Shown here: positions 1 to 64,000 of the stretch, piece after piece
Layout: each line of letters opens with the position of its first letter
Numbering within the stretch: position 1 is the first letter of the stretch
Source of the DNA: a bacterium
GTDB taxonomy: Bacteria; Electryoneota; Electryoneia; Electryoneales; Electryoneaceae
DNA length: 64,000 bases
Direction: 5' to 3'
Assembly: GCA_020444265.1 (NCBI GenBank)
Contig: JAHLLH010000002.1
Location: forward strand, 671,033 to 735,032
The notes under the pieces: generated by a model
Database searches by the model: none
The model's input: the letters and a program-made list of their open reading frames with translations, nothing else
What the model was told of the DNA's origin: nothing
Translations under genes and position numbers: made by a program

Positions 1-112
1 GGGTCGAAATCCGACAGGGCGTGCATCTCCGTACGAACACGACAGTTTGACACCAGCAGGGAAAAATCGGGTTGCATTTCGCAGGCTGTAAGTGGAGTGC
101 GCCACGGTGGCT

Positions 113-128
113 CGGCACATGGATTGCC
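113..128 (+). promoter_or_regulatory. Candidate sigma-54 promoter
   Basis: CGGCACATGGATTGCC has the -24 GG (114-115) and -12 GC (126-127) doublets exactly 10 nt apart and agrees well with the sigma-54 consensus TGGCAC-N5-TTGC. It lies 28 bases before the ATG at 156, so transcription would start near 139. The third gene downstream encodes a sigma-54 activator, which makes the assignment more likely; no activator binding site was identified. Confidence 0.5.
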
Positions 129-155
129 TTGCTCAGTGGTGAAAGGAGCAGGACC

Positions 156-1160
156 ATGCGTTTCGGAATACCCCTACATGGTGATCGTGTTGCCCCACGG
201 TGTACCCATGCGGACGGGATGCTGGTCGTCATTTTACGCCAGGGACGATTGGCTGATGAGTTCAGGATGGATGCCCAGATCGATACGATCGAGGATCTGA
301 CCGAGATCGTGCGGCAGCTCAATCTCGACGTTCTTATTTGCGGGGGGGTCAACCAGGGGGCACGTTCCGCGCTGGAACCCCTGGTAGGGGCGATCCTGGC
401 CAACCGTTCGGGAAGCAAAGAAGAAATCCGGTCCTGGCTGATCTCCGGTAAAGTCGTGCCGTCGAGTGAAGATCTCCTTTCCTTTGAGATGGAGGATGGT
501 GCGGGGGAGCGAGATGTTGATTGCCTTGCCTGCCCCAACCCGGTTTGCCTTGACACAGGCGGTTGTATCCTTACTCCCGTTCAGTCAGTCATTCCAAGTG
601 AGATTGACCAGGCGATGCTCGATCTGGCACAAGACCTGAACTTTGAAGATGACCGTCGTCTCTGTCGTCTATCCGAATTGGTCTACTTCTGTCTGGAGAT
701 GGGGTACCACACTCTCGGGGTCGCCTATTGTTCCGATCTGCATCACCCTGCCACGATTCTGACCAGCGTGCTTCGAAGGTTCTTTCATGTCCACCCAGTC
801 AGTTGCAAACTGCGGGTAGCTGCATCTGAGGATAGGGACAACTCCTCTTCTCCTGCTGAACTGTCAAGGTCCTGCAATCCCCTCGCCCAGGCTGCTGCCC
901 TCAACCGGAAAGAGACAGACCTCAATATTTTAGTTGGCCTCTGCATCGGTGCTGACTGTGTCTTCTCAAAGGCAAGTCTTGCACCGGTGACCACTTTGTT
1001 CAACAAGGATCGCGCCCTAGCAAACAACCCGATTGGCGCGATCTATTCCGAACGGTATCTGCGCGAAGCGATGGAGTCCGGGGGGGCGGTACGATCCAAT
1101 GAACGTTCCCCCTATTCCATGGCATCTGCCCAGCTTTCCAAAGAAAGGATCGTACGATGA
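156..1160 (+). CDS. NifX-like / DUF1847 metal-binding protein
   Basis: 334 aa. Residues 1 to about 75 (MRFGIPLHGDRVAPRC...) resemble the dinitrogenase iron-molybdenum cofactor (NifX/NafY-type) fold. The remainder resembles DUF1847, a predicted metal-binding family: CPNPVC near the domain start, then FCLEMGYHTLGVAYC, SRSCNPLAQAA and GLCIGADCVFSK carry the conserved cysteines. The ATG at 156 is chosen because AAAGGAG ends 7 bases upstream; an earlier in-frame ATG at 72 has no such site. It overlaps the next gene by 4 bases (ATGA), and a sigma-54-like promoter precedes it. Function is unproven; cofactor or redox metal handling is an inference from the two domains. Confidence 0.75.
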   Translation: MRFGIPLHGDRVAPRCTHADGMLVVILRQGRLADEFRMDAQIDTIEDLTEIVRQLNLDVLICGGVNQGARSALEPLVGAILANRSGSKEEIRSWLISGKVVPSSEDLLSFEMEDGAGERDVDCLACPNPVCLDTGGCILTPVQSVIPSEIDQAMLDLAQDLNFEDDRRLCRLSELVYFCLEMGYHTLGVAYCSDLHHPATILTSVLRRFFHVHPVSCKLRVAASEDRDNSSSPAELSRSCNPLAQAAALNRKETDLNILVGLCIGADCVFSKASLAPVTTLFNKDRALANNPIGAIYSERYLREAMESGGAVRSNERSPYSMASAQLSKERIVR

Positions 1161-1687
1161 CCATGCCTGCCCTGCAATCCATCGGCTTATGTGTCCACTA
1201 TTCTCCCCAGGGAGATTGGGCGTTCGACTTTGCGCTTCGCCTGGTACGGGAGCGTGACATCCAGTTCAATATCTTTCATTTCCTCGCCGACCCCTTCAAC
1301 CCGAATGATCATCCCCCGCAGAATCTCGGAAAAAAGGAACTGGACGATTTGATTGTTGAACGGGAACGTGAGCTGCGTTTCTACTACGATGATCGGCTCG
1401 GGGACCACCTGAAAGCGGGATTTCGTCTCTGCGAAGACAACGAGTGGAGTGAACTTCACCACTGTCTTCTGCGACGTGAATTCCAACTGCTGGTCATGCC
1501 CTACCCGGAAGCAGGTGCGACCTTCGGTAGACGCAATCTCGAGGAATTCGCATCAAATTTCGTTTCGCCGATCGTTCTGGTTGGCCCCAATCATCCGGAC
1601 GAAATCCATTTGAACACCCAGGCTGTTCTGCTGAATGATATCCATCATGTCTCGGGGGCGTCCGGGTTGGTCCTCAGTGATGGCTAA
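1157..1687 (+). CDS. Universal-stress-protein-like protein
   Basis: 176 aa. The first beta-alpha unit (SIGLCVHYSPQGDWAFDFALRL) and the late FQLLVMPYP...SPIVLVGP stretch match the layout of UspA-fold proteins, in which a Rossmann-like alpha/beta domain may bind ATP. The classic G-2x-G-9x-G(S/T) nucleotide loop is not evident, so this may be a non-ATP-binding member. Translation is coupled to the DUF1847 gene by an ATGA overlap and AAGGAT lies just upstream, so the two are likely one operon with the sigma-54 activator that follows after about 90 bases. Confidence 0.6.
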   Translation: MTMPALQSIGLCVHYSPQGDWAFDFALRLVRERDIQFNIFHFLADPFNPNDHPPQNLGKKELDDLIVERERELRFYYDDRLGDHLKAGFRLCEDNEWSELHHCLLRREFQLLVMPYPEAGATFGRRNLEEFASNFVSPIVLVGPNHPDEIHLNTQAVLLNDIHHVSGASGLVLSDG

Positions 1688-1779
1688 AAGTCTGAACGGA
1701 TGAGGCCATCGGTGGGGTTCATCGCTACCTTCCGGTATCCCCCCAACTGTGCCTCCCCAGATTGAAGCTTGGATACGCT

Positions 1780-3093
1780 ATGGATGACGTGATCAGCAGG
1801 ATCATCTTCCAATCCATTCGTGATGGTGTATTCACCGTCAACAAGGATTGCAGGATTACCTCCTTTAATCCCGCCGCGGAAGAGATTACTGGCTTCACTC
1901 GTGACGAGGCTGTTGGGAAGCACTGCTTCGATATATTCCGGACAGAAGTCTGCCATACTCATTGCGCGCTTAAGGATACCTTGAAGAGCAAGGAACCGAT
2001 AAAAAATGCGCGAGTCACCATCATCACACGGGAGGGGTGCGAGATTCCGATCATGGTCTCGACCACCCTGTTGCGTGATGACCAGGAGAAGGTGGTTGGT
2101 GCGGTCGAGTTTTTTCAGGACATCTCCACACTCGAACAGCTTCGGGATCGGCTGAATCGTGAGAACACGCTGGAAAACATCATCAGCGTCAACCAGAAAA
2201 TGCGTCAGATCATCGAATTGCTCCCGGATATCGCCGAATCGGAATGCAATGTGCTGATCCAGGGGCCGAGCGGTTCCGGCAAGGAGTTGATCGCCCAAGC
2301 GATTCACAACCTCAGCCCACGGAAATATGGATCGTACATCCGGATAAATTGCGGAGCCCTGCCTGCCACCCTGCTTGAATCCGAATTGTTTGGCTATGAA
2401 AAAGGGGCGTTTACCGATGCCAAACGAAACAAGCCGGGAACCTTCTGCCTGGCCAATGGTGGTACTCTATTGCTCGATGAAATCAGCGAAATGGAACCAC
2501 AGCTTCAGGCAAAGTTGCTCCGTGTCCTGAACAACGGCGAGTATCAACCGCTGGGCTCAACGAGGACCCAACGCACCGATGCACGCATCATCGCAGCGAC
2601 CAACGCTGATTTGCAGCGCCAAATCCGGCAGGGGCAGTTCCGCGAGGATCTCTATTTTCGCCTGAACGTTGTCAGTGTTGACGTTCCGCCATTGAGGGAA
2701 CGTCCTGAAGACATCCCAATCCTGATCGACCACTTCATCAACAAGATGAAAACCAAGCTACGAAAACCGATCCGTGCCGTCGCACCGGAAGTCATGGCCC
2801 TCCTTGTTCGCTACCCCTTCCCGGGGAATGTCCGTGAGCTGGAGAATGCTATCGAGCATGCGTTTGTTATGTGTCATGGTGAAAAGCTCGAACCGGACCA
2901 CCTGCCCGACCGCATTCGAAACCAGGTTGAAAAGGGCACCTCGTCTGAACCCTCCCCGGAGAGCGAAAAAAGCCTGATCCTTGGCACCTTGAAACGTTGC
3001 AAGTACAATCGCACGCGAGCCGCTCGTGAACTCGGCATGCACCGATCCACCCTTTGGCGTAAGATGGTCACTCATCACCTGATCGAGGAGTAG
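1780..3093 (+). CDS. PAS-containing sigma-54-dependent activator
   Basis: 437 aa enhancer-binding protein. PAS domain about residues 4-115, AAA+ domain about 135-370, Fis-type HTH about 405-437. Walker A is GPSGSGKE (162-169), Walker B TLLLDEIS. The sigma-54-contacting loop reads GAFTDA (209-214) rather than GAFTGA. The PAS contains Cys49, Cys58 and Cys62 (CFDIFRTEVCHTHC), a cluster that could carry a metal or Fe-S redox sensor. There is no receiver domain, so the signal is likely sensed directly by the PAS. ATG at 1780 is preferred to TTG at 1762. It is placed to regulate the sigma-54-type promoter at 113-128. Confidence 0.88.
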   Translation: MDDVISRIIFQSIRDGVFTVNKDCRITSFNPAAEEITGFTRDEAVGKHCFDIFRTEVCHTHCALKDTLKSKEPIKNARVTIITREGCEIPIMVSTTLLRDDQEKVVGAVEFFQDISTLEQLRDRLNRENTLENIISVNQKMRQIIELLPDIAESECNVLIQGPSGSGKELIAQAIHNLSPRKYGSYIRINCGALPATLLESELFGYEKGAFTDAKRNKPGTFCLANGGTLLLDEISEMEPQLQAKLLRVLNNGEYQPLGSTRTQRTDARIIAATNADLQRQIRQGQFREDLYFRLNVVSVDVPPLRERPEDIPILIDHFINKMKTKLRKPIRAVAPEVMALLVRYPFPGNVRELENAIEHAFVMCHGEKLEPDHLPDRIRNQVEKGTSSEPSPESEKSLILGTLKRCKYNRTRAARELGMHRSTLWRKMVTHHLIEE

Positions 3094-3160
3094 ACGGTGG
3101 AGATGGTTGCGACCTGGGTGTGGGGGGGGAAGGTTGACGAGTAGGTAGTTGACAACACGA

Positions 3161-3204
3161 AAGGGACAGTGGGTTCTGGTTGAATCCAGAACCCACTGTC
3201 CCTT
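3161..3204. terminator. 19-bp perfect hairpin between convergent genes
   Basis: A perfect 19-bp stem (3161-3179 with 3186-3204, starting AAGGGACAGTGGG) closes a 6-base loop TTGAAT. It sits between the + strand activator gene and the - strand tRNA-Leu, where a bidirectional terminator is expected. No long T-run follows on either side, so termination is inferred from position and stem strength. Confidence 0.55.
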
Positions 3205-3208
3205 CAAG

Positions 3209-3293
3209 TACCGAGGGGGGGACTCGAACCCCCAAGGGCGCAGGGCCCGGCGGATTTTGAGTCCGCTGCGTCTACCAATTCCGCCACCCCGGC
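3209..3293 (-). tRNA. tRNA-Leu(CAA)
   Basis: 85 nt including discriminator A, with no encoded CCA. Read on the minus strand it begins GCCGGGGTGGCGGAATTGGTA and the acceptor pairs GCCGGGG with CCTCGGT (two G-U pairs). The anticodon arm is GCGGA-CTCAAAA-TCCGC, giving anticodon CAA for UUG. A long variable arm (CCGGGCCCTGCGCCCTT region) and a T-arm with GGGGG-TTCGAGT-CCCCC confirm a class II leucine tRNA. Confidence 0.95.
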
Positions 3294-3425
3294 AGGCGGG
3301 GCCAATATAGGGAATCGGGGCTTGGGGGGACAATGTGAGGGACGAGGATAGCTCTCGAACCCCCTTCAGGCGAGATGAGCGTCGCAGGCAGCGACGACCT
3401 TGACTGAACTGGGATGGATATTGTG

Positions 3426-3941
3426 CTAGAGCGGCAGGGGCTCGTTATCGTTGGCGTGCATACGATCCAGCACGGTGGAGAGGGCGCCGATCAGGGTGCG
3501 TCGGCCTCCACCACTAACGCCAGCGAGCCATCTTGAAATGCGACGGAAATACTCGCCCAGCACTCCTTCCATCAACCCGTGCGCGACCGGAGTCATCTTC
3601 ACCACACGGGATCGTTTATCACCCGTACCGGCTGCTCGCTTGACGAGTCCATCGCGTTCCAGCCCATCGAGCAGGCCAGTGACCGTGGCTCGGGTCACAC
3701 CCGCTTCGTCGGCCAGATCGGAGGGCTTCATCCCGTCCGGTCGGTTCATCAAAAGCGAGAGGAGGGCGAAGCGCCCTTGAGTCAAGCCGTAGGAAGAGAA
3801 AAAACCATCGAGCACACGGTTGATATCCTGCAATGCTGCCTGCATGGTCAAGAGAGTTTCCACCGCGCTGGTGTCGATTCCCTGACGTGTCCTGGCGAGC
3901 TCAAGAATCTCAAGACTTTTTCGTAACTCCAAAAATTCCAA
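3426..3941 (-). CDS. MarR-family transcriptional regulator
   Basis: 171 aa. Winged-helix DNA-binding domain at about residues 55-125: LTQGRFALLSLL, then the recognition segment PSDLADEAGVTRATVTGLLDGLERDGLV and the wing KRAAGTGDKRSRVVKMT, all typical of MarR. The start is TTG at 3941, preceded by GAGGAG about 8 bases upstream. It would bind an operator as a dimer and respond to a small molecule; its target is not shown. It lies downstream of lptFG on the same strand but is separated from lptG by a terminator and its own spacer, and it runs toward tRNA-Leu. Confidence 0.88.
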   Translation of the reverse strand: MEFLELRKSLEILELARTRQGIDTSAVETLLTMQAALQDINRVLDGFFSSYGLTQGRFALLSLLMNRPDGMKPSDLADEAGVTRATVTGLLDGLERDGLVKRAAGTGDKRSRVVKMTPVAHGLMEGVLGEYFRRISRWLAGVSGGGRRTLIGALSTVLDRMHANDNEPLPL

Positions 3942-4016
3942 ATCTCTGCTCCTCGCTGCTTTCCATATAGTAAGGTGCCGAACTACAGGTAGGCAAGAGG
4001 TGTGGGCAAAGAAGTA

Positions 4017-4042
4017 AACCCCGTCATCAAGCTGACAGGGTT
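4017..4042 (-). terminator. Terminator after lptG
   Basis: Minus-strand stem AACCCTGTCA / TGACGGGGTT (one G-U pair, 6-base loop) followed by TACTTCTTTG, 26 bases past the lptG stop codon. It ends the lptF-lptG operon. Confidence 0.65.
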
Positions 4043-4067
4043 ATCAAAAGATGCACTGAAAGAAACC

Positions 4068-5144
4068 TTATCGTGGGGTGCGACGATAGAGGATAATACC
4101 AATTATGAAGAAGATGATATTGCCGAGCCAGGCGGCGATCCATGGGTCGATGATCTCCTTGTAGCCCAGCACCTTGCCAACCTGCATGAAGCCGAAGTAG
4201 ACGAAGGAAATGACAAGGCTCAGGGCGACGCCAAAGATTACTCCGGACCGTCTCCGCACAGCAGAAACTGGCACACCAAAGAGCACAATGATGAAACCGG
4301 CGAAGGGCAAAGCAACCTTGGAGTGGATGTCTACACGCCAACGATCCGGGTTGCCGCCTGTGTTCTCGATGCGTTCAGTGAAGCGCACCAGCTCATTCAG
4401 GCTCATCTCCTCCGGTTCAACCTTCAACTCGACCATGTCGTTGGGGACCACCTTGAGGTGGACCTGCTGACGCTCATACTGTTCGACCCGCTCCCCTTCC
4501 GGTGTGAACTTGCGAACCATAACATCTTTCAGCATCCACTGGCCTGCTTCCCAGCTCAAGCTCCGTGCGGCTGTCCGTTCCAGCACACGACCATCCGTGC
4601 TGAACTGGTAGAGGTCAACTCCGTAGCCCGTCTTGGAACGTGGCTGGTAGAGGTCAAGGTGAAGCACACGGCCTGGTCCATCCTGCAGGTAGACCTGGCC
4701 CTGTTCGGTGAGACGCCAATCCTTGCTCTGTTTGACCTGCTCACGCCAGATCGATAATCGTTCCCGGTTGGTCTGCGGCACAACCGCTTCACCCCACCAG
4801 AACATGAAGCCTGACAGGATGAGTCCGATGAAGGAAAGGAGGACCAGGTGACGCCAAAGCGGAACACCGGAGGCGGTCATCGCCATCAGCTCATTGGTGA
4901 CCGTCAGCCCGCCGATACAGAACATGGTCGCCAGCAGAACGGCAACAGGGTAGATCAGGTACATGATGTAAGGGATAAAGAGCAGGTAATAGCGAAGAAT
5001 CTCGGAGGTTGGTACCTCGCGGTCGAGAAATTTATCCAGATTTTCGATGGGATCGACGACGAGAAAAATGGCCATCGACGCCAAGGTTGAAAGCAGCAGG
5101 AAGTAGAAGAAACGGCGCGAAACATAGCGGTCAATTATAATCAT
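4068..5144 (-). CDS. lptG: LPS export permease LptG (YjgP/YjgQ family)
   Basis: 358 aa inner-membrane subunit of the Lpt ABC transporter that extracts lipopolysaccharide and passes it to LptC. Three N-terminal membrane segments (about 14-35, 50-80, 95-120), a periplasmic beta-jellyroll region (about 125-250) and three C-terminal segments match the family. The start at 5144 (MIIIDRYVSRRFF) has GGGAGGG upstream and overlaps the end of lptF by 14 bases, showing translational coupling. Assignment as G rather than F rests on position as second gene and on shorter length. LptB and LptC are not in the window. Confidence 0.88.
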   Translation of the reverse strand: MIIIDRYVSRRFFYFLLLSTLASMAIFLVVDPIENLDKFLDREVPTSEILRYYLLFIPYIMYLIYPVAVLLATMFCIGGLTVTNELMAMTASGVPLWRHLVLLSFIGLILSGFMFWWGEAVVPQTNRERLSIWREQVKQSKDWRLTEQGQVYLQDGPGRVLHLDLYQPRSKTGYGVDLYQFSTDGRVLERTAARSLSWEAGQWMLKDVMVRKFTPEGERVEQYERQQVHLKVVPNDMVELKVEPEEMSLNELVRFTERIENTGGNPDRWRVDIHSKVALPFAGFIIVLFGVPVSAVRRRSGVIFGVALSLVISFVYFGFMQVGKVLGYKEIIDPWIAAWLGNIIFFIIGIILYRRTPR

Positions 5145-6453
5145 CCGTCCCTCCCGAAGGTTGGGGACGGTTGTCCATCTGGTCCGGATCAACCTGCACC
5201 GCTTCGACCTTTTTTAGCTCCTGTTGCGCCAAAGCATCCATCTCTTCCTGCGAAAGCTGCGACCAGCCGCGCGTGTCCTGAGCTTCCTGCTGGGTACGTT
5301 TCCGTTGCCATGGCAGCCGCAGGGTGGAATGCTGACGGATTTCCAGCCGAATCAGATAGAGGCCGACAATCGTCAGCAGGATGTTGGCTGCCCACATACT
5401 GATGGCTGGGCCCACAATCATCCGGTCGGCGAGGTTCTCACCACCGATCAGGAAGGACCAGTAGAGCAAGAAGAAAAAGACTGCGAGGGGGCCGGACACA
5501 CCCAAGCCGCCGTGTGTCAGACGCACCCCCAGGGGCGCCCCGATCAAGACAAACACCAGTGCCGCGGCGCTAATCGCCCACTTCTTGTGGTACTCCACCA
5601 TGTAACGGGAAATCGACCGCTCGTAGCGTTCCGGATTTTTTCGTTTCTTCAGTTCTTCGACACGTCCCAGCAGCCCGGAAAGGCTCAGCTCGCGGTCTCC
5701 GCGATACCCCCGCTCGGACCGTTGCAGAACCTGATCGGGAGAGTCGATACGGAACAAGGCTCGTTCGAAACGGAGGATTTCATAGCCCTCCGTCTCCTTC
5801 CGTTTCATCTGGTGAATCTCACCCTCATAGAGGTGAAACTGGTACATCCCAAGAGTATCAACGTAAAGAAGCTGACCACTATCGGCGATGACCGTGCTCG
5901 GTTCTGAGGGATCGGACTCATCGAAAATGGTGACATCGTTGAGCATGTCCGACCCTTCACGAATATCCTTGACCAGCAGGGTCTGCTTGGGCAGGTCACG
6001 GGTGAAGATTCCTTCACGCAGGACGACATTCGGCTTTTTGCGACGGATCGAGCTGGTCAGCAGCTTGTTGCGGTAGTTCATGTCCGGCAGGATCTGGTCC
6101 TGGAAATAGAGGGAGAAGCCGGCGACAACCAGCGCGGCGATCATGGCGGGGCGGATCATCCTCACGATACCGACACCCGCCGATTTCATGGCGACGATTT
6201 CACGGTCTCCAGCCATCCGTCCAAATGCCATCAGGGTTGCTACCAGCACCCCCATCGGTACGGCGAGGGTGAGAATCCAGGCGAGATTGAGGAAGAAGTA
6301 CTCTATAATAATGCCAAACTCGAGCCCCTGCCCGACAATACGGCCGAGCATACGAAGCGCGAGGTTCAGCGTAAACAGGAACATGATCAGCGAAATGCTG
6401 ATAAAAAAGGGGCCGATGTGTTCCCGTATGATGTAGCGGTCAAGAATATTCAT
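5131..6453 (-). CDS. lptF: LPS export permease LptF (YjgP/YjgQ family)
   Basis: 440 aa, paralogous to the following gene (MNILDRYIIREHIGPFF against MIIIDRYVSRRFFYF). It has six predicted membrane segments in two groups of three around a periplasmic domain (about 120-290). The C-terminal 60 residues form a charged, Gln/Glu-rich cytoplasmic tail (RTQQEAQDTRG...) that is longer than in enteric LptF; its role is unknown. It forms the LptB2FG core with LptG. The ATG is clear, with only a weak ribosome site. It is divergent from the DtxR-family gene at 6647. Confidence 0.88.
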   Translation of the reverse strand: MNILDRYIIREHIGPFFISISLIMFLFTLNLALRMLGRIVGQGLEFGIIIEYFFLNLAWILTLAVPMGVLVATLMAFGRMAGDREIVAMKSAGVGIVRMIRPAMIAALVVAGFSLYFQDQILPDMNYRNKLLTSSIRRKKPNVVLREGIFTRDLPKQTLLVKDIREGSDMLNDVTIFDESDPSEPSTVIADSGQLLYVDTLGMYQFHLYEGEIHQMKRKETEGYEILRFERALFRIDSPDQVLQRSERGYRGDRELSLSGLLGRVEELKKRKNPERYERSISRYMVEYHKKWAISAAALVFVLIGAPLGVRLTHGGLGVSGPLAVFFFLLYWSFLIGGENLADRMIVGPAISMWAANILLTIVGLYLIRLEIRQHSTLRLPWQRKRTQQEAQDTRGWSQLSQEEMDALAQQELKKVEAVQVDPDQMDNRPQPSGGTDDYN

Positions 6454-6646
6454 GACATCCAGTTGTCGCCTGTTCGGAGGAGAAGCTGCCCTCAGTTGGA
6501 CACGGACGAGGCAATATAGGTACTCAGGGTCCCCGGATCAGGGTTCCAAAGGCCTCCAACGAGGGCCCATGTGGACAGGAGGGTCTTGCAGGCAGGGTAG
6601 GAGTTTGCTACCATGTTTGCCCACGCTAACTCTGAGTTGAGGAACA

Positions 6647-7348
6647 ATGGACGTACGAGGTGTAGCATCCCATCGCCCAAAGGTCTCCCCCTCCGCGGAG
6701 GAGTACCTGTTAACCCTCTTCCGTTTGGAAAGTACGGGTGAGCAAGTGGGGTCAAGCCAGCTGGCAAAGATGTTCGGTGTCAAAGCGCCGAGTGTAACCG
6801 GCATGATCCGCCGTCTCCATCAGCGCGGGTGGGTACGCTACCGTCGCTACCGACCGCCGGAACTGACGCCAGAGGGACGGAATGTCGCGGTGCGTCTCAT
6901 TCGACGCCATCGTCTCCTGGAAACCTTCCTTGCTCGTGAACTGGATGTCCCCTGGGACGAGGTCCACGAGGAGGTACAGATTCTCGAGCATGCTGTCAGC
7001 GACCGCTTGATCGAGCGCATTGACCAGAAGCTCGACCACCCGGAATTTGATCCGCATGGCGATCCCATCCCGGATGAGGAAGGGCGCATGCCCGACCATA
7101 ATCTCGTGCCACTGCCCCGTCTGGAAGAGGGCCAGGGTGGTATGCTGAAGCGTGTCGACAACCGAAGCCGCCACCTGATGAGTGTCCTGAAGGATATGGG
7201 TGTACGTGACATTGGGCAATTCCCCGGGATGCGTATTCAACGCAAAGCGGATCGCAACAATGGCAAGCTTGCAATCCAGATCGGGGACCGTGAGGTGGAC
7301 CTGGACCGTGAGGTGGCCCGCCTGATCTGGGTGGAACCGGGGTCATGA
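6647..7348 (+). CDS. DtxR/MntR-family metalloregulator
   Basis: 233 aa metal-dependent repressor. The N-terminal winged helix (SAEEYLLTLFRLESTGEQVGSSQLAKMFGVKAPSVTGMIRRLHQRGWV) is followed by the metal-binding dimerisation helices (RHRLLETFLARELDVPWDEVHEEVQILEHAVSDRLIERID) and, after a DPHGDPIP turn typical of the family, a C-terminal FeoA-like SH3 domain (PGMRIQRKADRNN...). Such proteins bind Mn(II) or Fe(II) and repress uptake genes. TTGAGGAAC gives a ribosome site for the ATG. No metal transporter adjoins it, so its regulon lies elsewhere; it is divergent from lptF. Confidence 0.85.
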   Translation: MDVRGVASHRPKVSPSAEEYLLTLFRLESTGEQVGSSQLAKMFGVKAPSVTGMIRRLHQRGWVRYRRYRPPELTPEGRNVAVRLIRRHRLLETFLARELDVPWDEVHEEVQILEHAVSDRLIERIDQKLDHPEFDPHGDPIPDEEGRMPDHNLVPLPRLEEGQGGMLKRVDNRSRHLMSVLKDMGVRDIGQFPGMRIQRKADRNNGKLAIQIGDREVDLDREVARLIWVEPGS

Positions 7349-7445
7349 ATCCTGGATGCCCACAAGTTTGAACCTTGATTGGACACTCCCGGTTTGCATG
7401 GCAGGCCGGGATTCTTTTCGCTATCACGATTTATAAAGAGTATTG

Positions 7446-9671
7446 ATGAAAAAGAAGCATGGAAAACGAGCTCCCCGTCACCTGCGAAAATCAGCGGGAC
7501 GGGGACGTGCCACATCACGACCGCCGGCAACAGCGGGGACTGTGGGCCAGGTGCTGGCTTACATGGAAGACCGTCCACGCGTCACCCTGCGGGTGAAGGA
7601 TCTGATTGTCGAATTAGCGACATCGCCACGGCATGAACGTGAGATCCGGGACGCAGTCAATGAACTGCTGAAATTGGGCAAGTTGCAACGTGTCAAAGGC
7701 AAGAAAATTCAGCTTGCGGATGAAGAACAGCACCAGTTGATCACCGGCAAGCTCGATATGGCTGAAGGTGGCTTTGGTTTCGTTCGACCCTCATCCGGTG
7801 AAGGGGAGGACATCTTCGTCCCGCCTTCAAAGCTGCGTGGCGCCAACCACGGTGACCAGGTGGAAGTGTCAATCGAAGTGGGATTCAACGGGAAGACATC
7901 CGGGCGAGTCCTGCGAGTCGTTGAACGCGATGATACCCCTGTGACCGGACGGCTGATCCGTCTGCCGGGGCGGGGTGGGTTGGTCTACCCGGACAACCCA
8001 CGTATCCCCGGTCCGATCGAGATTCCCGAAGCCCAGCTACGCGGCGCGAAAGAGGACGACCGTGTTCAGGTGGATGTATCGAGTGAGCGACGGACTCCGC
8101 ATGGACGGGTGACACGTGTCTTCGGCCCGGCGAATGATCCACGCGCTCGCTACAAAGCGTTGATCGCTACCTACAAGTTTCGTGAAAAATTCGCCCGGGC
8201 GGCGCTGGACGAAGCCGAACAGGCGAGCGAAGAGGTGACCGAAGAGGAACTCACCGCGGGACGGATGGATCTGCGTGATCGCATGATTGTCACCATCGAC
8301 CCTGAATCGGCTCATGACTTCGACGATGCGCTCAGCCTGATCCGTAAAAAGGATGGCAGCTACGAACTCGGAGTCCACATCGCTGACGTTTCCTGGTATG
8401 TCCGTGAAGGCGGGATGCTGGACAAGGAAGCACGGATGCGTGGCACGAGTGTTTACACCTCGCACGGCACCCTTCCGATGCTACCGGAACGGTTGTCGTC
8501 CGATCTTTGCAGCCTGCGTGAGGGCGTAGATCGACGTGCGGTAACCGTCTTCATCCCATTAAAAGCGACTGGCGAGGTCAACGGAGACGCCCGGGTTACG
8601 CGCAGTGTAATTAGGTCCCGAAGGAGATTTACATACGCCCAGGTGCAGGAGTTACTGGAGGAGACGACAAAGAAGTACGGCGACAAACTACCTGCACTGC
8701 GGTCCGATAGCCTGCCTGCACTGGTCCATCACCTTGGTTGTTTGACAGACACGATGCGCCGCCTCCGTTTCAAACAGGGCGGCTTGAACCTCGAAGTGCC
8801 GGAGTATGAGGTCGAGGTAAATGATCAGGATGAGGCGGTCGGAATCCAGCGTCGCGAGGTGCATGAATCCAATCATCTGGTCGAGGAGTGCATGCTCGCC
8901 GCGAACCGTGCCGTGACCGAATTCGCGATCCGTCAGCGTGGGACTGGACCGAAGGCCTTTGTCTACCGAATCCATGATTTGCCCGACCCGGAAAAGCTGC
9001 AGGATGTCGGTGCCTTTGTCATGTCGCTTGGGTTGGAGTGGCCGTTGGGACGTCACCTCGAGACGGTGACGTCGAAGCAGATCAACAGTTGGCTGCAATC
9101 GCTCGAAGGTCATCCGCTCAAGGAGGTGATCGAAATTCACGCGCTGCGCGCGATGGCGAAAGCAGCATACGATACTCAAAACATTGGCCACTTCGGACTT
9201 GGCTTCGCCAATTACACCCACTTCACCAGCCCGATCCGCCGCTACCCGGACCTGGAAGTTCATCGCATCCTGATGGGTATTGTCGAGGGTGGATCGAAAC
9301 ATGGCAAGGATGTTGAGGGTAATCTGCAACGTACCTGTGATCTGGCAAGCGAACGGGAACGTGCCGCGCAGGAAATGGAACGTCACTCGCTACGCATCCG
9401 TCAGGCGGAGTACTTCTCGAAGATGATCGGGGAGGTGTTTGAGGGGATGGTGACCCGAGCTGTACCGAAGGGAGTCTTTATCGACATCAGCGAAACTGGT
9501 GCACAGGGGATGATCCTCGCCGATGATCTTGGCTCCTTCTTCTTCGACCGCAAGCAGCAGACGTTTGTCGAGATTGGTGGTAAAGAGATGTATCGCCCCG
9601 GAAAACGGCTACCTGTCCGCATTCTTTCTGCTGATCCCGACTTGGGACGGGTGGAACTCGAACCGGCTTGA
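7446..9671 (+). CDS. rnr: Ribonuclease R
   Basis: 741 aa processive 3'-5' exoribonuclease of the RNB (RNase II/R) family. A basic N-terminus leads to a winged helix (about 25-85), two cold-shock domains (about 95-245), the RNB catalytic core with TIDPESAHDFDDAL (about 283-296, the metal-binding aspartates), and a C-terminal S1 domain (about 640-741, EGMVTRAVPKGVFIDI). Length and the N-terminal HTH favour RNase R over RNase II. The ATG at 7446 follows AAGAG; a TTG lies directly before it. It degrades structured RNA and takes part in trans-translation quality control. Confidence 0.93.
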   Translation: MKKKHGKRAPRHLRKSAGRGRATSRPPATAGTVGQVLAYMEDRPRVTLRVKDLIVELATSPRHEREIRDAVNELLKLGKLQRVKGKKIQLADEEQHQLITGKLDMAEGGFGFVRPSSGEGEDIFVPPSKLRGANHGDQVEVSIEVGFNGKTSGRVLRVVERDDTPVTGRLIRLPGRGGLVYPDNPRIPGPIEIPEAQLRGAKEDDRVQVDVSSERRTPHGRVTRVFGPANDPRARYKALIATYKFREKFARAALDEAEQASEEVTEEELTAGRMDLRDRMIVTIDPESAHDFDDALSLIRKKDGSYELGVHIADVSWYVREGGMLDKEARMRGTSVYTSHGTLPMLPERLSSDLCSLREGVDRRAVTVFIPLKATGEVNGDARVTRSVIRSRRRFTYAQVQELLEETTKKYGDKLPALRSDSLPALVHHLGCLTDTMRRLRFKQGGLNLEVPEYEVEVNDQDEAVGIQRREVHESNHLVEECMLAANRAVTEFAIRQRGTGPKAFVYRIHDLPDPEKLQDVGAFVMSLGLEWPLGRHLETVTSKQINSWLQSLEGHPLKEVIEIHALRAMAKAAYDTQNIGHFGLGFANYTHFTSPIRRYPDLEVHRILMGIVEGGSKHGKDVEGNLQRTCDLASERERAAQEMERHSLRIRQAEYFSKMIGEVFEGMVTRAVPKGVFIDISETGAQGMILADDLGSFFFDRKQQTFVEIGGKEMYRPGKRLPVRILSADPDLGRVELEPA

Positions 9672-9782
9672 TTATGTCTCGTGGGGCAAAGAGAAGCTGG
9701 ATCATAAGAGCGATTCGTTCGGATTTTCGGGGATTTCCATTATATTCTCCCAGTCGGACGTATTAACAGGGATCCCAAGAAT

Positions 9783-10190
9783 ATGCCTTTCCTGGAATGG
9801 GACGACAGCATGAGTGTTGGGGTGGAGGCATTCGACGCTCAACACAAGGAACTGATCGCCACCATTGACGAGTTCGCGCAGGCCTTCTTCGATGGCCAGG
9901 GAAGCCAGGTCCTCTCGCGGATATTCGGCCATCTGATTGCGTTCATGAAAACGCATTTTCAGGAAGAAGAAAACCTGATGGTGCAGTATGGCTACGAGGA
10001 TTACGGAACACACCGCGAGGAACACAAGGAGCTGGTTCGCAAGCTGAATGAACTACAGGTACGGCACCAGGAAAGGGACCGTAACGTGCCTTCCGAAACC
10101 TTCCATTTCCTGAAGGTCTGGTTTATGCACCATGTGCTCGAGACGGACATGAAGTATCGCGACTTCTTCCGGGAGCAGGGCGCGGAATAG
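9783..10190 (+). CDS. Bacteriohemerythrin
   Basis: 135 aa four-helix bundle with a non-heme di-iron O2-binding site. All expected ligands are present: His21 (DAQHKEL), His58 and Glu62 (THFQEEE), His77 and His81 (THREEHKEL), His117 and Asp122 (HHVLETD). It is a single soluble domain with no signal or receptor module. Such proteins carry or sense O2 in microaerophilic or anaerobic bacteria. It stands alone; a 10-bp stem hairpin at 10259-10282 may end its transcript. Confidence 0.92.
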   Translation: MPFLEWDDSMSVGVEAFDAQHKELIATIDEFAQAFFDGQGSQVLSRIFGHLIAFMKTHFQEEENLMVQYGYEDYGTHREEHKELVRKLNELQVRHQERDRNVPSETFHFLKVWFMHHVLETDMKYRDFFREQGAE

Positions 10191-10217
10191 TTAGAGAGTC
10201 TGTTTGTAATTGGGTGA

Positions 10218-10395
10218 CCCGACATGCTTGTCAAGTCGGGTGTATTTATGAGAAAGAAGCGTCAGATCTTTGGATCTGACGCAACCATTTCAAATAGGGT
10301 TGTACCTGGCCCGACACTTCAGTGTCGGGTTTCATCGGAGTATGATGACAGAGGAAGTTCCACATTCTGAAGATACCCGACACTAAAGTGTCGGG
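10218..10395. repeat. Intergenic palindrome array 1
   Basis: Four palindromes in 180 bases: 10218-10240 (CCCGACATGC...AAGTCGGG), 10259-10282 (GCGTCAGATC-TTTG-GATCTGACGC), 10310-10329 (CCCGACACTTCAGTGTCGGG) and 10376-10395 (CCCGACACTAAAGTGTCGGG). The last two differ only in the central two bases and flank a 46-base spacer. Related modules recur in the other host intergenic regions. Confidence 0.85.
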
Positions 10396-10417
10396 CCAAT
10401 CGAACATCGGCCAATAG

Positions 10418-11257
10418 CTAGGTTAGCCTCAGCAGCCGTTCTCCGCGCATCTCGATCCCCTCAGCATCTGCGGCGATCTCCTCGAACTTTCCCGCATCCC
10501 CTGAGGCGTGGAAATACCGACCAGCCAATGCGTCGAAAGTGCCCAATGCAATCGCCTCCACTAGTTCGGCAGCACGTTCCGGCGGCACATCGAGCCCTTC
10601 ACGGAACCTTTGCGCCATGTAATCCATCCATTTCTTACCCGCTTCGCTCTGCTCGAACTGTTCCGTCATCGCTGTTCGCACGAAACCGGGACTCATCGCG
10701 AAAACCTTAACCGGCGAACCAAGCCGCTCCAGCTCAAGGGCGAGATTTTCGGTCAAGCGAGTGACCGCTGCTTTGCTGACTGCATAGGCCGAGCCGAAGG
10801 GGAAGGGGCCGGTAACTCCCGCGCCGCCAAAGTTGATGATCCGTCCCGCTTTACGCTCCATCATCGCTGGCACTACGGCCGCGCAGGTGAGCTGGACACC
10901 GCGCAAGTTGACGGTGACATCGTTCCACCAGTTTTCGGGATCGGTTTCCCAGAGCGGGCCGATAGCACTGAAGAGGCCGGCGTTGTTCACAAGAAGATCA
11001 ATGGGGCCGAGGTTCTCTTCGGTCTCCCGCATCAGTCGCTCAACCTCGTCCTTAACCGATACATCCAGGGGTATGGCGAGGGCATTGCCGTCTTTTGCTT
11101 TGATCTCGCGGACAAGCGCTTCAAGCGCATCAGCCGTGCGTGCGGTGAGCGCAAGTTTCATCCCTTTGCTGGCGAGATGCAGGGCGATGGTCCGTCCGAT
11201 ACCACGGCTTGCGCCGGTGACAATCGCGACCTGGTTGGTGAGTGGGTGGTGGGTCAT
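10418..11257 (-). CDS. Short-chain dehydrogenase/reductase
   Basis: 279 aa Rossmann-fold NAD(P)-dependent oxidoreductase. TGASRGIG (14-21) binds the cofactor, with the structural VNNAG and the active-site YAVSK. The catalytic serine normally 13 residues before that tyrosine is a glycine here (NFGGAG instead of NxSS). The N-terminal GASRG plus a downstream Arg (TARTADALE) suggests NADP preference. Substrate unknown. ATG is at 11257. Palindrome arrays lie on both sides and no functional neighbour indicates its pathway. Confidence 0.85.
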   Translation of the reverse strand: MTHHPLTNQVAIVTGASRGIGRTIALHLASKGMKLALTARTADALEALVREIKAKDGNALAIPLDVSVKDEVERLMRETEENLGPIDLLVNNAGLFSAIGPLWETDPENWWNDVTVNLRGVQLTCAAVVPAMMERKAGRIINFGGAGVTGPFPFGSAYAVSKAAVTRLTENLALELERLGSPVKVFAMSPGFVRTAMTEQFEQSEAGKKWMDYMAQRFREGLDVPPERAAELVEAIALGTFDALAGRYFHASGDAGKFEEIAADAEGIEMRGERLLRLT

Positions 11258-11310
11258 GGGTGAGTCCTTGGTTGCTGAACGATGTCAACAGGGTAGGTAG
11301 GCTCGATGTG

Positions 11311-11612
11311 CTTGTCAAGTCGGCTGGCTGCTTCGCCCACCTGGCCCGTGCCTGCGGTGCGGGTCTATCCTCTCTTCACACCACTTCATTGGTCGAACGA
11401 GGAGGTCGCCGCGTGCCCCGGCTTGGCTTGCAAGCCGGGTTTTCGTAACGTGGCAAATAAGGTGGTACGATCTTGGGTCTCGATTTTTCGAGCGTAGGCC
11501 GGGGTTTCCAACCCCGGCGAGGATCGCCTTAGGTGATCGACTCAAAAAGGTTCCGTCAGGTCTTTAGCGAAGCGGTGACCTGACGGTGTAGCACGGACAT
11601 CTTGCCAGTGCA
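11311..11612. repeat. Intergenic palindrome array 2
   Basis: Between the SDR gene and alaS (480 gene-free bases). Modules seen: the GCTTGTCAAGTCGG form near 11320, CCCCGGCTTGGCTTGCAAGC (from 11417), a GCCGGGG/CCCCGGC stem (11498-11518), a CGTCAGGTC / GACCTGACG pair (about 11556-11586) and an imperfect ACGGACATCTTGCCAGTGC. No gene is seen here. A second, weaker hairpin with CCCCG/CGGGG (11654-11674) precedes the alaS terminator. Confidence 0.8.
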
Positions 11613-11696
11613 TCGCGCCACAGGCGCCAAAAGGTGAGGGCAAATAGAGAAAACCCCGCAACAAGCTGCCGGGGCAGATGGAAACAGGGTCATGCA

Positions 11697-11728
11697 CAAA
11701 AGAAACCCGGGCAACAAGATTGCCCGGG
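11697..11728 (-). terminator. Terminator after alaS
   Basis: Minus-strand stem CCCGGGCAA / TTGCCCGGG with a 5-base loop followed by TTTCTTTTG, 11 bases past the alaS stop. A near-identical terminator serves the gene ending at 15281. Confidence 0.8.
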
Positions 11729-11738
11729 CCAGGAACGA

Positions 11739-14450
<2,712 letters not shown>

Positions 14451-14559
14451 AGTTTTTTCCTTTTCTGGTCATGCAAATTTACGCTTCGGAGTTTACGAAA
14501 CCGCTGTCGGTTGGGCAACAGGGGGAAGGGGAGGGTAGCGGAGGTAGGGGTGGGCACCG

Positions 14560-15040
14560 GGTGGCCCAACTTGCTCGATAAGTCGGGTCTGTTCGTGTAG
14601 GCCGGATTCTTGAATCCGGCGAGGATCGCCGCAGGCGCGAAAGGGTAGGGTCCCTTTGCTGGTCACAGAGACCCGGCTTGCAAGTCAAGCCGGGGCACCC
14701 GGCGGAAGGGAGACTGCTTCAAACGTTGAGCCGGGGGAAGCAGTCTGCGGGGAACGCTCTCTGCGAGGGCATAGCATGGGCAGGAGGCCCAGGCCACCTC
14801 GAGCTCTTGTGTGAGATGGGGGACTCGGATGGAACGGTTTCGCATCGTCGGTATGTTGGATGCTGGATCCCGGGTCGGGGCCCGGGATGACATATGTAGC
14901 ACGTTCCGTCAGGTCTTTAGCGTAGCGATGTCCTGACAGTGTAGCACGGGCATCCTGCCCGTGCATCGCGCCGCAAGCGCGAAAGGGTAGAACCTCTTTA
15001 CTGGTTACGGAGACCCGGCTTGCAAGTCAAGCCAGGGCAC
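14560..15040. repeat. Intergenic palindrome array 3
   Basis: The 830 bases between alaS and the small gene at 15281 contain no convincing gene and at least seven palindromic modules: GCCGGATTCTTGAATCCGGC (about 14601), ACCCGGCTTGCAAGTCAAGC (14671 and again from 15013), a CTGCTTC...GAAGCAG stem (about 14712-14745), GGATCCCGGGTCGGGGCCCG (from 14866), CGTCAGGTC...TCCTGACAG (about 14906) and CACGGGCATCCTGCCCGTGC (about 14944). The same texts occur in the arrays at 11.3 and 17.9 kb, some inverted. Confidence 0.85.
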
Positions 15041-15221
15041 GCACTGAAATGGCTTGGGTGCCCCGCCACCCAAGCGTGCATATCAGCACGGAGAGCATTC
15101 CAAGCAGCAACTGAAAAGGTGTGCAGACAGGATAAACCCGGGCCGCAGGCCAGGGCCACGTACGGCGGGATGACAAATGCAGGCGCGAGGGCGGGGAAAA
15201 AGGTACAGCCTTCTCCCAGAC

Positions 15222-15253
15222 AGAAGAAACCCGGGCAACATAGATTGCCCGGG
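15222..15253 (-). terminator. Terminator after the small membrane protein gene
   Basis: Minus-strand CCCGGGCAA / TTGCCCGGG stem, 6-base loop, followed by TTTCTTCTG. It is a near copy of the alaS terminator at 11697-11728. Confidence 0.75.
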
Positions 15254-15280
15254 CCATCATTATAGTCTATCCAGTACCGA

Positions 15281-15499
15281 TCAGTCGCGTTTCTTTGACC
15301 GTGTAGAGAGGGGGCCTTTGGTACGTGGGGCTTCTCGTCCTGTTACACGACGCCAGGTCGCGAGCAGGCCATTCAACAGGAAAACGGTGAATATGATCCC
15401 GCCGATGGGGTCAAACGCCGTTGTCTTGAGGTTGGCGATCATCGTGCCGAGTCCGACAAGCCCGATGAAGCCTCCGATCAGTCCCAGTGTACCGCCCAA
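15281..15499 (-). CDS. Small membrane protein, unknown function
   Basis: 72 aa with two hydrophobic stretches (about 3-24, glycine-rich LGLIGGFIGLVGLGTM, and 34-50, GGIIFTVFLLNGLLA) and a strongly basic tail (RRVTGREAPRTK...STRSKKRD). The start is TTG at 15499 with AGGGAGGGAA directly upstream, 14 bases after the stop of the preceding gene, so the two are co-transcribed. I do not recognise the family. A two-segment hairpin with the basic tail in the cytoplasm is the likely topology. Confidence 0.65.
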   Translation of the reverse strand: MGGTLGLIGGFIGLVGLGTMIANLKTTAFDPIGGIIFTVFLLNGLLATWRRVTGREAPRTKGPLSTRSKKRD

Positions 15500-15513
15500 G
15501 TTCCCTCCCTGAA

Positions 15514-16119
15514 TCAGGCGTCGTCATCCTTCTTGGTGGAGCGGCGACGGGTCGTGGTTTTCTTCTTCGGTGCTTCTTCGGCTTTGCCGTTGCTCCCGGC
15601 ATCCGCTTTCACATCCTCGTCCTCTTCCGGCTCTGCAACACCATCGGCGGCCATCGGGGGTGTGGTGGCGGAGGCGGTGGGATCATCCTCTTCCGGCATC
15701 CACGAATCTTCCAGATCTTCGTCACGATAGGGTTTCGGCAGAATACGGTCCAGCAGGAAGACGGCGACCGCAATCACCATTCCCAAGACGAGGATCACTT
15801 TAAACAGCGACCAGCTCTTCTTCTTTTCCATGTGTTCCTCTCGACTCAAGTCCACGATTCGTTGCACCGATGCGGGTGCCTTTGTTAACACCTCGCTGCG
15901 GAGCATCTGAACACTTTTCGCATCGCCGGAAGCAATAATGCGTCGCGCATCCCGCGCCACACGTTCCGCTTCCTTGCGTGTATCACGTCCCGCGGCAAAA
16001 AGCTGCTTGCGTACCTTTTCCCAGGCCCAGGTAATCGTGGCCCAGGTCGCAGCGACACGAGCGATTCCGGTAACCGGTCCCGCCCACCAATGCCGCACAT
16101 TTCCTTTTGATCCAAACAT
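15514..16119 (-). CDS. Single-pass membrane protein with acidic then basic tail
   Basis: 201 aa, unrecognised. The first half is helical and amphipathic (WWAGPVTGIARVAATWATITWAWEKVRKQLFAAGRDTRKEAERVARDARR), then a basic KKKSW leads into one membrane segment (about 107-127, LFKVILVLGMVIAVAVFLLDRI). The C-terminal 70 residues are low complexity: acidic (DEDLEDSWMPEEDD) then Lys/Arg/Thr-rich. I choose ATG 16119 because GGAAGG lies 5 bases upstream; an ATG ten codons earlier lacks a site. It lies between recX and the small gene at 15281, all on one strand. Confidence 0.65.
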   Translation of the reverse strand: MFGSKGNVRHWWAGPVTGIARVAATWATITWAWEKVRKQLFAAGRDTRKEAERVARDARRIIASGDAKSVQMLRSEVLTKAPASVQRIVDLSREEHMEKKKSWSLFKVILVLGMVIAVAVFLLDRILPKPYRDEDLEDSWMPEEDDPTASATTPPMAADGVAEPEEDEDVKADAGSNGKAEEAPKKKTTTRRRSTKKDDDA

Positions 16120-16173
16120 ATTGCCTTCCGGATGTCCGGGATTGATCATCGACCGGAGATCTTGTTTCCCCTT

Positions 16174-16689
16174 TTACAACGAACCCTCATCTTCGGTTCC
16201 GGGGAGAGCGCGAATCAGATCTCGTACAATCTCGGTATGAAAACCACGGTTGAGCAAGGATCGCCACAACTTCGCACGTCCCTTTGACGTGTCCGCGAGC
16301 TGGGGAGTCACCCGGAGCAACTTGGCCAACATTACCTTCGCATGCTCATGCTCCAGCTCGTCATCCCAGGCACGATCCAGTTCCTGGCGCGCACGATCTG
16401 CTGGCAGACCTCGCGCGATCATCTTCTGGAGTGCCTTGGCCTTGCCTTGACCGCCTGTCCGGGCCAGTTCATCAGCCCAGTCATGCGCCGCCGCGCTATC
16501 ATCGACATAGCGAAGGTCGGCAAGCCGTGCGAGCGTTTCCTCGATCTCTGCTTTTTCAAAGCCCCGCTGTGCCAGTTTTCGTCGCAATTCGACGGTGGTC
16601 TGGCGACGGCTGGCGAGCAGACGGACTGCTCGATCAAACGCTGTGCCGCGCGGTTTGGTCTCCTTCTTCCCAGGCGTACGTCCCTGCAT
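16174..16689 (-). CDS. recX: Regulatory protein RecX
   Basis: 171 aa RecX. Three-helix repeats are visible: AFDRAVRLLASRRQTTVELRRKLAQRGFEKAEIEETLARLADLRYVDDSAAA, then ARTGGQGKAKALQKMIARGLPADRARQELD and a third repeat ending NRGFHTEIVRDLI. RecX binds and limits RecA filaments. It begins 20 bases after the recA stop, the usual recA-recX order, so the genes are co-transcribed. Confidence 0.93.
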   Translation of the reverse strand: MQGRTPGKKETKPRGTAFDRAVRLLASRRQTTVELRRKLAQRGFEKAEIEETLARLADLRYVDDSAAAHDWADELARTGGQGKAKALQKMIARGLPADRARQELDRAWDDELEHEHAKVMLAKLLRVTPQLADTSKGRAKLWRSLLNRGFHTEIVRDLIRALPGTEDEGSL

Positions 16690-16709
16690 CGTTCAAGGTA
16701 CGCAGGCGA

Positions 16710-17762
16710 TTACTCTTTTTCCGCTTTTTCCTTTTCCACCTCTTCACTCTTGGGGGCGTCGATCAGGCCAATTGCCTGACGCACCTTCAGCTCGACTTCC
16801 TTCATCAGGTCGGGGTTTTCCTCGAGGAAGTTGCGGACACGTTCACGTCCCTGTCCAAGCCGTTCTTCGCCATAGCTGAACCAGGTGCCAGCACGTGAGA
16901 AGATGTCATGTTCGAGTGCGAGGTCGATCAAGTCGCCGCTTCGGCTGATGCCCTTGCCGTAGAAGACGTCAAATTCTGCCTCCCGAAACGGTGGGGCCAT
17001 TTTGTTTTTGACGATTTTTACACGGGTACGGTTGCCAACGACATCGGTGCCTTCCTTGATGGAGGCGATGCGACGGATGTCGAGGCGGACCGAGCTGTAA
17101 AACTTGAGTGCGTTGCCACCGGTCGTGGTCTCGGGGTTGCCAAACATGACACCAATCTTCATGCGGATCTGGTTGATGAAGATAAAGGCGGTGCGGCTTT
17201 TGGATACCGTGCCGGTCAGTTTACGCAGCGCCTGGCTCATCAGACGGGCCTGCAAACCGACATGGCTGTCGCCCATCTCGCCTTCGATTTCAGCACGAGG
17301 GACGAGGGCGGCGACGGAGTCGATGACGATAATATCGAGGGCTCCGGAACGGACCAGCGTTTCTGCAATTTCAAGCGCCTGCTCACCGGTGTCCGGCTGG
17401 CTGATCAACAGGTTTTCGATGTCGACACCCAGCGCACGAGCGTAGTTCGGGTCAAGGGCGTGTTCCGCATCAATAAAGGCCGCATAGCCACCCAGTTTCT
17501 GCGCTTCGGCAATCAGGTGCAAGGTGAGGGTGGTTTTACCAGATGCTTCCGGCCCATAGATTTCGGTGACTCGTGCACGAGGGATCCCGCCGATTCCAAG
17601 TGCCAGATCGAGGGCGATGGATCCTGTCGGGATCACTTCCGCCTTCACCTTGGCCCCTTCCTCGCCCAGACGCATGATGCTGCCTTTACCGAACTGCTTC
17701 TCGATCTGCGAGATGGCAACGTCAATTGCCTGCCCGCGCTGGTTCTCGTTCTTCGTGCTCAT
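16710..17762 (-). CDS. recA: Recombinase RecA
   Basis: 350 aa, full-length. Walker A GPEASGKT, Walker B region [10 protein letters not shown], the L2-adjacent signature [14 protein letters not shown] and the acidic/lysine tail [11 protein letters not shown] are all present. It drives homologous recombination and the SOS response. AAAGGGAGAGG precedes the ATG. I see no obvious LexA box of the E. coli or Bacillus type in the 60 bases upstream. recX follows directly. Confidence 0.97.
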
Positions 17763-17869
17763 CCTCTCCCTTTCCTTTCCGCTGGTGGCGGTATGTGATT
17801 GTTGTGTGTGTCGTTTTTGGCCTGCGCGTACCGCGCAGGTGTATCCTGTTTTGTCCCCCTATCGCGCCT

Positions 17870-18235
17870 GTGGCGCGAATATCCGTCAGGTCTGAGGACC
17901 TGACGGAACATACAGAAAGGTTACGGGCAAGATGCCCGTGCTACAAGTTGTCATCCCGGGCCCCGACCCGGGATCCAGCCTCACCAGTACCGGCGAAGTA
18001 AAAACCGTTCCATCCGAGTCCGCAGACTCACCATGAGCCTAGTGGTGGCATGGGCATCTTGCCCATGCTACACCCTCGCAGAGGGTGTTCTTCGGAGACT
18101 GCTATTGGTGGCTCTCAGCTCGAAGCAGTCTCACTCGGTCGCGCCTCTGGCGCGAAGTTCTGTCAGGTCTGAGGACCTGACAGAACACGTCAACATTCGA
18201 TGAACACACCCGACTTGCAAGCAAGTCGGGTCACC
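17870..18235. repeat. Intergenic palindrome array 4
   Basis: The 480 bases between recA and thpR hold no gene. Modules: CGTCAGGTCTGAGGACCTGA (from 17884, and again near 18160 as TGTCAGGTC...), ACGGGCAAGATGCCCGT (17924), ATCCCGGGCCCCGACCCGGG (from 17953), CATGGGCATCTTGCCCATG (about 18049), a CCCTCGCAGAGGG element (about 18073) and ACCCGACTTGCAAGCAAGTC (from 18208). Most are variants of those in arrays 1-3. Confidence 0.85.
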
Positions 18236-18244
18236 CCCAGCATC

Positions 18245-18799
18245 CTACCCGAAAGTTCCCTGCTCGAGCGGACGATAAACCGGGCCGTCCGGGGTCAGGG
18301 TGCTCTGGTAGAGAGTGACCGTGTCACAGGTGTAATAGAAAGTCTCGACACGGACCGATTTCAACCGTTTCAAGAGCGCGCTGTGCTTCTCCACAAATTT
18401 GACCCGTCCCAGGGTCAGGTGCGGCGCCCACTCCCGTTTTTCCTCGTCCACTCCCAGCCCAACCGCCGCCTGATCGATCGCCTGTTGGACTCTGTTCAGT
18501 CCCTCATGCGGTGTCAACCCGACCCAAATGACACGCGGGTTGCGTTTGTTTGGGAATGCGCCCAAACCACCAATCCCCAGTTTGATGGGAGTGGGTTGAA
18601 GGGTAACCGCTTCTTGTATCGCCTCGGCCATTGTCTTTCCCTGCGCCCTGGTGATGTCACCGAGGAAACGGAGGGTCAGGTGCATCTGGTCGGGGTGAAC
18701 CCATCGAACCTTCGCGCCGCCGGCATCCAGCGCACGGCTGATCTCGCCCATCCGCTCACGCAGGTTTTTCGGCAGTTCCAGGGCAACAAAAGCACGCAT
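18245..18799 (-). CDS. thpR: RNA 2',3'-cyclic phosphodiesterase
   Basis: 184 aa 2H phosphoesterase. Two HxTx motifs are visible: HLTL in DQMHLTLRFLGD and HLTL in WAPHLTLGRVKF, which form the active site. It opens 2',3'-cyclic phosphate RNA ends. The start MRAFVALELP at 18799 matches the family N-terminus; a longer reading frame upstream has no family similarity. The ribosome site is weak (GGAG at 14 bases). It sits immediately downstream of cinA on the same strand (about 115 bases in the other order: cinA ends at 18916), and thpR-cinA-recA clusters are common in bacteria. Confidence 0.88.
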   Translation of the reverse strand: MRAFVALELPKNLRERMGEISRALDAGGAKVRWVHPDQMHLTLRFLGDITRAQGKTMAEAIQEAVTLQPTPIKLGIGGLGAFPNKRNPRVIWVGLTPHEGLNRVQQAIDQAAVGLGVDEEKREWAPHLTLGRVKFVEKHSALLKRLKSVRVETFYYTCDTVTLYQSTLTPDGPVYRPLEQGTFG

Positions 18800-18915
18800 C
18801 GGTCGACGATCATCTCCGTTCGTTTGACATCCCATCGAAACCCAATGGACAGGAAATGGGTAACGATGTAGGCTGACATGCAAGCATGGGTGACGGGGCA
18901 CCCAAGCCACTTCAG

Positions 18916-20187
18916 CTAAATCAACACCGGATCGCCGGTTCCGCTCTGGTTCGTGAACAAACGGTCCATCAGCAGCATCAGGGCGGAGGCGACAGATCGT
19001 GACCGATTCACCGCACGGTCTGTGTCAAAGATGAAACGGTGATGTTCCACCCCGCGTGCATCGGCGATGCCGATGTAGACCAGGCCGACCGGTTTCTCGT
19101 CCGTGCCGCCGCTCGGTCCTGCGATCCCGGTGATCGAGAGGGCGAGATTGGCATGGCTCGCACGCAAGGCCCCTTCCGCCATCGCCTCGGCAACCTCGGC
19201 AGAGACCGCGCCGTGCTCCTCGATCAGTTCCATCGGCACAGCGAGCAGCTCGTGCTTCGCTTCGTTGCTATAGGTCACCCAGCCACGTTCAAACCAGGCG
19301 CTGCTTCCGGCTGTGTCAGTCAGTTTCTTCGCCAGCAGGCCGCCGGTGCAGGATTCCGCCACCGCGATTTTCAGCCCGCGTGCTTTGAGACGTTCCCCAA
19401 CCCCACGTTCGATTGTGACATCCTCGCCGACCGCGTAGATCCAGTTGCCCAGACGGTTACGCAGCAGCTCTTCCGCCTCGTTCAGCTTTCCTTCGGCTTC
19501 GAGTTCGGTCGGAGCTTCGACAGTCAATCGCATCCGGACGCCATTTGCCGAGGGTAGAAACGCCAGCCTCGCGTGCTCGAGAACTTCCTGACGGTTGTCC
19601 AGTTTCTCGTAGAGGGAGGCTTCCTTGATGCCGTAGGTGTGCAGCGTACGGAAAAGGGTGATGCTTGCCTTGCGACGTTTCCGAAGCCTTGGCAACACAA
19701 ATTCGTTCATCATCGCACGCATTTCGGCGGGCACACCGGGCATCGCCGCAAAGGTCCGTCCCTGACGTTCAATCCAGATCCCCGGCGCGGTGCCATGCGC
19801 ATTGGGCATCGGGGTCGCACCCTCGGGAAATTCTGCCTGAGTCCGGCTGGTTTCGATAAATTTCAGCTGACGGCGGCGGTAGGACTCACGAACCTGCTCG
19901 AGCAAATCGTTGCGAAAGACAATCGGCAAGTCAAAGAACCGTGCGATCAGGGGCTTGGTCAGATCGTCATGCGTTGGCCCCAAACCACCGGTGATCAGGA
20001 CAACATCGGACCGATGGAACGCTTTGTGAAACAGCTCGTTGATCGCTTTTTCATCATCCCCGACCACCGAGATGCGCTGTACCGGAGTGCCCTCGTTGGC
20101 AAGACGGCGTGCGATCCAGAACGAGTTGGTGTCCTGAACCTGTCCGAGTAGAACTTCATCCCCGATGACGATGATTTCAATGTCCAT
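18916..20187 (-). CDS. cinA: CinA-family nicotinamide-nucleotide amidohydrolase
   Basis: 423 aa. N-terminal MoaB/MogA-like domain (MDIEIIVIGDEVLLGQVQDTN; ITGGLGPTHDDLT), linker, and C-terminal PncC-type NMN deamidase domain (VAESCTGGLLAKKLTDTAGSSAWFERGWVTYSN; SITGIAGPSGGTDEKPVGLVYIG). It recycles pyridine nucleotides and cleans ADP-ribose derivatives. The ATG at 20187 gives the normal family length, with GGGGA just upstream. Upstream in-frame codons are excluded as non-family sequence that crosses the terminator at 20285-20329. Confidence 0.92.
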   Translation of the reverse strand: MDIEIIVIGDEVLLGQVQDTNSFWIARRLANEGTPVQRISVVGDDEKAINELFHKAFHRSDVVLITGGLGPTHDDLTKPLIARFFDLPIVFRNDLLEQVRESYRRRQLKFIETSRTQAEFPEGATPMPNAHGTAPGIWIERQGRTFAAMPGVPAEMRAMMNEFVLPRLRKRRKASITLFRTLHTYGIKEASLYEKLDNRQEVLEHARLAFLPSANGVRMRLTVEAPTELEAEGKLNEAEELLRNRLGNWIYAVGEDVTIERGVGERLKARGLKIAVAESCTGGLLAKKLTDTAGSSAWFERGWVTYSNEAKHELLAVPMELIEEHGAVSAEVAEAMAEGALRASHANLALSITGIAGPSGGTDEKPVGLVYIGIADARGVEHHRFIFDTDRAVNRSRSVASALMLLMDRLFTNQSGTGDPVLI

Positions 20188-20284
20188 AGAGTCCCCGCAA
20201 AAGCGTGGCACGACAACGGCTTCACCCGTACAGCACGGTACCCGGCCTGACAGAGGAATATACAAATGTTCAGCTACCTTTGCA

Positions 20285-20329
20285 GAAAAAGAGACCATTG
20301 TCTCTCCCTCGAGAGCGACAATGGTCTCT
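20285..20329 (-). terminator. Terminator after the lipoprotein gene
   Basis: Minus-strand perfect 13-bp stem AGAGACCATTGTC / GACAATGGTCTCT around a 14-base loop, followed by TTTTTCTGC: a canonical intrinsic terminator about 34 bases past the lipoprotein stop and before cinA. Confidence 0.88.
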
Positions 20330-20362
20330 CTATTACATTCGTAGTCGTCTACAGCCTGTCCC

Positions 20363-21238
20363 TTATTGGATTGGGTCGAATCGTCCCACCCAATGCCAAT
20401 CAAAATCGCTTGCGAAATAGAAGACATCGGTCGGCGAACCAGGAGCATAAAGCCCGATGCTGACCAGATCGGCAATGCCATCGCCCGTCAAATCGGCAGG
20501 AGAGAGTTTGCTGCTGGCGAAACCGGTCGGGGCATAGACCTCAAACTGGGTCAAGGGGTTCAACTCATTGTCGAGTTGGACGATCCAGCCCGGCTTATCC
20601 GGGGCGTTCTCATCGTACTCGAAAATGGTTTCAATTGAAATGATGTTCGCCCAGAACACGGCACCATTGCCACTCATCCCGAGCGACTTGATCGATATGG
20701 TCAAGCTGTCCGCCAGGTCCGCTTCGCTTCGCAAATGGTCATTGATCGCGCTGCGGATGTCTTCCGTAATCTCGGCATACACCGGTTGGTTCAACGCAGG
20801 CCCCTCGGCACGCGTCCAGACCAGCGTCCCATTGGTCTCTTCGGAGAGCGGGGTCTCGCTGTTGGTCAGCAAGGCGATGTAGCGACGGTCATGATCGTCC
20901 AGAATCAGGTCCTCGATCGTAAACATCTGGAGTGTGTTCTGGTGAACGAGATAGACCCGTGTCCACATGTCGAACGGGGACCAGGTCTTGTTGGGAACGG
21001 AGATCTGGTACCTGGTGCCCTCCGTGGTCGGAACAGGATAAACAGTCCCTGCTGCCAGGTCGGCATCTTCCTGCCACTGGGTAAAGTCTTCGATGGTCAT
21101 TCCGGAGGGAACCGGATCGTCATCAGAACCATTCAGGTCACAGCCTGCGATGGAAACGATCATCATTCCAGCGACCAGCATCAACGGTATATGCCTGAAA
21201 GTGGTGCTCAGCTTTCGTGTTTTGTCCTGCGAGAACAT
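20363..21238 (-). CDS. Lipoprotein, unknown function
   Basis: 291 aa. A signal sequence (LMLVAGMMIVSIAGC) ends in lipobox SIAGC at about residues 29-33, so Cys33 should be lipidated; the following DLNGSDDDP is an acidic linker and Asp at +2 would favour inner-membrane retention in enteric bacteria. Near the C-terminus, DLTGDGIADLVSIG resembles one FG-GAP/VCBS calcium-binding repeat. The middle is a soluble domain I do not recognise. AAGGAAAG precedes the ATG; a strong terminator follows, so it is a single-gene unit. Confidence 0.75.
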   Translation of the reverse strand: MFSQDKTRKLSTTFRHIPLMLVAGMMIVSIAGCDLNGSDDDPVPSGMTIEDFTQWQEDADLAAGTVYPVPTTEGTRYQISVPNKTWSPFDMWTRVYLVHQNTLQMFTIEDLILDDHDRRYIALLTNSETPLSEETNGTLVWTRAEGPALNQPVYAEITEDIRSAINDHLRSEADLADSLTISIKSLGMSGNGAVFWANIISIETIFEYDENAPDKPGWIVQLDNELNPLTQFEVYAPTGFASSKLSPADLTGDGIADLVSIGLYAPGSPTDVFYFASDFDWHWVGRFDPIQ

Positions 21239-21286
21239 GTTGTCTTTCCTTCTACTGCGGCTCAGGTCGTGTTGGCTGACGGCTGC

Positions 21287-21622
21287 CTACTTCTTCAGCA
21301 GGGAGCTGGTCAGCGTGGATACGATGGAGATGAAGATCGAGCCGATCAGCGCCGACCAGAAGCCTGCCACAGCAAATCCGGAGACCAGCCAGGCGACAAA
21401 GGTCAAAAGCAATGCATTGATGATCAACAGGAAGAGGCCGAGTGTCATGATGGTCGCAGGCAGAGTGAGGATCACCAGCAGCGGACGAATGAAAATGTTC
21501 ACCAGTCCGAGCAGCAGTGCCGCAACAAGCGCCACTCCGAATCCAGTCACCTCAATACCTGGCACCACATAGGATGCCGCAAGCACAGCGATGGTCATGA
21601 CAAGCCATTTCATCAGGAACAT
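21287..21622 (-). CDS. YvlD/phage-holin-4-like membrane protein
   Basis: 111 aa, four predicted membrane segments (FLMKWLVMTIAVLAASYVV, GVALVAALLLGLVNIFI, PLLVILTLPATIMTLGLFLLIINALLLTFVAWL, GFWSALIGSIFISIVSTLTSSLL). NxFIRPLLxxLTLPxTxxTLGLFLLIINALLL is the signature of the YvlD/DUF360 family, of unknown function. The start at 21622 has GGGGAGG 6 bases upstream; a longer frame to 21724 lacks a site. Confidence 0.85.
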   Translation of the reverse strand: MFLMKWLVMTIAVLAASYVVPGIEVTGFGVALVAALLLGLVNIFIRPLLVILTLPATIMTLGLFLLIINALLLTFVAWLVSGFAVAGFWSALIGSIFISIVSTLTSSLLKK

Positions 21623-21807
21623 GGGTTCCTCCCCAGATGAATCCACGATGATCAAAGATAGCGACCCGTTTTCGCGTCTGCTCCACCAAATTGATGGAAA
21701 CGATTCACGATGGGGATCGTACAATCCACAGGTTCAGCACGGATCGATCTTCACTCCTATCTTAGATCGATGAACGAAGGCAAAGGTTTCACCCCCCGGG
21801 AGGCAAC

Positions 21808-22815
21808 ATGAGCCAACATGGTCAACTTGAGGAACGTCGGCTTGAACTGAGCCGCATGGCAGATGGCTATCGTCAAGCATCCGTCCTGATCACTGCCCAA
21901 CACCTTGGCCTGTTCGACGTTCTCTCTGATGGGGCTCGTATGTGTGACGATCTCGCGAATGAGCTCGCGCTGGACCCTCGTAACCTCGATCTGCTGTTGC
22001 GTGCCCTGGTCGGGATGGACTTGTTGAGTGTGGATAACGAGCATCGTTTCTCGTTGCACGGCCTCGCTGCCGAATTCCTCGCGCCCGGTGCCGAGTATTT
22101 CATGGGCGACATTATTGAGCATGGATACAGCCTGATGAAACGCTGGGTGCGGATGGAGGAAGTGGTTCGTTCAGGCAAGCCGATCCCGAGGGAGACGAGC
22201 GGGGGACGATCCCCGCGTGAGCTGCGTGCCTTCATCATGGGAATGCAGAACATCTCGAAGTTGTCCGCCGAGGAGGTGGCCGATGCGCTCGATCTGCGAG
22301 GCGTGAAACGTATCCTCGATCTGGGTGGAGGGCCGGGCACCTACCTCTACTCGATCCTGAACCGTCTCCCGGATGCTTCCGGTGCGGTGCTCGACCTGCC
22401 GGACGTAGTCGAGATCGCCCAGGAACAGGCGGAAGTGGAGGGGGTCGCGGACCGTGTCGACCTCATCCCCGGCGACATGCATTCCACCCACCTCGGCGGA
22501 CCCTGGGACCTGATCTTCATCGGCAACATCATCCACAGCTGGGGCCCTGAGACCAACCAGCGTCTCTTCCAGCGGTGCGCTGAGGTCCTGTCAGAAACGG
22601 GCCGTATCGCGATCAAGGACTTTTACCTGGACGAGACCGGTACCCAGCCTCGGTCCGGGGCATTGTTCAGCCTCAACATGATGGTGAACAATGCAGAAGG
22701 GCGCAGCTTCAAACGTGTCGAGGTGGAAAGCTGGCTACGTGCCGCCGGCCTCACCCCCCTCGGCCTGCACCATGTCGGCACTCACTCGGGGGTGCTGGTC
22801 GCAGGGAAGGGGTGA
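21808..22815 (+). CDS. SAM-dependent methyltransferase (O-methyltransferase type)
   Basis: 335 aa. Residues 1-100 form a winged-helix dimerisation domain (GYRQASVLITAQHLGLFDVLSDGARMCDDLANELALDPRNLDLLLRALVGMDLL); the C-terminal Rossmann domain has motif I ILDLGGGPGTY and the downstream GRIAIKDFYLDETGTQPRSG. This layout is that of plant-type and antibiotic-pathway O-methyltransferases (Methyltransf_2). Substrate unknown. GGGAGG precedes the ATG by 4 bases. It is the last host gene before the prophage, whose end lies 115 bases downstream. Confidence 0.85.
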   Translation: MSQHGQLEERRLELSRMADGYRQASVLITAQHLGLFDVLSDGARMCDDLANELALDPRNLDLLLRALVGMDLLSVDNEHRFSLHGLAAEFLAPGAEYFMGDIIEHGYSLMKRWVRMEEVVRSGKPIPRETSGGRSPRELRAFIMGMQNISKLSAEEVADALDLRGVKRILDLGGGPGTYLYSILNRLPDASGAVLDLPDVVEIAQEQAEVEGVADRVDLIPGDMHSTHLGGPWDLIFIGNIIHSWGPETNQRLFQRCAEVLSETGRIAIKDFYLDETGTQPRSGALFSLNMMVNNAEGRSFKRVEVESWLRAAGLTPLGLHHVGTHSGVLVAGKG

Positions 22816-22853
22816 CGCGAAAGGTCTGCCTGACTTGTCATTCCCAGCCCACA

Positions 22854-22873
22854 AGCCCGGCAGCTGCCGGGCT
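22854..22873. terminator. Palindrome after the methyltransferase gene
   Basis: AGCCCGGCAGCTGCCGGGCT is a perfect 20-nt palindrome 38 bases beyond the methyltransferase stop. It is probably that gene's terminator, though no T-run follows. Confidence 0.45.
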
Positions 22874-22928
22874 CTGCTGTTGGTGTTGTGGGCGTCGGGG
22901 ATCCCCTTCCTTTAGCAGCACTACCGGG

Positions 22929-22957
22929 CTGCAATAAATCTCCGGTGAAACTGCAAT
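22929..22957 (+). repeat. Prophage end: paired transposase-site repeats (phage right end)
   Basis: TGCAATAAAT begins at 22930; CTGCAAT occurs at 22929-22935 and 22951-22957, 22 bp apart (two helical turns). The same arrangement appears inverted at 63782-63811, with TGAAACTGCAAT shared at the inner copy. Tandem sites about 22 bp apart are typical of MuA-type end recognition. Confidence 0.7.
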
Positions 22958-23010
22958 GTTTGGGGTTGCTGACGAGAATATAGGAGAGCTCCGGAGGGGG
23001 TTTTCAACCC

Positions 23011-23035
23011 GGCCCGCTCGTTTTTAGAGCGGGCC
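23011..23035 (-). terminator. Hairpin at the end of the late operon
   Basis: GGCCCGCTC / GAGCGGGCC, perfect 9-bp stem with a 7-base loop, 24 bases past the last phage gene and just inside the prophage end. It should stop late transcription before host DNA; the tail is not T-rich. Confidence 0.55.
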
Positions 23036-23058
23036 GTTCAGTTTACGAGACGAGTTTT

Positions 23059-23658
23059 CTATCGTGGATCAACTTCACTTTGCCAGTATTTGTAAAGACC
23101 GTAGATGCGATAAACCTCCTCAACTGTTCCGGGGTGGTAGTAATGGAACTTCATCTTTCCACCGTCATCGACAACATCGAATTCTGAACACAGTTGATAC
23201 TCGATAGCTTGTGGCAGTCCATCCTCTGTTGTATGCATTAGCAATATCGCAGCAATTGCTATGGAGTCAGGGTGCTTAGAAAAAGTCATTGTCCTACCAG
23301 TTTCATAATCATTCAGAATACCTCGCAGAAAATCCTTGTAATGGAAATGGCCTTCGGAATCGACCGAATAAACGCTGGCTAGAATGTTCGAGAGTATTGC
23401 ATAAATCCGTGCATCCCTGGTTAATCTTCCTTTTGGGGCTACATATTTCATAAGTATGTATGACAACTCTGGTAAGCGGTGAGTTAAGATTAAAAACTCC
23501 ATTCGTCTTTTCCAGACATCCGCCACAGAGATCACCTCTTGAGGGATGGCTTCAATAGCATCGTTATCATGAGCACCACTCCTCAGATACAAATGAATGT
23601 CAGAATTGAACGAAGTACGGTGGTTGCAAATTTTACTGTAAAGTTCTTCGTTGCTCAT
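23059..23658 (-). CDS. Phage protein, unknown
   Basis: 199 aa, not recognised. It is mostly alpha-helical, without signal or membrane segment (VADVWKRRMEFLILTHRLPELSYILMKYVAP...). It is clearly more AT-rich in codon choice than the virion genes, which suggests a late cargo (moron-like) acquisition at the phage right end. It overlaps the preceding gene by ATGA, so it is still in the operon. Position at the extreme right end is where Mu-like phages carry accessory genes. Confidence 0.65.
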   Translation of the reverse strand: MSNEELYSKICNHRTSFNSDIHLYLRSGAHDNDAIEAIPQEVISVADVWKRRMEFLILTHRLPELSYILMKYVAPKGRLTRDARIYAILSNILASVYSVDSEGHFHYKDFLRGILNDYETGRTMTFSKHPDSIAIAAILLMHTTEDGLPQAIEYQLCSEFDVVDDGGKMKFHYYHPGTVEEVYRIYGLYKYWQSEVDPR

Positions 23659-23975
23659 GACCGGGCCTCGTGTTGGTTGGGGTTGTATTGTGGGGCGGAT
23701 TCGCGGAAGACGGACAGACCGATGGGGGTACCATCGGGGGTAACATCGGTGTCATCAGTAGGGTCGTAGACTTTGACACGGTAGCCATTACCGTCTCGAT
23801 TAGCCTCATGCGCTGCGAGGGCCTTTTTGAAATTCTCGCGGGCCATGTCTACCAGGTGGATCAACCCTTCTAGCTCGGGTGGGCTTAATTCTTCACTACC
23901 TCGGATAGCGGACTTGAGGGCTGTCAGGTTTGCCAGGCCATCTTGCATGGCATCGGAGATGTCCACCGCTTTCAT
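23655..23975 (-). CDS. Phage protein, unknown
   Basis: 106 aa, not recognised. The N-terminal two thirds are helical (SDAMQDGLANLTALKSAIRGSEELSPPELEGLIHLVDMARENFKKALAAHEA), the C-terminus is polar (VYDPTDDTDVTPDGTP). GGAGGAACG gives a strong ribosome site for the ATG at 23975. It overlaps the following gene by 4 bases. Confidence 0.65.
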   Translation of the reverse strand: MKAVDISDAMQDGLANLTALKSAIRGSEELSPPELEGLIHLVDMARENFKKALAAHEANRDGNGYRVKVYDPTDDTDVTPDGTPIGLSVFRESAPQYNPNQHEARS

Positions 23976-24071
23976 CGTTCCTCCATCATTTCATCATGCG
24001 GGTTCCTCTATAAACTGGCGATAAAAGGCGAATGTTCCAAGAGGACGCTTGTCAAAGAGCGGTTTTCTCGT

Positions 24072-24341
24072 CTAGCTGTTGAGCTGAAAAACGGCCGGAG
24101 AGCCAGCTGGTGGTGTCTGGCCAGCCTGTTCCAGGCGTGTATCGGCCTGGGTGGCCAGCTCGGAGACGTTTTGGATAAGGCGGAGCACATCCTCGAGATG
24201 GGTGCCTCCTACAGGCTTCCGGACGCCGGTGCCATCACAGGCGGCGCATGGGGTACGGTATTCGCCATCGGCATTGCGCCAGGAGATGACTTTCAGGCCA
24301 TGACACTCCTGGCACGTATCAACAGGCTTGATGTAAGTCAT
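24072..24341 (-). CDS. Small zinc-finger protein (DnaJ-type knuckles)
   Basis: 89 aa. CQECHG (residues 10-15) and CAACDGTG (about 32-39) are two CxxC knuckles as in the DnaJ cysteine-rich domain, so one zinc ion is likely bound. The C-terminal half is helical (EDVLRLIQNVSELATQADTRLEQ). Its ATG overlaps the stop of the 1646-aa gene (ATGA). A second phage protein with the same knuckle type lies at 52654. Role unknown. Confidence 0.7.
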   Translation of the reverse strand: MTYIKPVDTCQECHGLKVISWRNADGEYRTPCAACDGTGVRKPVGGTHLEDVLRLIQNVSELATQADTRLEQAGQTPPAGSPAVFQLNS

Positions 24342-27300
24342 CGATACTCTCCCTTTTCAAGGGCACGCTTGCCCCGTCCAGCGGCTTCCCGTGCCTCTTT
24401 TTCACGACCCGCCCAACCCCTCCGCTCCGCCTCAAGTGCTGCCTGAGTGGCCCTGTCGATGGCGTTTTGCAGAGCGTCGCGGCTGAGTTCTTCCCGGTTT
24501 TCCTTCGACACCTCTTTGAAGTTGAGCAGGAAGAGCTTAAGGAATTCGATGCGTCGGTTGTACATGGCCACTTCATCTGTGCCCTGTTCAAATCGCGGCG
24601 GCAGCAGCTTGCTGGCAAAAGGAGCCTTGTTGACCAGGTTCAATCCGAACCCTTTGAGATCGTTCGTATAGGCTCCCTCGGGGTCACGCTTGACGGGGTC
24701 AACCAGACGGCGAAAAGTGTTGGCAGCTCCACCGAAGGGGATAAACCCGGAGGCTATTTCAGCCGCCCTGGCCCCGCCTGTAGAGTAGAGGTCGAATTCA
24801 TCGCGGTAACCCATCGCGGTCAGCACACCATTCAGGGCGAAACCTGTGGAGACCCGGTCGTTGAGATAATCACTCAAGAAGCGTTTCCCGCTCCACGCAT
24901 CCCACATAAACATGACTTCGCCGAGCCAGGGTTGGTCATAGAGGCGGACCCAGGACTCGGTGTCACCATGCGAGCCAACAATCGGCATACCGTCGGGCAT
25001 TTTGACTCGTCCACCGGTCTGCGCTTCCCAGGGTAACTCGACCCCTGCGATGGCATCGCGGCCACGTTCCCACGTCTTCAAAAAGGCGAGGCTGAGGCCG
25101 ATCATAGTGGTAGCGGCCATCCCCCTGGCCATCCGTCTCTTCAGCTCCGTGGTGTTCGGTGCCGTGCCGAGCTCCAGGTTGCGCGGATTCATGGTCTCGT
25201 CGTGCAGCTTCCATGCGGGGTCCATGTTCCCCATCCGGACGCGCCTGGCGGTCTGCATCGCCATTTTAGGCAACATGGCCGCATCCTTGACCCCACTGCC
25301 GATCATACGAAGGTAGTGGTAGATATAATTCGGGTAGGGAACGACGGCGCGGCCACCGGCTTGAGTCAGCTTTTCCATGATGTATGGCTTGTCGCCATAG
25401 TCGAACCCGGCCACGTCCCGGATGTTGTCCCTTGCCCTGTTGAAAGTCTGCTCAGGGATGGCCTGCATGTACTGCCGGATAAAGGCATCCTTGCCACCGC
25501 GACCCCAACCCTCGAACTGTGGGGATTGCTCCAGCTGCCAGGCGGCTCGTTCCGCATCGGTTTTCAGATCGGCCAGGAAGGAGCGGCGCTTCTGCATAAC
25601 TTCCACTTCACGAAACGGAACGAGTGCCTGTCTGACCAGGTTTTTGCTGGGAGTGAGGTCGCTCTGCCAGGCATTTCCCTTGATAAAGTCATCATAGAAG
25701 CGGCCACCGAGCAGTTCTTCGGGAATCATCCCGCGAGCGTCTTTGGTCATCGCCCCAGCATACGCATGGAGATCATTGCGGAGCTGGGCGAAGGGAAGCG
25801 GGTTCTCCTGGAAGACCCATTTATCCAGGACGCCCTCGTAGAAGTCGATGAGGGTTTTGTTGAAGTAGAGGATTTCTCCAGACAGCCAATTTCGCACGGC
25901 TGTGGAGGGTCGTGTCAGCTGATTGGCGACCCAGTAGTTGGTCAGGTTGCGTGTGATTTCGCCCAACCCCTTCAAAACCGTGCGGGTGGCCGGGTCAACC
26001 GGCTCGGTCCTGGTTCGACCGCGCAGGTTGACCATCTCGCCAATTTGACCAGGCACCTGGATAACGTCCATCATTTTGCGGGCAATAGTGATGTCACCAT
26101 TTGTGACACCCCACGCCTTCGCAATACCGGGGTATCGTTGCAGGGTTTTGACGAGCTGGTCCGGATCCCCGCCGAAGGAGGTTCTGCCGAGCTTGACGAA
26201 ACCAGGGAGCAGTCCTTCCGGCCCGATCGGGCGACCAGTTAGGGCGAGCATTTTGGCTTCGAGCTCCTGTTGAATCCCCTCGGCCATAAATTCAGTCCGT
26301 CTCACCGCCGAGGCGATGCCGAAGTGCTCTATTTCACGTCCTTCGGTTCCGAGCCGTCCGCTTTTGAATTTGCGGCCAGGGGCAACTCGCGGCCCCATGT
26401 GCAGCGATTCACCGGCAGATCTGGCGAGGAAGTGGACCGGCCCCTCTTCCTTGGCCACAGAGGGCCAGTAGGCGGCCTCTGGCAGGCGGCTGGTTTCGAC
26501 ATCATACATTTGCCGCAGCACTTCGCTGGAGAAGGGTGTCAGCGCTCTGCCGAAGGCGGTACGGTAGAGCTCCTCGGTTTGTGCTCGGTAGGCCTTGATG
26601 ACATCGGGGACATTGGGGTAGCGGTTGGTCAGGTCTTCGAGCAGCTGACGAGTCTGGTTGGTGTTGATACGGCGGTAGAGACGCAGCTGGTCGCCCCACT
26701 CGATGAGATCATTCCCCTCTTTCGGTTGTGGCTGCTTGACGGAGCGGACTCGGTAGGGGATGCCATTGTGATAGAGGCGCAAGTCTTTGTAGAGCCGATC
26801 GACCGGCACGGCATCTGTTGGTGCCCGTCTTCCCGGACTGACAACGATCGTGCCACCGTCATCGATCGGGAGCCGCAGTTCTCGACCTTGGCCGGGATGG
26901 CGAAGGATGGCCACGGCAGCGCCGGGGGTTGTGTGGTCCTCCCCTTCAAAGATGTAATCCACCCCCTCATGCTTCACGCGGGTGCGGCCAGGCTTGGCCC
27001 CAATCAGGTCGAATGCTTCCTGTTTTGGGTCCTTCAGGAAGGAGACCTCTTCAACACCGAGCTCGTCATTGAAGCGAGCCGAAATGCGGACAGTCTTAGG
27101 CTTCCGCACCTGTTTCATGCGGCCCGTCTCCGGGTTCTGCACTTGCGGGATACCATCCTCGACCAGAGTGACGACCGACTTGAGGGCCTTCGGTTCACGT
27201 ACCCGCTTATGACGGTCACCGATGACGAGCACTTCATCATTGTGGTCGATGCTCTTGCCCGGCTTGGTGATCGGTATACCATCGACCTCGGGAATCGTCG

Positions 27301-29278
27301 TGCCCATGTTCGGCGAGCGGCCCGCTTCGGTGTAGGTGATTTCATCACCGGCGATGTAGTGGCGCACGGGTTGACCACCACGACCTACAGGGTAGGTTTC
27401 GATGTACTCGAGACCATTTCTCTTGTCAAGTTTGACCGGAACGGCATCCGCTTCTGCGAGGGTGGCAAAGAGGAAATTGCCCTCGTCATCGACCCCCTTC
27501 ACGCCTTTGACCAGGTCGCGGAGTTTCAGTTGGTCTGCGAGGGGAGCATTCCAGAGTTCTCCCATGATCTCTTTGGTCTGCTGCACGATAAGGCGCTTGC
27601 CGAGCTCGATCTCGGCCATCCGGAGGCGTACTTCATCCGCAGCCATCCTGGCCAGCGGGGCGGGCATATCGACTGACATCCGTTCATGACGGCGACCCAG
27701 CAGGCGGTTAAAGTTACCCTTGAGCCCTCGTTCAATGAAGTCTGTACGTCGCTTGAGCAGACCCTTGACGGCAAGGTCAATGTTCTCTGGTGTACCGTCG
27801 GCAATAGCCCGATCGACACCGGCGAGAAAGTCATCCCATGCCTTGGGGAGGTTGGGATCGATGTCGCGAAATTTGATGACATCCTGGGGCCGGATGCCGG
27901 AGTGGAAGAGGACGAGCTGCTCGGGTCGATCGGCGGCCACTGTCATGCGCTGGCGCACTGCCTCGACTCGTTTTTCGAAAGCGAGAGAATACTGTCCGGG
28001 GTCCATGTCGGCAGGGAGTGAAGAGCGGACGGCCACCTCGGGGCTAACGTCTCCCCTGGAGAGGGAGGTTGCCTGCGCTTTCGGAAGTCCTACCTCCTCG
28101 AGTGTGACGGCGAGCTGCTGGCGTGCTGCCTCGCGATCGGGCCCTCGATAGGTCGTGCCCTCTGGTGTGACAATCTCCCCGCTTTTCCGGAGGCCAGAGT
28201 CGGCGGCAAAGTCGGTGGCTGGTTTGGCAAAGGATTCGCGGACTCCCTTCTTCATCCTTCGCAGGAAGGCCCATTTGTCACGGTGGTAGCGAACCGATCG
28301 ACCAAGCTCGGGAACCGCTCCGATCATCTCAAAGACGGCAGGCATGGCCGCGCCGGTGATCAGGCCAGAGGGTGAAGTGTCGCCGGTTGTGATGGCATGG
28401 GTGGCCATCCCGCCAGCAGCCTGAGAGGTGATCCGGACGGCAGCCTTGAGCTGCTCGGTCAGGCCGCCGATGAAACCATAGGAGAGACCATAGGGCGCAG
28501 CAGAGGCACCCCGTTTGATTGCTTCCTCAAAACCTTCTCCCCCAACCAAGGCAGCACCGCCCTCGACCCCACCGATGGTGATGGCATCGCGAAGACCTCG
28601 GACGAGTGCCTTCTGGAAGCGTGAACCATTGGCCGTGAACCCTGCCTTTCCGAGTGCCCTGGTGGCATAGCCAAAGGGGATGAATGTACCAGGCAGTTCA
28701 AGCAAACTGGCATCGAGGGGGTGTTCTTCGGCATAGCGCTCGTAGCCTGGAACCTTGAGGCCGGTTGCACCTTTCAGGATAGCTGGAGCGGCCAGGGGGT
28801 TGTAATTGGCTGCTTTCCTACCAAACCCCACGGCTCCGATCGGAAGGCGCTCGAGAGTTTTGAGGCCGGTGTATCCTGCGAGTTTCGCTTTACTGGAAAG
28901 GTTCAGGCTATTTAGCAGGTCATCGCGGGTGACTCCTGGTGGTACGAGGTCGGCGGTGCCTTCACGATTAAGAATGGCATCGATAGCGAAATCCTGCAAG
29001 TCCTGGTACTGTTTCCCTTTGTTTCGCAACAGTTGACGGATGGTCTCTTCTTCGGGGTCAAAGGTGACCGAAGCGACCTCGGCGGTTGTGGGTTTCAGGA
29101 TAAGCGAGGAGTCTTCCTGCTCGAAGCTGGCAAGCATCCTGTCAGCGACAGAATCGGTGGGCATGACAAGGCGCTGGTCTCGGTCGCCATTGACCAGCTT
29201 CGCCCATTCGCTACGCTGGCCGGACCCCGCAGAGACCTGCCTGGTCGGTTGTTTTCTTAGAAAATCCCACTCGCCCAT
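24338..29278 (-). CDS. Giant virion protein, probable internal/DNA-ejection protein
   Basis: 1646 aa, the largest gene. No enzyme motif is recognised. Glycine/alanine-rich hydrophobic stretches (about 240-330; again about 1430 GMAATTMIGLSLAFL) alternate with long helical segments, and the last 70 residues are a charged helix (NAIDRATQAALEAERRGWAGREKEAREAAGRGKRALEKGEYR). Size, position after tailspike and next to two coiled-coil proteins fit the large internal core/ejection proteins of podoviruses. GAGGTGATTC precedes the ATG. It could instead be a tape-measure-like protein, but tube and sheath genes are absent. Confidence 0.6.
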   Translation of the reverse strand: MGEWDFLRKQPTRQVSAGSGQRSEWAKLVNGDRDQRLVMPTDSVADRMLASFEQEDSSLILKPTTAEVASVTFDPEEETIRQLLRNKGKQYQDLQDFAIDAILNREGTADLVPPGVTRDDLLNSLNLSSKAKLAGYTGLKTLERLPIGAVGFGRKAANYNPLAAPAILKGATGLKVPGYERYAEEHPLDASLLELPGTFIPFGYATRALGKAGFTANGSRFQKALVRGLRDAITIGGVEGGAALVGGEGFEEAIKRGASAAPYGLSYGFIGGLTEQLKAAVRITSQAAGGMATHAITTGDTSPSGLITGAAMPAVFEMIGAVPELGRSVRYHRDKWAFLRRMKKGVRESFAKPATDFAADSGLRKSGEIVTPEGTTYRGPDREAARQQLAVTLEEVGLPKAQATSLSRGDVSPEVAVRSSLPADMDPGQYSLAFEKRVEAVRQRMTVAADRPEQLVLFHSGIRPQDVIKFRDIDPNLPKAWDDFLAGVDRAIADGTPENIDLAVKGLLKRRTDFIERGLKGNFNRLLGRRHERMSVDMPAPLARMAADEVRLRMAEIELGKRLIVQQTKEIMGELWNAPLADQLKLRDLVKGVKGVDDEGNFLFATLAEADAVPVKLDKRNGLEYIETYPVGRGGQPVRHYIAGDEITYTEAGRSPNMGTTIPEVDGIPITKPGKSIDHNDEVLVIGDRHKRVREPKALKSVVTLVEDGIPQVQNPETGRMKQVRKPKTVRISARFNDELGVEEVSFLKDPKQEAFDLIGAKPGRTRVKHEGVDYIFEGEDHTTPGAAVAILRHPGQGRELRLPIDDGGTIVVSPGRRAPTDAVPVDRLYKDLRLYHNGIPYRVRSVKQPQPKEGNDLIEWGDQLRLYRRINTNQTRQLLEDLTNRYPNVPDVIKAYRAQTEELYRTAFGRALTPFSSEVLRQMYDVETSRLPEAAYWPSVAKEEGPVHFLARSAGESLHMGPRVAPGRKFKSGRLGTEGREIEHFGIASAVRRTEFMAEGIQQELEAKMLALTGRPIGPEGLLPGFVKLGRTSFGGDPDQLVKTLQRYPGIAKAWGVTNGDITIARKMMDVIQVPGQIGEMVNLRGRTRTEPVDPATRTVLKGLGEITRNLTNYWVANQLTRPSTAVRNWLSGEILYFNKTLIDFYEGVLDKWVFQENPLPFAQLRNDLHAYAGAMTKDARGMIPEELLGGRFYDDFIKGNAWQSDLTPSKNLVRQALVPFREVEVMQKRRSFLADLKTDAERAAWQLEQSPQFEGWGRGGKDAFIRQYMQAIPEQTFNRARDNIRDVAGFDYGDKPYIMEKLTQAGGRAVVPYPNYIYHYLRMIGSGVKDAAMLPKMAMQTARRVRMGNMDPAWKLHDETMNPRNLELGTAPNTTELKRRMARGMAATTMIGLSLAFLKTWERGRDAIAGVELPWEAQTGGRVKMPDGMPIVGSHGDTESWVRLYDQPWLGEVMFMWDAWSGKRFLSDYLNDRVSTGFALNGVLTAMGYRDEFDLYSTGGARAAEIASGFIPFGGAANTFRRLVDPVKRDPEGAYTNDLKGFGLNLVNKAPFASKLLPPRFEQGTDEVAMYNRRIEFLKLFLLNFKEVSKENREELSRDALQNAIDRATQAALEAERRGWAGREKEAREAAGRGKRALEKGEYR

Positions 29279-29286
29279 GAATCACC

Positions 29287-30375
29287 TCATTTGGATGCGG
29301 TCTGCTTGTCCCGCATCATTTCCTTAATCTTATCCGGGTCAGCACCGAGCTCCTGAATCTCGGCCTCGATAACGCTGCCAGGGATACCATCCCACCAGGC
29401 TACTAGCTTGCGAACGTAGTCCACCACATCAGCCTCTTTGATTCCGCGCATAAAGCCTGTTTTGGACGGCTTCTTCGGAGGTTGTGTGTTTGGCATGGTG
29501 GCGAAGTTCAGCTCAGGGATGTCACCACCGGCGAGGATGGTGTCCTTGTTCTCGCGCAGGTTGCTGACCTGGTCGGAAAGCCAATCGAGTTGACGCTGCT
29601 CTTGAAGGGAGAGGGTGGTCTTCCCCTGCTTTTTCATCAGGTTGTTGAGCCGAGATTCGAGGGAATTTGGCTCGGACGGTCCACCCAGCTGGTTATCGAT
29701 GCGGTCGATGGCTTTTTCACGTCGGTCATCATCCGCCGACTTCTCGTCCTTCTCGAGCTTCGCTTTGATTCGATTCTGCTCCCGTTCGTCATACCGTGCT
29801 TCGGCGCGGGCTTCGGCGGCGAGCTGACGGACGCCGACGGGATCCTTGTAGAAGGCGGGGTCAGTGGGGAGTTCGGGCCTACCGAGACGGCTGCCGATTT
29901 TGTTGAGTTCGGTAACCAGACTGACGATTTGCTCGTCATCGACACCCGGCTGGCCAGCACTGTCGAGGAGCTGCTTGTAGTTGGTCTCAAGGCCTTTTTT
30001 TTCCAGCTGGCCCGATTCGAGGTTACTGCGGGCGCGTGTGGTGCCTTCTGCCAGCATTCTCCGTGCTCGATCGAGGCCCCGGTCCCCCGCATCGGTGGTG
30101 AACTGCATGCCGGTTTCGGGATTGGTGCCAATGCCCACGTCCTTGAGGTAGCGCAGTGCTTTGCGGTCTGCCTCGCTAAGGTTGGGGTTGGCCATCATTT
30201 CCTCGATCGAGCCGAGGTTGGTGTCCGCTTCCCGGTTTGCCATAACCGAGAGCGCTTGCTCTCGTTTACTGCGCTTTTTCTTCTCCTCGTCCTGGTTGGC
30301 GAGGGCGAGCTGGAGCCGGAGATTTGCACCCGTGCGGATGGCATCGGCAAAGGGGTCGAAGGGTCGAAAATTCAT
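29287..30375 (-). CDS. Coiled-coil phage protein, probable internal virion protein
   Basis: 362 aa, highly charged and largely helical, with heptad-like stretches (LANQDEEKKKRSKREQALSVMANREAD; ARAEARYDEREQNRIKAKLEKDEKSADDDRREKAIDRIDNQL). The start at 30375 (MNFRPFDPF) is preferred because AGGAGG lies 7 bases upstream; an ATG two codons earlier falls too close to it. It lies between a 163-aa gene and the 1646-aa gene, the place of internal-core proteins in T7-like phages. Function is inferred from place only. Confidence 0.6.
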   Translation of the reverse strand: MNFRPFDPFADAIRTGANLRLQLALANQDEEKKKRSKREQALSVMANREADTNLGSIEEMMANPNLSEADRKALRYLKDVGIGTNPETGMQFTTDAGDRGLDRARRMLAEGTTRARSNLESGQLEKKGLETNYKQLLDSAGQPGVDDEQIVSLVTELNKIGSRLGRPELPTDPAFYKDPVGVRQLAAEARAEARYDEREQNRIKAKLEKDEKSADDDRREKAIDRIDNQLGGPSEPNSLESRLNNLMKKQGKTTLSLQEQRQLDWLSDQVSNLRENKDTILAGGDIPELNFATMPNTQPPKKPSKTGFMRGIKEADVVDYVRKLVAWWDGIPGSVIEAEIQELGADPDKIKEMMRDKQTASK

Positions 30376-30377
30376 GG

Positions 30378-30869
30378 TCATCCCTCCTCGAATAGACGTT
30401 TCAGGAGATTCGCCTGGTACATTGACCCGCCAAGGTTTGCCCCGCTGCTCAAGAGGTTGAGGATGAAGTCATAGGCCTCGCGGTCCTGGTCGTACTCAGC
30501 CTGTGCATCCATCATGTTGAGCTCGTTTTGCTGACCTTCCCGCTGGAGCGCAACGGATAGCCGTTTCGAGAGGCTGTCCTGAATCTGATTATCCTCGACC
30601 TCATCCGCCTCGAGCGCAGCCCCGGCGAAGGTTCTGCCGGTATTGCGATTGATGGAGGAGATTCCTTCGGCTACGAGGGCGGGGTCGCCACCGGAGCGAC
30701 GGGTAATCCTGTTCAAGTCGTTTCGTTTGTTCACCCCAAGCTCGTTTTGCAGCATCCGGAGGATGCGGCTCGAGGTGACACCAGGAATGGAGATGGCCCC
30801 GAGTTGCTGTTCGAGGTCTTCAACCATCCGACTCCGGAACATCTGTGGGGTTTTCCGTCTTGGGAACAT
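30378..30869 (-). CDS. Phage virion-module protein, unknown
   Basis: 163 aa, helical and polar (GVTSSRILRMLQNELGVNKRNDLNRITRRSGGDPALVAEGISSINRNTGRTFAGAALEADEVEDNQIQDSLSKRL). The C-terminus is small-residue rich (LNLLSSGANLGGSMYQANLL). GGGAGTCCCC precedes the ATG. It is the first of three consecutive genes after the tailspike that are inferred to be internal virion components. Confidence 0.6.
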   Translation of the reverse strand: MFPRRKTPQMFRSRMVEDLEQQLGAISIPGVTSSRILRMLQNELGVNKRNDLNRITRRSGGDPALVAEGISSINRNTGRTFAGAALEADEVEDNQIQDSLSKRLSVALQREGQQNELNMMDAQAEYDQDREAYDFILNLLSSGANLGGSMYQANLLKRLFEEG

Positions 30870-30898
30870 GGGGACTCCCTTTCAATAATGCGACAGCG

Positions 30899-31153
30899 TT
30901 AAACGGCGAGAACCGTGTGAATTGCGGGTCTATCTTTCAGCAATGACCTCAACCAGGAGGAACGATGAAACTCCTGAAATGGCTTGGCACGGCTCTCCTT
31001 GATGTTTTCTGGCCACCCGCTGAACCAGGTGAAGCACCCTCGAACGTTGTGGACCGTCTCCTTCCCCCCGAGCGGTCGCGCCGGGACCGTGCTCTGCTGC
31101 GCTTGAGGCGGATGAAGCGGAAGGGGCTGCTCAAGCGTAGGTGAGCCGTGCAT
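30899..31153 (-). CDS. Possible small ORF, minus-strand alternative
   Basis: 84 codons with a good ribosome site (GGGAGGCCGCA before ATG 31153) and in line with the operon, filling most of the space between the tailspike and the 163-aa gene. The product (proline-rich start, MHGSPTLEQPLPLHPP...) resembles nothing known. It overlaps almost wholly the + strand 59-codon ORF at 30965; at most one is likely real and the sequence does not decide. Confidence 0.3.
   Translation of the reverse strand: MHGSPTLEQPLPLHPPQAQQSTVPARPLGGKETVHNVRGCFTWFSGWPENIKESRAKPFQEFHRSSWLRSLLKDRPAIHTVLAV
30965..31144 (+). CDS. Possible small basic protein on the opposite strand
   Basis: 59 codons. AGGAGGAACG precedes the ATG. 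The product has a hydrophobic start (MKLLKWLGTALLDVFWPP) and a very basic end (RSRRDRALLRLRRMKRKGLLKRR, 15 Arg/Lys in the last 24). It would be the only + strand gene in the 38 kb from 22.9 to 61.2 kb, in a spot between tailspike and internal proteins where phages often carry independently expressed cargo. No clear promoter is seen. The minus-strand ORF at 30899-31153 competes with it. Confidence 0.38.
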   Translation: MKLLKWLGTALLDVFWPPAEPGEAPSNVVDRLLPPERSRRDRALLRLRRMKRKGLLKRR

Positions 31154-31171
31154 TGCGGCCTCCCTTCATTT

Positions 31172-34100
31172 CTATTGCACCGGTGCGTCTGCGACACAGT
31201 AGGTCACCACCAGCCGGACAATCATGTCACTGACGGTTACATCTGCATTGGTGGTGACAGTCAGCTTTTTGTCGGTGCCATTCGGGAGAAAACCTGCCGG
31301 GGTTGCCTGGTCATAGCTTGTGCCTGAGTCGCCCTGGGTTGCGCACGCCACACTGTTGGCGAATTCAGTTGGTGACCCAACACGGCCAATGCTCATGGTG
31401 GCGGCCCCTCCACCCGGCGCCTGGTAGACAATCCAAGAGACACTGGTAACGACGCACCCGGCTGGAACGAGGACGTTTGAGGTGTTGATCCCACCCGAAC
31501 CCGAACCGACCGGGATGGTGAGCAATTCTGAGATGGTTCCGGTGCCAGTGCCTGCGCCATTACCATCGCGGAGAAGGGGACCCTGGGTGGCGAAGATGTT
31601 ATCGACGAGGCTCGCCTGACTGTACCCATTTGTGCATCCAGATTCAGAGTAAGACTCTGCCTGATTGCCAAGCGCAATGAAGTTGTCCACTCCTTGCAGG
31701 AACATTCCCCACTGAACATTGGTCCCACTCTGAATGTTTCCAATGGCCGACACCCCGCTGCTGTTTTTCAGCAGGATCCCCCGAGTTGTTGAACCGCTGC
31801 TCTGGTTAACATCTTTGATATGATTGCTGAGAACCGAGTAACGGTACGCTCGCTCGATGTGGATGCCGTCCCGTCGTGTATCTTCGACGTAGTTGTCATT
31901 CGCCTGGATATCATAGATGAAGTTGTCGATCCCTCGTTCGTTTCGCAGGTACAGCCCCTTATACCCTCCTGTAATTTGATTGCCAGCTATTCTCACTCCC
32001 CGGAGGATACCAACGCCCTGAACCGAAAATGCTTCGGTGGGGCTTCCTGCCGTTGCGCTGGCGAAGGCTAGGTTGATAACGATTGTGCTGCCATCGCTTT
32101 CAGTTTCTACGGTCCAGACGCCATTCAAGTCGCTATCGGTAGCGCCGTAGACTTCAATGCTGTCACCATCGGAGAAGGGATTGTTGCCTATACCAAGCGG
32201 GATTCCGGTTTTATTGCCCGAGTCTATCGAGAGCAGGGGTCCTTCAACGGTTTCGTCATAACTAATGACATCAAAACGTTTACCATCAAAATGTATCCCG
32301 TTCTGTGTACTGCCAGCTGTAACCGTAAAATTGAGACGGTTGTTTTGTATGGTACCGATAGGCACGAGACCGTGCAGCTCGATCATATGCCCGGCGGTAT
32401 CTGTGATGTTGTTCCCCTGGATGTCGTACTGGCCAGCGTCATCAACGAAAATACCTCGGTTAGCATAGCGCACGGAGTTTCCACGAACGGTCGTATTGAG
32501 AGACTTCGGGGCCAGATAGACACCATTTTCGACCCGGTCTACACCAACGCCGATTCCATCTCCAACAATCCGATTTTTTGTTACCATCACGGCTCGAGAT
32601 ACCACGGAGATGCCAGCCATAACATCTGCCGACTGCCCAAGGATATCATTGTCATCGACGCTGATATAAGCATCACTGCCCAGGTTGGTGTGAATTGTGA
32701 TTGCGGCTCGACCCAGCTCGCCATAATCATCATTCAGCCGACTCGTCCAGTTTCCACCTATAATCGAATTTGCATGCACCCTGGCATGCACAGCAGGTCC
32801 TTCCACACTGATAGCAGACTGCGCCTTGCAGGAGTCAGCATGCTGGCGGATGATGTTGCCTTGGACAAGGGAATAGCTGGAGTGATTTACAATGAGTCCC
32901 GCTGCCTGGCCCATTGTGGCGGCGGTCGAGGAGATGGTAATTCGGTTTCCAATGAACTGGCCGCCATCGACCGCGTTTTCCATCTTGGTGATAGTATGGC
33001 GGATGTCCTGATAAACGTTGTTTTCCTGGACAGCATCAACACCGGCAGGCGAATTATCATCGTACATGATCGCCCGTACTGTATCCTCGAAATAGCAGGA
33101 GCTAACCAGGGAGCGGCTGGTTTTACGAAAACGGACAGGACTGTACATCCCTGCCTCAAAATCACAATCGCGGACAACAGCGGATTCGCAGGTGTCGAAA
33201 AAGACTCCATTCTGCATAGCCGATGCGGGAATGACATCATCCGAGTAGGCATCGACGTGGTCTCGGCCTGAGACTGTGGCCGAGGCGGTTCCCGCCCCAG
33301 CGGAGGAGACGCTGGCTGCAAGGGTGACAGCCGTTGTGGTTGCAGCGGTAAGAGTGAGCGTTATGGTTTTTGTTCCACTGTCGTAGCTGGCAGAAACGCA
33401 CGCAGCATCCGCCTCGCAGGCCGATGCTACCGCTGTCATTGTGGCATCGCTGGAGGTCGCATAGGTTTCCGCGTAATCCGTGCTATCGATGGTTATGGTA
33501 ATCGTGTCACCGGCTACCAGGGCAGCATTAATCGCAACGGTTGCCTCACGTTCTTGCCAGAAGTGGGAACGAAAGCTGCAACGTTCAATGGCAACTCGTT
33601 TGCTATTGAGAACCTTTAGCCCTGAGCCGCAGTAGGTCGCTGTATACCCGGAGTCCACGAGAAAACCGACATCCGCGATACTGATATGATCCGGACCGTC
33701 TATCTCGAGTAACAAATCCCCATCGGCAGCTCCCTCAAAATAGAACCTTGATCGGTCTCTCCCCTGGCCGATAATCTGACCGCCATTTGGTAAAGCCTGC
33801 CCGTCCAGCTCGCCGCCGACGAGATAGTCGGCAGCTGGGATAAAGAGATTTTGCGAGCAATTCAGGGCCGATTGAACGGGACCTGTATCATCGGTCACCC
33901 CGTCCGCAGCAGCGCCGAACCAAAACGGCGTGACATGCCGGACGCTTTCAAGAGTCGGTTCATCCCCAACGTCACAATCGAACGCCTGTTCAGTGTCCGG
34001 GCAATTAAAACGACCGGAGAAGGTGGGAGCTTTTCCGGAGGACCATGACAATAGTGCGCCGGATTTCATCCGCGTCCGGATATTAGCAGGAACGGTAAGC

Positions 34101-34912
34101 AGCGAGGTGAGTTCATAGGTGCCCTCGGTCAGCAGCATATCTCGAACACTGCCATCTGCCGAGTCGATGACGGCTTGAATCGACGCGGTCAAGTCTGTGG
34201 TACCGAACCACTCGGGCAGGATGTTCTGCCGCTTCGCGAATGTGATCTGGCTGCCATCATCCGCACAGGCAAATATCTGCCTCGCATAGGCGCTGAATTT
34301 TGACTCGATTGTGAGACTCTTGCCTGTCTCCACAGAGATAATAGCCCCGGCCTCCATTTGGAGGGTGATGTTCTCCGGGATGGTGATGTCGCTATCAATC
34401 AGGACGTCATTCTTAATCGCCAGGACAGCCCGTTCGGTGCCGATGACATCCAGGGCATCGCTGAGTGACTCATAGGCCTCAACATCCTCCACGCCAAAAT
34501 TGACATTCCCATCTGGAGTGCGGGTTGATCGAACCGGATGGGTTGCGGTTTGGGCGAAGGTTGGTTCGGCAATCATCGAAACGGTGTCACCATTACTTAG
34601 TTCGACTGACACGTGCCTCCGCCCCTGCTCGTCGGCAGTGACCCCCTTGACCGCCAGGAGGTCGATGGTACCCTCTCCTCCCGGTACGCGGTAAACAGGA
34701 GTACGGAGCTCTTGATCTCCATTTATTGCGATGTATTGACCTAACGGGACAGTCCATGTTTTACCTGCCTCATCCATCCAGACAAGTGCTTTGTGGTCAC
34801 CGCCCAGAACATCGCGAGCGGTGATAGCTGCGGTTTGCCCAGGGCGGAGAGCACCGACATCGTTTGGTCGGATTTCCGCATGACGGGGCGGCTGTCGGCG
34901 GCGTTTGTTCAT
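31172..34912 (-). CDS. Tailspike, right-handed beta-helix
   Basis: 1246 aa receptor-binding spike. The N-terminal 130 residues should attach it to the tail. Two beta-helix entry motifs follow: LPEWFGTTDLTASIQAVID (about 230) and TPFWFGAAADGVTDDTGPVQSAL (about 325), the latter the pectate-lyase-superfamily signature. Many short repeats (NSKRVAIERCSF, GNIIRQHADS, NSIIGGNWTS, RGNSVRYANRGIFVDDAGQYDIQGNNITD) build the helix. A Thr/Ala-rich beta domain (about 455-547, AGDTITITIDSTDYAETYATSSDA) interrupts it. The C-terminus (from about 1110) is a separate beta domain, perhaps for trimerisation. It probably binds or cleaves surface polysaccharide. ATG overlaps the nozzle stop (TGATG). Confidence 0.85.
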   Translation of the reverse strand: MNKRRRQPPRHAEIRPNDVGALRPGQTAAITARDVLGGDHKALVWMDEAGKTWTVPLGQYIAINGDQELRTPVYRVPGGEGTIDLLAVKGVTADEQGRRHVSVELSNGDTVSMIAEPTFAQTATHPVRSTRTPDGNVNFGVEDVEAYESLSDALDVIGTERAVLAIKNDVLIDSDITIPENITLQMEAGAIISVETGKSLTIESKFSAYARQIFACADDGSQITFAKRQNILPEWFGTTDLTASIQAVIDSADGSVRDMLLTEGTYELTSLLTVPANIRTRMKSGALLSWSSGKAPTFSGRFNCPDTEQAFDCDVGDEPTLESVRHVTPFWFGAAADGVTDDTGPVQSALNCSQNLFIPAADYLVGGELDGQALPNGGQIIGQGRDRSRFYFEGAADGDLLLEIDGPDHISIADVGFLVDSGYTATYCGSGLKVLNSKRVAIERCSFRSHFWQEREATVAINAALVAGDTITITIDSTDYAETYATSSDATMTAVASACEADAACVSASYDSGTKTITLTLTAATTTAVTLAASVSSAGAGTASATVSGRDHVDAYSDDVIPASAMQNGVFFDTCESAVVRDCDFEAGMYSPVRFRKTSRSLVSSCYFEDTVRAIMYDDNSPAGVDAVQENNVYQDIRHTITKMENAVDGGQFIGNRITISSTAATMGQAAGLIVNHSSYSLVQGNIIRQHADSCKAQSAISVEGPAVHARVHANSIIGGNWTSRLNDDYGELGRAAITIHTNLGSDAYISVDDNDILGQSADVMAGISVVSRAVMVTKNRIVGDGIGVGVDRVENGVYLAPKSLNTTVRGNSVRYANRGIFVDDAGQYDIQGNNITDTAGHMIELHGLVPIGTIQNNRLNFTVTAGSTQNGIHFDGKRFDVISYDETVEGPLLSIDSGNKTGIPLGIGNNPFSDGDSIEVYGATDSDLNGVWTVETESDGSTIVINLAFASATAGSPTEAFSVQGVGILRGVRIAGNQITGGYKGLYLRNERGIDNFIYDIQANDNYVEDTRRDGIHIERAYRYSVLSNHIKDVNQSSGSTTRGILLKNSSGVSAIGNIQSGTNVQWGMFLQGVDNFIALGNQAESYSESGCTNGYSQASLVDNIFATQGPLLRDGNGAGTGTGTISELLTIPVGSGSGGINTSNVLVPAGCVVTSVSWIVYQAPGGGAATMSIGRVGSPTEFANSVACATQGDSGTSYDQATPAGFLPNGTDKKLTVTTNADVTVSDMIVRLVVTYCVADAPVQ

Positions 34913-37900
34913 CAGTACCCCCTTCGCAGGCCGGTGGGCCGTGCTTCGATCTCGACCTCAAATAACTCGAGGCGGTCGGTGTCATCGCTGCCGGTGAGGT
35001 AGAGCTTGACGGCATCGCCGAGGGTGGACTTGGGCAGGGCGAGCAGCTTGTATGCTTGGGTCAGCCGCACCGATTCGCTAGAGAGTTTCCGTGTGTGAGG
35101 ATCCCGCAGGTAGAGGGTGGACAACAGCCCGCTGGCGCGAGTTGTGTGAGACCGGGTTGCATAGTCCACCGACCAACTACGCCAGGAGGCGGAGCCGACC
35201 ACGGGGATGAGGCCAGATTCGAAGGTGATCGGGATGGTGATGCCGCTGCCGGTCCAGTTGTCGGTGAGGGCGGCATCGCTCAGGGTGTAGAGCCTCGGGT
35301 CATCCCAGGCGGCACCGGCCCAGATCAGCTCATTGCGGTCACCGGGTCCACTCCCGACCAGGTGGGGCCCGAAGGGAAAGAGATTGTCACTCGAGCGGAG
35401 CCAGGACCCCCAGCGGGGTCGTGCGCTGCCACCCTCCAGAATGGGTGGATCAAAAAACTCGGTGGACATGGCCAGCAGGGTGTCGCCAATCACGGCGGGG
35501 CTCAGGTCGATGTCCTCGGGGATGTCATCCCCTCCACCGCCACTCTTTTCGAGGGGGGTGCCACCGCTGTCGAGGGATGGGTAGGAAAGCAGCAGTAATC
35601 GTCGGATTGGATCAAAGGCGAGGCTTGTCCGTTCCAGCTGTGTGCCGTAAAGGTTGGCGACGCCATCATCGATGGGTTCACCGATCCAGTGCAGCTGCTG
35701 ACCGTCGAAAGCGCGGACTCGTCGGTCGGAACCGAGGAAGGCAATGACCTCAACTTCACGGTCCTGGAACGCGAGGGTGGCATAGGTCCAGGCTCGCGGC
35801 CCGGCCAGCCCGACTCGCTGAGTGACGATGTCGAGGTTTTCCTGATCGGTCCAGAAGGCCCGTTGGGCATCGAAGCGGTAGAGGTGGATGCGGTTGCTTT
35901 TGACGGCGACGAGGGCATTGTGCAGGGCGGCGCCGGCAATGAAGCTGCCGCCATCATCTTCATCTCTGATCAAATGCTCGGCATCGATGGGCCAGGCATG
36001 GGGTAGACCGGTTTTGCTGATGTAGATACGTCCGCTGTGGTCGGGGCGCTCGTTGGTCGATTCATCGATGGTCTCGATGGCGACATCGACATCGCTGGCC
36101 AGGTAGCCACGCCGTGCCGCGAGAGCAATCAGTTCTTCGGCGGAGGGCGCATAGCTGAAGAGGCGGTCATTTTTCACGCATGCCTGGCAGCCATTACTTC
36201 CCGAAGAGGCTCCAAGCCGCCAGGGGACCTCTGTCGAGAAGCCACCGCCCGTGGTCCAGAAATCGCTTGCAGTATAGCTGTCCTGGACCACATCACCGGT
36301 GGCCATGTTGACGGCCACGAAAATGACATCCCAATCCCCGTCATCCCGTCTCCTCGCAGACCAGCCCACCGCCCACCAGGCATTTAGCAACTCGCCACCC
36401 GTACCAATGGTGAGGGTGTAGGTCTGACCCGCACTGTAGAGGGTGATGGAGGCATAGGTGCTGTTGTCATCCAGCAGCTTCAGAATGGCATTGTTTCCCC
36501 AGCTGTAGAGCTGCCCGGAGAGGTTGACGGAGGTAAGACGCACGAAAGTGAGCCGTCCGAGTTCAACCGGAAAGGCGGTCAGCCCGAGGCTATCGAGATC
36601 GACTGCGCTGGTGGTGTAGGGCAAAACAACAAAGCTGTCCTGGTTCCAGGGGCGATCATAGGCGGGGTTGTGGTTGAACGGCGGACCATCCGGGTCTCCG
36701 GACGAGGCCCACGCCGCACTGTTCAAAAACTCGCCAGGGTAGTCCCCCGCTCGATTCTGAGGGCCATCCTCATCCGGCTCATCCATGTAGAAATGGGCGA
36801 GGTCGGTGCGCCGGGTCAATTCGGGCTGGAAGATGTCTGTCCAGAGACTCTCGAAGCTGGAGTAACCGGTCTCGGCTTCGTAGTGGAGGTAGAGGGTGAC
36901 TCGTCCGGATGCAGGCAATTCGGGCAGCTGGACGGTGAAAGTGATTTCCGAGCCGTTGTAGCCGCTCATGATGTAGGGCAGCACGGTGATTTGATCATCG
37001 TCACAGAGCACCAAATCACTGCCATCGCTGTGCTGGTCGGTGTAGCCATCCAGACCGGAAAAGGGGATGGTGATGTCTACCGGGACGCGAGTTTCGGTGC
37101 GCGGGTTGGGGTTGGTGATGACCACTCGCGCGACTCGGGTGGTCAGGATGTCCTTGCCGGAGGCGGAATCCCAGGGCCGTTTCGGCGCGGGTCCGAGGTT
37201 GCCGATGGCGACCATTGCATCCCGCACGGCCACCAGGGATTTGGGGACGGGTGGCAGGTGGTTGTCGAGGGTAGCGGGCAGCCCTTCGGCAGGGTCGGTG
37301 CTCGAATGGGTGGTTCCGGTCAGGCCCGCTTTTTCCTCGCGCTGAGTCCAGTCGCCGAAGAGATCATCGGCGAAGGCTTTATAGCGCATGGGGAAGGACC
37401 TGGCCAGCACACGTGCGGCGGTGGCAGTGTCGAGCTCATTGCCCTGGGTGACATTGGTCAGCTCGATGGAGGCGAGGCCGAGGTCATTGGCGGTCCGTCC
37501 ACGAAAGACACTGCCGAAGACATTGGAACGTGGGCCAGGGTTGCTGTGCTCGCCATCATCATAGACAAACGCCTGAGCCAGCTGGTAGATGCCATGCGGG
37601 ATGGCGTTCTCTTCGGGGGAACCGCCGAGGGTAACGCTGCTGATGACGGGGGTGGCCGCAGGCGGAAGGTAGCCGAGCGGGCCACCGGTCACGCTGCCCA
37701 GGTCGCTGGCGATTTCCTCGATGTACTTGATTTCATACAGGGTGTCACTCAGGACAAAGAGGTCACGCAGGACAGCGGAGACTGGCGTGCGCAGGGCGAC
37801 CCGCAAGAGGAAACGGTCATCCAGGGTGGTCCATGCACCATCGGCGGTGAGCTGGTCATCCTTACGGACACTCAGGCGGAGGCCGTTGGCATTCTCCGGG

Positions 37901-38166
37901 TCGGCATTGTTAGGGCTGAGGCCGAGGAGGTAGCGGTGACCATCGGGTGCATACCAGCGATGCAACGAATAGAGCCGGTCGAGGACATTGGTGGCGGTGA
38001 CCATCTGCACGGCGGGCCTGCGCAGCAGCCCCTGCCTGGTGTGGACCAGGTTGACCAGGTTGACGGCCTGGCCGAGGTTCAGGCGGTCGGGGTCATAGCG
38101 TGTGACCATCCCGCCGGAAAGGGGGATGGTGAGCCGTGTGTGTCCTTTTAGCTCGACCGGTTTCAT
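34912..38166 (-). CDS. Tail nozzle (T7 gp12-like) with inserted domains
   Basis: 1084 aa. The start, SGGMVTRYDPDRLNLGQAVNLVNLVHTRQGLLRRPAV, is the hallmark of podovirus nozzle/tail-tubular-B proteins, and beta-propeller-like strands continue (NALVAVKSNRIHLYRF; GPRAWTYATLAFQDREVEVIAFLGSDRRVRAFDG). From about residue 349 an extra segment (VVITNPNPRTETRVPVDITIPFSGLDGYTD...GRVTLYLHYE) resembles DUF2341, followed by a LamG-like stretch (about 470-640, GQLYSWGNNAILKLLDDN...WWAVGWSARR). These inserts add about 300 aa compared with T7 gp12 and may bind carbohydrate. It is coupled to the upstream adaptor gene by TGATG. Confidence 0.75.
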   Translation of the reverse strand: MKPVELKGHTRLTIPLSGGMVTRYDPDRLNLGQAVNLVNLVHTRQGLLRRPAVQMVTATNVLDRLYSLHRWYAPDGHRYLLGLSPNNADPENANGLRLSVRKDDQLTADGAWTTLDDRFLLRVALRTPVSAVLRDLFVLSDTLYEIKYIEEIASDLGSVTGGPLGYLPPAATPVISSVTLGGSPEENAIPHGIYQLAQAFVYDDGEHSNPGPRSNVFGSVFRGRTANDLGLASIELTNVTQGNELDTATAARVLARSFPMRYKAFADDLFGDWTQREEKAGLTGTTHSSTDPAEGLPATLDNHLPPVPKSLVAVRDAMVAIGNLGPAPKRPWDSASGKDILTTRVARVVITNPNPRTETRVPVDITIPFSGLDGYTDQHSDGSDLVLCDDDQITVLPYIMSGYNGSEITFTVQLPELPASGRVTLYLHYEAETGYSSFESLWTDIFQPELTRRTDLAHFYMDEPDEDGPQNRAGDYPGEFLNSAAWASSGDPDGPPFNHNPAYDRPWNQDSFVVLPYTTSAVDLDSLGLTAFPVELGRLTFVRLTSVNLSGQLYSWGNNAILKLLDDNSTYASITLYSAGQTYTLTIGTGGELLNAWWAVGWSARRRDDGDWDVIFVAVNMATGDVVQDSYTASDFWTTGGGFSTEVPWRLGASSGSNGCQACVKNDRLFSYAPSAEELIALAARRGYLASDVDVAIETIDESTNERPDHSGRIYISKTGLPHAWPIDAEHLIRDEDDGGSFIAGAALHNALVAVKSNRIHLYRFDAQRAFWTDQENLDIVTQRVGLAGPRAWTYATLAFQDREVEVIAFLGSDRRVRAFDGQQLHWIGEPIDDGVANLYGTQLERTSLAFDPIRRLLLLSYPSLDSGGTPLEKSGGGGDDIPEDIDLSPAVIGDTLLAMSTEFFDPPILEGGSARPRWGSWLRSSDNLFPFGPHLVGSGPGDRNELIWAGAAWDDPRLYTLSDAALTDNWTGSGITIPITFESGLIPVVGSASWRSWSVDYATRSHTTRASGLLSTLYLRDPHTRKLSSESVRLTQAYKLLALPKSTLGDAVKLYLTGSDDTDRLELFEVEIEARPTGLRRGY

Positions 38167-39080
38167 CAGTAGTCCTCGTAGTCGGTGCCATATCGTTCAG
38201 CATGTCCGCTGACACCCCGGAGGTAGGGATTGTGCTCGAAGTCCCCCTCTTCGATGATCTCGGAGGGTCGTTCAACATCCTTGAGCGCGTCCATTACCTC
38301 GTTCCGGGTCTGGTCGGTCAAGCGGGCTCGTGTGGCAAAGTCGAAGGCGGCCAGCGGCAAGCTGCTGGCAACGATCTCGGGCAACTCAGAGGCGATATCG
38401 ATGAGGGCTGGCACGCCGGAACGTGTGCCGGTACCGGAGATACCGAGGTCACAATAGGGGTTTGACGAGTTGCCGTTTTCCTGGATGGTGCGCTCTTGCA
38501 CGACCCCGCCATCGGCCAGGAAAAACGCTTCACCCTGGAGCTGGTTTTCCGTAAACGGCCAGCGCCCCGCTGTCTTGCTCCATTCTCCGTCCTCTCGAGT
38601 CAAGGTCCCCACAGCATCGCGGAAGAGGTCCGGCTGGTTGGGTGCGCGGAGGTACTCGACGGTGAGGGTGTCATCGGCCTCCGGGAAGGGGTACACCTCG
38701 AGGCGCGGAGGATTGCCTGCCCCGGCATTGATGAAGCGATGACAAGGGATGGTCTTGGTGCCTTGTGCCGCCAGAGACTCGGCCTCATAGCGATGGGCGG
38801 AAGGTTTAGACAGTGTCCCGCTGTAGGTGATCCGGATGGCGGTAACACGATCGACAGAGGGAATGCCGTTTAATTCGAGATAGCCCTGGGAGACCATCGA
38901 GGAGGTGACCGTGATGGTCAGCTCGTCAGTAATGGTGTTGCTGAACCAAGGGCGTACCAGCTCCCAAAGGCGACGGTCTGCACGCTGAAGGTTATACACC
39001 AAGAGGCGTTCGTCCAGCTGGCCCATGCCTGCCTGAGTGAGGAGGAGTCTCAGCTGGTCGAGGGCGGTTTTGGTCCTCAT
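38166..39080 (-). CDS. Head-tail adaptor / tail tubular A-like protein
   Basis: 304 aa. An N-terminal helical region (ALDQLRLLLTQAGMGQLDERLLVYNLQRADRRLWELVRPWF) precedes a beta-rich middle and a C-terminal helix (AAFDFATRARLTDQTRNEVMDAL), the arrangement of podovirus adaptor (T7 gp11-type) proteins, which form a ring between portal and nozzle. No close family is recognised; the assignment rests on order (before the nozzle) and fold-like pattern. It overlaps the preceding gene by ATGA and the nozzle gene by one base. Confidence 0.6.
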   Translation of the reverse strand: MRTKTALDQLRLLLTQAGMGQLDERLLVYNLQRADRRLWELVRPWFSNTITDELTITVTSSMVSQGYLELNGIPSVDRVTAIRITYSGTLSKPSAHRYEAESLAAQGTKTIPCHRFINAGAGNPPRLEVYPFPEADDTLTVEYLRAPNQPDLFRDAVGTLTREDGEWSKTAGRWPFTENQLQGEAFFLADGGVVQERTIQENGNSSNPYCDLGISGTGTRSGVPALIDIASELPEIVASSLPLAAFDFATRARLTDQTRNEVMDALKDVERPSEIIEEGDFEHNPYLRGVSGHAERYGTDYEDY

Positions 39081-39946
39081 CGACGGCCTCCCTTCGGTTG
39101 TTCGATCGGGATCCCGGTAAAGGCGACCAGGGCTTGCAGAGTACGTTTCTCTACCTGGTCGAATCCGGGCGCTTCGGAATCATCGGCAAGCAGCTCACGT
39201 GCGGTAGCCAGGGCGAGAAGCCTGGCATGGGTGTCACTCAGGTCGGCGAACTCGGCAAGCAGGTTATAGGAGTAGGTGTCAGTGGCCAGCCCGGAAGCGG
39301 TGAAGGTGACACCGGTATCATCCCCATCGGTGATGGTGTAGAGGGATTCATCGACGAGGATGGTGCCACCATTCCAATAGTCGGCGGTCCATTCGCGGCT
39401 GGTATCGGTCAGCTCGCGAACATCGCCACCGGGGGAGCTGACTCCACCATTTCCCCGATCATACCAAAGACCACTTGTGAGGGCAGTCAGCTCGAGGGTG
39501 CCCGTGCTGCCTTCCGGATAGACCTGGATGGTGTTGCCCGTGAGCACCACGGCAGGCCGAGCGAACGAAGGGCCGAGGGTGGGGTCTTGAGCAACGGCCA
39601 GGTACTCTTGCCTGGTGTAGATGTCGCAATGGAAACCATTGAAGGCGGCTTGCAGCAGAGCGATGACATTCTGGCGACCCTGGAGGGTGACGGTCGAGGG
39701 GTAGCCCTCGGTGACGGTTTGATCAGGCATGGTGTTGATGTAGCCTCGAGCCTGTTCAAAGGCGAAGGTCTCGAGCGAGGGGCGCGGCAACATCCGGCGC
39801 ACCTCGTTCCAGATCCACGCCTCGGCCTCGAGCAGAGCCCGGATGCGGTCAATGCGGGGGTAGCGTACCCAATCAGCAGGAGTCCTGCTGGACTCGCTTT
39901 CAAGGTGTTCGCCAGCTCGGGCGATGATGTCAGCAATGGCGTGCAT
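39077..39946 (-). CDS. Adaptor-type virion protein
   Basis: 289 aa. It resembles the following gene in plan: helical start (ADIIARAGEHLESESS...RIDRIRALLEAEAWIWNEVRRML), beta-rich middle (TGNTIQVYPEGSTGTLELTALTSG), helical end (DLSDTHARLLALATARELLADDSEA). It may be a second ring or completion protein of the connector. A palindromic element and a hairpin lie just upstream, so a transcription start or processing site here is possible. Confidence 0.55.
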   Translation of the reverse strand: MHAIADIIARAGEHLESESSRTPADWVRYPRIDRIRALLEAEAWIWNEVRRMLPRPSLETFAFEQARGYINTMPDQTVTEGYPSTVTLQGRQNVIALLQAAFNGFHCDIYTRQEYLAVAQDPTLGPSFARPAVVLTGNTIQVYPEGSTGTLELTALTSGLWYDRGNGGVSSPGGDVRELTDTSREWTADYWNGGTILVDESLYTITDGDDTGVTFTASGLATDTYSYNLLAEFADLSDTHARLLALATARELLADDSEAPGFDQVEKRTLQALVAFTGIPIEQPKGGRR

Positions 39947-39972
39947 GGATGGCCTCGGGTAGTGATGGTCTC

Positions 39973-40014
39973 GTGACAGTCACTCTTAAACGTCAAAACC
40001 TTGGTGACAGTCAC
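39973..40014 (-). promoter_or_regulatory. Dyad element, copy 1
   Basis: GTGACAGTCAC occurs at 39973-39983 and 40004-40014, flanking 20 bases. GTGACwGTyAC/GTrACTGTCAC arms are found again in a related 41-base element at 49699-49739, also directly upstream of a minus-strand gene. Candidate operator or activator site for phage transcription. A hairpin (GTTTCCTGT...ACAGGAAAC, about 40028-40053) lies beside it. Confidence 0.45.
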
Positions 40015-40106
40015 GGTCACGAACGGTGTTTCCTGTGTTTCGCAACAGGAAACAGGGGGATTGAGGGCGGGTGACTGCCCAACGACAGCCATCCGCCCTC
40101 GTGCGG

Positions 40107-40652
40107 TCATTCAAGGCCAAAAGTCTGGAGCACGGTTCCGGACCTGTTCACAACGCTCGAAATGGGCTTGGGGTCGATCGCGCTGGCGGTCCCGCTGACA
40201 ATGACGAGAACTTCGGTATCCTCCCCGCTACCGGTATTGCCTTTGAGTTGGATACCCAGGTATCTCGCAAATGTCGAGTAGGTGATGTACTTGGAGGTAT
40301 CGGTGCTTTCAGTCTGGAAGTTTGCGAACGCTTCTGTCCAGGTAGACCAGGTGCCATAGGCCGAGGACTTGAATGCCGTATTGACATCGACAATGGCCGA
40401 GCCTGTATCACTGACCACATTCACAGTCAGCTGGAGGCTGTCACCCACGGCGTAGATGTCGCCGATGTAGACACTGACGACAACGGAATCAGAGGCACCA
40501 TCCAGGTATTGAAGGGTGTCACTGCCCGCACCGTTCAGGTGGCAGACGACTGCCGAGGTGGAGCCATAGCCCGCTGCGCCGACCATGACGGGGATGGTCA
40601 TGACGGCGAGCAACAGGGTGATGGTCATGATGACCAGGGATTTCAGTTTCAT
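40107..40652 (-). CDS. Secreted/anchored phage protein with signal sequence
   Basis: 181 aa. MKLKSLVIMTITLLLAVMT followed by IPVMVGAAGYG is a typical signal peptide (n-region KLK, hydrophobic core, AAG cleavage area near residue 27). The mature part is Ser/Thr-rich and beta-predicted (SDSVVVSVYIGDIYAVGDSLQLTVNVVSDTGSAIVDV). It lies between capsid and adaptor genes, where a decoration or head-fibre protein might be expected, but the signal sequence points to export. Function unknown. Confidence 0.6.
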   Translation of the reverse strand: MKLKSLVIMTITLLLAVMTIPVMVGAAGYGSTSAVVCHLNGAGSDTLQYLDGASDSVVVSVYIGDIYAVGDSLQLTVNVVSDTGSAIVDVNTAFKSSAYGTWSTWTEAFANFQTESTDTSKYITYSTFARYLGIQLKGNTGSGEDTEVLVIVSGTASAIDPKPISSVVNRSGTVLQTFGLE

Positions 40653-40762
40653 CGGTATCTCCTTTTCGGAGTGGGTTGTCGTTGTGTTGTGCCGGGTACT
40701 GCTGTTCAGCCGGGGATAAACCCGGTCAACAGGGTGACCGGGCCGTCCACGGGGTTAGGGGT

Positions 40763-41995
40763 TTACTCGCTGGAGTGCTTGTATCGACGGGCGATGTGCA
40801 GGAACGAGGTATTGTTCAGGACAGTGCCGTCGCTGTTGAGCTTGCGGTCGAACCGCTTGGCTCCACGGACGCGACCGGTCCAGAAGGCGAGTCGTTCCTC
40901 GTACTCCTCGCTCTTGTCGTACTTGGTCTTCATGGGGGAGCCGTTGTTGATGCGCACGGCACCGCCACCCAGCATGAAGCCAATGTCAAAGGCCGCCGCT
41001 CCACCGATTTCAACGGGGATGTCCTCGTTGGAAAGGCTGGCGAAGTCCATGATGGTGCGAGCGGTCGTACCCTCACCATCGGTGGTGGTGGTCAGCTCGC
41101 TGAACTTGCGCGGGGTGATCGGCGCGAGGCCGGTGGCGATGAAGAGGATGTCCGACCAGACGCCAATGCGTGTGTCGTGCATCTCGTTCTTGTCGCCCCG
41201 GACACCGATGTCCCGCCACTCGTCATGCAGGGCCATGCGCCATTTGGTCCAGAGACCATAGGAGCAGGCATAGACGCCAGAGTAGGACCGTCCGCCGATT
41301 TCGACGCGGGTCATGGTGTTGCGCTGCGTCTCATACTGCAACGCTTCGGCCAGCTCGACCGAGGGGACATCGCCATTGGGGTTGTCTTCGAGGGCAGCAT
41401 AGCTGCTACCGAAGGCCTTACCCCAGCGGATGTTCGGGTGAGCGGCGACCGGGTAGAGGCTCAGGTTCGAGCGGTGAATGTTGGCGGAATAGCCATAGAG
41501 CAGGGTGTACCAGTAGTCCGACCACTCCCAGAGGCCATAACCACGTGCGAGCTGGATATCCAGCACCGAACGGACCTTGAGATCGGTCCAGGCCTCGACC
41601 TCTTCGACATCATCCATTCCCTGCCCATGACGGATCATGTAGTTGGGAATCTGGTCGGTCGCGAAGTCGGGAGTACCCTCGTTGGTCCGCATCTTTTCAG
41701 AGTGGACAACACCTTGCTGGCCAGCCGCTTCAATGCTGGCCTGGAAGATGGGTTCGAGGGCGCGGACGACGGTGGTCTGCCCTTTCTTGGACGGCTCGGA
41801 CTGCACGACAAACGGCGAGGCAGCCGGGGGCGGCCCTTCCGGATCGGCAGTCATGCCGTTGGCATCCACACGGGAGACGAGTCCCATTTGGAAGGCCGGG
41901 TTGGCACGGTAGGCGGTCTGTTCCAACACTCGAGACTGTTGCTCGATGTTGAGATTGCCTTTTGTTCCCGCGCTGTCAGTAACATTGTTGCCCAT
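40763..41995 (-). CDS. Major capsid protein (N4 gp56-like)
   Basis: 410 aa. Position after the scaffold gene, length, and segments such as GMDDVEEVEAWTDLKVRSVLDIQLARGYGLWEWSDYWYTLLYGYSANIHRSN, GKAFGSSYAALEDNPNGDVPSVELAEAL and FDIGFMLGGGAVRINNG match the N4-gp56 family of HK97-fold capsid proteins found in podoviruses. The N-terminus (DSAGTKGNLNIEQQSRVLEQTAYRA) would be the arm. The Mu capsid family (gpT) is not similar. Confidence 0.75.
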   Translation of the reverse strand: MGNNVTDSAGTKGNLNIEQQSRVLEQTAYRANPAFQMGLVSRVDANGMTADPEGPPPAASPFVVQSEPSKKGQTTVVRALEPIFQASIEAAGQQGVVHSEKMRTNEGTPDFATDQIPNYMIRHGQGMDDVEEVEAWTDLKVRSVLDIQLARGYGLWEWSDYWYTLLYGYSANIHRSNLSLYPVAAHPNIRWGKAFGSSYAALEDNPNGDVPSVELAEALQYETQRNTMTRVEIGGRSYSGVYACSYGLWTKWRMALHDEWRDIGVRGDKNEMHDTRIGVWSDILFIATGLAPITPRKFSELTTTTDGEGTTARTIMDFASLSNEDIPVEIGGAAAFDIGFMLGGGAVRINNGSPMKTKYDKSEEYEERLAFWTGRVRGAKRFDRKLNSDGTVLNNTSFLHIARRYKHSSE

Positions 41996-42064
41996 GAGTC
42001 AGCTCCTTCTGCTGATGAATTCCTGGTGTTGGGTTGTGTTGTCAGGTTGTATTGTCAGGGTCGG

Positions 42065-42847
42065 TTAGCCGCCGTAGACCTTTTTCCTGTAGGCCGCAAA
42101 CTCCTTGTCGCTCATCTTCCAGAGCTCTTCCTCGGTGACCTCCTCGACCGGCTTGACGGCATTGCTGCCCTTGCCGCCAACGGGCTGGATGGTGAGGCGG
42201 GTGTCATCTCGACCGGCTTTACGTGCCGCCTGGGTGACCTGTTCGCGGACCTTGTCCTGGGTCATGAGCATGGCGGCATAGTTGAGCGGCAGCTCTTTTT
42301 CTTGGGCGAAGGTTTCGACCTGTTCGAGGGTGACTCCCTCGATTTTGTTGTCCGAGAGGAACTTTTCCGCTTCGGCGCGTTCGGCCCCGTACTGCTGTTG
42401 GATGTTCTGCGCACGGAGGATGAGTTGGATGGTCTCGTCCTTGGTCATTCCGCCTGTCGCGGTTTTGTCGCTGTCACCATCCTTGCCGCCCTTGTCATCG
42501 CCAGCACCGCCACCCTTGTTAGCATTGGCGAGGGCATTGGTGATCTGATCGAGGGTCGGCCCCTTACTGTTGTTGGCCTTCTGGTGCAGGGTGTCGATGT
42601 ACTCGGTCATCTTCGGAAGCACCTGGCCGAACTCTTCCATGCTGGTGACCTGGACGGTTTCATCGCCGAGGGTGAACTCATAGGCTTTGGCAGCACCGCC
42701 ACCATCGCCACCGCCATCACTTGCATCGCCGTCGCCTCCACCGTCTCCAGCGCCGTCGCCACCGGCACCGCTACCACCATCACCGGCGTCGTGGTACGCG
42801 GCAAACGGTTCAAGGCCCTGCGCGATTCGTCTCAAAAAGTCCCTCAT
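42065..42847 (-). CDS. Scaffolding protein
   Basis: 260 aa, strongly acidic and helical. A low-complexity Gly/Asp segment (residues about 20-52, DAGDGGSGAGGDGAGDGGGD and onward) is followed by helices (MEEFGQVLPKMTEYIDTLHQKANN; RAEAEKFLSDNKIEGVTLEQVETFAQEKELPLNYAAMLMTQDKVREQVTQAARKAG). Acidic, helical, unconserved proteins between portal and capsid genes are assembly scaffolds. It begins 12 bases after the portal stop. Confidence 0.7.
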   Translation of the reverse strand: MRDFLRRIAQGLEPFAAYHDAGDGGSGAGGDGAGDGGGDGDASDGGGDGGGAAKAYEFTLGDETVQVTSMEEFGQVLPKMTEYIDTLHQKANNSKGPTLDQITNALANANKGGGAGDDKGGKDGDSDKTATGGMTKDETIQLILRAQNIQQQYGAERAEAEKFLSDNKIEGVTLEQVETFAQEKELPLNYAAMLMTQDKVREQVTQAARKAGRDDTRLTIQPVGGKGSNAVKPVEEVTEEELWKMSDKEFAAYRKKVYGG

Positions 42848-42858
42848 GGTTCACTCCT

Positions 42859-44673
42859 TCATGGTTCGGGGTAGAAGTCTTCGTTGTCTTCGTTTAAGGG
42901 TTCGCCGATAGCCTCGAGCTGCTGTTCGAGCTGAATCGCCCCTTCCACCTTTGCGAGTTGGTCGGGGTGTTCGAGCAGCCATTTGCCGAGGCTGATGGCC
43001 TGATTGCGCTCGTCCATCATTTGTGTCATTTCGCCGGAACGTGGATCCCGGATGTAGTGCAGGTAGCCTGCAAGGTCGAGGTGGCCCATTTGCAGTAGGT
43101 TGGCCCCACGGTCCTCCGTTCGGGCCGCCTGAACGGCGGCATCGATGTCAAAACGGACGTTCAGGTCGTACCGTAGCGGGGTGGCCCATCGCTGGAAGAG
43201 GAAGGGTGAGTCTTCTTTGACAGTCACGTCTTCCGGCATCACGCCGAGGGTCATGGAGGAGCGCTTCTTTTCGCCGTTCTGGTCGTCCACGATGCGCACT
43301 TTTTTCGGGTAGGGGATTTTGCGCTGGATCAGCTCGACCCCGAGGGCGCCCTGATGGTCGATGAAGCCCTGGAAGTTTTCCTCGTAGGGAGAGATGACCT
43401 TGATGGCCGCTGATTGCAGCCGGGCCACGGTCACGCCTGGTGTGTTGGCCCCAGGGGCAACACCGGTAGCGGCTTCGCTGATGGTGGACTGCATCTCGAG
43501 GAACTGAAGTAGCATGTTGGCTAGATCGACAAGCCCCTGGGCGCGGTTGGGGAACTCGAGGATGTCACTCGAGTTTTTCAGCTCTTCGCCCAGGTTGTCA
43601 TGGATCGCGATTTGGCCTTTTTTAATGGCTCGCCGGACGGAGAGCGGGAGTTTGTCGCGGAAGCGGGCAATGAACGAGTTGCTCCGGCTGCCAGCATCCA
43701 ACGCCTGGCTGACGGCCCCCGAAATAGCATCCTGTAATTCGCGCAGGTGGTCGCCGAGGCCGACTGCGCCTTCGGTGTCTTCCTCTTCTGCGTCGAAGGT
43801 GAAGAGGCTCCAGATGGAGTGCTGCAAGCCGGTGGGGCGGTCTTCCAGGATGGTGGTGCCATCGGTTTCCCCACCAAGCATGATCGAGGTCAAACGCCAG
43901 TAGCCCTTTTGTCCGAGCAGGTCCACGGCAGTGAGGTCATCCCGATCAGTTTCGGGAATGGACTCGATGTCTTTATCCTGGATAACGAGGGGCTCGTCAT
44001 TGAAGTAGATCTTTTCGCCATCTGCGGGGCACCACCACTCGACCTCTGCGATGGTCGCCTCGTTCTTGCGTTTCTTCTCCCCGCGGAGCTCGCGGTAAGT
44101 GTTGCTGACGGGGAGCTCACGTCGATAGCGGGACTTCGCGACATCCCGGTCCATCTTCATGAAGTGAACAACGAACCGTCGATCAGAGAAGTCGGGCTCA
44201 TCCGCATCCGGGTCCACGGTGAAGCTGAGCGGACTGACCCGTTGCACTCGGAGGTTGCCTTGCTCGTCCACGGAGGAGCGTGTCCCACCGAGACCGTGCA
44301 TCACCCCGTCAAACATTGCCTCAAAAGCGGAGGGCCAGAATTTGGCTTCCTTGAAGAGGACATCGAGGCCGAGTTTGAACTGGCCCGCGTGCTCCTGATC
44401 CTCTTCTCCGATCGGGTCAACATCGATGTCCCGCTCGGCTCGTTTGATGAGGCCAAACAGGGCGTTGACGAACCAGCGCGTAACTCCGAGGCTGACCCAC
44501 AGTTTCTCATCCTCAAGCCCTTTGGGCCGTCCACGCGAGAGGTACCGTCGATAGTTCTCGCGGTAGCGTTCCGCAAAGCGGCTCTGCTGGCGGGCATCCT
44601 TTGCCTTGGTCACCATGTCTGTGACATAGCGAGCGAGATCATCCCGCTGTTTGGGATCGTGCTTGAAGTCCAT
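42859..44673 (-). CDS. Portal protein
   Basis: 604 aa. It follows TerL with a one-base gap. Typical portal features: an N-terminal helical clip-side region (AERYRENYRRYLSRGR), an alpha/beta stem-wing region (VQRVSPLSFTVDPDADEPDFSDRRFVVHFMKMDRD), a membrane-free helical crown, and SAATGVAPGANTPGVTVARLQSAAIKVISPYEENFQGFIDH, characteristic of podovirus-type portals. It forms the dodecameric DNA channel of the head. Confidence 0.78.
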   Translation of the reverse strand: MDFKHDPKQRDDLARYVTDMVTKAKDARQQSRFAERYRENYRRYLSRGRPKGLEDEKLWVSLGVTRWFVNALFGLIKRAERDIDVDPIGEEDQEHAGQFKLGLDVLFKEAKFWPSAFEAMFDGVMHGLGGTRSSVDEQGNLRVQRVSPLSFTVDPDADEPDFSDRRFVVHFMKMDRDVAKSRYRRELPVSNTYRELRGEKKRKNEATIAEVEWWCPADGEKIYFNDEPLVIQDKDIESIPETDRDDLTAVDLLGQKGYWRLTSIMLGGETDGTTILEDRPTGLQHSIWSLFTFDAEEEDTEGAVGLGDHLRELQDAISGAVSQALDAGSRSNSFIARFRDKLPLSVRRAIKKGQIAIHDNLGEELKNSSDILEFPNRAQGLVDLANMLLQFLEMQSTISEAATGVAPGANTPGVTVARLQSAAIKVISPYEENFQGFIDHQGALGVELIQRKIPYPKKVRIVDDQNGEKKRSSMTLGVMPEDVTVKEDSPFLFQRWATPLRYDLNVRFDIDAAVQAARTEDRGANLLQMGHLDLAGYLHYIRDPRSGEMTQMMDERNQAISLGKWLLEHPDQLAKVEGAIQLEQQLEAIGEPLNEDNEDFYPEP

Positions 44674-44674
44674 A

Positions 44675-46480
44675 TCAGTCTCCCATTGTCACGTTCATGC
44701 GGTTTGCGAAGGGGTTGCCGGTGTCGATATCGTCATCCTCGTCCTCGTAGGTGTCTCGGGCGGCAGACGAAGTATCCACGTAGGGAGTGAAACCTGCAAT
44801 GGATTCGAATTGAACGGCATCGAGCAAGTCCCATTCCCCGGAGTTGGCCGGGTTGAAGGGGAAGTTTTCATAGGCGCGGAGAAGGTCCTGGCGCAGGTCG
44901 TGGACGGTGTCATCCCAGGTGCGGTGATAGGTGATGATCCCTTTGGGCGGGATGAGGTAGCCATGACGTTCGGTGCGGGCGACCATCGAGTAAATACGTC
45001 CGGGCTTGGAGCCTGGGTTGTCTTCCCTTTTGAAGCCGGTCAGGCGTGTGCCGATGGTAAAGCCGGGATCCTCTTTCTTCATCTCCAGCTCGTACTCGTT
45101 GAGCTGGAGTTTGAGTGCTTCGAGGTCACCATTCTGGAAACCGAAGGCCTCCCATGCAACTCGTCCCTCGCGGAAGATGGCCGGGTGTTTTTTCATCAGG
45201 CCGGTGGCAGCTTTGGCGCGTGCGGATGGGGTGGTCAGCTTGTCCACCAGGCCATCCACGATGTAGCGGTGACCGGTGGACGTGCGGTAGATGACAACCA
45301 GGGCGGTGAAGTCGGATTTTAACGTTTTCGATGTCGCAGGGTCACAGGTTAGTGTGATAGCTGCTACATCAGGCAGCTGCTCCCATGTGCCGAGCCACTC
45401 GGTTGCGAAAGCACGATCACTAGGGGAGTGTGGCTCAAGCTCATATTGTGTTGCGTAAAGTTCTGGACCCTCGATACGTCGCCGTTCATCAAGAAAAACA
45501 GGTGTGTATTTCTTCGGGAAGAAGGAGACGCGAGTGCCGTCATTCTGCACCACTTCGGCGGGAGCTTTCAAGATGCGGAAACGCTGTCCATCTGGCAGGT
45601 CTTTTAATTCTTCTTTGAAGAAGTTGTAAATGTCGAAACGGTGCCATCTGGTCATCTTAGCTGCGATGCGTGCGCCTGGCTCATCAGCAATGGAATAGAG
45701 GGCGCGGATGTGGCGCTCCACGATAGCCAGCCAGTTGACCGCTACCTCGGGATTGCGGAGTTTCCCCTCGTCATACATATCGTCAATGTTCAGCTTGGTA
45801 ACGTGGGAGCCGATTTGAGACGCGCCAGGGGCTGTAACCATGAAGGAGGGTTCTTTCCTGATGACCCGTCTCGATGCAAGCGTCATTTCCTGATCGTTCC
45901 AGGGAGTTCCCTTTTGAGGCCCGAAGAAATGGCGAACCTCGCTGGACACAAGCTTGCCCTGTAGTTCGGTGATGTATTTGGCCCCAAAGCCGAGATCGAT
46001 TGCGGTGAGCAGGATGCGCTCGTTGTCCGGATCAGCGAGGAGGTCTCGTGCATCCTGGGCGATGGAAAGGGTGGTTTTAAAGCATCCGCGTGCTACCCAA
46101 AGGCCCGTGCGAGGATAGCCTCCCGGCCATGCTTCCATGAGTTGAACGGCCTCTTCGTCACTGCTTTCCGGCAGGATACCCCACTCCATCAGAGGCAGGA
46201 TGACGTTGCGATGAGGCTCGTCTTCAAGCCTGGTGTAGTTGAGGATGTACTTGCTCAGGAAGAAGAGGTTGTCTACGCCTCGTTTCAGGCAGTATTCGGC
46301 AATGGTGTCGCGGTTTTCATGGGTCACGCGTTCATCGCTGGTGATACCCCACACGGCAGCCGCCTGGTAGATGTGCTCGACCTGGTTGATGTGCTCCATG
46401 TCGGCGGAGATGGCGGCGAGCTCTTGCTGGATTTTACCCAGGTCGCGGAGCTCGCGGTCGGTGCGCGGGATCCGGCTCAT
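44675..46480 (-). CDS. Terminase large subunit
   Basis: 601 aa packaging motor. N-terminal ATPase: the P-loop is VARGCFKTT (129-137), a non-classical form as in many terminases, and Walker B LNIDDMYDE (about 230-237). C-terminal RNase H-like nuclease: LTCDPATSKTLKSDFTALVV with the first catalytic Asp, VAWEAFGF with an acidic residue, and EWDLLDAVQF with the last Asp. It overlaps the small-subunit gene by ATGA. Mu-type phages package by headful from integrated copies, so host DNA next to the prophage would be co-packaged. Confidence 0.88.
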   Translation of the reverse strand: MSRIPRTDRELRDLGKIQQELAAISADMEHINQVEHIYQAAAVWGITSDERVTHENRDTIAEYCLKRGVDNLFFLSKYILNYTRLEDEPHRNVILPLMEWGILPESSDEEAVQLMEAWPGGYPRTGLWVARGCFKTTLSIAQDARDLLADPDNERILLTAIDLGFGAKYITELQGKLVSSEVRHFFGPQKGTPWNDQEMTLASRRVIRKEPSFMVTAPGASQIGSHVTKLNIDDMYDEGKLRNPEVAVNWLAIVERHIRALYSIADEPGARIAAKMTRWHRFDIYNFFKEELKDLPDGQRFRILKAPAEVVQNDGTRVSFFPKKYTPVFLDERRRIEGPELYATQYELEPHSPSDRAFATEWLGTWEQLPDVAAITLTCDPATSKTLKSDFTALVVIYRTSTGHRYIVDGLVDKLTTPSARAKAATGLMKKHPAIFREGRVAWEAFGFQNGDLEALKLQLNEYELEMKKEDPGFTIGTRLTGFKREDNPGSKPGRIYSMVARTERHGYLIPPKGIITYHRTWDDTVHDLRQDLLRAYENFPFNPANSGEWDLLDAVQFESIAGFTPYVDTSSAARDTYEDEDDDIDTGNPFANRMNVTMGD

Positions 46481-47022
46481 ACCTTGTACCTCTCGACAAT
46501 GAAATCAAAGAGGTTTTGCACTTCCGGGCGCAGGGCGGCTGCCAGCTGAGTGCGGTTGTAGGTCTGAGCGTAGAGGACAATACCTTGCAGGGTGGCCATG
46601 ACGATGGCACGGAACTGCGGCCCTGCCTTGATGCGGGTGCGTCCCGACTCGAGCTTTGCGAGGGTATCGGCTAGACTCTTGAGTTTCTCGTCATCCTGCG
46701 CGATGGTTGCTTTTTTGACCTGTTCGGCCAGGTAGGCAATCCCGCCCGCAAAAGCCTCGTCCAGCTCGAGGGGGGTCTGGTTCCACTCGGCCCGTCGAAG
46801 ATCCCAGGTACGCTCCTTCTTCCAGCGGTAGAGCTGGCCGGAAGAGGGAGGCGGGATGTCCTGCTCAGCCGGTGGGTACTTTTTGTGCAGGAATTCCAGG
46901 ATACTGGAGACTTTCATCCGGCCACGGACAAACAGGTCCTCGGCCTCGTTCCCATAGAGCGGCCATTGCTCACCCTTGGGGATGAGGTTGAGGATGCGGT
47001 TGCTGTTGTCCTTGCTGGCCAC
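46477..47022 (-). CDS. Terminase small subunit (probable)
   Basis: 181 aa. An N-terminal HTH (GRMKVSSILEFLHKKYPPAEQDIPPPSSGQLYRWKKERTWDLRRAEW) would bind the packaging start; the C-terminal helices would oligomerise. GTG at 47022 is chosen because AGGAGG lies 6 bases upstream; the ATG ten codons earlier overlaps the previous gene. Assignment rests on the HTH and on direct 4-base overlap with TerL. Confidence 0.7.
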   Translation of the reverse strand: MASKDNSNRILNLIPKGEQWPLYGNEAEDLFVRGRMKVSSILEFLHKKYPPAEQDIPPPSSGQLYRWKKERTWDLRRAEWNQTPLELDEAFAGGIAYLAEQVKKATIAQDDEKLKSLADTLAKLESGRTRIKAGPQFRAIVMATLQGIVLYAQTYNRTQLAAALRPEVQNLFDFIVERYKV

Positions 47023-47032
47023 AGTGGGCCTC

Positions 47033-47584
47033 CTAGTCGTTGAGGCCTTCACTCAGGCCGATGACGAGGGCACGCATGCGGATGAAGACCTGCTCGCGCA
47101 TGGCATCCCACGACTCTTTTCCGAACTGACCGGCACCGAAAGCATCGATGGTGTCTCGCCACTGACGGCCCAGCGCTTCAACGTCCTCGGTTGCCGCGAG
47201 CTCGTTGAGCAGAATCGGCAGGTATTGGGTGGCGGCCAGGTAGATGAGGCGCTCTTTCAGGGTGTCGCCGACCTGGCCATACTTGAGCGCCTGGTCGATG
47301 GTGATCAGGGCGCTTTCGGGGGTCGGGCCGGAGCGCTGGATGGCCTCGAGCAGGATGTTGTCGTTGCTAGCCTTGACTTGCTCGGACTTCGCCTGGGCAT
47401 CGCGCAGGGCGATGGCAACCAGGCCGCCGAGGGCGGTGGTGGCCGCCTGGGCGAGGGTGACGCCACCAGTGGCATAGGCGCCCGCAGCGGTGACAATCAG
47501 CGTGCTGGCGGTTGCAAAGGTTTTGGTTTTTGCGACACGTGCGAAGAAGTCGCGGATGGAGTCGAGCAAGGTTCGTTTTCCCAT
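47033..47584 (-). CDS. Membrane protein, holin candidate
   Basis: 183 aa. Two hydrophobic segments within residues about 18-60 (TFATASTLIVTAAGAYATGGVTLAQAATTALGGLVAIAL) follow a short basic start (MGKRTLLDSIRDFFARVAKTK); the rest is a soluble helical domain (NDNILLEAIQRSGPTPESALITIDQALKYGQ...). GAGGTACACC precedes ATG 47584. With the next gene upstream it forms a pair of membrane proteins before the terminase genes, the usual place of holins in Mu-like phages. It is long for a holin. Confidence 0.5.
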   Translation of the reverse strand: MGKRTLLDSIRDFFARVAKTKTFATASTLIVTAAGAYATGGVTLAQAATTALGGLVAIALRDAQAKSEQVKASNDNILLEAIQRSGPTPESALITIDQALKYGQVGDTLKERLIYLAATQYLPILLNELAATEDVEALGRQWRDTIDAFGAGQFGKESWDAMREQVFIRMRALVIGLSEGLND

Positions 47585-47592
47585 GGTGTACC

Positions 47593-47913
47593 TCAGTGTG
47601 GTAGTCCGAGCGAGATGGCGATGGCGGTGGCCGATAAACCGGCGAGGATGGTGAAGACGCGCATGACGATTTCCCACGTGCGAGACCGTCTCGTCTTGAC
47701 GACTTCCACCTCGCGCTCCGCTCTTGCCTGTTCCTTTTCCTGTAGCCTTCTGACCTGCTCGCTGAGTCCAGGCTCCCCATTGCCAACGATGTAATGGGTG
47801 AGCTGGTCAAGCTTTTCCTCAAGGCGTCCTTGCCCTGCCCGAGTTTCCTTGCGGAAGTCGGTGAGTTGAACCTCTACGGCGGTGACTCGTTCTGCGGTGG
47901 TTTGCGCTCCCAC
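47593..47913 (-). CDS. C-terminally anchored coiled-coil protein (holin/XhlA-like)
   Basis: 106 aa. A coiled coil (ERVTAVEVQLTDFRKETRAGQGRLEEKLDQLTHYI...QVRRLQEKEQARAEREVEVVKTRRSR) ends in one membrane segment (VMRVFTILAGLSATAIAISLG) near the C-terminus. This plan resembles XhlA-type hemolysin-enhancing/holin partners. The start is GTG at 47913 with GGAGAG upstream. The gene stops 8 bases before the next membrane protein, so the two may act together in lysis. Confidence 0.55.
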   Translation of the reverse strand: MGAQTTAERVTAVEVQLTDFRKETRAGQGRLEEKLDQLTHYIVGNGEPGLSEQVRRLQEKEQARAEREVEVVKTRRSRTWEIVMRVFTILAGLSATAIAISLGLPH

Positions 47914-47934
47914 AATCTCTCCAGGTTGGGAACG

Positions 47935-47972
47935 GCACCCGCCTCGCTCTTCGGGATACGAGGCGGGTGCCT
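47935..47972. other. Strong hairpin upstream of the lysis-type genes
   Basis: GGCACCCGCCTCG pairs with CGAGGCGGGTGCC (13 bp perfect) around a 12-base loop, in a 190-base spacer. A second stem (AACCCACC...GGCGGGTT, about 48027-48047) and four imperfect tandem GTGAGGAnn units (about 48051-48088) follow. The block may separate the middle and late parts of the operon. Confidence 0.5.
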
Positions 47973-48106
47973 CGGCAGGGACAGGCTCGGGCTGGACTCC
48001 CGAGGGACATGCCTAAAAACGGAAAACCCACCGAGGTGGCGGGTTACACGGTGAGGACTGTGAGGATGGTGAGGATTATGAGGATTGCGGCTCTCCTGGC
48101 TCTCTT

Positions 48107-48373
48107 TCACTCCGCGATGGTGCGGGGGCCGTGGTAGAGGTATCGTTTCAGCTCATTGCCGATGATTTTGAAGTTGGCTTTTTTCTCGGTACCGAAGTCC
48201 TGGGCGGCGAGGGAGCCATCATGGCAAAGGCGCAGGATTTTGCTCGCTTTGAACGGCAGGAATCGTGTGGCCTCGCGAACGGTGTACCATGCTTTCCCGT
48301 CGATCTCATCGACAAGGTCATCGAGCAGGTTATCCATAGGCTCGTTGGGGTCGAAGAGGTCACGCTGGCTCAT
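48107..48373 (-). CDS. Excisionase/MerR-type winged-helix protein
   Basis: 88 aa. WYTVREATRFLPFKASKILRLCHDGSLAAQDFGTEKKANFKIIGNELKRYL is a typical helix-turn-helix with wing as in excisionase-like (HTH_17) DNA-binding proteins. In Mu the late gene activator Mor/C is encoded near this point; this protein is a candidate late regulator, but it is not a Mor/C homologue. It overlaps the preceding gene by ATGA and is followed by a hairpin-rich spacer. Confidence 0.65.
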   Translation of the reverse strand: MSQRDLFDPNEPMDNLLDDLVDEIDGKAWYTVREATRFLPFKASKILRLCHDGSLAAQDFGTEKKANFKIIGNELKRYLYHGPRTIAE

Positions 48374-48870
48374 CGACGTGCCCTCCTGCGGCGGTGCGGG
48401 CGGGGTTTCCCTTTGCCGCTGTCCCTGTCGAAATACCAGGTCCGTTGCTTGCGCCGGTAGGACTCAAGGATGGGCAGGATTTTGCGCAGTTCACTGCTAT
48501 CAGGCGGGAAGTCCCAGGAGGTCTCAGTGCCCCCTCGTTCCTTCCGGATCAGAGCGAGGACGCGGTTGGGAGTCCAATCGATGTCGTGGGCGATTTCGAC
48601 CATGCGGCACAGCTGGTCAGATGCGCCGGGGATCCCGTCCAGGATGACATCCCATTCCCTTCTTAGCTGTTTCCTGCGTTCCGCAGCGATTTGCTTAATG
48701 CGGTTGAGGAGGGTTTGGGCCAGGCCATCCGGCAAGGCAGAGAGGGAGAAGACGCCATCGTTGAGCTCCGCGCAAATGGCACGGATTTCATCGGTGCGCT
48801 GCGGCCCTTTCAGCTCCGGCCATGCGCCAATGGCATGACCGAATATTTTCTTGCGGATGGCCTGGTCCAT
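48370..48870 (-). CDS. Mu gp16/GemA-like protein (weak)
   Basis: 166 aa, basic. The C-terminal part, DIDWTPNRVLALIRKERGG...WDFPPDSSELRKILPILESYRRKQ, has the helix pattern of the GemA/gp16 (DUF1018) C-terminus, and it occupies the same relative place as Mu gp16. The end is very basic (GKGKPRPHRRRRARR). The similarity is weak, so gp16 identity is tentative. Confidence 0.45.
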   Translation of the reverse strand: MDQAIRKKIFGHAIGAWPELKGPQRTDEIRAICAELNDGVFSLSALPDGLAQTLLNRIKQIAAERRKQLRREWDVILDGIPGASDQLCRMVEIAHDIDWTPNRVLALIRKERGGTETSWDFPPDSSELRKILPILESYRRKQRTWYFDRDSGKGKPRPHRRRRARR

Positions 48871-48873
48871 GGG

Positions 48874-49647
48874 TCAACTCGCGTTCTGGAGTTTGCTGTT
48901 GTCGATGCGGATGTTGAGCACCTTCGCCTTGCGCTCATTCAAGGTCTGACCCTTGGTAATAGCAAGGTCGATCGTGAAGCCCTCGAAGCGGTTGGTGCCG
49001 TCCTGAAAGTGCATGGCACCACCCCTCTCGGTGATCCAGATGCCCAGCTGGTCAGTCATCTGTTTGATGGCCGTCTCCATGCCTTTAACCGTGTCCTTGT
49101 CGAGCTGCTGAGTATTGATAGCATTCTGCATCTCGACGGCGGTCTTGGCTGCGGTCTCTGCGCTGGTCAGGTCGGTCACCTTGTAGATATCGGGATCGAT
49201 TGTGCCTGCCGGAAGGGGTGCAGCGGCCTGCTGGATGGCATCGTTCTGGCCCTCGTCCGGGATGGTTTTGGCGGCCATCTCGCTGAGATGTTCGACGTGG
49301 ACCTCGAGCTTTTTCTTGGCTTCCAGCAGGGAGTTATTCAGGTTGGTAACGTTGTCGAGGGTCGTCTTCACCTCAGCGGCATTGTAGAGGATGAGCTCGA
49401 CAGACATGTCGAGGTTGCGGAGTCGTTCCACGAAGGGCGTGAGGTCGGTTTCACTGGGATTGTGCAACTTGGCGACTTCCTCGAGAACGGCATGAAACTC
49501 GTTGAATGTGGCGGCGCGGATATCGCTGCCCTGGACGGTGCCCTCGTTGTTGGCAGGCTTTTGGGCCTGTTTGGCCGGGGCGGCCTTCTTCGGGGTGGCT
49601 TTCTTCGCGGCGGGTTTTTTGCCGCCTTTTGCTTGTGCTGCTGGCAT
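48874..49647 (-). CDS. Coiled-coil protein with histone H1-like N-terminus
   Basis: 257 aa. Residues 1-33 (AKGGKKPAAKKATPKKAAPAK and onward) are a Lys/Ala/Pro-rich tail as in H1/AlgP-type DNA-compacting proteins. The remainder is helical (VELILYNAAEVKTTLDNVTNLNNSLLEAKKKLEVHVEHLSEMAAKT) with a beta C-terminus (AMHFQDGTNRFEGFTIDLAITKG). It could bind or shield phage DNA; Mu Gam (DNA-end protection) is in a comparable region but is not similar. A dyad element lies just upstream at 49699-49739. Confidence 0.6.
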   Translation of the reverse strand: MPAAQAKGGKKPAAKKATPKKAAPAKQAQKPANNEGTVQGSDIRAATFNEFHAVLEEVAKLHNPSETDLTPFVERLRNLDMSVELILYNAAEVKTTLDNVTNLNNSLLEAKKKLEVHVEHLSEMAAKTIPDEGQNDAIQQAAAPLPAGTIDPDIYKVTDLTSAETAAKTAVEMQNAINTQQLDKDTVKGMETAIKQMTDQLGIWITERGGAMHFQDGTNRFEGFTIDLAITKGQTLNERKAKVLNIRIDNSKLQNAS

Positions 49648-49698
49648 GGTGTTCTCCTGGTTGTGGGGGTGGGTGTTGTGTCCTGTGTATCAGGGATG

Positions 49699-49739
49699 GT
49701 GACAGTTACTCCAAACCTCAACGGCCTGGTAACTGTCAC
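49699..49739 (-). promoter_or_regulatory. Dyad element, copy 2
   Basis: GTGACAGTTAC (49699-49709) and GTAACTGTCAC (49729-49739) are exact inverted copies around 19 bases. The interior (CTCCAAACCTCAACGGCCTG) aligns with that of copy 1 at 39973-40014 (TCTTAAACGTCAAAACCTTG). It overlaps the last bases of the DUF3164 gene and precedes the H1-like gene by about 50 bases. Confidence 0.5.
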
Positions 49740-50404
49740 GTCTGTCGTTTCTGTCTACGTTCTTCCTTCCGTCGCTCGAGCAGGCCTTCGACCACCTCGG
49801 CGGTGTGGAACCAGTTGACGGGCAGCTCGGTCCAGGGCTCGTCGATGGAGGTCCGTGCCCAATAGCGAATGGACAGCCGTTTCTCGGACGTCTCAACGGC
49901 TTGCTGGAGCAACTCCTGGGCATCGACGAGCAGCGGGTTGGTGTAGCTGCCCGCGAGGAAGTCGTGAACCCCTCGGGTATAACTGAGCCGGTCCCCTCGT
50001 GCCTGGAAAATCGTGGTCAGGAAGCTGACCAGTTCTTCGAGTTCGGGCACCGCTTCGGCCTTGGCGGTGGCTTCATCGATGAAGCGGTCCACCAGGGTTT
50101 TGGCCTGTTCGGCGAGCTCGGGATTCAGCTTTTTACTGCTGCCGACGTTGAGCTGGATGCGGAAGAGGCCATCCTCGCTGTCGAAAGACTTGCCTTCGGT
50201 CGGTTTCCGGTTGGGCAGCGCCTCGAAATACTGGTCGCGCCCTTCGACCAGCTCAGCGACGAGGTCGGCCTGTTCACGGATGAGCTTCTGAGTCCGTTCG
50301 AACATGGTCGCGCCCTTCTTGGCAAGGCGTTGGGCATTGCGTGCCAGCTTTTCTGCCTGTTTCCGTGCGGCGCGGATTTCGGGGGTTTCGTTGGGTGTCC
50401 TCAT
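49736..50404 (-). CDS. DUF3164-family Mu-like phage protein
   Basis: 222 aa. The plan matches DUF3164, found in Mu-like phages between B and gp16: a helical N-terminus (IREQADLVAELVEGRDQYFEALP), a strand block (FDSEDGLFRIQLNVGSSKKLNPELAEQAKTLVDRFIDEAT) and the end RLSIRYWARTSIDEPWTELPVNWF. Function unknown. ATG 50404 has GGGGAGG upstream and overlaps the 36-codon gene by ATGA. Confidence 0.65.
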   Translation of the reverse strand: MRTPNETPEIRAARKQAEKLARNAQRLAKKGATMFERTQKLIREQADLVAELVEGRDQYFEALPNRKPTEGKSFDSEDGLFRIQLNVGSSKKLNPELAEQAKTLVDRFIDEATAKAEAVPELEELVSFLTTIFQARGDRLSYTRGVHDFLAGSYTNPLLVDAQELLQQAVETSEKRLSIRYWARTSIDEPWTELPVNWFHTAEVVEGLLERRKEERRQKRQT

Positions 50405-50511
50405 GGTGTACCTCCCCGGTGGTCGCGTCCGGCCCGGCACAGTTTCCAGGCGTAGAACACGGAAAAGGCGACCACCAGCGCGACACCAATCATCTGTGTG
50501 ATGGGGCTCAT
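50401..50511 (-). CDS. 36-aa membrane protein
   Basis: MSPITQMIGVALVVAFSVFY then AWKLCRAGRDHRGGTP: one membrane segment (about 5-21) and a basic tail. AGGAGAACCAGCC is the ribosome site. It overlaps the genes on both sides by ATGA, which is strong evidence that so short a frame is translated. Function unknown; small single-pass proteins in this region could regulate lysis or exclusion. Confidence 0.7.
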   Translation of the reverse strand: MSPITQMIGVALVVAFSVFYAWKLCRAGRDHRGGTP

Positions 50512-50735
50512 GGCTGGTTCTCCTGTTCGTGAATGAGGTTTGCGTATTCCATGACGATCAAAAACGGGTCCGCGTGCACGGGGCGGCCTGCCGTGGCGAG
50601 GGGGTCCAGCATGTCATCCGTGCGGTAGCTCGCGATAAGGTCCAGGGCATGCAGCAGCCGTGCCTCGCGGGCGGTTTGCTGATTGATGCCATCGGCATAG
50701 GCCTGTTGCTCGTCGTCGAAGGAAAAGCGGTTCAC
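50508..50735 (-). CDS. Phage protein, unknown
   Basis: 75 aa, acidic and helical (FDDEQQAYADGINQQTAREARLLHALDLIASYRTDDML). Not recognised. It overlaps both neighbours by ATGA (methyltransferase upstream, 36-aa gene downstream). Confidence 0.65.
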   Translation of the reverse strand: MNRFSFDDEQQAYADGINQQTAREARLLHALDLIASYRTDDMLDPLATAGRPVHADPFLIVMEYANLIHEQENQP

Positions 50736-51472
50736 AGGGCCTCCACGGTTACGGATGCGCCCAGGCGTGTCAGGCGTTCGGCGGTGGTTTCGACGCTCTC
50801 CAGCTCGATGTCGCCACCGATGACCTGGCAGCCGAGCCGCCAGGCAACCTCGACGGCCACGCCGTGCCCCATGACGGGATCCACGACGAGGCAGCCCATC
50901 TCGGTGGTCGGGTTCAGCAGGTGATTGATGACCTTGGTGGGCTTTTCAGCAGCATGCTCGTCCTCCCCGATGGTCATGCGCGGGTAGCTGATGACATCGG
51001 GCAGGTTGGAGCGTGTGAAGGTCGGGGCACCGTTACTGTCCGGTTTGAAGAAGTGGAGACACTGCTCGGATTGCCGTCTCCACGTCCACCCGGTCCCCCA
51101 ATGCACCTTGTTCCAGGTGATCATTCCCTCGTACTGGAGCTCATGCTCGGTGTCGCGTCGTCCTGTTTTGTTCGGAGTGCTAGCCACGATCAGCGGAGCG
51201 ACGCTCCAGCAGTTCCGTGCCGCCAGCTGGGTCCAGACGAACCAGGACCCTCCGGGCAGGAGAATGCGCTTTACCTCGGGGAAGGCATTGCAGTGCAGTT
51301 CTCGTGCCTGGGCGTGCCTGTCATTCGCGATGGAGCCCTTGCGTGTCGCCCTGCGGTTGGATCGGAATTCCATGCCATAGGGGCCGTCGAAATGCACGAC
51401 CTGGACGGTCTCGGCGGGGATGGACTTGAGCAGCGAGATTCCATCGCCGTGGTAGAGGGTGACCTGGCTCAT
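50732..51472 (-). CDS. Phage DNA methyltransferase (N4/N6 type, variant motifs)
   Basis: 246 aa. Motif order is beta-class: catalytic motif IV comes first (HFDGPYGM, 28-34, DGPY in place of the usual DPPY/SPPY) and the SAM-binding motif I near the C-terminus (VVDPVMGHGVAVEVAWRLGCQVIGGDIE, VMGHG in place of FxGxG). KPTKVINHLLNPTTEMGCLVVDP is the usual bridge. A target-recognition part lies about 100-160. It probably methylates adenine or cytosine amino groups to protect phage DNA; there is no partner nuclease, so it is orphan. The departures in both motifs leave activity open. Confidence 0.7.
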   Translation of the reverse strand: MSQVTLYHGDGISLLKSIPAETVQVVHFDGPYGMEFRSNRRATRKGSIANDRHAQARELHCNAFPEVKRILLPGGSWFVWTQLAARNCWSVAPLIVASTPNKTGRRDTEHELQYEGMITWNKVHWGTGWTWRRQSEQCLHFFKPDSNGAPTFTRSNLPDVISYPRMTIGEDEHAAEKPTKVINHLLNPTTEMGCLVVDPVMGHGVAVEVAWRLGCQVIGGDIELESVETTAERLTRLGASVTVEAL

Positions 51473-51924
51473 GACTCCACCCCCTGGAAGAGTTTGTCGA
51501 GGGGGACCTTTAGGCCATTGGCGACGGCCTGCACGGTCTCCCAGCTGGGTTCGGTTTTGCCTTCGACCAGGTAGCGGATGGTGTCGATGGACCGTCCCGA
51601 CCGTGCCGCAATCAGCTCGATGGTGAGGCCGGGCATCCCTTTCATGGCATTTCGCAGGGCCTGGGCGAAGATGGTGGCGGCACCGGATGGGCTATTGACC
51701 TCGCGGCTGCATTCGAGCAGGATACGTGCCTGCTCGGGCTGGCTGAGGTTCAGCGCAGTCAGCAGGTTCCGTGCGGTGGCATCCAGCATAGACCCTCCCC
51801 CTCGTTCGGCCTGGGAAACGGCGGACGCGCTGACTCCGGCCCGTTGCGCGAGTTGCTCCTGAGTCCAGCCATAGGCGGTGCGTGCTTCCCGGATATAGGG
51901 GCGGATGAGATGGGCGATGATCAT
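51469..51924 (-). CDS. Tandem helix-turn-helix regulator
   Basis: 151 aa with two separate HTH domains: an XRE domain at about 8-62 (YIREARTAYGWTQEQLAQRAGVSASAVSQAERGGGSMLD) and a second at about 98-148 (GLTIELIAARSGRSIDTIRYLVEGKTEPSWETVQAVANGLKVPLDKLF). Both keep the recognition-helix pattern. A middle-region transcription regulator is the likely role. ATGA overlaps on both sides. Confidence 0.75.
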   Translation of the reverse strand: MIIAHLIRPYIREARTAYGWTQEQLAQRAGVSASAVSQAERGGGSMLDATARNLLTALNLSQPEQARILLECSREVNSPSGAATIFAQALRNAMKGMPGLTIELIAARSGRSIDTIRYLVEGKTEPSWETVQAVANGLKVPLDKLFQGVES

Positions 51925-52253
51925 TGGTGGAAGGTCCCCTTTTTGCCTGTGTGGCCACAGGAAGGGCAGCGGTATGTGGCAGGAGACCGACTTTCGATCT
52001 TCAACTCGAGATCATCTTCAAGCAATCCTCGTTCATTCAGCCACGCCAATCCTGCTTCTCGTATGGCGTAGATGTACCGGCGGTTTACTGTGCGGGCAGA
52101 GACCCGCCCGTGATCCAGATGATGCTTGAGCAACGAGGCAATGACGCGATGATCAATGCCGGTGATATCGGACAAGGTGATCGCACCCGCCTCCTTGACG
52201 TCCAGTAAGGCGTACATCAGGGCCTCGGTGTTGTTGACGGTGACGGTTGTCAT
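51921..52253 (-). CDS. Winged-helix protein with C-terminal zinc motif
   Basis: 110 aa. Residues 10-75 form a winged helix (LYALLDVKEAGAITLSDITGIDHRVIASLLKHHLDHGRVSARTVNRRYIYAI-like). The last 16 residues, YRCPSCGHTGKKGTFHQ, hold Cys-x2-Cys and two His, enough for a zinc ion. Probably a DNA-binding regulator. ATGA overlaps both neighbours. Confidence 0.65.
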   Translation of the reverse strand: MTTVTVNNTEALMYALLDVKEAGAITLSDITGIDHRVIASLLKHHLDHGRVSARTVNRRYIYAIREAGLAWLNERGLLEDDLELKIESRSPATYRCPSCGHTGKKGTFHQ

Positions 52254-52657
52254 GATGCTTTCCCTCCTTGAAACAGGGGCAGTGGGGGCGGGTCAAGGGT
52301 GTCGGCGGTTCGTTCCAGGGCATCCGCCTGCTCGGGCATGTCGCTGACCAGGGCGCGTAGAAAGAGGGCGCAGTCGCGATAGTCCTGGGCCTCGGCCAGG
52401 GTGGTCCGTGTCGAGGGCAGATACATCCCCCGACTATTGAAGAGAATGCCGCCGTGCGGATTGGCTTTTAGCGCCTCAGCGGATCGTGTCGAATGGGCGA
52501 CATCCCGCACGGTCCGTGCATCGACCCGGAACCCGGCCACGTCGCAGACTTCCTGGGTCACGAGGTCTCGTTGCGCACAATTGGCGCTTCCGATCGCGCC
52601 GAGGTTGCGCAGGGCATCGCGTATGTGCTTGGGGGTGAGGGCGGTCGAGATGTTCAT
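52250..52657 (-). CDS. Phage protein, paralogue of the gene at 52887
   Basis: 135 aa. ATG 52657 is chosen because GGAGG lies upstream and it overlaps the zinc-finger gene by ATGA. Shared with the 52887 product: LRxLGAIGxxx near residue 20, ILFNxxGxYLxS near 80, and a helical end. The N-terminus (TPKHIRDALRNLGAIGSANCAQRDLVTQEV) looks like an HTH. No known family. Confidence 0.65.
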   Translation of the reverse strand: MNISTALTPKHIRDALRNLGAIGSANCAQRDLVTQEVCDVAGFRVDARTVRDVAHSTRSAEALKANPHGGILFNSRGMYLPSTRTTLAEAQDYRDCALFLRALVSDMPEQADALERTADTLDPPPLPLFQGGKAS

Positions 52658-52890
52658 AGCCAGATTCCTCCGCCATGACATTCCGGGCAGGTCACCAATC
52701 GATCTCGTTCTGCGAAGCAATCCTCGCCCCACAATTCGGGGCATTCGGACAATGCGATGAAGCCATCCCCGCCACACTTTGGACAGGGATCGTTTTCATC
52801 GAACTCGTAATCATCCAGCACGAGTAGTATCCGGTTCACGTCGCGCTCATCCTCGAACATCTGGTCGTGGTCGCGGTGTAGAGCGTTCAT
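52654..52890 (-). CDS. Small zinc-finger protein (CxxC pair)
   Basis: 78 aa. CPKCGGDGF (about 36-44) and CPECHGGGIW (about 67-76) are DnaJ-type knuckles that should hold one zinc ion; more cysteines lie between (SECPELWGEDCF). The start at 52890 has GAGGAGG and an ATGA overlap with the paralogue upstream. Similar knuckles occur in the protein at 24072. Confidence 0.65.
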   Translation of the reverse strand: MNALHRDHDQMFEDERDVNRILLVLDDYEFDENDPCPKCGGDGFIALSECPELWGEDCFAERDRLVTCPECHGGGIWL

Positions 52891-53279
52891 GCTACCTCCT
52901 CCTCGAACCCATTGCCGAGCTGCTCGGCCAGCAGATCGGCGGTTTTGTGCTGCATCTGCAACGGCTCGAGCTTGGCCACGACCGCCTCGCGCCAGCATTC
53001 CAGGTCGTAGAGGGCACGCACCGGGTTGCTGGAGAGCAGGTAAATCCCCTGGGTGTTGAAGAGGATGACCTGGTCGGGGTGTTGAACGGCTCTCTCCGGA
53101 TGGCGGCTCGCGGCAATGCCAGCGCTCAGGTGGGTGGCATTGGCCTTGGTGCCGCCGTGGTGCAGGCTGGCAATGACATCCTTGCTGGGGACCGCTTGAC
53201 CGGCACCGATGGCCCCCAACTCACGCAGGGTAGCCGCGATGAGGGCGGGGTTCAGGCAGCTGTTGATGTACCGTTCCAT
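52887..53279 (-). CDS. Phage protein, paralogue of the gene at 52250
   Basis: 130 aa. NPALIATLRELGAIG-type start, VILFNTQGIYLLSSNP in the middle and a helical C-terminus (YDLECWREAVVAKLEPLQMQHKTADLLAEQLGNG). It shares the LGAIG and ILFNxxG blocks with the 52250 product, so the two arose by duplication around the zinc-finger gene. Its ATG overlaps the transglycosylase stop by one base (TGATG). Confidence 0.65.
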   Translation of the reverse strand: MERYINSCLNPALIAATLRELGAIGAGQAVPSKDVIASLHHGGTKANATHLSAGIAASRHPERAVQHPDQVILFNTQGIYLLSSNPVRALYDLECWREAVVAKLEPLQMQHKTADLLAEQLGNGFEEEVA

Positions 53280-53896
53280 CAGGCCTCCTTCTCCTGGGTC
53301 TGGATGTGCTCCCACTTGAGCATCTGCATGAACTCGCCGGAGTCATCGAGGGCATTTCGGAAGGCGATGCGGAAGCGTGAAACGTGCTCAATGACGGTCG
53401 GGCTGGGCCGTCGATTGCGAACCACACAGCCGGGGCTGAGCAGCTTCTCGGCGACCTGAGCCCAGGTAACGGTGGTTCTCGGAAGGTCCTCGTCTCGGGG
53501 AACCAAACGGATGGCGTGCTTGACATACCCCGGCCCGCAGTTGTAGGCGGCAATGACCATCCGGATGCGTTCGATGTCGCTGGCTCGTTTCTGGAAGCGT
53601 TCCAGGTAGCCGAGGATCTGCGTCTCCAGGCGCACCAACAGCCGTGCGGCGGCCTGGACAGCGAGGTCGGGGTTGGTGGCCTGCTCGTATGGCACGCCAC
53701 CCATGACATCCTTCCACGTGGGGACGGTGAACTGCATGAGGCCGAGGTCGTTGGTCTGGCCCCTGGCATCCGGATCGAAATTCGATTCGATGGCCGCGAT
53801 GGCTTTGAGCACCTGCCAGGGGTAGCGCAGCCCTTCGGTTTTGGCGCGGTACTCGAAGAGGGCATCGAAGGTTGTGGGGTAGTGTTTATCGGGCAT
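53279..53896 (-). CDS. SLT-type lytic transglycosylase (endolysin)
   Basis: 205 aa. Lysozyme-like fold: catalytic Glu in AIAAIESNFDPDARG (about residue 37), DLGLMQFT, and AAYNCGPGYVKHAI, the motifs of soluble lytic transglycosylases. No signal peptide, so release needs a holin. ATG 53896 has AAGGAG upstream. It cleaves the MurNAc-GlcNAc bond. It sits in the middle region, about 6 kb before the holin candidates. Confidence 0.85.
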   Translation of the reverse strand: MPDKHYPTTFDALFEYRAKTEGLRYPWQVLKAIAAIESNFDPDARGQTNDLGLMQFTVPTWKDVMGGVPYEQATNPDLAVQAAARLLVRLETQILGYLERFQKRASDIERIRMVIAAYNCGPGYVKHAIRLVPRDEDLPRTTVTWAQVAEKLLSPGCVVRNRRPSPTVIEHVSRFRIAFRNALDDSGEFMQMLKWEHIQTQEKEA

Positions 53897-54542
53897 TGGA
53901 GGGCTCCTTAGTGAACACAAACTCAGCTGCGGGTGTGCCTGTTAGGGGTGCCAGGTGATACCCCAATCCCGCCATCTTCCGCTTGATCCTGTTACATTCT
54001 TCGATTCTGTCCGGTTCGTTGCTATTGATGATCCGCGTGTAGTTGCGTGCGGCCTCTTCCACCCAAGGCTCGACCTCGTCGGCCTTCTGGACAGGGGCCT
54101 CCATGCCGGGCAGCTGAACGTCTTCCAGTTCGCGGGCCAGACGTGCGGACTCCTCGGCCAACCGTGCCTCATACGCATTGAGCTTGTGGGTTTCCCAGCG
54201 GCTGAGGCGGTCGTTGCCAGGGACGATGAAATACTTGAGGGACTGCGCCTTTTGACCGACGGCACGGATGTCATCGATGAGGTGTTTGACGGTGAGGAAC
54301 TCGGCCAAGTTGGCAATCCGTCGCCGGTAAATCTCGATGTCACTGCGCTCCACATTCCGCCACGGTTCTCGTCCCGCTGCCTTCCTGAACTCGGCCTCGA
54401 TTTTGGGCAGAGCGGCGGTGTACTTGATGGCCGTGTGATTCATCTGCCGCTGGCTCAGCTGGGTACAGATTTTTCCGGCCAGGGAGTAGTCTCGTGCCGC
54501 GAGGGCGAGCAGGAGATCGGTGGGGATGGGTTTAATCGCCAT
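53886..54542 (-). CDS. Phage protein, unknown (helical)
   Basis: 218 aa, almost wholly helical (LLALAARDYSLAGKICTQLSQRQMNHTAIKYTAALPKIEAEF; ETHKLNAYEARLAEESARLARELEDV). ATG 54542 is chosen for AGGAGG upstream; it overlaps the gene before by 11 bases and the transglycosylase by 11. Not recognised. Confidence 0.6.
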   Translation of the reverse strand: MAIKPIPTDLLLALAARDYSLAGKICTQLSQRQMNHTAIKYTAALPKIEAEFRKAAGREPWRNVERSDIEIYRRRIANLAEFLTVKHLIDDIRAVGQKAQSLKYFIVPGNDRLSRWETHKLNAYEARLAEESARLARELEDVQLPGMEAPVQKADEVEPWVEEAARNYTRIINSNEPDRIEECNRIKRKMAGLGYHLAPLTGTPAAEFVFTKEPSNAR

Positions 54543-54783
54543 CGTGGGCCTCCTGCTGTTCGGCGAGGTGCAGTTCCCAGACCTCTTTGACAGCGGCGCA
54601 GCACTTCGCGGAAAAGCGGTCGATCCTGCCGTCTTTGAAACGAATCGTTCCAATTTTCCCCTTGGTGTACGGAGGGCCGGAGGGGGGAAGATTAACCCGT
54701 TCGATTTGTTCAAAATCGATCCAGATACCCTGGCGGCGTCCGCCTTCTGTGTAGCTGATATGGGTGTACGTTTGCACGCTCAT
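54532..54783 (-). CDS. Phage protein, unknown
   Basis: 83 aa, small beta-rich fold followed by a helix (GIWIDFEQIERVNLPPSGPPYTKGKIGTIRFKDGRIDRFSAKCCAAVKEVWELHL). Not recognised. ATGA overlap with the gene before. Confidence 0.6.
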   Translation of the reverse strand: MSVQTYTHISYTEGGRRQGIWIDFEQIERVNLPPSGPPYTKGKIGTIRFKDGRIDRFSAKCCAAVKEVWELHLAEQQEAHDGD

Positions 54784-55034
54784 GACAACACCCTCTCGGC
54801 TTTGGGGACGCGAGTGCAGGCGGATGTCGGGACCTGGGGGGCATAGAAGCCGTTGGAGAAGGTGACTCGGGCAAACTCCCCTGCATTCATCTGGCCTTCA
54901 ACGGTGCCACGCTGGGTCATGCTGGGAGTATCATCGATGTGGTGGATGCCCAAGCGTTTCATGGCCTGCCAGTGTGAGCGCACCTCATCCAGGTCGATGG
55001 TGACCTCGTCGCCTTTGCGGAAGGGGAAGCTCAT
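54780..55034 (-). CDS. Phage protein, unknown (SH3-like)
   Basis: 84 aa. FRKGDEVTIDLDEVRSHWQAMKRLGIHHIDDTPSMTQRGTVEGQMNAGEFARVTFSNGFYAPQV has the strand pattern of small SH3-like barrels (KGDEV... GTVEG... VTFSNG). ATG 55034 has GAGGG upstream and overlaps the preceding 55-codon gene by ATGA. Function unknown. Confidence 0.6.
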   Translation of the reverse strand: MSFPFRKGDEVTIDLDEVRSHWQAMKRLGIHHIDDTPSMTQRGTVEGQMNAGEFARVTFSNGFYAPQVPTSACTRVPKAERVLS

Positions 55035-55198
55035 TTGACCCTCTTCTTTTTTGCTCCCATCATCCATCCGAACACGGTTGGAGAGGCCTTCCCGAGGGAA
55101 ATGCCGGTGGCTTCTGATGCTGACCACAAGCAACCCGCGAAGACCTGGAGCGGTGTTTTTTGGAAAACGAACCAACGCTTTGGATTCAGCCAGCTCAT
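55031..55198 (-). CDS. 55-aa phage protein
   Basis: A short frame (MSWLNPKRWFVFQKTPLQVF then AGCLWSASEATGISLGKASP and GWMMGAKKKRVK) exactly bridges two genes: its ATG overlaps the stop of the 66-aa gene and its TGA overlaps the ATG at 55034, both as ATGA. Aromatic and basic; no known family. Confidence 0.65.
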   Translation of the reverse strand: MSWLNPKRWFVFQKTPLQVFAGCLWSASEATGISLGKASPTVFGWMMGAKKKRVK

Positions 55199-55395
55199 TG
55201 CGGGTCGCCCTCCTTGATGTCGCCAGCCGGGGAAACGGTGAGCGGGGTGTCGAGACGGTCGCCGTCGATGGTCCAGCGGGTGGTGCCGTCCTCGTCGATG
55301 GACTTGAAGCGGAGGCGGTTCCGGCTGCCTGGGTACTCGCGTTCGACGGCCTGCTCGGCCTGGTCGATGAAGTGCTCGCGGTTTCGGCGGTTCAT
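55195..55395 (-). CDS. Phage protein, unknown
   Basis: 66 aa, polar (RREHFIDQAEQAVEREYPGSRNRLRFKSIDEDGTTRWTIDGDRLD). GGGAGGG precedes the ATG, inside the end of the previous gene. Not recognised. Confidence 0.6.
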   Translation of the reverse strand: MNRRNREHFIDQAEQAVEREYPGSRNRLRFKSIDEDGTTRWTIDGDRLDTPLTVSPAGDIKEGDPQ

Positions 55396-55398
55396 GGG

Positions 55399-55896
55399 CT
55401 AGCCCTCCCGCTTTTTATTTCGAATTTGGAGGAGTACCCAAGCGAGGAACTGGTGGAGGGTTGGTATGTTGCCTTGCTCATCACCCCAGCCACCTTCTGG
55501 CTCAGGCATATGACTACTGTCGAAGTAGGGAGAGAGGTTGTGGTGACAGTTGTGTTGATCGTTGATGTACCACCGTTCGCCACACGGGTCGTAGCCGATA
55601 CGGAAGTCGGTGTCCAGGCCAAATGCAAACAGCTGCTTCGCAACCTCATCGAGGAACTCATGCGCGAGCTCCGGTTGAGGTAGCCTGATCACTTTGTTCG
55701 CGATCTCTTTTACTTTCCCTTGAAGGTTCTGGATCGCTTGGTTTAATTCGTTAACGCCATCGATGCCATATTTTTCCAGGTATTTTTCAAGCCTCCATAT
55801 TTCGATGTTGCCAATGAGGCTAGTTGACGTGGGCAATCCAGACTGATTATCCACGACGATATCAATTTTAATCAGTGTTTTCTCGACATGGTCCAT
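55399..55896 (-). CDS. Phage protein, unknown, AT-rich
   Basis: 165 aa. A helical middle (GNIEIWRLEKYLEKYGIDGVNELNQAIQNLQGKVKEIANKVI) and FGLDTDFRIGYDPCGERWYINDQHNCHHNLSPYF near the C-terminus. Codon use is more AT-rich than in neighbours, as in the gene at 23059, which suggests recent acquisition. AAAGGACAAGG gives the ribosome site. It is the first gene after the structured spacer and may open a new transcription unit. Confidence 0.65.
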   Translation of the reverse strand: MDHVEKTLIKIDIVVDNQSGLPTSTSLIGNIEIWRLEKYLEKYGIDGVNELNQAIQNLQGKVKEIANKVIRLPQPELAHEFLDEVAKQLFAFGLDTDFRIGYDPCGERWYINDQHNCHHNLSPYFDSSHMPEPEGGWGDEQGNIPTLHQFLAWVLLQIRNKKREG

Positions 55897-55922
55897 GTCC
55901 TTGTCCTTTCACCTGTCCTGAT

Positions 55923-56148
55923 CCCCACCGACCAGCGCCCCAGGGGGGTAAGGCGCTGGCCTGGCTGTCGGTGGGGTTGCTCCGTGCCAGGGCTTCTCCC
56001 GGTGGAACCGTTGGGAGGGGTATGTCTTGGGCCTTTCAGCCCGGTGGGGATATCGGGGCTCGAACCCGGTGCGGCATGGTTACCGTTATCCCCTCGGCAC
56101 CCTTGCGGGTGCCTGATGCACGATTGAGCCGGGATTATGGGACCCGGC
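55923..56148 (-). ncRNA. Possible structured RNA between the ATPase gene and the middle genes
   Basis: The 355 bases 55897-56252 have no gene but, read on the minus strand, carry in order: GCCGGG/CCCGGC stem with 9-base loop (56128-56148), GGCACCC-TTGC-GGGTGCC (56096-56113), a tRNA-like fold (56046-56093: GGGGATA/TATCCCC closing stem, a 5-bp hairpin with ACCA loop, and a T-arm-like CGGG-TTCGAGC-CCCG), and a long stem CCCCACCGAC + CAGCGCC with partners (55923-55976). An operon leader, terminator/antiterminator set or stand-alone RNA are all possible. Confidence 0.4.
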
Positions 56149-56252
56149 ACCCGATTGGTTGCTCCCCGTCACCCTTGCGGTCACCGTCCTGATGCCATCG
56201 GCCTCGGCTCCTACGGATCGACGGGGGTCTCTGGTAAGCGTGGAGCGGTGGA

Positions 56253-57362
56253 TCAAGCCCGCTCCTGCTTTGCCGTCTCGTCCTGGGAAACGAGACTCTT
56301 TTCACCGAGCACTCGTATGGCGGATGCCACCAAAGCCGTCTTGGCCGCCGTACCGTGACTCGGATCATTGATGTATCGACTGACCTCACTTGCCGAGACC
56401 TTCTGGCCAGTGGTGTCCTGGATGTGTTTCTCGATAGCCCTGGTCGAGGGCTTGCCGTGCTTCTCCCACAGCGAGCGCATGAACATGGTGGACTCATCTG
56501 CCATGTAGACATGGCCGATGTCGATGCGTGTATCCCCTGCATTGACCGCATTGTCAGCGGCCAGCTTGAGGACGCGCAGCACTTCGATCGGGAAGCGCAG
56601 ATCGATGCCGTCCCCGTCCTTTTTCCGTTTGGCGATGTACTCAATAGCCTCGTCGCTGATCACATCTGTGAGGGCCTTTTTTCCGCCGAGGGCGGCACGG
56701 ATGCGATGGCGAATAAACAGCTTGATCTCTTCGGGGGAGAGCGGTGGCAGCTCGTGGATGGTGGCGCGAGCGTGAACGTCCTCAAGGCCCTCAATACGTC
56801 CTCCCAGCCGTCTCCATCCGACAAACAGCACGCCGCAGACATGCTGTCTCATGTCACTGTCCGTGAGGTCGGTTTCGATCAGCTGGCGGATGGAGCGCAG
56901 GATGTGCGGGTGGAAGTCATGGCAGTTGTCGAACAGCAGCAAGATGCCATCCGGGTAGAGGTCATCTCGTTGCAGCTGCCTGAGCGCACGGCGGACCCGT
57001 CCCTTGTTCCACTGTTTACGGGTGATGGTGATGCCATTGTCTTCCGCTGTACTGAGGATGGTGTCGGTGACCTCTTTCATCGTGAAGGTCATCGAGTTGG
57101 TCGGCGAAAAGGCAATGACCAGGACGCGGGGGTTATCGTTCTTTTCTTCCTGGATGACTTGGCGAATAATCGTGGACTTTCCAGCCCCTCGGTCTCCCAG
57201 GATGACCTCGATAGCGCGGTTCTTGATGGCGTTGGCCACCTTCGCGCGGACGAGGTTCACGGCGGCGGTCTCTACGAAGGCATGCGACCCCTCCAGTTGC
57301 TCAAAGGGTGGCTCCTCGAATCCCAACCATTCCCAAGATGGTTTGTAGGCAGTTTTTGACAT
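56253..57362 (-). CDS. AAA ATPase, MuB-type transposition protein
   Basis: 369 aa. Walker A GDRGAGKST (56-64), Walker B ILLLFDNCH (140-148), and sensor-type GVLFVGWRRL follow the ExeA/TniB/MuB AAA layout. In Mu the ATPase binds target DNA, gives target immunity and activates the transposase. A C-terminal HTH-like segment (about 310-355, STRAIEKHIQDTTGQKVSASEVSRYINDPSHGTAAKTALVASAIRVL) is present, whereas MuB carries its HTH at the N-terminus. It starts 26 bases after the transposase stop. Confidence 0.85.
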   Translation of the reverse strand: MSKTAYKPSWEWLGFEEPPFEQLEGSHAFVETAAVNLVRAKVANAIKNRAIEVILGDRGAGKSTIIRQVIQEEKNDNPRVLVIAFSPTNSMTFTMKEVTDTILSTAEDNGITITRKQWNKGRVRRALRQLQRDDLYPDGILLLFDNCHDFHPHILRSIRQLIETDLTDSDMRQHVCGVLFVGWRRLGGRIEGLEDVHARATIHELPPLSPEEIKLFIRHRIRAALGGKKALTDVISDEAIEYIAKRKKDGDGIDLRFPIEVLRVLKLAADNAVNAGDTRIDIGHVYMADESTMFMRSLWEKHGKPSTRAIEKHIQDTTGQKVSASEVSRYINDPSHGTAAKTALVASAIRVLGEKSLVSQDETAKQERA

Positions 57363-57388
57363 GGTGGTTCGTCCTTTCCTGTTCCCGT

Positions 57389-59170
57389 TTATCCGCCCTG
57401 AGCGGCACCTCCCTGGTGCAAGCGGGCGGCCCAGGCATCGGCACGTGCTGCGATGGTCTCGCGGTCGAGGGTCTTGTCCAGGGTCTCCTCGATTTCAAGC
57501 CAGATGCCGGGGTAGTTGATCTTGATCGCGATGAGCTGCATGACGCCGAGCTGCTTGGCAATCCAGTGCTTGGCAGCATCGATGTTGTGGAATTCGTCTC
57601 GGTGTGTCGTGAAAGGCGTCTTGACCGTTTCGCCCTCTTTCTGGCGGGATGACAGCGACAGCGGACCCGATGGCCGGACGGCATTGGGGTGCATCACTGG
57701 CGAATCGATATGGGGGTCTTCGGCGACCTTCTGAGCAGGGGTTTTTTGACGTCCAGCACCAACGGCATTGCCGAAGTCATGGACGCGCAGGGTGCCACCC
57801 TCGCCATCTTTCTCGTCCCAGGAAGGCGCAACGACGCGGCGGCCTGGTGATGCCTCGACATGCTCCTGCTCGGGGTCGTAGGGGTCCCGGATAAGCACTT
57901 GGCCGAGGGCATTGCGGAAGATGAGGACACGGCGGCCAGCAAACCGGGTAGGCACGTGGAACCATCCGCGCTCATCGTTGTTACGCAGTGCTTTGACGTT
58001 GAAGTCCGCATGAATCGAGAGGGTCTTCTCTTCAACCGCGTAAGGCAGCGAGGCCAGGTCTTCCGGGGGAAGCCGGAGCTCGTTGCGAGCTGCATGATCT
58101 CTCCAGATGTCGGCGCGGTTGGTGATGTCGGTCGGGTGCTTCTTGGCGTTGTATTCCTCGAGCCAGTTTTCGAGGTACTCGTTGAGGCCGGAGAGGGTGA
58201 TTTCAAACGGCTTGCCGTGCCGCATGCTTTCGCGGTGCATGGCGATGAAAGGGCGCTCGAACTTGGTTTTAATGGTCCGCCAGAGGCGCTCGACTTTCCC
58301 TTGTGCCTCTTTGTGGTGCGGCATGGTTCTCGTATGCTTGACACTGATTTCCGGCAGGTCAAAAAACTCCTGGATGATGCGGTTGCGTGCAAAGGCACCG
58401 TTGTCCGTTTGCAGGATTTCCGGCAGGCCGCCGAATGGTGTTTCGGGGTGGTAGGCCCATGCTTGTTGCAGGAAACGGAGCATCATGAGGGTGTCTTCGC
58501 CAACGGTAGCGAAATAGCGGACAAAGGCGCAGCGGCTTCGGTCATCGACAATGCCCGCCATCCAGATAGCCCGCTCCCCTTTCCATTTGCGCGTATTAGC
58601 ATTCAAGTCAAAGTCGCGGACCTGGAGCAACCAATCCCCGTCTCCTAGGTCTTCCACAGCGGTGAAGACCGACGTACCGGAAGCATCCATGAGGTGGCGC
58701 TGGTTGACGTGCGAGGCTTCGATGCGGAAGCGTGGCTCCGGGATCCGGTAGCCTTGTGAGCGAGCGCGTCGATTGTAGGACGAGACGCTCATGCAGCCGG
58801 TTGGGATGAGACCGTTGACCTCCGCCATCCGGATAGCATCCTCGGCGGCCATCATGACCCCACGTTTCAGCTCGTTCCGGCTGTCCTGCTGCAATTCGAA
58901 TACCGTGCGTACCCATTCAGTCTTGATTTTTCGGGGGAGTCCTGCATCCGATCGAGTCTTCACTTCGGGCAGCTTTTTGCGTTTAACAATGCGGCTTGCG
59001 CGGTAGATGGTGTCTTTGCTGACCTGGTAGAGTTGGGCGAGCTCGTTCAGCTTGGCCGTTTTCTCCCCATGCCTGGCAGCCTGGAGCTCCTGATAGACAA
59101 ACTCCATAGCCTGCTCGTCCAGATTGCGGGGAGCATACTCGAACCCATTGCCCTGGCCAGCTTGACCCAT
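57389..59170 (-). CDS. DDE transposase/integrase (MuA role)
   Basis: 593 aa. N-terminal HTH (about 39-61, AKLNELAQLYQVSKDTIYRASRI), a rve-type catalytic domain with the triad Asp162 (HLMDASG), Asp256 (LQTDNGAF) and Glu294 (GKVERLWR), and a Mu_transpos_C-like beta barrel (about 390-450, HADFNVKALRNNDERGWFHVPTRFAGRRV). The last 60 residues (AAKHWIAKQLGVMQLIAIKI...) may contact the ATPase. It pairs the phage ends (TGCAATAAAT) and transposes replicatively. The D-E spacing (37 residues) is closer to TniA/integrase than to MuA (55). Confidence 0.92.
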   Translation of the reverse strand: MGQAGQGNGFEYAPRNLDEQAMEFVYQELQAARHGEKTAKLNELAQLYQVSKDTIYRASRIVKRKKLPEVKTRSDAGLPRKIKTEWVRTVFELQQDSRNELKRGVMMAAEDAIRMAEVNGLIPTGCMSVSSYNRRARSQGYRIPEPRFRIEASHVNQRHLMDASGTSVFTAVEDLGDGDWLLQVRDFDLNANTRKWKGERAIWMAGIVDDRSRCAFVRYFATVGEDTLMMLRFLQQAWAYHPETPFGGLPEILQTDNGAFARNRIIQEFFDLPEISVKHTRTMPHHKEAQGKVERLWRTIKTKFERPFIAMHRESMRHGKPFEITLSGLNEYLENWLEEYNAKKHPTDITNRADIWRDHAARNELRLPPEDLASLPYAVEEKTLSIHADFNVKALRNNDERGWFHVPTRFAGRRVLIFRNALGQVLIRDPYDPEQEHVEASPGRRVVAPSWDEKDGEGGTLRVHDFGNAVGAGRQKTPAQKVAEDPHIDSPVMHPNAVRPSGPLSLSSRQKEGETVKTPFTTHRDEFHNIDAAKHWIAKQLGVMQLIAIKINYPGIWLEIEETLDKTLDRETIAARADAWAARLHQGGAAQGG

Positions 59171-60082
59171 CTAGCCCTCCCTCTCGTCTGAGGTGAGGCC
59201 AAATCGCGCCCACTGTTCACCATTGAGCAGCTTGTTAACACGGAAGGCGATGTCTTCGAGGATGCGCCGTCCCTTGAGATCAATCTTCTCGGAGGTGCCG
59301 GTGGGGATGCGTTCCGCCAGGGCGAGAAGGTTTTGGACACCATCCTCGACCTTTTGCCAGGTCTCCTCGGCCTTTTCTGCTGCTATGACCGCACCCTCGA
59401 GCTGCTGGATTCTGGCGGTTGCCTCACCGTACAGCTTGAGGATGTCATCGGTTTCTTCCAGGTCTTTCAAGCGCTTGGCGGCTTGGTCACGTTCTTCGAC
59501 GGCGAGGGCTTTTTCTTCTTCGAGGTCGCGGTTCTTGTTGCGCAGTTGCTTGACCTCATCCGCAAGGTCCCTCTGAGTCATATTGACCAGCTGACCGAAG
59601 GTGATGACGGTGCCATCCGGACGGACGAGCTCATCGGTATCGGTGAGGGCTTCGCGGTCTTCTTCTGAAAGCTTTGTCAGCTCGTATAATTTTGTGAAGC
59701 TAAGCGAATTCAAGAGATTGGGAGTGGCAACGTTGCCACTTTTGTCCCCTTCGGCCAGGTAGCGCGAGATTGATCCACCAAATTCCTCGGCCACTTTGGA
59801 ATACCGAAGCGCCTTGTTGTAGCCAATGCCGAACCCTTCGGCAAAGTCGCGGAAGGATTGGTAGGGGCGTTGCGTGCGCGGGTTGACATAACAGAGGTAG
59901 AGCTTCCGCTTCTGGATGCGATGCAGTGAGGTCGCGGTCGCCATGATACCGGTGTTTAAGACCTGGAAGACCTCGGATGCTTCCGCCTGTAACTCGGCGG
60001 TCACGAGCACTTGCTGGCTTGAGTCTGCATCGTAGACCTTGTAGCCGATCTCATCCGGTACCGTTAGGGAATTGCCGCTCAA
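59171..60082 (-). CDS. HTH/coiled-coil early protein, unknown
   Basis: 303 aa. A helical region at about 75-115 (YQSFRDFAEGFGIGYNKALRYSKVAEEFG) looks like an HTH; residues about 165-250 form a coiled coil (LVNMTQRDLADEVKQLRNKNRDLEEEKALAVEERDQAAKRLKDLEE). The start is TTG at 60082 with GGAGG 6 bases upstream. It ends directly at the transposase ATG. It could be a partition-like or transposition accessory DNA-binding protein; no family recognised. Confidence 0.65.
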   Translation of the reverse strand: MSGNSLTVPDEIGYKVYDADSSQQVLVTAELQAEASEVFQVLNTGIMATATSLHRIQKRKLYLCYVNPRTQRPYQSFRDFAEGFGIGYNKALRYSKVAEEFGGSISRYLAEGDKSGNVATPNLLNSLSFTKLYELTKLSEEDREALTDTDELVRPDGTVITFGQLVNMTQRDLADEVKQLRNKNRDLEEEKALAVEERDQAAKRLKDLEETDDILKLYGEATARIQQLEGAVIAAEKAEETWQKVEDGVQNLLALAERIPTGTSEKIDLKGRRILEDIAFRVNKLLNGEQWARFGLTSDEREG

Positions 60083-60429
60083 ATCCGGCCTCCAGTTTCA
60101 GGTTTGAGGTGCATGATGTCGGAATAGATTTTCTCGGCACGCTGCTGCGTTTCTTCGAGCTGTTGCCGTTTGTGGACGAGGTAGGTGCTGAGGTGTAGGT
60201 AGGCATCGACCGCGAGCGCGTACCGTTTGCCTTCCTGTTCGACCAGGTCAAACTCGGCGAGGGTGGTTAGGACCTTCCCAACCCTCAGAGCAGCTGGCCG
60301 GATGTTGTCGTCCTCGACCCATCCAAGCGCCTCGGCCAATTCTTCCGGGGTGGCTGGGGATGGACGGGACAGCATGTAGAGGAAGACCTCGAGACCTTCC
60401 CCGAATTTTTGCAGGGTGTAGTCTTTCAT
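60079..60429 (-). CDS. Winged-helix early protein
   Basis: 116 aa. LEVFLYMLSRPSPATPEELAEALGWVEDDNIRPAALRVGKVLTTLAEFDLVEQEGKRYAL is a winged-helix DNA-binding domain; the C-terminus is a helix (LSTYLVHKRQQLEETQQRAEKIYSDIM). ATGA overlap with the CII-like gene. Probably an early regulator. Confidence 0.65.
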   Translation of the reverse strand: MKDYTLQKFGEGLEVFLYMLSRPSPATPEELAEALGWVEDDNIRPAALRVGKVLTTLAEFDLVEQEGKRYALAVDAYLHLSTYLVHKRQQLEETQQRAEKIYSDIMHLKPETGGRI

Positions 60430-60872
60430 AGGTCCATGACTCGTTGGTTGCGAACGTCAGCGGTGCGGTCAAACTGCACGAGGTCACGGATGTACTTGCG
60501 GACCTCCTTCTTGAGCCGTTCGTGGTTCTTGTCCGAGTGGTCGTTTGAAAAGTCGAGGGCAGCCTTGACGAGCTGGAGGTGCCTGTGTTGCAGGCCTAAG
60601 ACCAGGTCGGCAAGCTCTTTGCTGCTGGCACGGTGTTGCGGGATTTGAATGACAACCTGGTTGTGAATGGCCGCCAGGGCGGTGGTGATAGCATCGTTGC
60701 CAGTTAGCTCGATCAAGCCGGGTACATACTGGATGTTTAGCGGGCCGGGGTCGTTGGTGTTCGCGGCTTTTGCGAGGTAGTTGTAGGGTACATTCAGCAG
60801 GGCAGCAAGTTGCTTGATGCCCTTATCGTAGCCGTGAATTGTCTCGCGGATTGCTTCCGTGATGGACGGCAT
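60426..60872 (-). CDS. CII/CP76-type phage regulatory protein
   Basis: 148 aa. ITEAIRETIHGYDKGIKQLAALLNVPYNYLAKAANTNDPGPLNIQYVPGLIELTGNDAITTALA matches the phage CII (CP76) regulator family, an HTH at the N-terminus. ATG 60872 has AAAAGGG 7 bases upstream; a GTG two codons before lies within that site. It probably affects the lysis/lysogeny choice or early transcription. Confidence 0.75.
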   Translation of the reverse strand: MPSITEAIRETIHGYDKGIKQLAALLNVPYNYLAKAANTNDPGPLNIQYVPGLIELTGNDAITTALAAIHNQVVIQIPQHRASSKELADLVLGLQHRHLQLVKAALDFSNDHSDKNHERLKKEVRKYIRDLVQFDRTADVRNQRVMDL

Positions 60873-60925
60873 ATCCACACCCTTTTTTTTCTTGACGATG
60901 CGCCCTGGGCCGGTGTACGTTTCGC

Positions 60926-61192
60926 TTACGCGGCGGCCTCGTGCTGCGATTGCTTAGCCAGGTTCTTCGCGTAGTGAGATCGGTAAACCTGCTGGAGCTC
61001 TTCAAAGGGCAGCTCTAGCAGAGAGGCGATGTGACGAAGTACCCGGTCAGACTTGCGAGATGCGCTCAGCACTAGTGAAACATGGCCTTCAGAAAGCCTT
61101 AATTCGTTGGCGATGGCAGACTGAGTGACCTCGTTGTCACGAAGCATTCCGATTACAATACCCGGCGAAAGTCTTTTGTATGCTTGCTTCAT
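60926..61192 (-). CDS. Ner/Cro-like DNA-binding protein
   Basis: 88 aa. LSPGIVIGMLRDNEVTQSAIANELRLSEGHVSLVLSASRKSDRVLRHIASLLELPFEELQQVYRSHY is a lambda-type HTH. It is the first gene of the early operon, divergent from the repressor, exactly the place of ner in Mu. GAGGAAGCG precedes the ATG. It would turn down the early and repressor promoters through the palindrome at 61222-61239. Confidence 0.8.
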   Translation of the reverse strand: MKQAYKRLSPGIVIGMLRDNEVTQSAIANELRLSEGHVSLVLSASRKSDRVLRHIASLLELPFEELQQVYRSHYAKNLAKQSQHEAAA

Positions 61193-61221
61193 CGCTTCCT
61201 CGTTTGCCCTTTCAGAGCAAA

Positions 61222-61239
61222 TATCTTTCGCGAAAGATA
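61222..61239. promoter_or_regulatory. Operator palindrome between repressor and Ner-like gene
   Basis: TATCTTTCGCGAAAGATA is a perfect 18-bp palindrome in the 57-base divergent spacer, 11 bases before the repressor ATG. Its size and place fit a repressor/Ner dimer-binding site controlling both divergent promoters. No second full copy is seen in the spacer. Confidence 0.75.
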
Positions 61240-61249
61240 GGACGCCAAA

Positions 61250-61696
61250 ATGCCAACGTCAAGAGACTCGAGGCAATTTAATGCCCCTGATTTGGCTCGC
61301 CGACTCCAGGCGGCGAGGAAGGTCAAAGGGTTTACGCAAGCGCAACTCGCGGAATTGACGGGACTTCAACGTCACAACGTTAAGTCGTATGAAACGGGTG
61401 ACAGTGTGCCTCCGCTTGGCACTTTCGTTGCCCTTGCAGAAGCGCTGGAGGTGTCGCTTTGGTGGTTGGCCGTTGGTGATGAGGGCGGGGACGATACTGT
61501 TGTTGAACGGGATGTCGTTGTGGAAATCCGCTTGAAATCTTATATTGAGCTAGTCACCGATCCCGATTTATTGAAAAAGGCAGCGCCAACCAGCCAAGAA
61601 CTTTTGCAGCTGCTGATTGCCTCAAAGGCTGGAAGTATCCGTGACGTTGTAGATCTGTTCGGGTTGCTGCACGAGATGAGGAGGGAAACCAAATGA
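61250..61696 (+). CDS. XRE-family prophage repressor
   Basis: 148 aa. HTH at about 12-66 (PDLARRLQAARKVKGFTQAQLAELTGLQRHNVKSYETGDSVPPLGTFVALAEALEVSLWWLAVGD). The C-terminal part (VVVEIRLKSYIELVTDPDLLKKAAPTSQELLQLLIASKAGS) should dimerise; there is no LexA-type peptidase dyad, so induction is unlikely to be by RecA-stimulated self-cleavage. Divergent from the early operon, it should maintain lysogeny. GATAGGA precedes the ATG, within the operator. Confidence 0.82.
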   Translation: MPTSRDSRQFNAPDLARRLQAARKVKGFTQAQLAELTGLQRHNVKSYETGDSVPPLGTFVALAEALEVSLWWLAVGDEGGDDTVVERDVVVEIRLKSYIELVTDPDLLKKAAPTSQELLQLLIASKAGSIRDVVDLFGLLHEMRRETK

Positions 61697-61944
61697 GCTA
61701 TTCCGATCAACCTGGTTTCATTCATTGGGTGTCTAGTGTGTCGCTGATGGTTGGCGCTGTGCTGACCGTGGGTTTTCTTTTCTTTGGGTTGGGTGTGGGA
61801 TTGTTCTCGTCGATCGGCCTTGAAGAAATCTCCCAGGCGATTGCTGCCGGAGGTCACTGGTTATATTATTCAGCCTTTTGGGAGTCAGTCTTTGTTTTGT
61901 TTGTTGGCGCAAATGTGGCGTACTACCTGATCCGAGCTCGATAA
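61693..61944 (+). CDS. Small membrane protein co-transcribed with the repressor
   Basis: 83 aa with two membrane segments (about 11-38, VSSVSLMVGAVLTVGFLFFGLGVGLFSSI, and 60-79, AFWESVFVLFVGANVAYYLI). It overlaps the repressor by ATGA, so it is made in the lysogen, and a strong terminator follows. Co-expression with the repressor suggests a lysogenic trait such as superinfection exclusion; not demonstrated. Confidence 0.7.
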   Translation: MSYSDQPGFIHWVSSVSLMVGAVLTVGFLFFGLGVGLFSSIGLEEISQAIAAGGHWLYYSAFWESVFVLFVGANVAYYLIRAR

Positions 61945-61971
61945 TCCGAACCGATCAGGAACAGAGTGAAC

Positions 61972-61999
61972 AAGGCGGCCAGGTGGCCGCCTTTCTTTA
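61972..61999 (+). terminator. Terminator of the repressor operon
   Basis: AAGGCGGCC-AGGT-GGCCGCCTT, perfect 9-bp stem, followed by TCTTTAT on the + strand. It lies between the convergent repressor operon and the duplicated-HTH gene and could serve both. Confidence 0.85.
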
Positions 62000-62401
62000 T
62001 GCTGGTTTGTGCTCTGCCAGCGCGGCCAATGCCGCGCTCGAAACCTCGTCGGGGACCGCTCTCCCCATTTCCCACATAGCAAGCCGAGCATTCGTTGTCT
62101 TCGGTTTCACCTTCACCGTTACTCCTCTTAGCTTGACAGCAAGCTCGAATTGAGTCACTCCCAGGGAGTCTCGTATCTCTTTCACGCTTGCCTCTTCCGG
62201 TAGGCCTGCTCGTTTTGCCAGGGCGGCCAGGGCGGAACGCGAGAGGTCATCCGGGGTGTTTTTGCCGTGCTCCCAATTCGACACCGAATAGGCCGCCGTC
62301 TTCGGGGATGCCATGACAGGAGTCTCGCGTAATAAGGCGGCAAATGCCATCTGAGACATCTCGTAGCGTGCCCTCAATGCCTTTATCTCTTGCGGTGTCA
62401 T
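61997..62401 (-). CDS. Duplicated-HTH regulator
   Basis: 134 aa, made of two copies of one HTH unit: TPQEIKALRARYEMSQMAFAALL...YSVSNWEHGKNTPDDLSRSALAALA (1-68) and SVKEIRDSLGVTQFELAVKLRG...ARLAMWEMGRAVPDEVSSAALAALAEHK (72-134). Each has the TxxxxA...W(E)xGxxxP pattern of antitoxin/XRE (MqsA/HigA-like) domains, so one chain could bind a palindrome alone. AGGAGAAGCC precedes ATG 62401. It shares an upstream element with the 63596 gene. Confidence 0.75.
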   Translation of the reverse strand: MTPQEIKALRARYEMSQMAFAALLRETPVMASPKTAAYSVSNWEHGKNTPDDLSRSALAALAKRAGLPEEASVKEIRDSLGVTQFELAVKLRGVTVKVKPKTTNARLAMWEMGRAVPDEVSSAALAALAEHKPA

Positions 62402-62408
62402 GGCTTCT

Positions 62409-62442
62409 CCTTGTCGCGTTTGCTGTCGCGTATAATGTACGG
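62409..62442 (-). promoter_or_regulatory. Left-arm promoter-like element, copy 1
   Basis: The segment containing TGTCGCGTTTGCTGTCGCG followed by TATAATGTAC (+ strand) closely matches 63615-63644 (TGTCCTGTTTGCTTTCGTG followed by TAATATATTAC). Both lie just upstream of minus-strand genes, with a -10-like TTATAC/TATTAC on the minus strand. Probably a shared promoter/operator. Confidence 0.5.
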
Positions 62443-62507
62443 AAACAGGATCCCGGAGAACAGAGAGAGACTCGGGACAAGGTTCAAGCCTTGCCCCGAG
62501 TCGATGT

Positions 62508-63377
62508 TTAGGCCGCTTCACTATCGAAGAGGGGAAGAGTTGCTCCTTGTTGTGGCTCGGTATCTGTTTCGAGTTGAACCACACTGCTTGGAAGCGCTCG
62601 CTCCCCTGCTGTCTCGAGAATTAGTGTGAGTACTTTTTCGACATCTGATAGCACGCGCAGGGCGGCGCGGCCTGCATCTTGGCCAGCATAGGACTCAATA
62701 TACTTTTTACTGAACTCGTACACCTTTCCCGTGTATAGATAGCAAAGAGTTGCGGCGGAAAGCTCGGCAACGAGCTCCTTTTTGACTTTGTCGTCATATT
62801 CATTTGTGAGGCCGAGCTTATAGTGTGCCGCATGGCTAAGCTCGTGCCAAAAGACAATCTCTTCATGAGTTGCGAGCTTGATCTCGTTTCGGCCATTGCA
62901 AAAATAGCCATAGTAGCTATTCCCGCCAGGAACCCAATCAACACTTAATCCAAACTCTTTTGCAACTTCAAGAAGACGAGGAGGGTGGTTTGGTTCATAA
63001 CTTGGAAGCGGTTCTCCCTCAGTGTTTTCGATTTTATATACCGGAATTGCTCGGAACCCGAGAAGAATCCTTTTCTTCGTTTCCTCGCCAGTCTCCTCGT
63101 CTTTTTCTACTGTGATTTCTCGCAAATTTGGCGCAATTATGTAAATAGCTTTTGAACCTGCCTGTACTTGGCGTTTCACTTTGTTCCATTGCTTAAAACC
63201 TCGCGCATCCGCTGTCCCTGAAAGAAACATGAGCGCTCGGTTTGCAAGTGACCAGTTTGCCGAAGGGCAATCTTCCCCTTGTATCATTGCATAGCTCATA
63301 ACCTTTACCAAGTCACCGTTTTTCATAGCTTCGAGTACTTTATCGATTGCGGTTTGTGCTGTCTCTGTGACCTTCAT
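62508..63377 (-). CDS. ArdC-like antirestriction protein
   Basis: 289 aa. The N-terminal half (ANWSLANRALMFLSGTADARGFKQWNKVKRQVQAGSKAIYIIAPNL) is the ssDNA-binding ArdC domain; the C-terminal half is a zincin-like metallopeptidase with HELSH (178-182) and a third ligand probably Glu205 (ELVAELSAATLCY). ArdC proteins of plasmids and phages protect incoming DNA from host restriction. It lies at the phage left end, which enters first in Mu-type injection, as expected for a counter-defence gene. AT-richer than the virion genes. Confidence 0.82.
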   Translation of the reverse strand: MKVTETAQTAIDKVLEAMKNGDLVKVMSYAMIQGEDCPSANWSLANRALMFLSGTADARGFKQWNKVKRQVQAGSKAIYIIAPNLREITVEKDEETGEETKKRILLGFRAIPVYKIENTEGEPLPSYEPNHPPRLLEVAKEFGLSVDWVPGGNSYYGYFCNGRNEIKLATHEEIVFWHELSHAAHYKLGLTNEYDDKVKKELVAELSAATLCYLYTGKVYEFSKKYIESYAGQDAGRAALRVLSDVEKVLTLILETAGERALPSSVVQLETDTEPQQGATLPLFDSEAA

Positions 63378-63401
63378 GATGAATCTCCTCGTTTTAGTGT
63401 T

Positions 63402-63596
63402 TTAGTATCCGAGTTGTTCTTTTGCTTGACGAATCGTTGAGCTTTCGAGCCGCTCCCATCCGACTTTTCCACGGAACGTGAACGAGGCGAGCCAAATGAC
63501 TTTGTCTCTATGAATCGCAGCTTTCCAGCCGTGTGATTTGATGAAGCGTTTGATTTTTTCGAGCTCCACCTGTCGGAGTGTTTTTTGCTCGTTCAT
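63402..63596 (-). CDS. Small basic phage protein, unknown
   Basis: 64 aa, basic, helix-strand-helix (RQVELEKIKRFIKSHGWKAAIHRDKVIWLASFTFRGKVGWERLESSTIRQAKEQLGY). It is the outermost prophage gene and precedes the ArdC gene by 25 bases, so the two are one operon. It may be a small counter-defence or DNA-binding protein; no family recognised. Confidence 0.6.
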   Translation of the reverse strand: MNEQKTLRQVELEKIKRFIKSHGWKAAIHRDKVIWLASFTFRGKVGWERLESSTIRQAKEQLGY

Positions 63597-63611
63597 GTTT
63601 GCCTCGTCTTT

Positions 63612-63648
63612 TGCTGTCCTGTTTGCTTTCGTGTAATATATTACGAGA
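63612..63648 (-). promoter_or_regulatory. Left-arm promoter-like element, copy 2
   Basis: Contains the perfect palindrome GTAATATATTAC (63633-63644) and aligns with 62409-62442 over about 30 bases. It lies 16 bases before the ATG at 63596 and probably drives the ArdC operon. Confidence 0.5.
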
Positions 63649-63710
63649 CAGCGAGCGAGTCAAATCATGAGACTCTCAGCTTGGTTGAGAATCATGGATT
63701 GCTTTTTCAG

Positions 63711-63756
63711 CAAAAGAAAAACGAGCGCTCGAAAAGAGAGCACTCGTCTCGTTTTT
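63711..63756. terminator. Bidirectional terminator inside the phage left end
   Basis: CGAGCGCTC / GAGCACTCG (63722-63730 with 63738-63746, one mismatch) has TCTCGTTTTTA on the + side and, on the minus strand, TTTTTCTTTTGC. It should isolate phage transcription from the flank. Confidence 0.6.
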
Positions 63757-63781
63757 ACTTCGTAACTTCAACTGCGAAAAG

Positions 63782-63811
63782 ATTGCAGTTTCACTCAATC
63801 ATTTATTGCAG
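63782..63811 (-). repeat. Prophage end: paired transposase-site repeats (phage left end)
   Basis: Read inward on the minus strand: CTGCAATAAAT, 12 bases, CTGCAAT; copies 23 bp apart. It shares the outer TGCAATAAAT and the inner TGAAACTGCAAT with the other end at 22929-22957, in inverted orientation. Prophage terminus placed at 63810 (CA). Confidence 0.7.
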
Positions 63812-64000
63812 TTCTTTAGTCAGCTGGTTGACCAGATTCGAGCACCTTGCATCGTTCCAGTCGATTGCGGTGAGTTCATTGAGGGTCGTCCTCATCGTAG
63901 GGGGAGCCCGACGCGTCCAGGTCGGCGCTGCAGACGTGCCTGTCTGGGCCAGACATGGCCGCTGGGGGTGACAGGATTTGTACGGAATATGTATATTGAC
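63803..64000 (-). pseudogene. Open frame entering from the flank and ending in the prophage tip
   Basis: A minus-strand frame is open from the window edge (no upstream stop in 65 codons) and ends ...IDWNDARCSNLVNQLTKELQ then TAA. The last Leu codon is half flank and half prophage, and the Gln and stop come from the prophage TGCAATAA. It may be a host gene truncated by the insertion; a start at ATG 63895 would leave only 30 codons. Identity unknown. Confidence 0.35.

Follow-up and report, generated by a model that had tools for sequence, protein, structure and literature searches.

An apparently intact B3-branch transposable prophage with podophage-type packaging and portal genes

Introduction

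Transposable phages described so far are contractile (Mu) or long-tailed (B3, D3112). In the open-access papers covered they are myo- or siphoviruses: Mu is described as a myovirus and the transposable phages of Pseudomonas aeruginosa as siphoviruses (PMC5977238). The preliminary description of this locus likewise gave characterised members as contractile or long-tailed, and no transposable podophage was found in the open-access literature searched. A precedent for the exchange of tail modules is PSA-HS6, a Mu-type sipho-myo hybrid of Pseudoalteromonas (PMC5498523), whose head is still Mu-like and whose tail is long, points on which the element studied here would differ. Mu has in common with this element the transposition strategy, the MuB-type ATPase and a small HTH/repressor switch, but its tail is of the contractile kind, built with sheath, tube and baseplate, and its packaging and portal families differ. 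B3 and its relatives (Beetrevirus; Leptolyngbya phage Lsp-JY19) have the same early-module PHROGs in the same order, and the divergent repressor and SLT endolysin of B3 are matched as well; however, B3 carries a phrog_2 terminase, a phrog_113 portal, a tape measure and tail proteins, whereas our element carries phrog_38, phrog_156 and no recognised counterpart of the B3 tail genes.

The late genes find their counterparts among podophages. LASTA/Bcep22-type phages (Lastavirus, Lessievirus), PBR31 and Vibrio 1.183.O share the portal family, the portal-scaffold-capsid order, adaptor-sized genes, a spike and, probably, the phrog_334 capsid, but their records hold no annotated transposition module (PBR31 has an integrase), and a profile of the large terminases (TerL) of LASTA/Bcep22/P22-portal phages fails to match the TerL found here. 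The latter belongs instead to phrog_38, the PHROG of T7 and N4.

Here, we describe a prophage of 40,901 bp at positions 22920-63820 of a 64,000-nucleotide stretch of a bacterial chromosome (hereafter, the window). Sequence comparison supports the view that a single mobile element unites a Mu/B3-type transposition module with podophage-type packaging and portal genes, and we regard the element as probably an apparently intact, temperate transposable phage of the B3 branch with podophage-type head-packaging and tail genes.

Element boundaries and insertion site

The ends of the element are defined by the following features.

22916..22919, unstranded: left target duplication, CAGC; the flanks joined with one CAGC give the uninterrupted repeat C11:735670-735909
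22920..22957, plus strand: left terminal repeat, with ACTA, TGCAATAAAT (22930-22939) and a second site GTGAAACTGCAAT (22945-22957)
63782..63820, minus strand: right terminal repeat, the left repeat mirrored, with the ACTA tip at 63820
63821..63824, unstranded: right target duplication, CAGC, matching the left copy

The tips are inverted repeats whose first bases agree at 16/20 positions, a level of identity reached by none of 200,000 random pairs drawn from the element. ACTA...TAGT is outermost and TG begins 10 bp inside both tips, while GTGAAACTGCAAT is common to both ends, lying 25 bases inside the left tip and 26 inside the right; by-eye comparison placed GCAATAAATGA in the right end of B3 too. 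When window positions 22831-22919 and 63825-63990 are joined, they reproduce, free of mismatches and gaps near the junction, a host repeat of which an intact, uninterrupted copy lies ~0.9 kb downstream of the prophage, at C11:735670-735909. CAGC is the sole sequence present on both flanks, so the element ends at 22920 and 63820 with a 4-bp duplication; the extent first proposed, 22930-63810, was close to these exact ends. The prophage entered its site via cut-and-join at its own inverted-repeat tips, duplicating 4 bp of target. Mu makes a 5-bp target duplication, and Mu and B3 tips start with TG (TG...CA), whereas the tips here start with ACTA and flank a 4-bp duplication—a difference of detail that leaves the core definition of the group untouched.

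A single pair of tips and a single target duplication enclose both the early and the late genes, which hence do not represent two neighbouring prophages. Transposase and portal each occur once in the genome. Two observations concern the host. The prophage sits inside one copy of an interspersed repeat that is matched at least 40 times across the genome and whose core of ~70-90 bp ends in GTGGGCGTCGGGGATCCCC. Host proteins (L013 5317-7545) carry C-terminal sorting signals of the PNPFN type, like those of type IX secretion, which suggests an FCB-group-like Gram-negative host.

Transposition module

The early region holds the following genes.

49736..50440, minus strand: DUF3164-type protein (phrog_846, E=3.7e-7; the PHROG of B3 ORF6, DUF3164)
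50732..51472, minus strand: DNA methyltransferase of the early/middle region (PF01555, E=2.8e-13)
53279..53920, minus strand: lytic transglycosylase endolysin (PF01464, E=2.4e-20; phmmer to B3 ORF25 endolysin, 1.4e-6)
56253..57362, minus strand: MuB-type AAA ATPase (phrog_296, E=1.3e-13, and phrog_2630; B3 ORF11, 2.6e-8)
57389..59170, minus strand: DDE transposase, MuA/B3 type (phrog_310, E=3.1e-32; phmmer to B3 ORF12 and JY19)
59171..60082, minus strand: B3 ORF13-like protein (phrog_15609, E=2e-8; phrog_1748, E=3e-4; B3 ORF13 matches both)
60426..60878, minus strand: CII-like activator (PF06892, E=1e-14; phrog_101, E=4.9e-17, as B3 ORF15)
60926..61192, minus strand: small HTH protein, Ner/Cro-like (phrog_1468 repressor, E=1e-4)
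61250..61696, plus strand: divergent C1-type repressor (PF13560, PF01381; phmmer to B3 ORF18, 1.7e-5)
62508..63377, minus strand: ArdC-N-like antirestriction protein near the right tip (phrog_7245, E=2e-11; PF08401 slightly below cut-off)

All four transposable-phage markers named in the preliminary description were recovered: a DDE transposase in the PHROG of B3, with its catalytic residues D209, D256 and E294 invariant; a MuB-type ATPase, whose gene adjoins that of the transposase; a Ner/repressor switch formed by the HTH protein and the divergent repressor; and a DUF3164 protein. Searched with hmmscan, the window and B3 early proteins fall into the same PHROGs in the same order (phrog_101, phrog_1748/15609, phrog_310/2610, phrog_296/2630, phrog_846).

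At the sequence level, the B3 transposase is ~24% identical to that of the window, and against 50,697 phage records the latter gave distant B3-like and Mu-like matches only. The nearest relative found, 31% identical, lies on a 5-kb contig of MAG STB_160 (G035:C274), a genome of the same phylum going by search-tool labels, and is also accompanied by a MuB-type ATPase. Searches of viral and genome collections with back-translated peptides returned no relative beyond this contig. The contig itself reads as a transposable-phage early region (transposase, ATPase and, by eye, a Gam-like gene) and ends before any virion genes. Microcystis phage Mae-JY22, considered as a candidate relative for its B3-type transposase, has a tape measure and was set aside. 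Within the window, the gene families switch from B3-type to podophage-type at ~46.5-49.7 kb (46477-49736).

Packaging, portal and capsid genes

Five genes make up the putative packaging and head module.

46477..47052, minus strand: probable small terminase, 191 aa (position only)
44675..46480, minus strand: large terminase, 601 aa, T7/N4 PHROG (phrog_38, E=3.3e-33)
42859..44673, minus strand: portal, 604 aa, P22/LASTA family (PF16510, P22_portal, E=1.7e-24; phrog_156, E=1e-24)
42065..42847, minus strand: probable scaffold, 260 aa, between portal and capsid like the annotated PBR31 scaffold
40763..41995, minus strand: probable major capsid protein, 410 aa (phrog_334, LASTA capsid family, E=0.0076, residues 221-382)

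The portal scores 86.7 bits against Pfam P22_portal (cut-off, 26.1), and its residues 59-468 align to a profile of 21 portals (LASTA, DC1, PBR31, 1.183.O and others) with an hhalign probability of 98.8% and E=4.9e-17. The preliminary description had named a grouping of portal or TerL with Mu or B3 as evidence against its reading; neither protein falls in the Mu/B3 PHROGs. Mu and B3 portals belong to phrog_113, as against phrog_156 here, and phrog_38 includes T7 gp19 and N4 gp68, whereas phrog_2 includes Mu gp28, B3 ORF31 and P22 gp2. The claim of podophage-type portal and packaging genes thus stands, with a P22_portal protein and a T7/N4-family large terminase inside the same termini. A small terminase of the Mu gp27/DUF3486 type was rejected, its score being below that of shuffled controls.

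The capsid is weakly assigned. The candidate has a single, marginal family match (phrog_334) and lies two genes past the portal, the same placement as in four portal-family genomes (G320, G241, G069 and G383); in these four, phrog_334 is close to the portal on one contig, and in three of them (G320, G383, G241) phrog_511 is also near the portal. The assignment points to LASTA-type capsids and away from the N4-gp56-like capsid proposed earlier: N4 gp56 belongs to phrog_1357, and the capsid candidate gave no match to a profile built on 84 aligned capsid sequences of the N4 type. Profiles of LASTA, DC1, PBR31 and 1.183.O proteins run against the capsid, scaffold, adaptor and nozzle candidates returned nothing, the portal alone matching. 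AlphaFold models computed without relatives had a pLDDT of 29 for the capsid candidate and 36 for an adaptor candidate, and both were left out of the fold search.

Tail, spike and other late genes

The remaining late genes are listed below.

47033..47913, minus strand: two small proteins with one hydrophobic segment each, possible lysis accessory (no family)
40107..40652, minus strand: 181-aa protein, hydrophobic N-terminus by hydropathy (no significant family match)
38166..39946, minus strand: two proposed head-tail adaptors, 304 and 289 aa (placed after the capsid and before the nozzle candidate; no family match)
34912..38166, minus strand: 1084-aa nozzle-like candidate (phrog_511, a family present in podophage LASTA, E=5e-4, and an N-terminal motif)
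31172..34912, minus strand: 1246-aa beta-helix tail spike (PF13229, E=1.9e-13; phrog_15175, E=3.6e-6)
29287..30869, minus strand: proposed virion/ejection proteins of 364 and 163 aa (position only; no significant match)
24338..29278, minus strand: 1646-aa product of the final large late gene, a proposed ejection/internal virion protein (role from size and position)
23059..24341, minus strand: three small genes that close the late operon (ORFs only)

The right-handed beta-helix spike of the preliminary description was borne out by the Pfam match, and in a small comparison set the protein also matched the PBR31 spike (phmmer E=2.7e-5). Its other virion assignments were not confirmed: the T7-like nozzle is based on one N-terminal motif, and the adaptor pair and the large internal proteins on position and size. 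The 1084-aa protein starts GG-26-GLLRRP, with T7 gp12 spacing, and among 946 long frames (~0.5 million residues) an N-terminal GG...GLLRRP occurred only in this protein and in T7 gp12. HMMs built from 80 IMG/VR N4-like loci and compared by hhalign found no N4-type capsid, adaptor, nozzle or internal proteins in the window, and single-sequence comparison with T7 (capsid, adaptor and nozzle among them) and P22 gave nothing except the gp12 motif. The 181-aa protein, between the capsid and adaptor candidates, has a signal-peptide-like N-terminus, which is odd in a virion protein. The 24072-24341 product has a weak match to an antiterminator-Q-like zinc finger.

Tape-measure, tube and sheath genes, which the preliminary description had set as counter-evidence, were looked for: no tail tube, sheath, tape-measure or baseplate family was accepted among the proteins scanned with Pfam and PHROGs, most late proteins being orphans, and the sole tape-measure match was weak (E=0.015) and lay in a 198-aa protein adjoining the terminase. 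This lack of matches is weak evidence by itself, because no relatives could be recognised for most late proteins (those of 1646, 364, 163, 304, 289 and 181 aa); the 1646-aa protein had no match in Pfam, in PHROGs or, by tblastn, in phages. A parallel succession of late genes (TerS, TerL, portal, scaffold-size, capsid, small, adaptor-size, nozzle-size) is seen in PBR31 and 1.183.O, apart from minor departures such as where the spike lies. Gene order, the phrog_334 and phrog_511 matches and the gp12-like motif are supporting, not proving. Because the majority of the late proteins have diverged too far for assignment and the structure models were unusable, we infer the short tail from gene content and portal family.

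Distribution of the two modules

Among 386 genomes, the portal family occurs in 12 and a phrog_310-type transposase match in 152, many of these matches being short and possibly insertion sequences. Among the matches listed, several of them on short contigs, transposase and portal family share a contig in this genome only. The window portal had no match at E<=1e-5 among the 50,697 phage records, and no close relative of either module was found in the data searched. Of the transposable podophage lineage first proposed, the union of modules in one element holds, while a distinct lineage does not follow from the single member found.

Alternative explanations

The most serious competing account gives the phage a long, non-contractile tail with unrecognisably divergent genes: it would have acquired a P22-type portal and joined it to a siphovirus-like tail, the 1646-aa protein being its tape measure. 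B3 and Lsp-JY19, the nearest transposase relatives among phages, do have tape-measure and tube genes, and the many late proteins without matches leave room for such a tail. Nevertheless, the interval from capsid to spike consists of three mid-size genes and one 1084-aa gene, in contrast to the series of small genes for head completion, tube and chaperones that Mu and B3 possess; the largest gene comes last, after the spike; and the portal family is found elsewhere with podophage-type modules. We consider a long tail unlikely.

A decayed or mosaic element, in which recombination joined a B3-type transposon to the remnant of an unrelated podophage and no particles are made, would be in keeping with the single copy in a single genome and with the failure to find a relative showing the same union. 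It is at odds with the uninterrupted long frames of the transposase, ATPase, TerL, portal and large late genes, with the symmetry of the termini and the clean target duplication that bracket all 40.9 kb, and with a steady G+C content, and we judge it improbable. Least credible, and to our minds very nearly dismissible, is an assembly artefact in which two prophages from a single metagenomic bin were joined. The genome does look draft (19 contigs, 94% complete), but the two tips resemble each other, and both flanks correspond to one uninterrupted host repeat on the same 749-kb contig, agreements that a chance chimera would not give.

Implications

A transposable podophage is well supported at the portal/terminase level, its morphology being deduced from the genes. 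In such a phage, the repressor at 61250 would keep lysogeny; upon induction, the transposase and ATPase would spread copies of the prophage through the chromosome, the head would be filled by TerL and portal from integrated copies, a short tail would be built from the adaptors, nozzle and spikes, and the large late proteins would be ejected before the DNA. For a phage that transposes, a terminase of the T7/N4 family poses a packaging puzzle. T7 and N4 terminases cut concatemers; a transposing phage offers integrated copies only, and the terminase would thus need to begin at one end of the transposon and fill the head from there. We lean towards a third tail type for this group—a Mu/B3-type phage with a podophage virion, a T7/N4-family terminase packing scattered integrated copies and a transposase that acts on unusual ACTA tips with a 4-bp stagger. 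If this is true, replicative transposition can pair with a third tail type.

Follow-up and report, generated by a model that had tools for sequence, protein, structure and literature searches.

What occupies the structured, gene-free stretch that follows the transposition genes of a transposable, Mu-like prophage on the 64-kb window (the whole stretch of DNA analysed): a tRNA-like RNA under selection, the remnant of a tRNA gene, or an accident of GC-rich sequence? The stretch lies in the minus-strand gene block of the prophage, in the following setting.

57389..59170, minus strand: gene for a MuA-like DDE transposase (phrog_310 transposase, E 3.1e-32), upstream of the ATPase gene
56253..57362, minus strand: gene for a MuB-like AAA ATPase (phrog_296 DNA transposition protein, E 1.3e-13; Pfam AAA_22), upstream of the spacer in the reading direction
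55897..56252, minus strand: non-coding spacer of 356 nt, 66% GC, probable leader of the downstream genes (ORF list, codon-position composition and folds)
55399..55896, minus strand: ORF of 165 aa, downstream of the spacer (ORF list), without a match in PHROGs and Pfam searches

With two doubtful overlapping ORFs set aside, the spacer is the longest gap without genes in this tightly packed block. Its base composition is flat with respect to codon position, and its only ORFs are short, overlapping and GC-rich. A protein-coding spacer was ruled out on these two grounds, and the preliminary description, which had called the stretch gene-free, was right in that no convincing gene was found in the 356 nt. 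The spacer is probably transcribed with the early operon as a leader. The same prophage (window 34912-46480 and 57389-59170) joins its MuA/MuB-type transposition module with a portal (phrog_156), a terminase and a protein that weakly matches phage internal virion proteins. A tblastn search of the terminase against the phage collection gave a sole match at 22% identity to the ANMV-1 virus, which is associated with an uncultured archaeon.

Within the spacer, sequence inspection and folding delimited one compact element.

56043..56093, minus strand: mini-tRNA-like element with a 7-bp acceptor-like stem, a 5-bp hairpin, a T-arm with the loop TTCGAGC, and ACC; 48 bases precede the ACC

Read along the minus strand from 56093 to 56043, the element is GGGGATA A CGGTA-ACCA-TGCCG CA CCGGG-TTCGAGC-CCCGA TATCCCC ACC. 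A miniature tRNA had been described here, with a perfect 7-bp stem followed by ACC, a T-arm with a canonical loop, and a single short hairpin replacing the D and anticodon arms; each of these features was recovered on re-reading the sequence. All seven pairs of GGGGATA/TATCCCC are Watson-Crick and the ACC is in place, the loop TTCGAGC conforms to TTCRANN with the G53-C61 pair present, and the D and anticodon arms are absent, their place being taken by a 17-nt insert with one 5-bp hairpin (CGGTA-ACCA-TGCCG, one pair being G-T). Of the five T-stem positions four are paired, 49-65 being a C-A mismatch; the CCA lacks its last A, since ACC is followed by G. A CCA end can also be added post-transcriptionally. 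Since the tRNA-like fold has an energy of -20.6 kcal/mol against -20.7 kcal/mol for the minimum free energy (MFE) structure, the two are co-optimal, T-loop tertiary contacts being uncounted. Folding predicts the acceptor stem in most sequence contexts, its pairs having a mean probability of 0.64-0.98; the corresponding means are about 0.6-0.7 in the hairpin and about 0.4 in the T-arm. Taken alone, the element scores z -2.3 against shuffles.

The element is flanked by further stems and repeats, listed below.

56096..56113, minus strand: 7-bp hairpin GGCACCC-GCAA-GGGTGCC, 2 nt upstream of the mini element (spacer fold; pair probability 0.999)
56029..56042, minus strand: 5-bp hairpin GGGCT-GAAA-GGCCC, directly abutting the ACC (MFE fold of the spacer)
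55923..55976, minus strand: 20-pair hairpin in two segments of 8 and 12 bp separated by an 8-nt bulge, 26 nt upstream of the following start codon (folding)
55921..55930, minus strand: CGGTGGGGAT, a 10-nt perfect complement of the acceptor 3' strand plus ACCG (56051-56042), from a repeat search
56124..56195, minus strand: diverged partial copy of 56119-56035 (local self-alignment score 39)

The three flanking stems of the preliminary description are thus all present (56113-56096, 56042-56029 and 55976-55923), and the first two are closed by GNRA tetraloops; the GCAA-capped one gives z -3.1 for the surrounding 37 nt. The 20-pair hairpin is not a typical intrinsic terminator because it is without a U-run, and no intrinsic terminator was found on the minus strand of the spacer. 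The self-match between 56195-56124 and 56119-56035 was equalled by 2 of 300 shuffles of the spacer; the pattern shared by both copies is GCATCAGG...CCGCAAGGGTG.C..GGGGA..., and judging from this alignment the two may represent an imperfect tandem duplication, of which the upstream copy (56195-56124) has not retained the tRNA-like pairs. Through the 10-nt complement the leader might regulate the 165-aa gene in cis, as a switch or attenuator: 56051-56042 would pair with 55930-55921, the latter otherwise helping to close the 20-pair hairpin. The two pairings are mutually exclusive and share CCCCACCG, and the hairpin is close to the start codon; however, the competing pairing has a predicted probability of only 0.03-0.13, a terminator U-run is lacking, and the complementarity may stem from repeated C/G-rich words, so that we consider a switch very unlikely.

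On the minus strand the 356-nt spacer as a whole folds only moderately better than its shuffles (z -2.4 to -2.9), and on the plus strand no better than they do (z -0.1). This bulk structure is unexceptional, because values of z -2.47 or lower occur in 4 of 44 other stretches of the phage's minus strand. Measured against shuffles, two minus-strand stretches of the phage region, 49493-49848 and 62309-62664, exceed the spacer in stability (z about -4.0 and -3.9). The earlier judgement that the stretch is likely functional found no support: its bulk fold energy is within the range of other phage stretches and no homologue was found. No function is needed to account for the shape, either, as an internally deleted relic of a tRNA or chance would suffice.

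How readily chance produces such a shape was estimated by simulation with a descriptor built from a priori tRNA features. In its basic form it comprised seven Watson-Crick acceptor pairs adjoining a T-arm, the motif TTCRA, a T-stem of at least 4/5 pairs and an insert of at most 33-40 nt. The mini element is its one match in the window, against 0.01-0.05 expected per 64 kb, a range that reflects the composition model. A chance origin would make the element a product of a GC-rich, stem-rich leader in which a T-loop hexamer happens to fall between complementary strands, with neither tRNA ancestry nor tRNA-like function. The basic motif of acceptor plus T-arm arises about once per 30 windows of 64 kb (about 0.035 per 64 kb; 0.013-0.037 over the simulations), and real sequence of about 1.1 Mb held two chance matches to it. 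The possible diverged duplicate without the structure and an insert unlike those of tRNAs also fit with chance. However, when G53-C61 and CC were added, the expectation dropped to about 0.001 per 64 kb (0.0007-0.0013), and the compact hairpin lowered it further, with no case in three simulations of 192 Mb each (576 Mb). All these per-window rates are to be read with the fact that the element was picked post hoc from a large scan of unknown size, which itself favors chance. The tRNA-like shape is nevertheless hard to reach by chance once all a priori tRNA features count, and chance, a serious rival in GC-rich DNA, is in our estimate plausible but on balance doubtful.

Searches for relatives found no second copy of the element. 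The spacer DNA matched none of 147 related genomes besides its own, and the wider phage region had no match in the phage collection; in phages and plasmids, the matches of the mini element and of the spacer were all short and weak. Peptide patterns of the ATPase, transposase and terminase found no relative among viral and genome contigs; degenerate patterns of the mini element found none in 2.9 million viral contigs and only its own copy in 386 genomes. A covariance model of the element, run on 39 genomes of the phylum, retrieved the element itself, one tRNA, a tmRNA 3' end and a weak match, L194, which we judged to be chance. Another genome of the phylum (G035) carries a distant transposase/ATPase pair of about 21-30% identity, too remote for comparison of the spacer. 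Literature searches on natural minihelix tRNAs in phages brought up no direct precedent.

By the tests applied, the mini element does not qualify as a tRNA: D and anticodon arms are missing, and neither ARAGORN nor the Rfam tRNA model (RF00005) recognised it. Its T-arm/acceptor half weakly resembles the corresponding half of phage tRNAs, several of its weak blast matches falling in annotated ones for Asp and Gly. A pattern search found full tRNAs with the acceptor GGGGATA/TATCCCC at 80 readable viral loci. ARAGORN typed 77 of these, with Leu (37) and Asn (22) dominating. Leu tRNA belongs to class II, in which a long variable arm separates the anticodon arm from the T-arm. With class II tRNAs (Leu/Ser, RF00005) the element shares the acceptor stem, a hairpin at the place of the variable arm, the T-arm and A73-C74-C75, while it differs in lacking both D and anticodon arms and in being invisible to ARAGORN and Rfam. 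Only geometry speaks for the variable-arm idea, because the 17-nt insert, when compared with tRNA interiors, scored no better than its shuffles (470 of 500 were as good).

The element resembles the tmRNA 3' domain (RF00023) in that the T-arm adjoins the acceptor 3' strand, and a tmRNA gene in another genome of the family (L195:359-726, 125.6 bits) weakly fits the mini-element model at its 3' end. In contrast to a tmRNA, the spacer gave no match to RF00023 at E up to 10, and the host carries its own normal tmRNA (G000:C16:251611-251974, 138.7 bits); a tmRNA or permuted tmRNA was ruled out on both counts. Fragments of tRNA genes are also left behind by integrating phages and mobile elements, which duplicate part of the tRNA gene that they enter (PMC9897764). 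The mini element is like such fragments (PMC9897764) in having a T-arm and acceptor part in or near mobile DNA, but differs in that the phage has a Mu-type transposase and both acceptor strands are kept. An origin from a host tRNA or attachment site was ruled out, since no host tRNA carries the mini element's acceptor and the phage transposase is MuA-like.

A closer parallel was found at L105:3645-3684 (minus strand; IMGVR_UViG_3300008459_000116), a 40-nt mini-tRNA of acceptor and T-arm with an encoded CCA. It reads GAGGGAG-CCGTTAGTT-GTGGG-TTCAAAT-CCCAC-CTCCCTC-ACCA and is located between tRNA-Lys and tRNA-Arg in a viral array. Since its linker CCGTTAGTT equals the anticodon-stem and variable-loop sequence of ordinary full tRNAs, its most likely origin is a deletion that took out the D arm and the greater part of the anticodon arm; it, too, was missed by ARAGORN and Rfam. 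Both elements have a 7-bp acceptor, a T-arm with a canonical loop, and a discriminator A followed by CC, and both lack D and anticodon arms. In the L105 element, however, all five T-stem pairs form, the CCA is encoded, the 9-nt linker contains no hairpin and real tRNA genes lie on both sides, whereas the mini element has no tRNA neighbour, an incomplete CCA and a gap filled by a hairpin.

We infer, tentatively, a tRNA ancestry for the mini element. It would be the relic of a phage-borne tRNA gene from which an internal deletion removed the D and anticodon arms, leaving the short hairpin where class II tRNAs (Leu/Ser type) carry their long variable arm, in a leader between the early transposition genes (A and B) and the next genes. 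Such an origin is counted for by the acceptor, T-arm, TTCRA, G53-C61 and A plus CC, which stand in the order and spacing of a tRNA 3' half at a low simulated chance rate. The matches of the T-arm/acceptor half to phage tRNAs and the full viral tRNAs sharing the acceptor (37/77 being Leu) point the same way at the level of sequence likeness, and L105 offers by analogy what appears to be a clean internal deletion of the same kind. Against it count the insert unlike tRNA interiors, the broken T-stem pair, the incomplete CCA and the failure of Rfam and ARAGORN to recognise the element, as well as the lack of other tRNA genes in the phage region (the window's sole tRNA, 3208-3293, lies outside the phage) and of a host tRNA with this acceptor. 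A relic of a deleted tRNA gene is the best supported of the explanations and chance the second; we adopt the relic tentatively, as a reading that falls somewhat short of an even chance.

If transcribed, the relic, with its stack of acceptor and T-arm and its 3' ACC, might act as a weak RNase P substrate, the leader being cut before G56093. RNase P contacts the stack of acceptor and T-stem, the rest of the tRNA being dispensable for binding, and the 3' RCC pairs with the P15/16 bulge of the RNase P RNA (PMC11221534). These contacts would equally suit a functional tRNA mimic under selection, one that would mark a site for RNase P processing of the early transcript or serve as a decoy for EF-Tu or tRNA enzymes. 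The position between two gene blocks is apt for a processing site, and structure is stronger on the minus than on the plus strand; on the other side stand the absence of any homologue, the hairpin directly after ACC, the missing terminal A and a T-arm occupancy of only about 0.4, and we regard such a mimic as unlikely. It seems to us distinctly improbable that selection maintains, in the leader behind the A-B genes of this transposable phage, a minimal tRNA-like RNA made up of acceptor, short hairpin and T-arm, which host tRNA enzymes would cut out or bind to process the early transcript or which would act as a decoy.

Minihelices have so far mainly been laboratory substrates of RNase P and synthetases, and selection for the mini form would make the element an unusual case of one in nature. 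If it is only a relic, it would show how phage tRNA genes can break down to compact minihelices, and that remnants of this kind go unseen by ARAGORN and Rfam.
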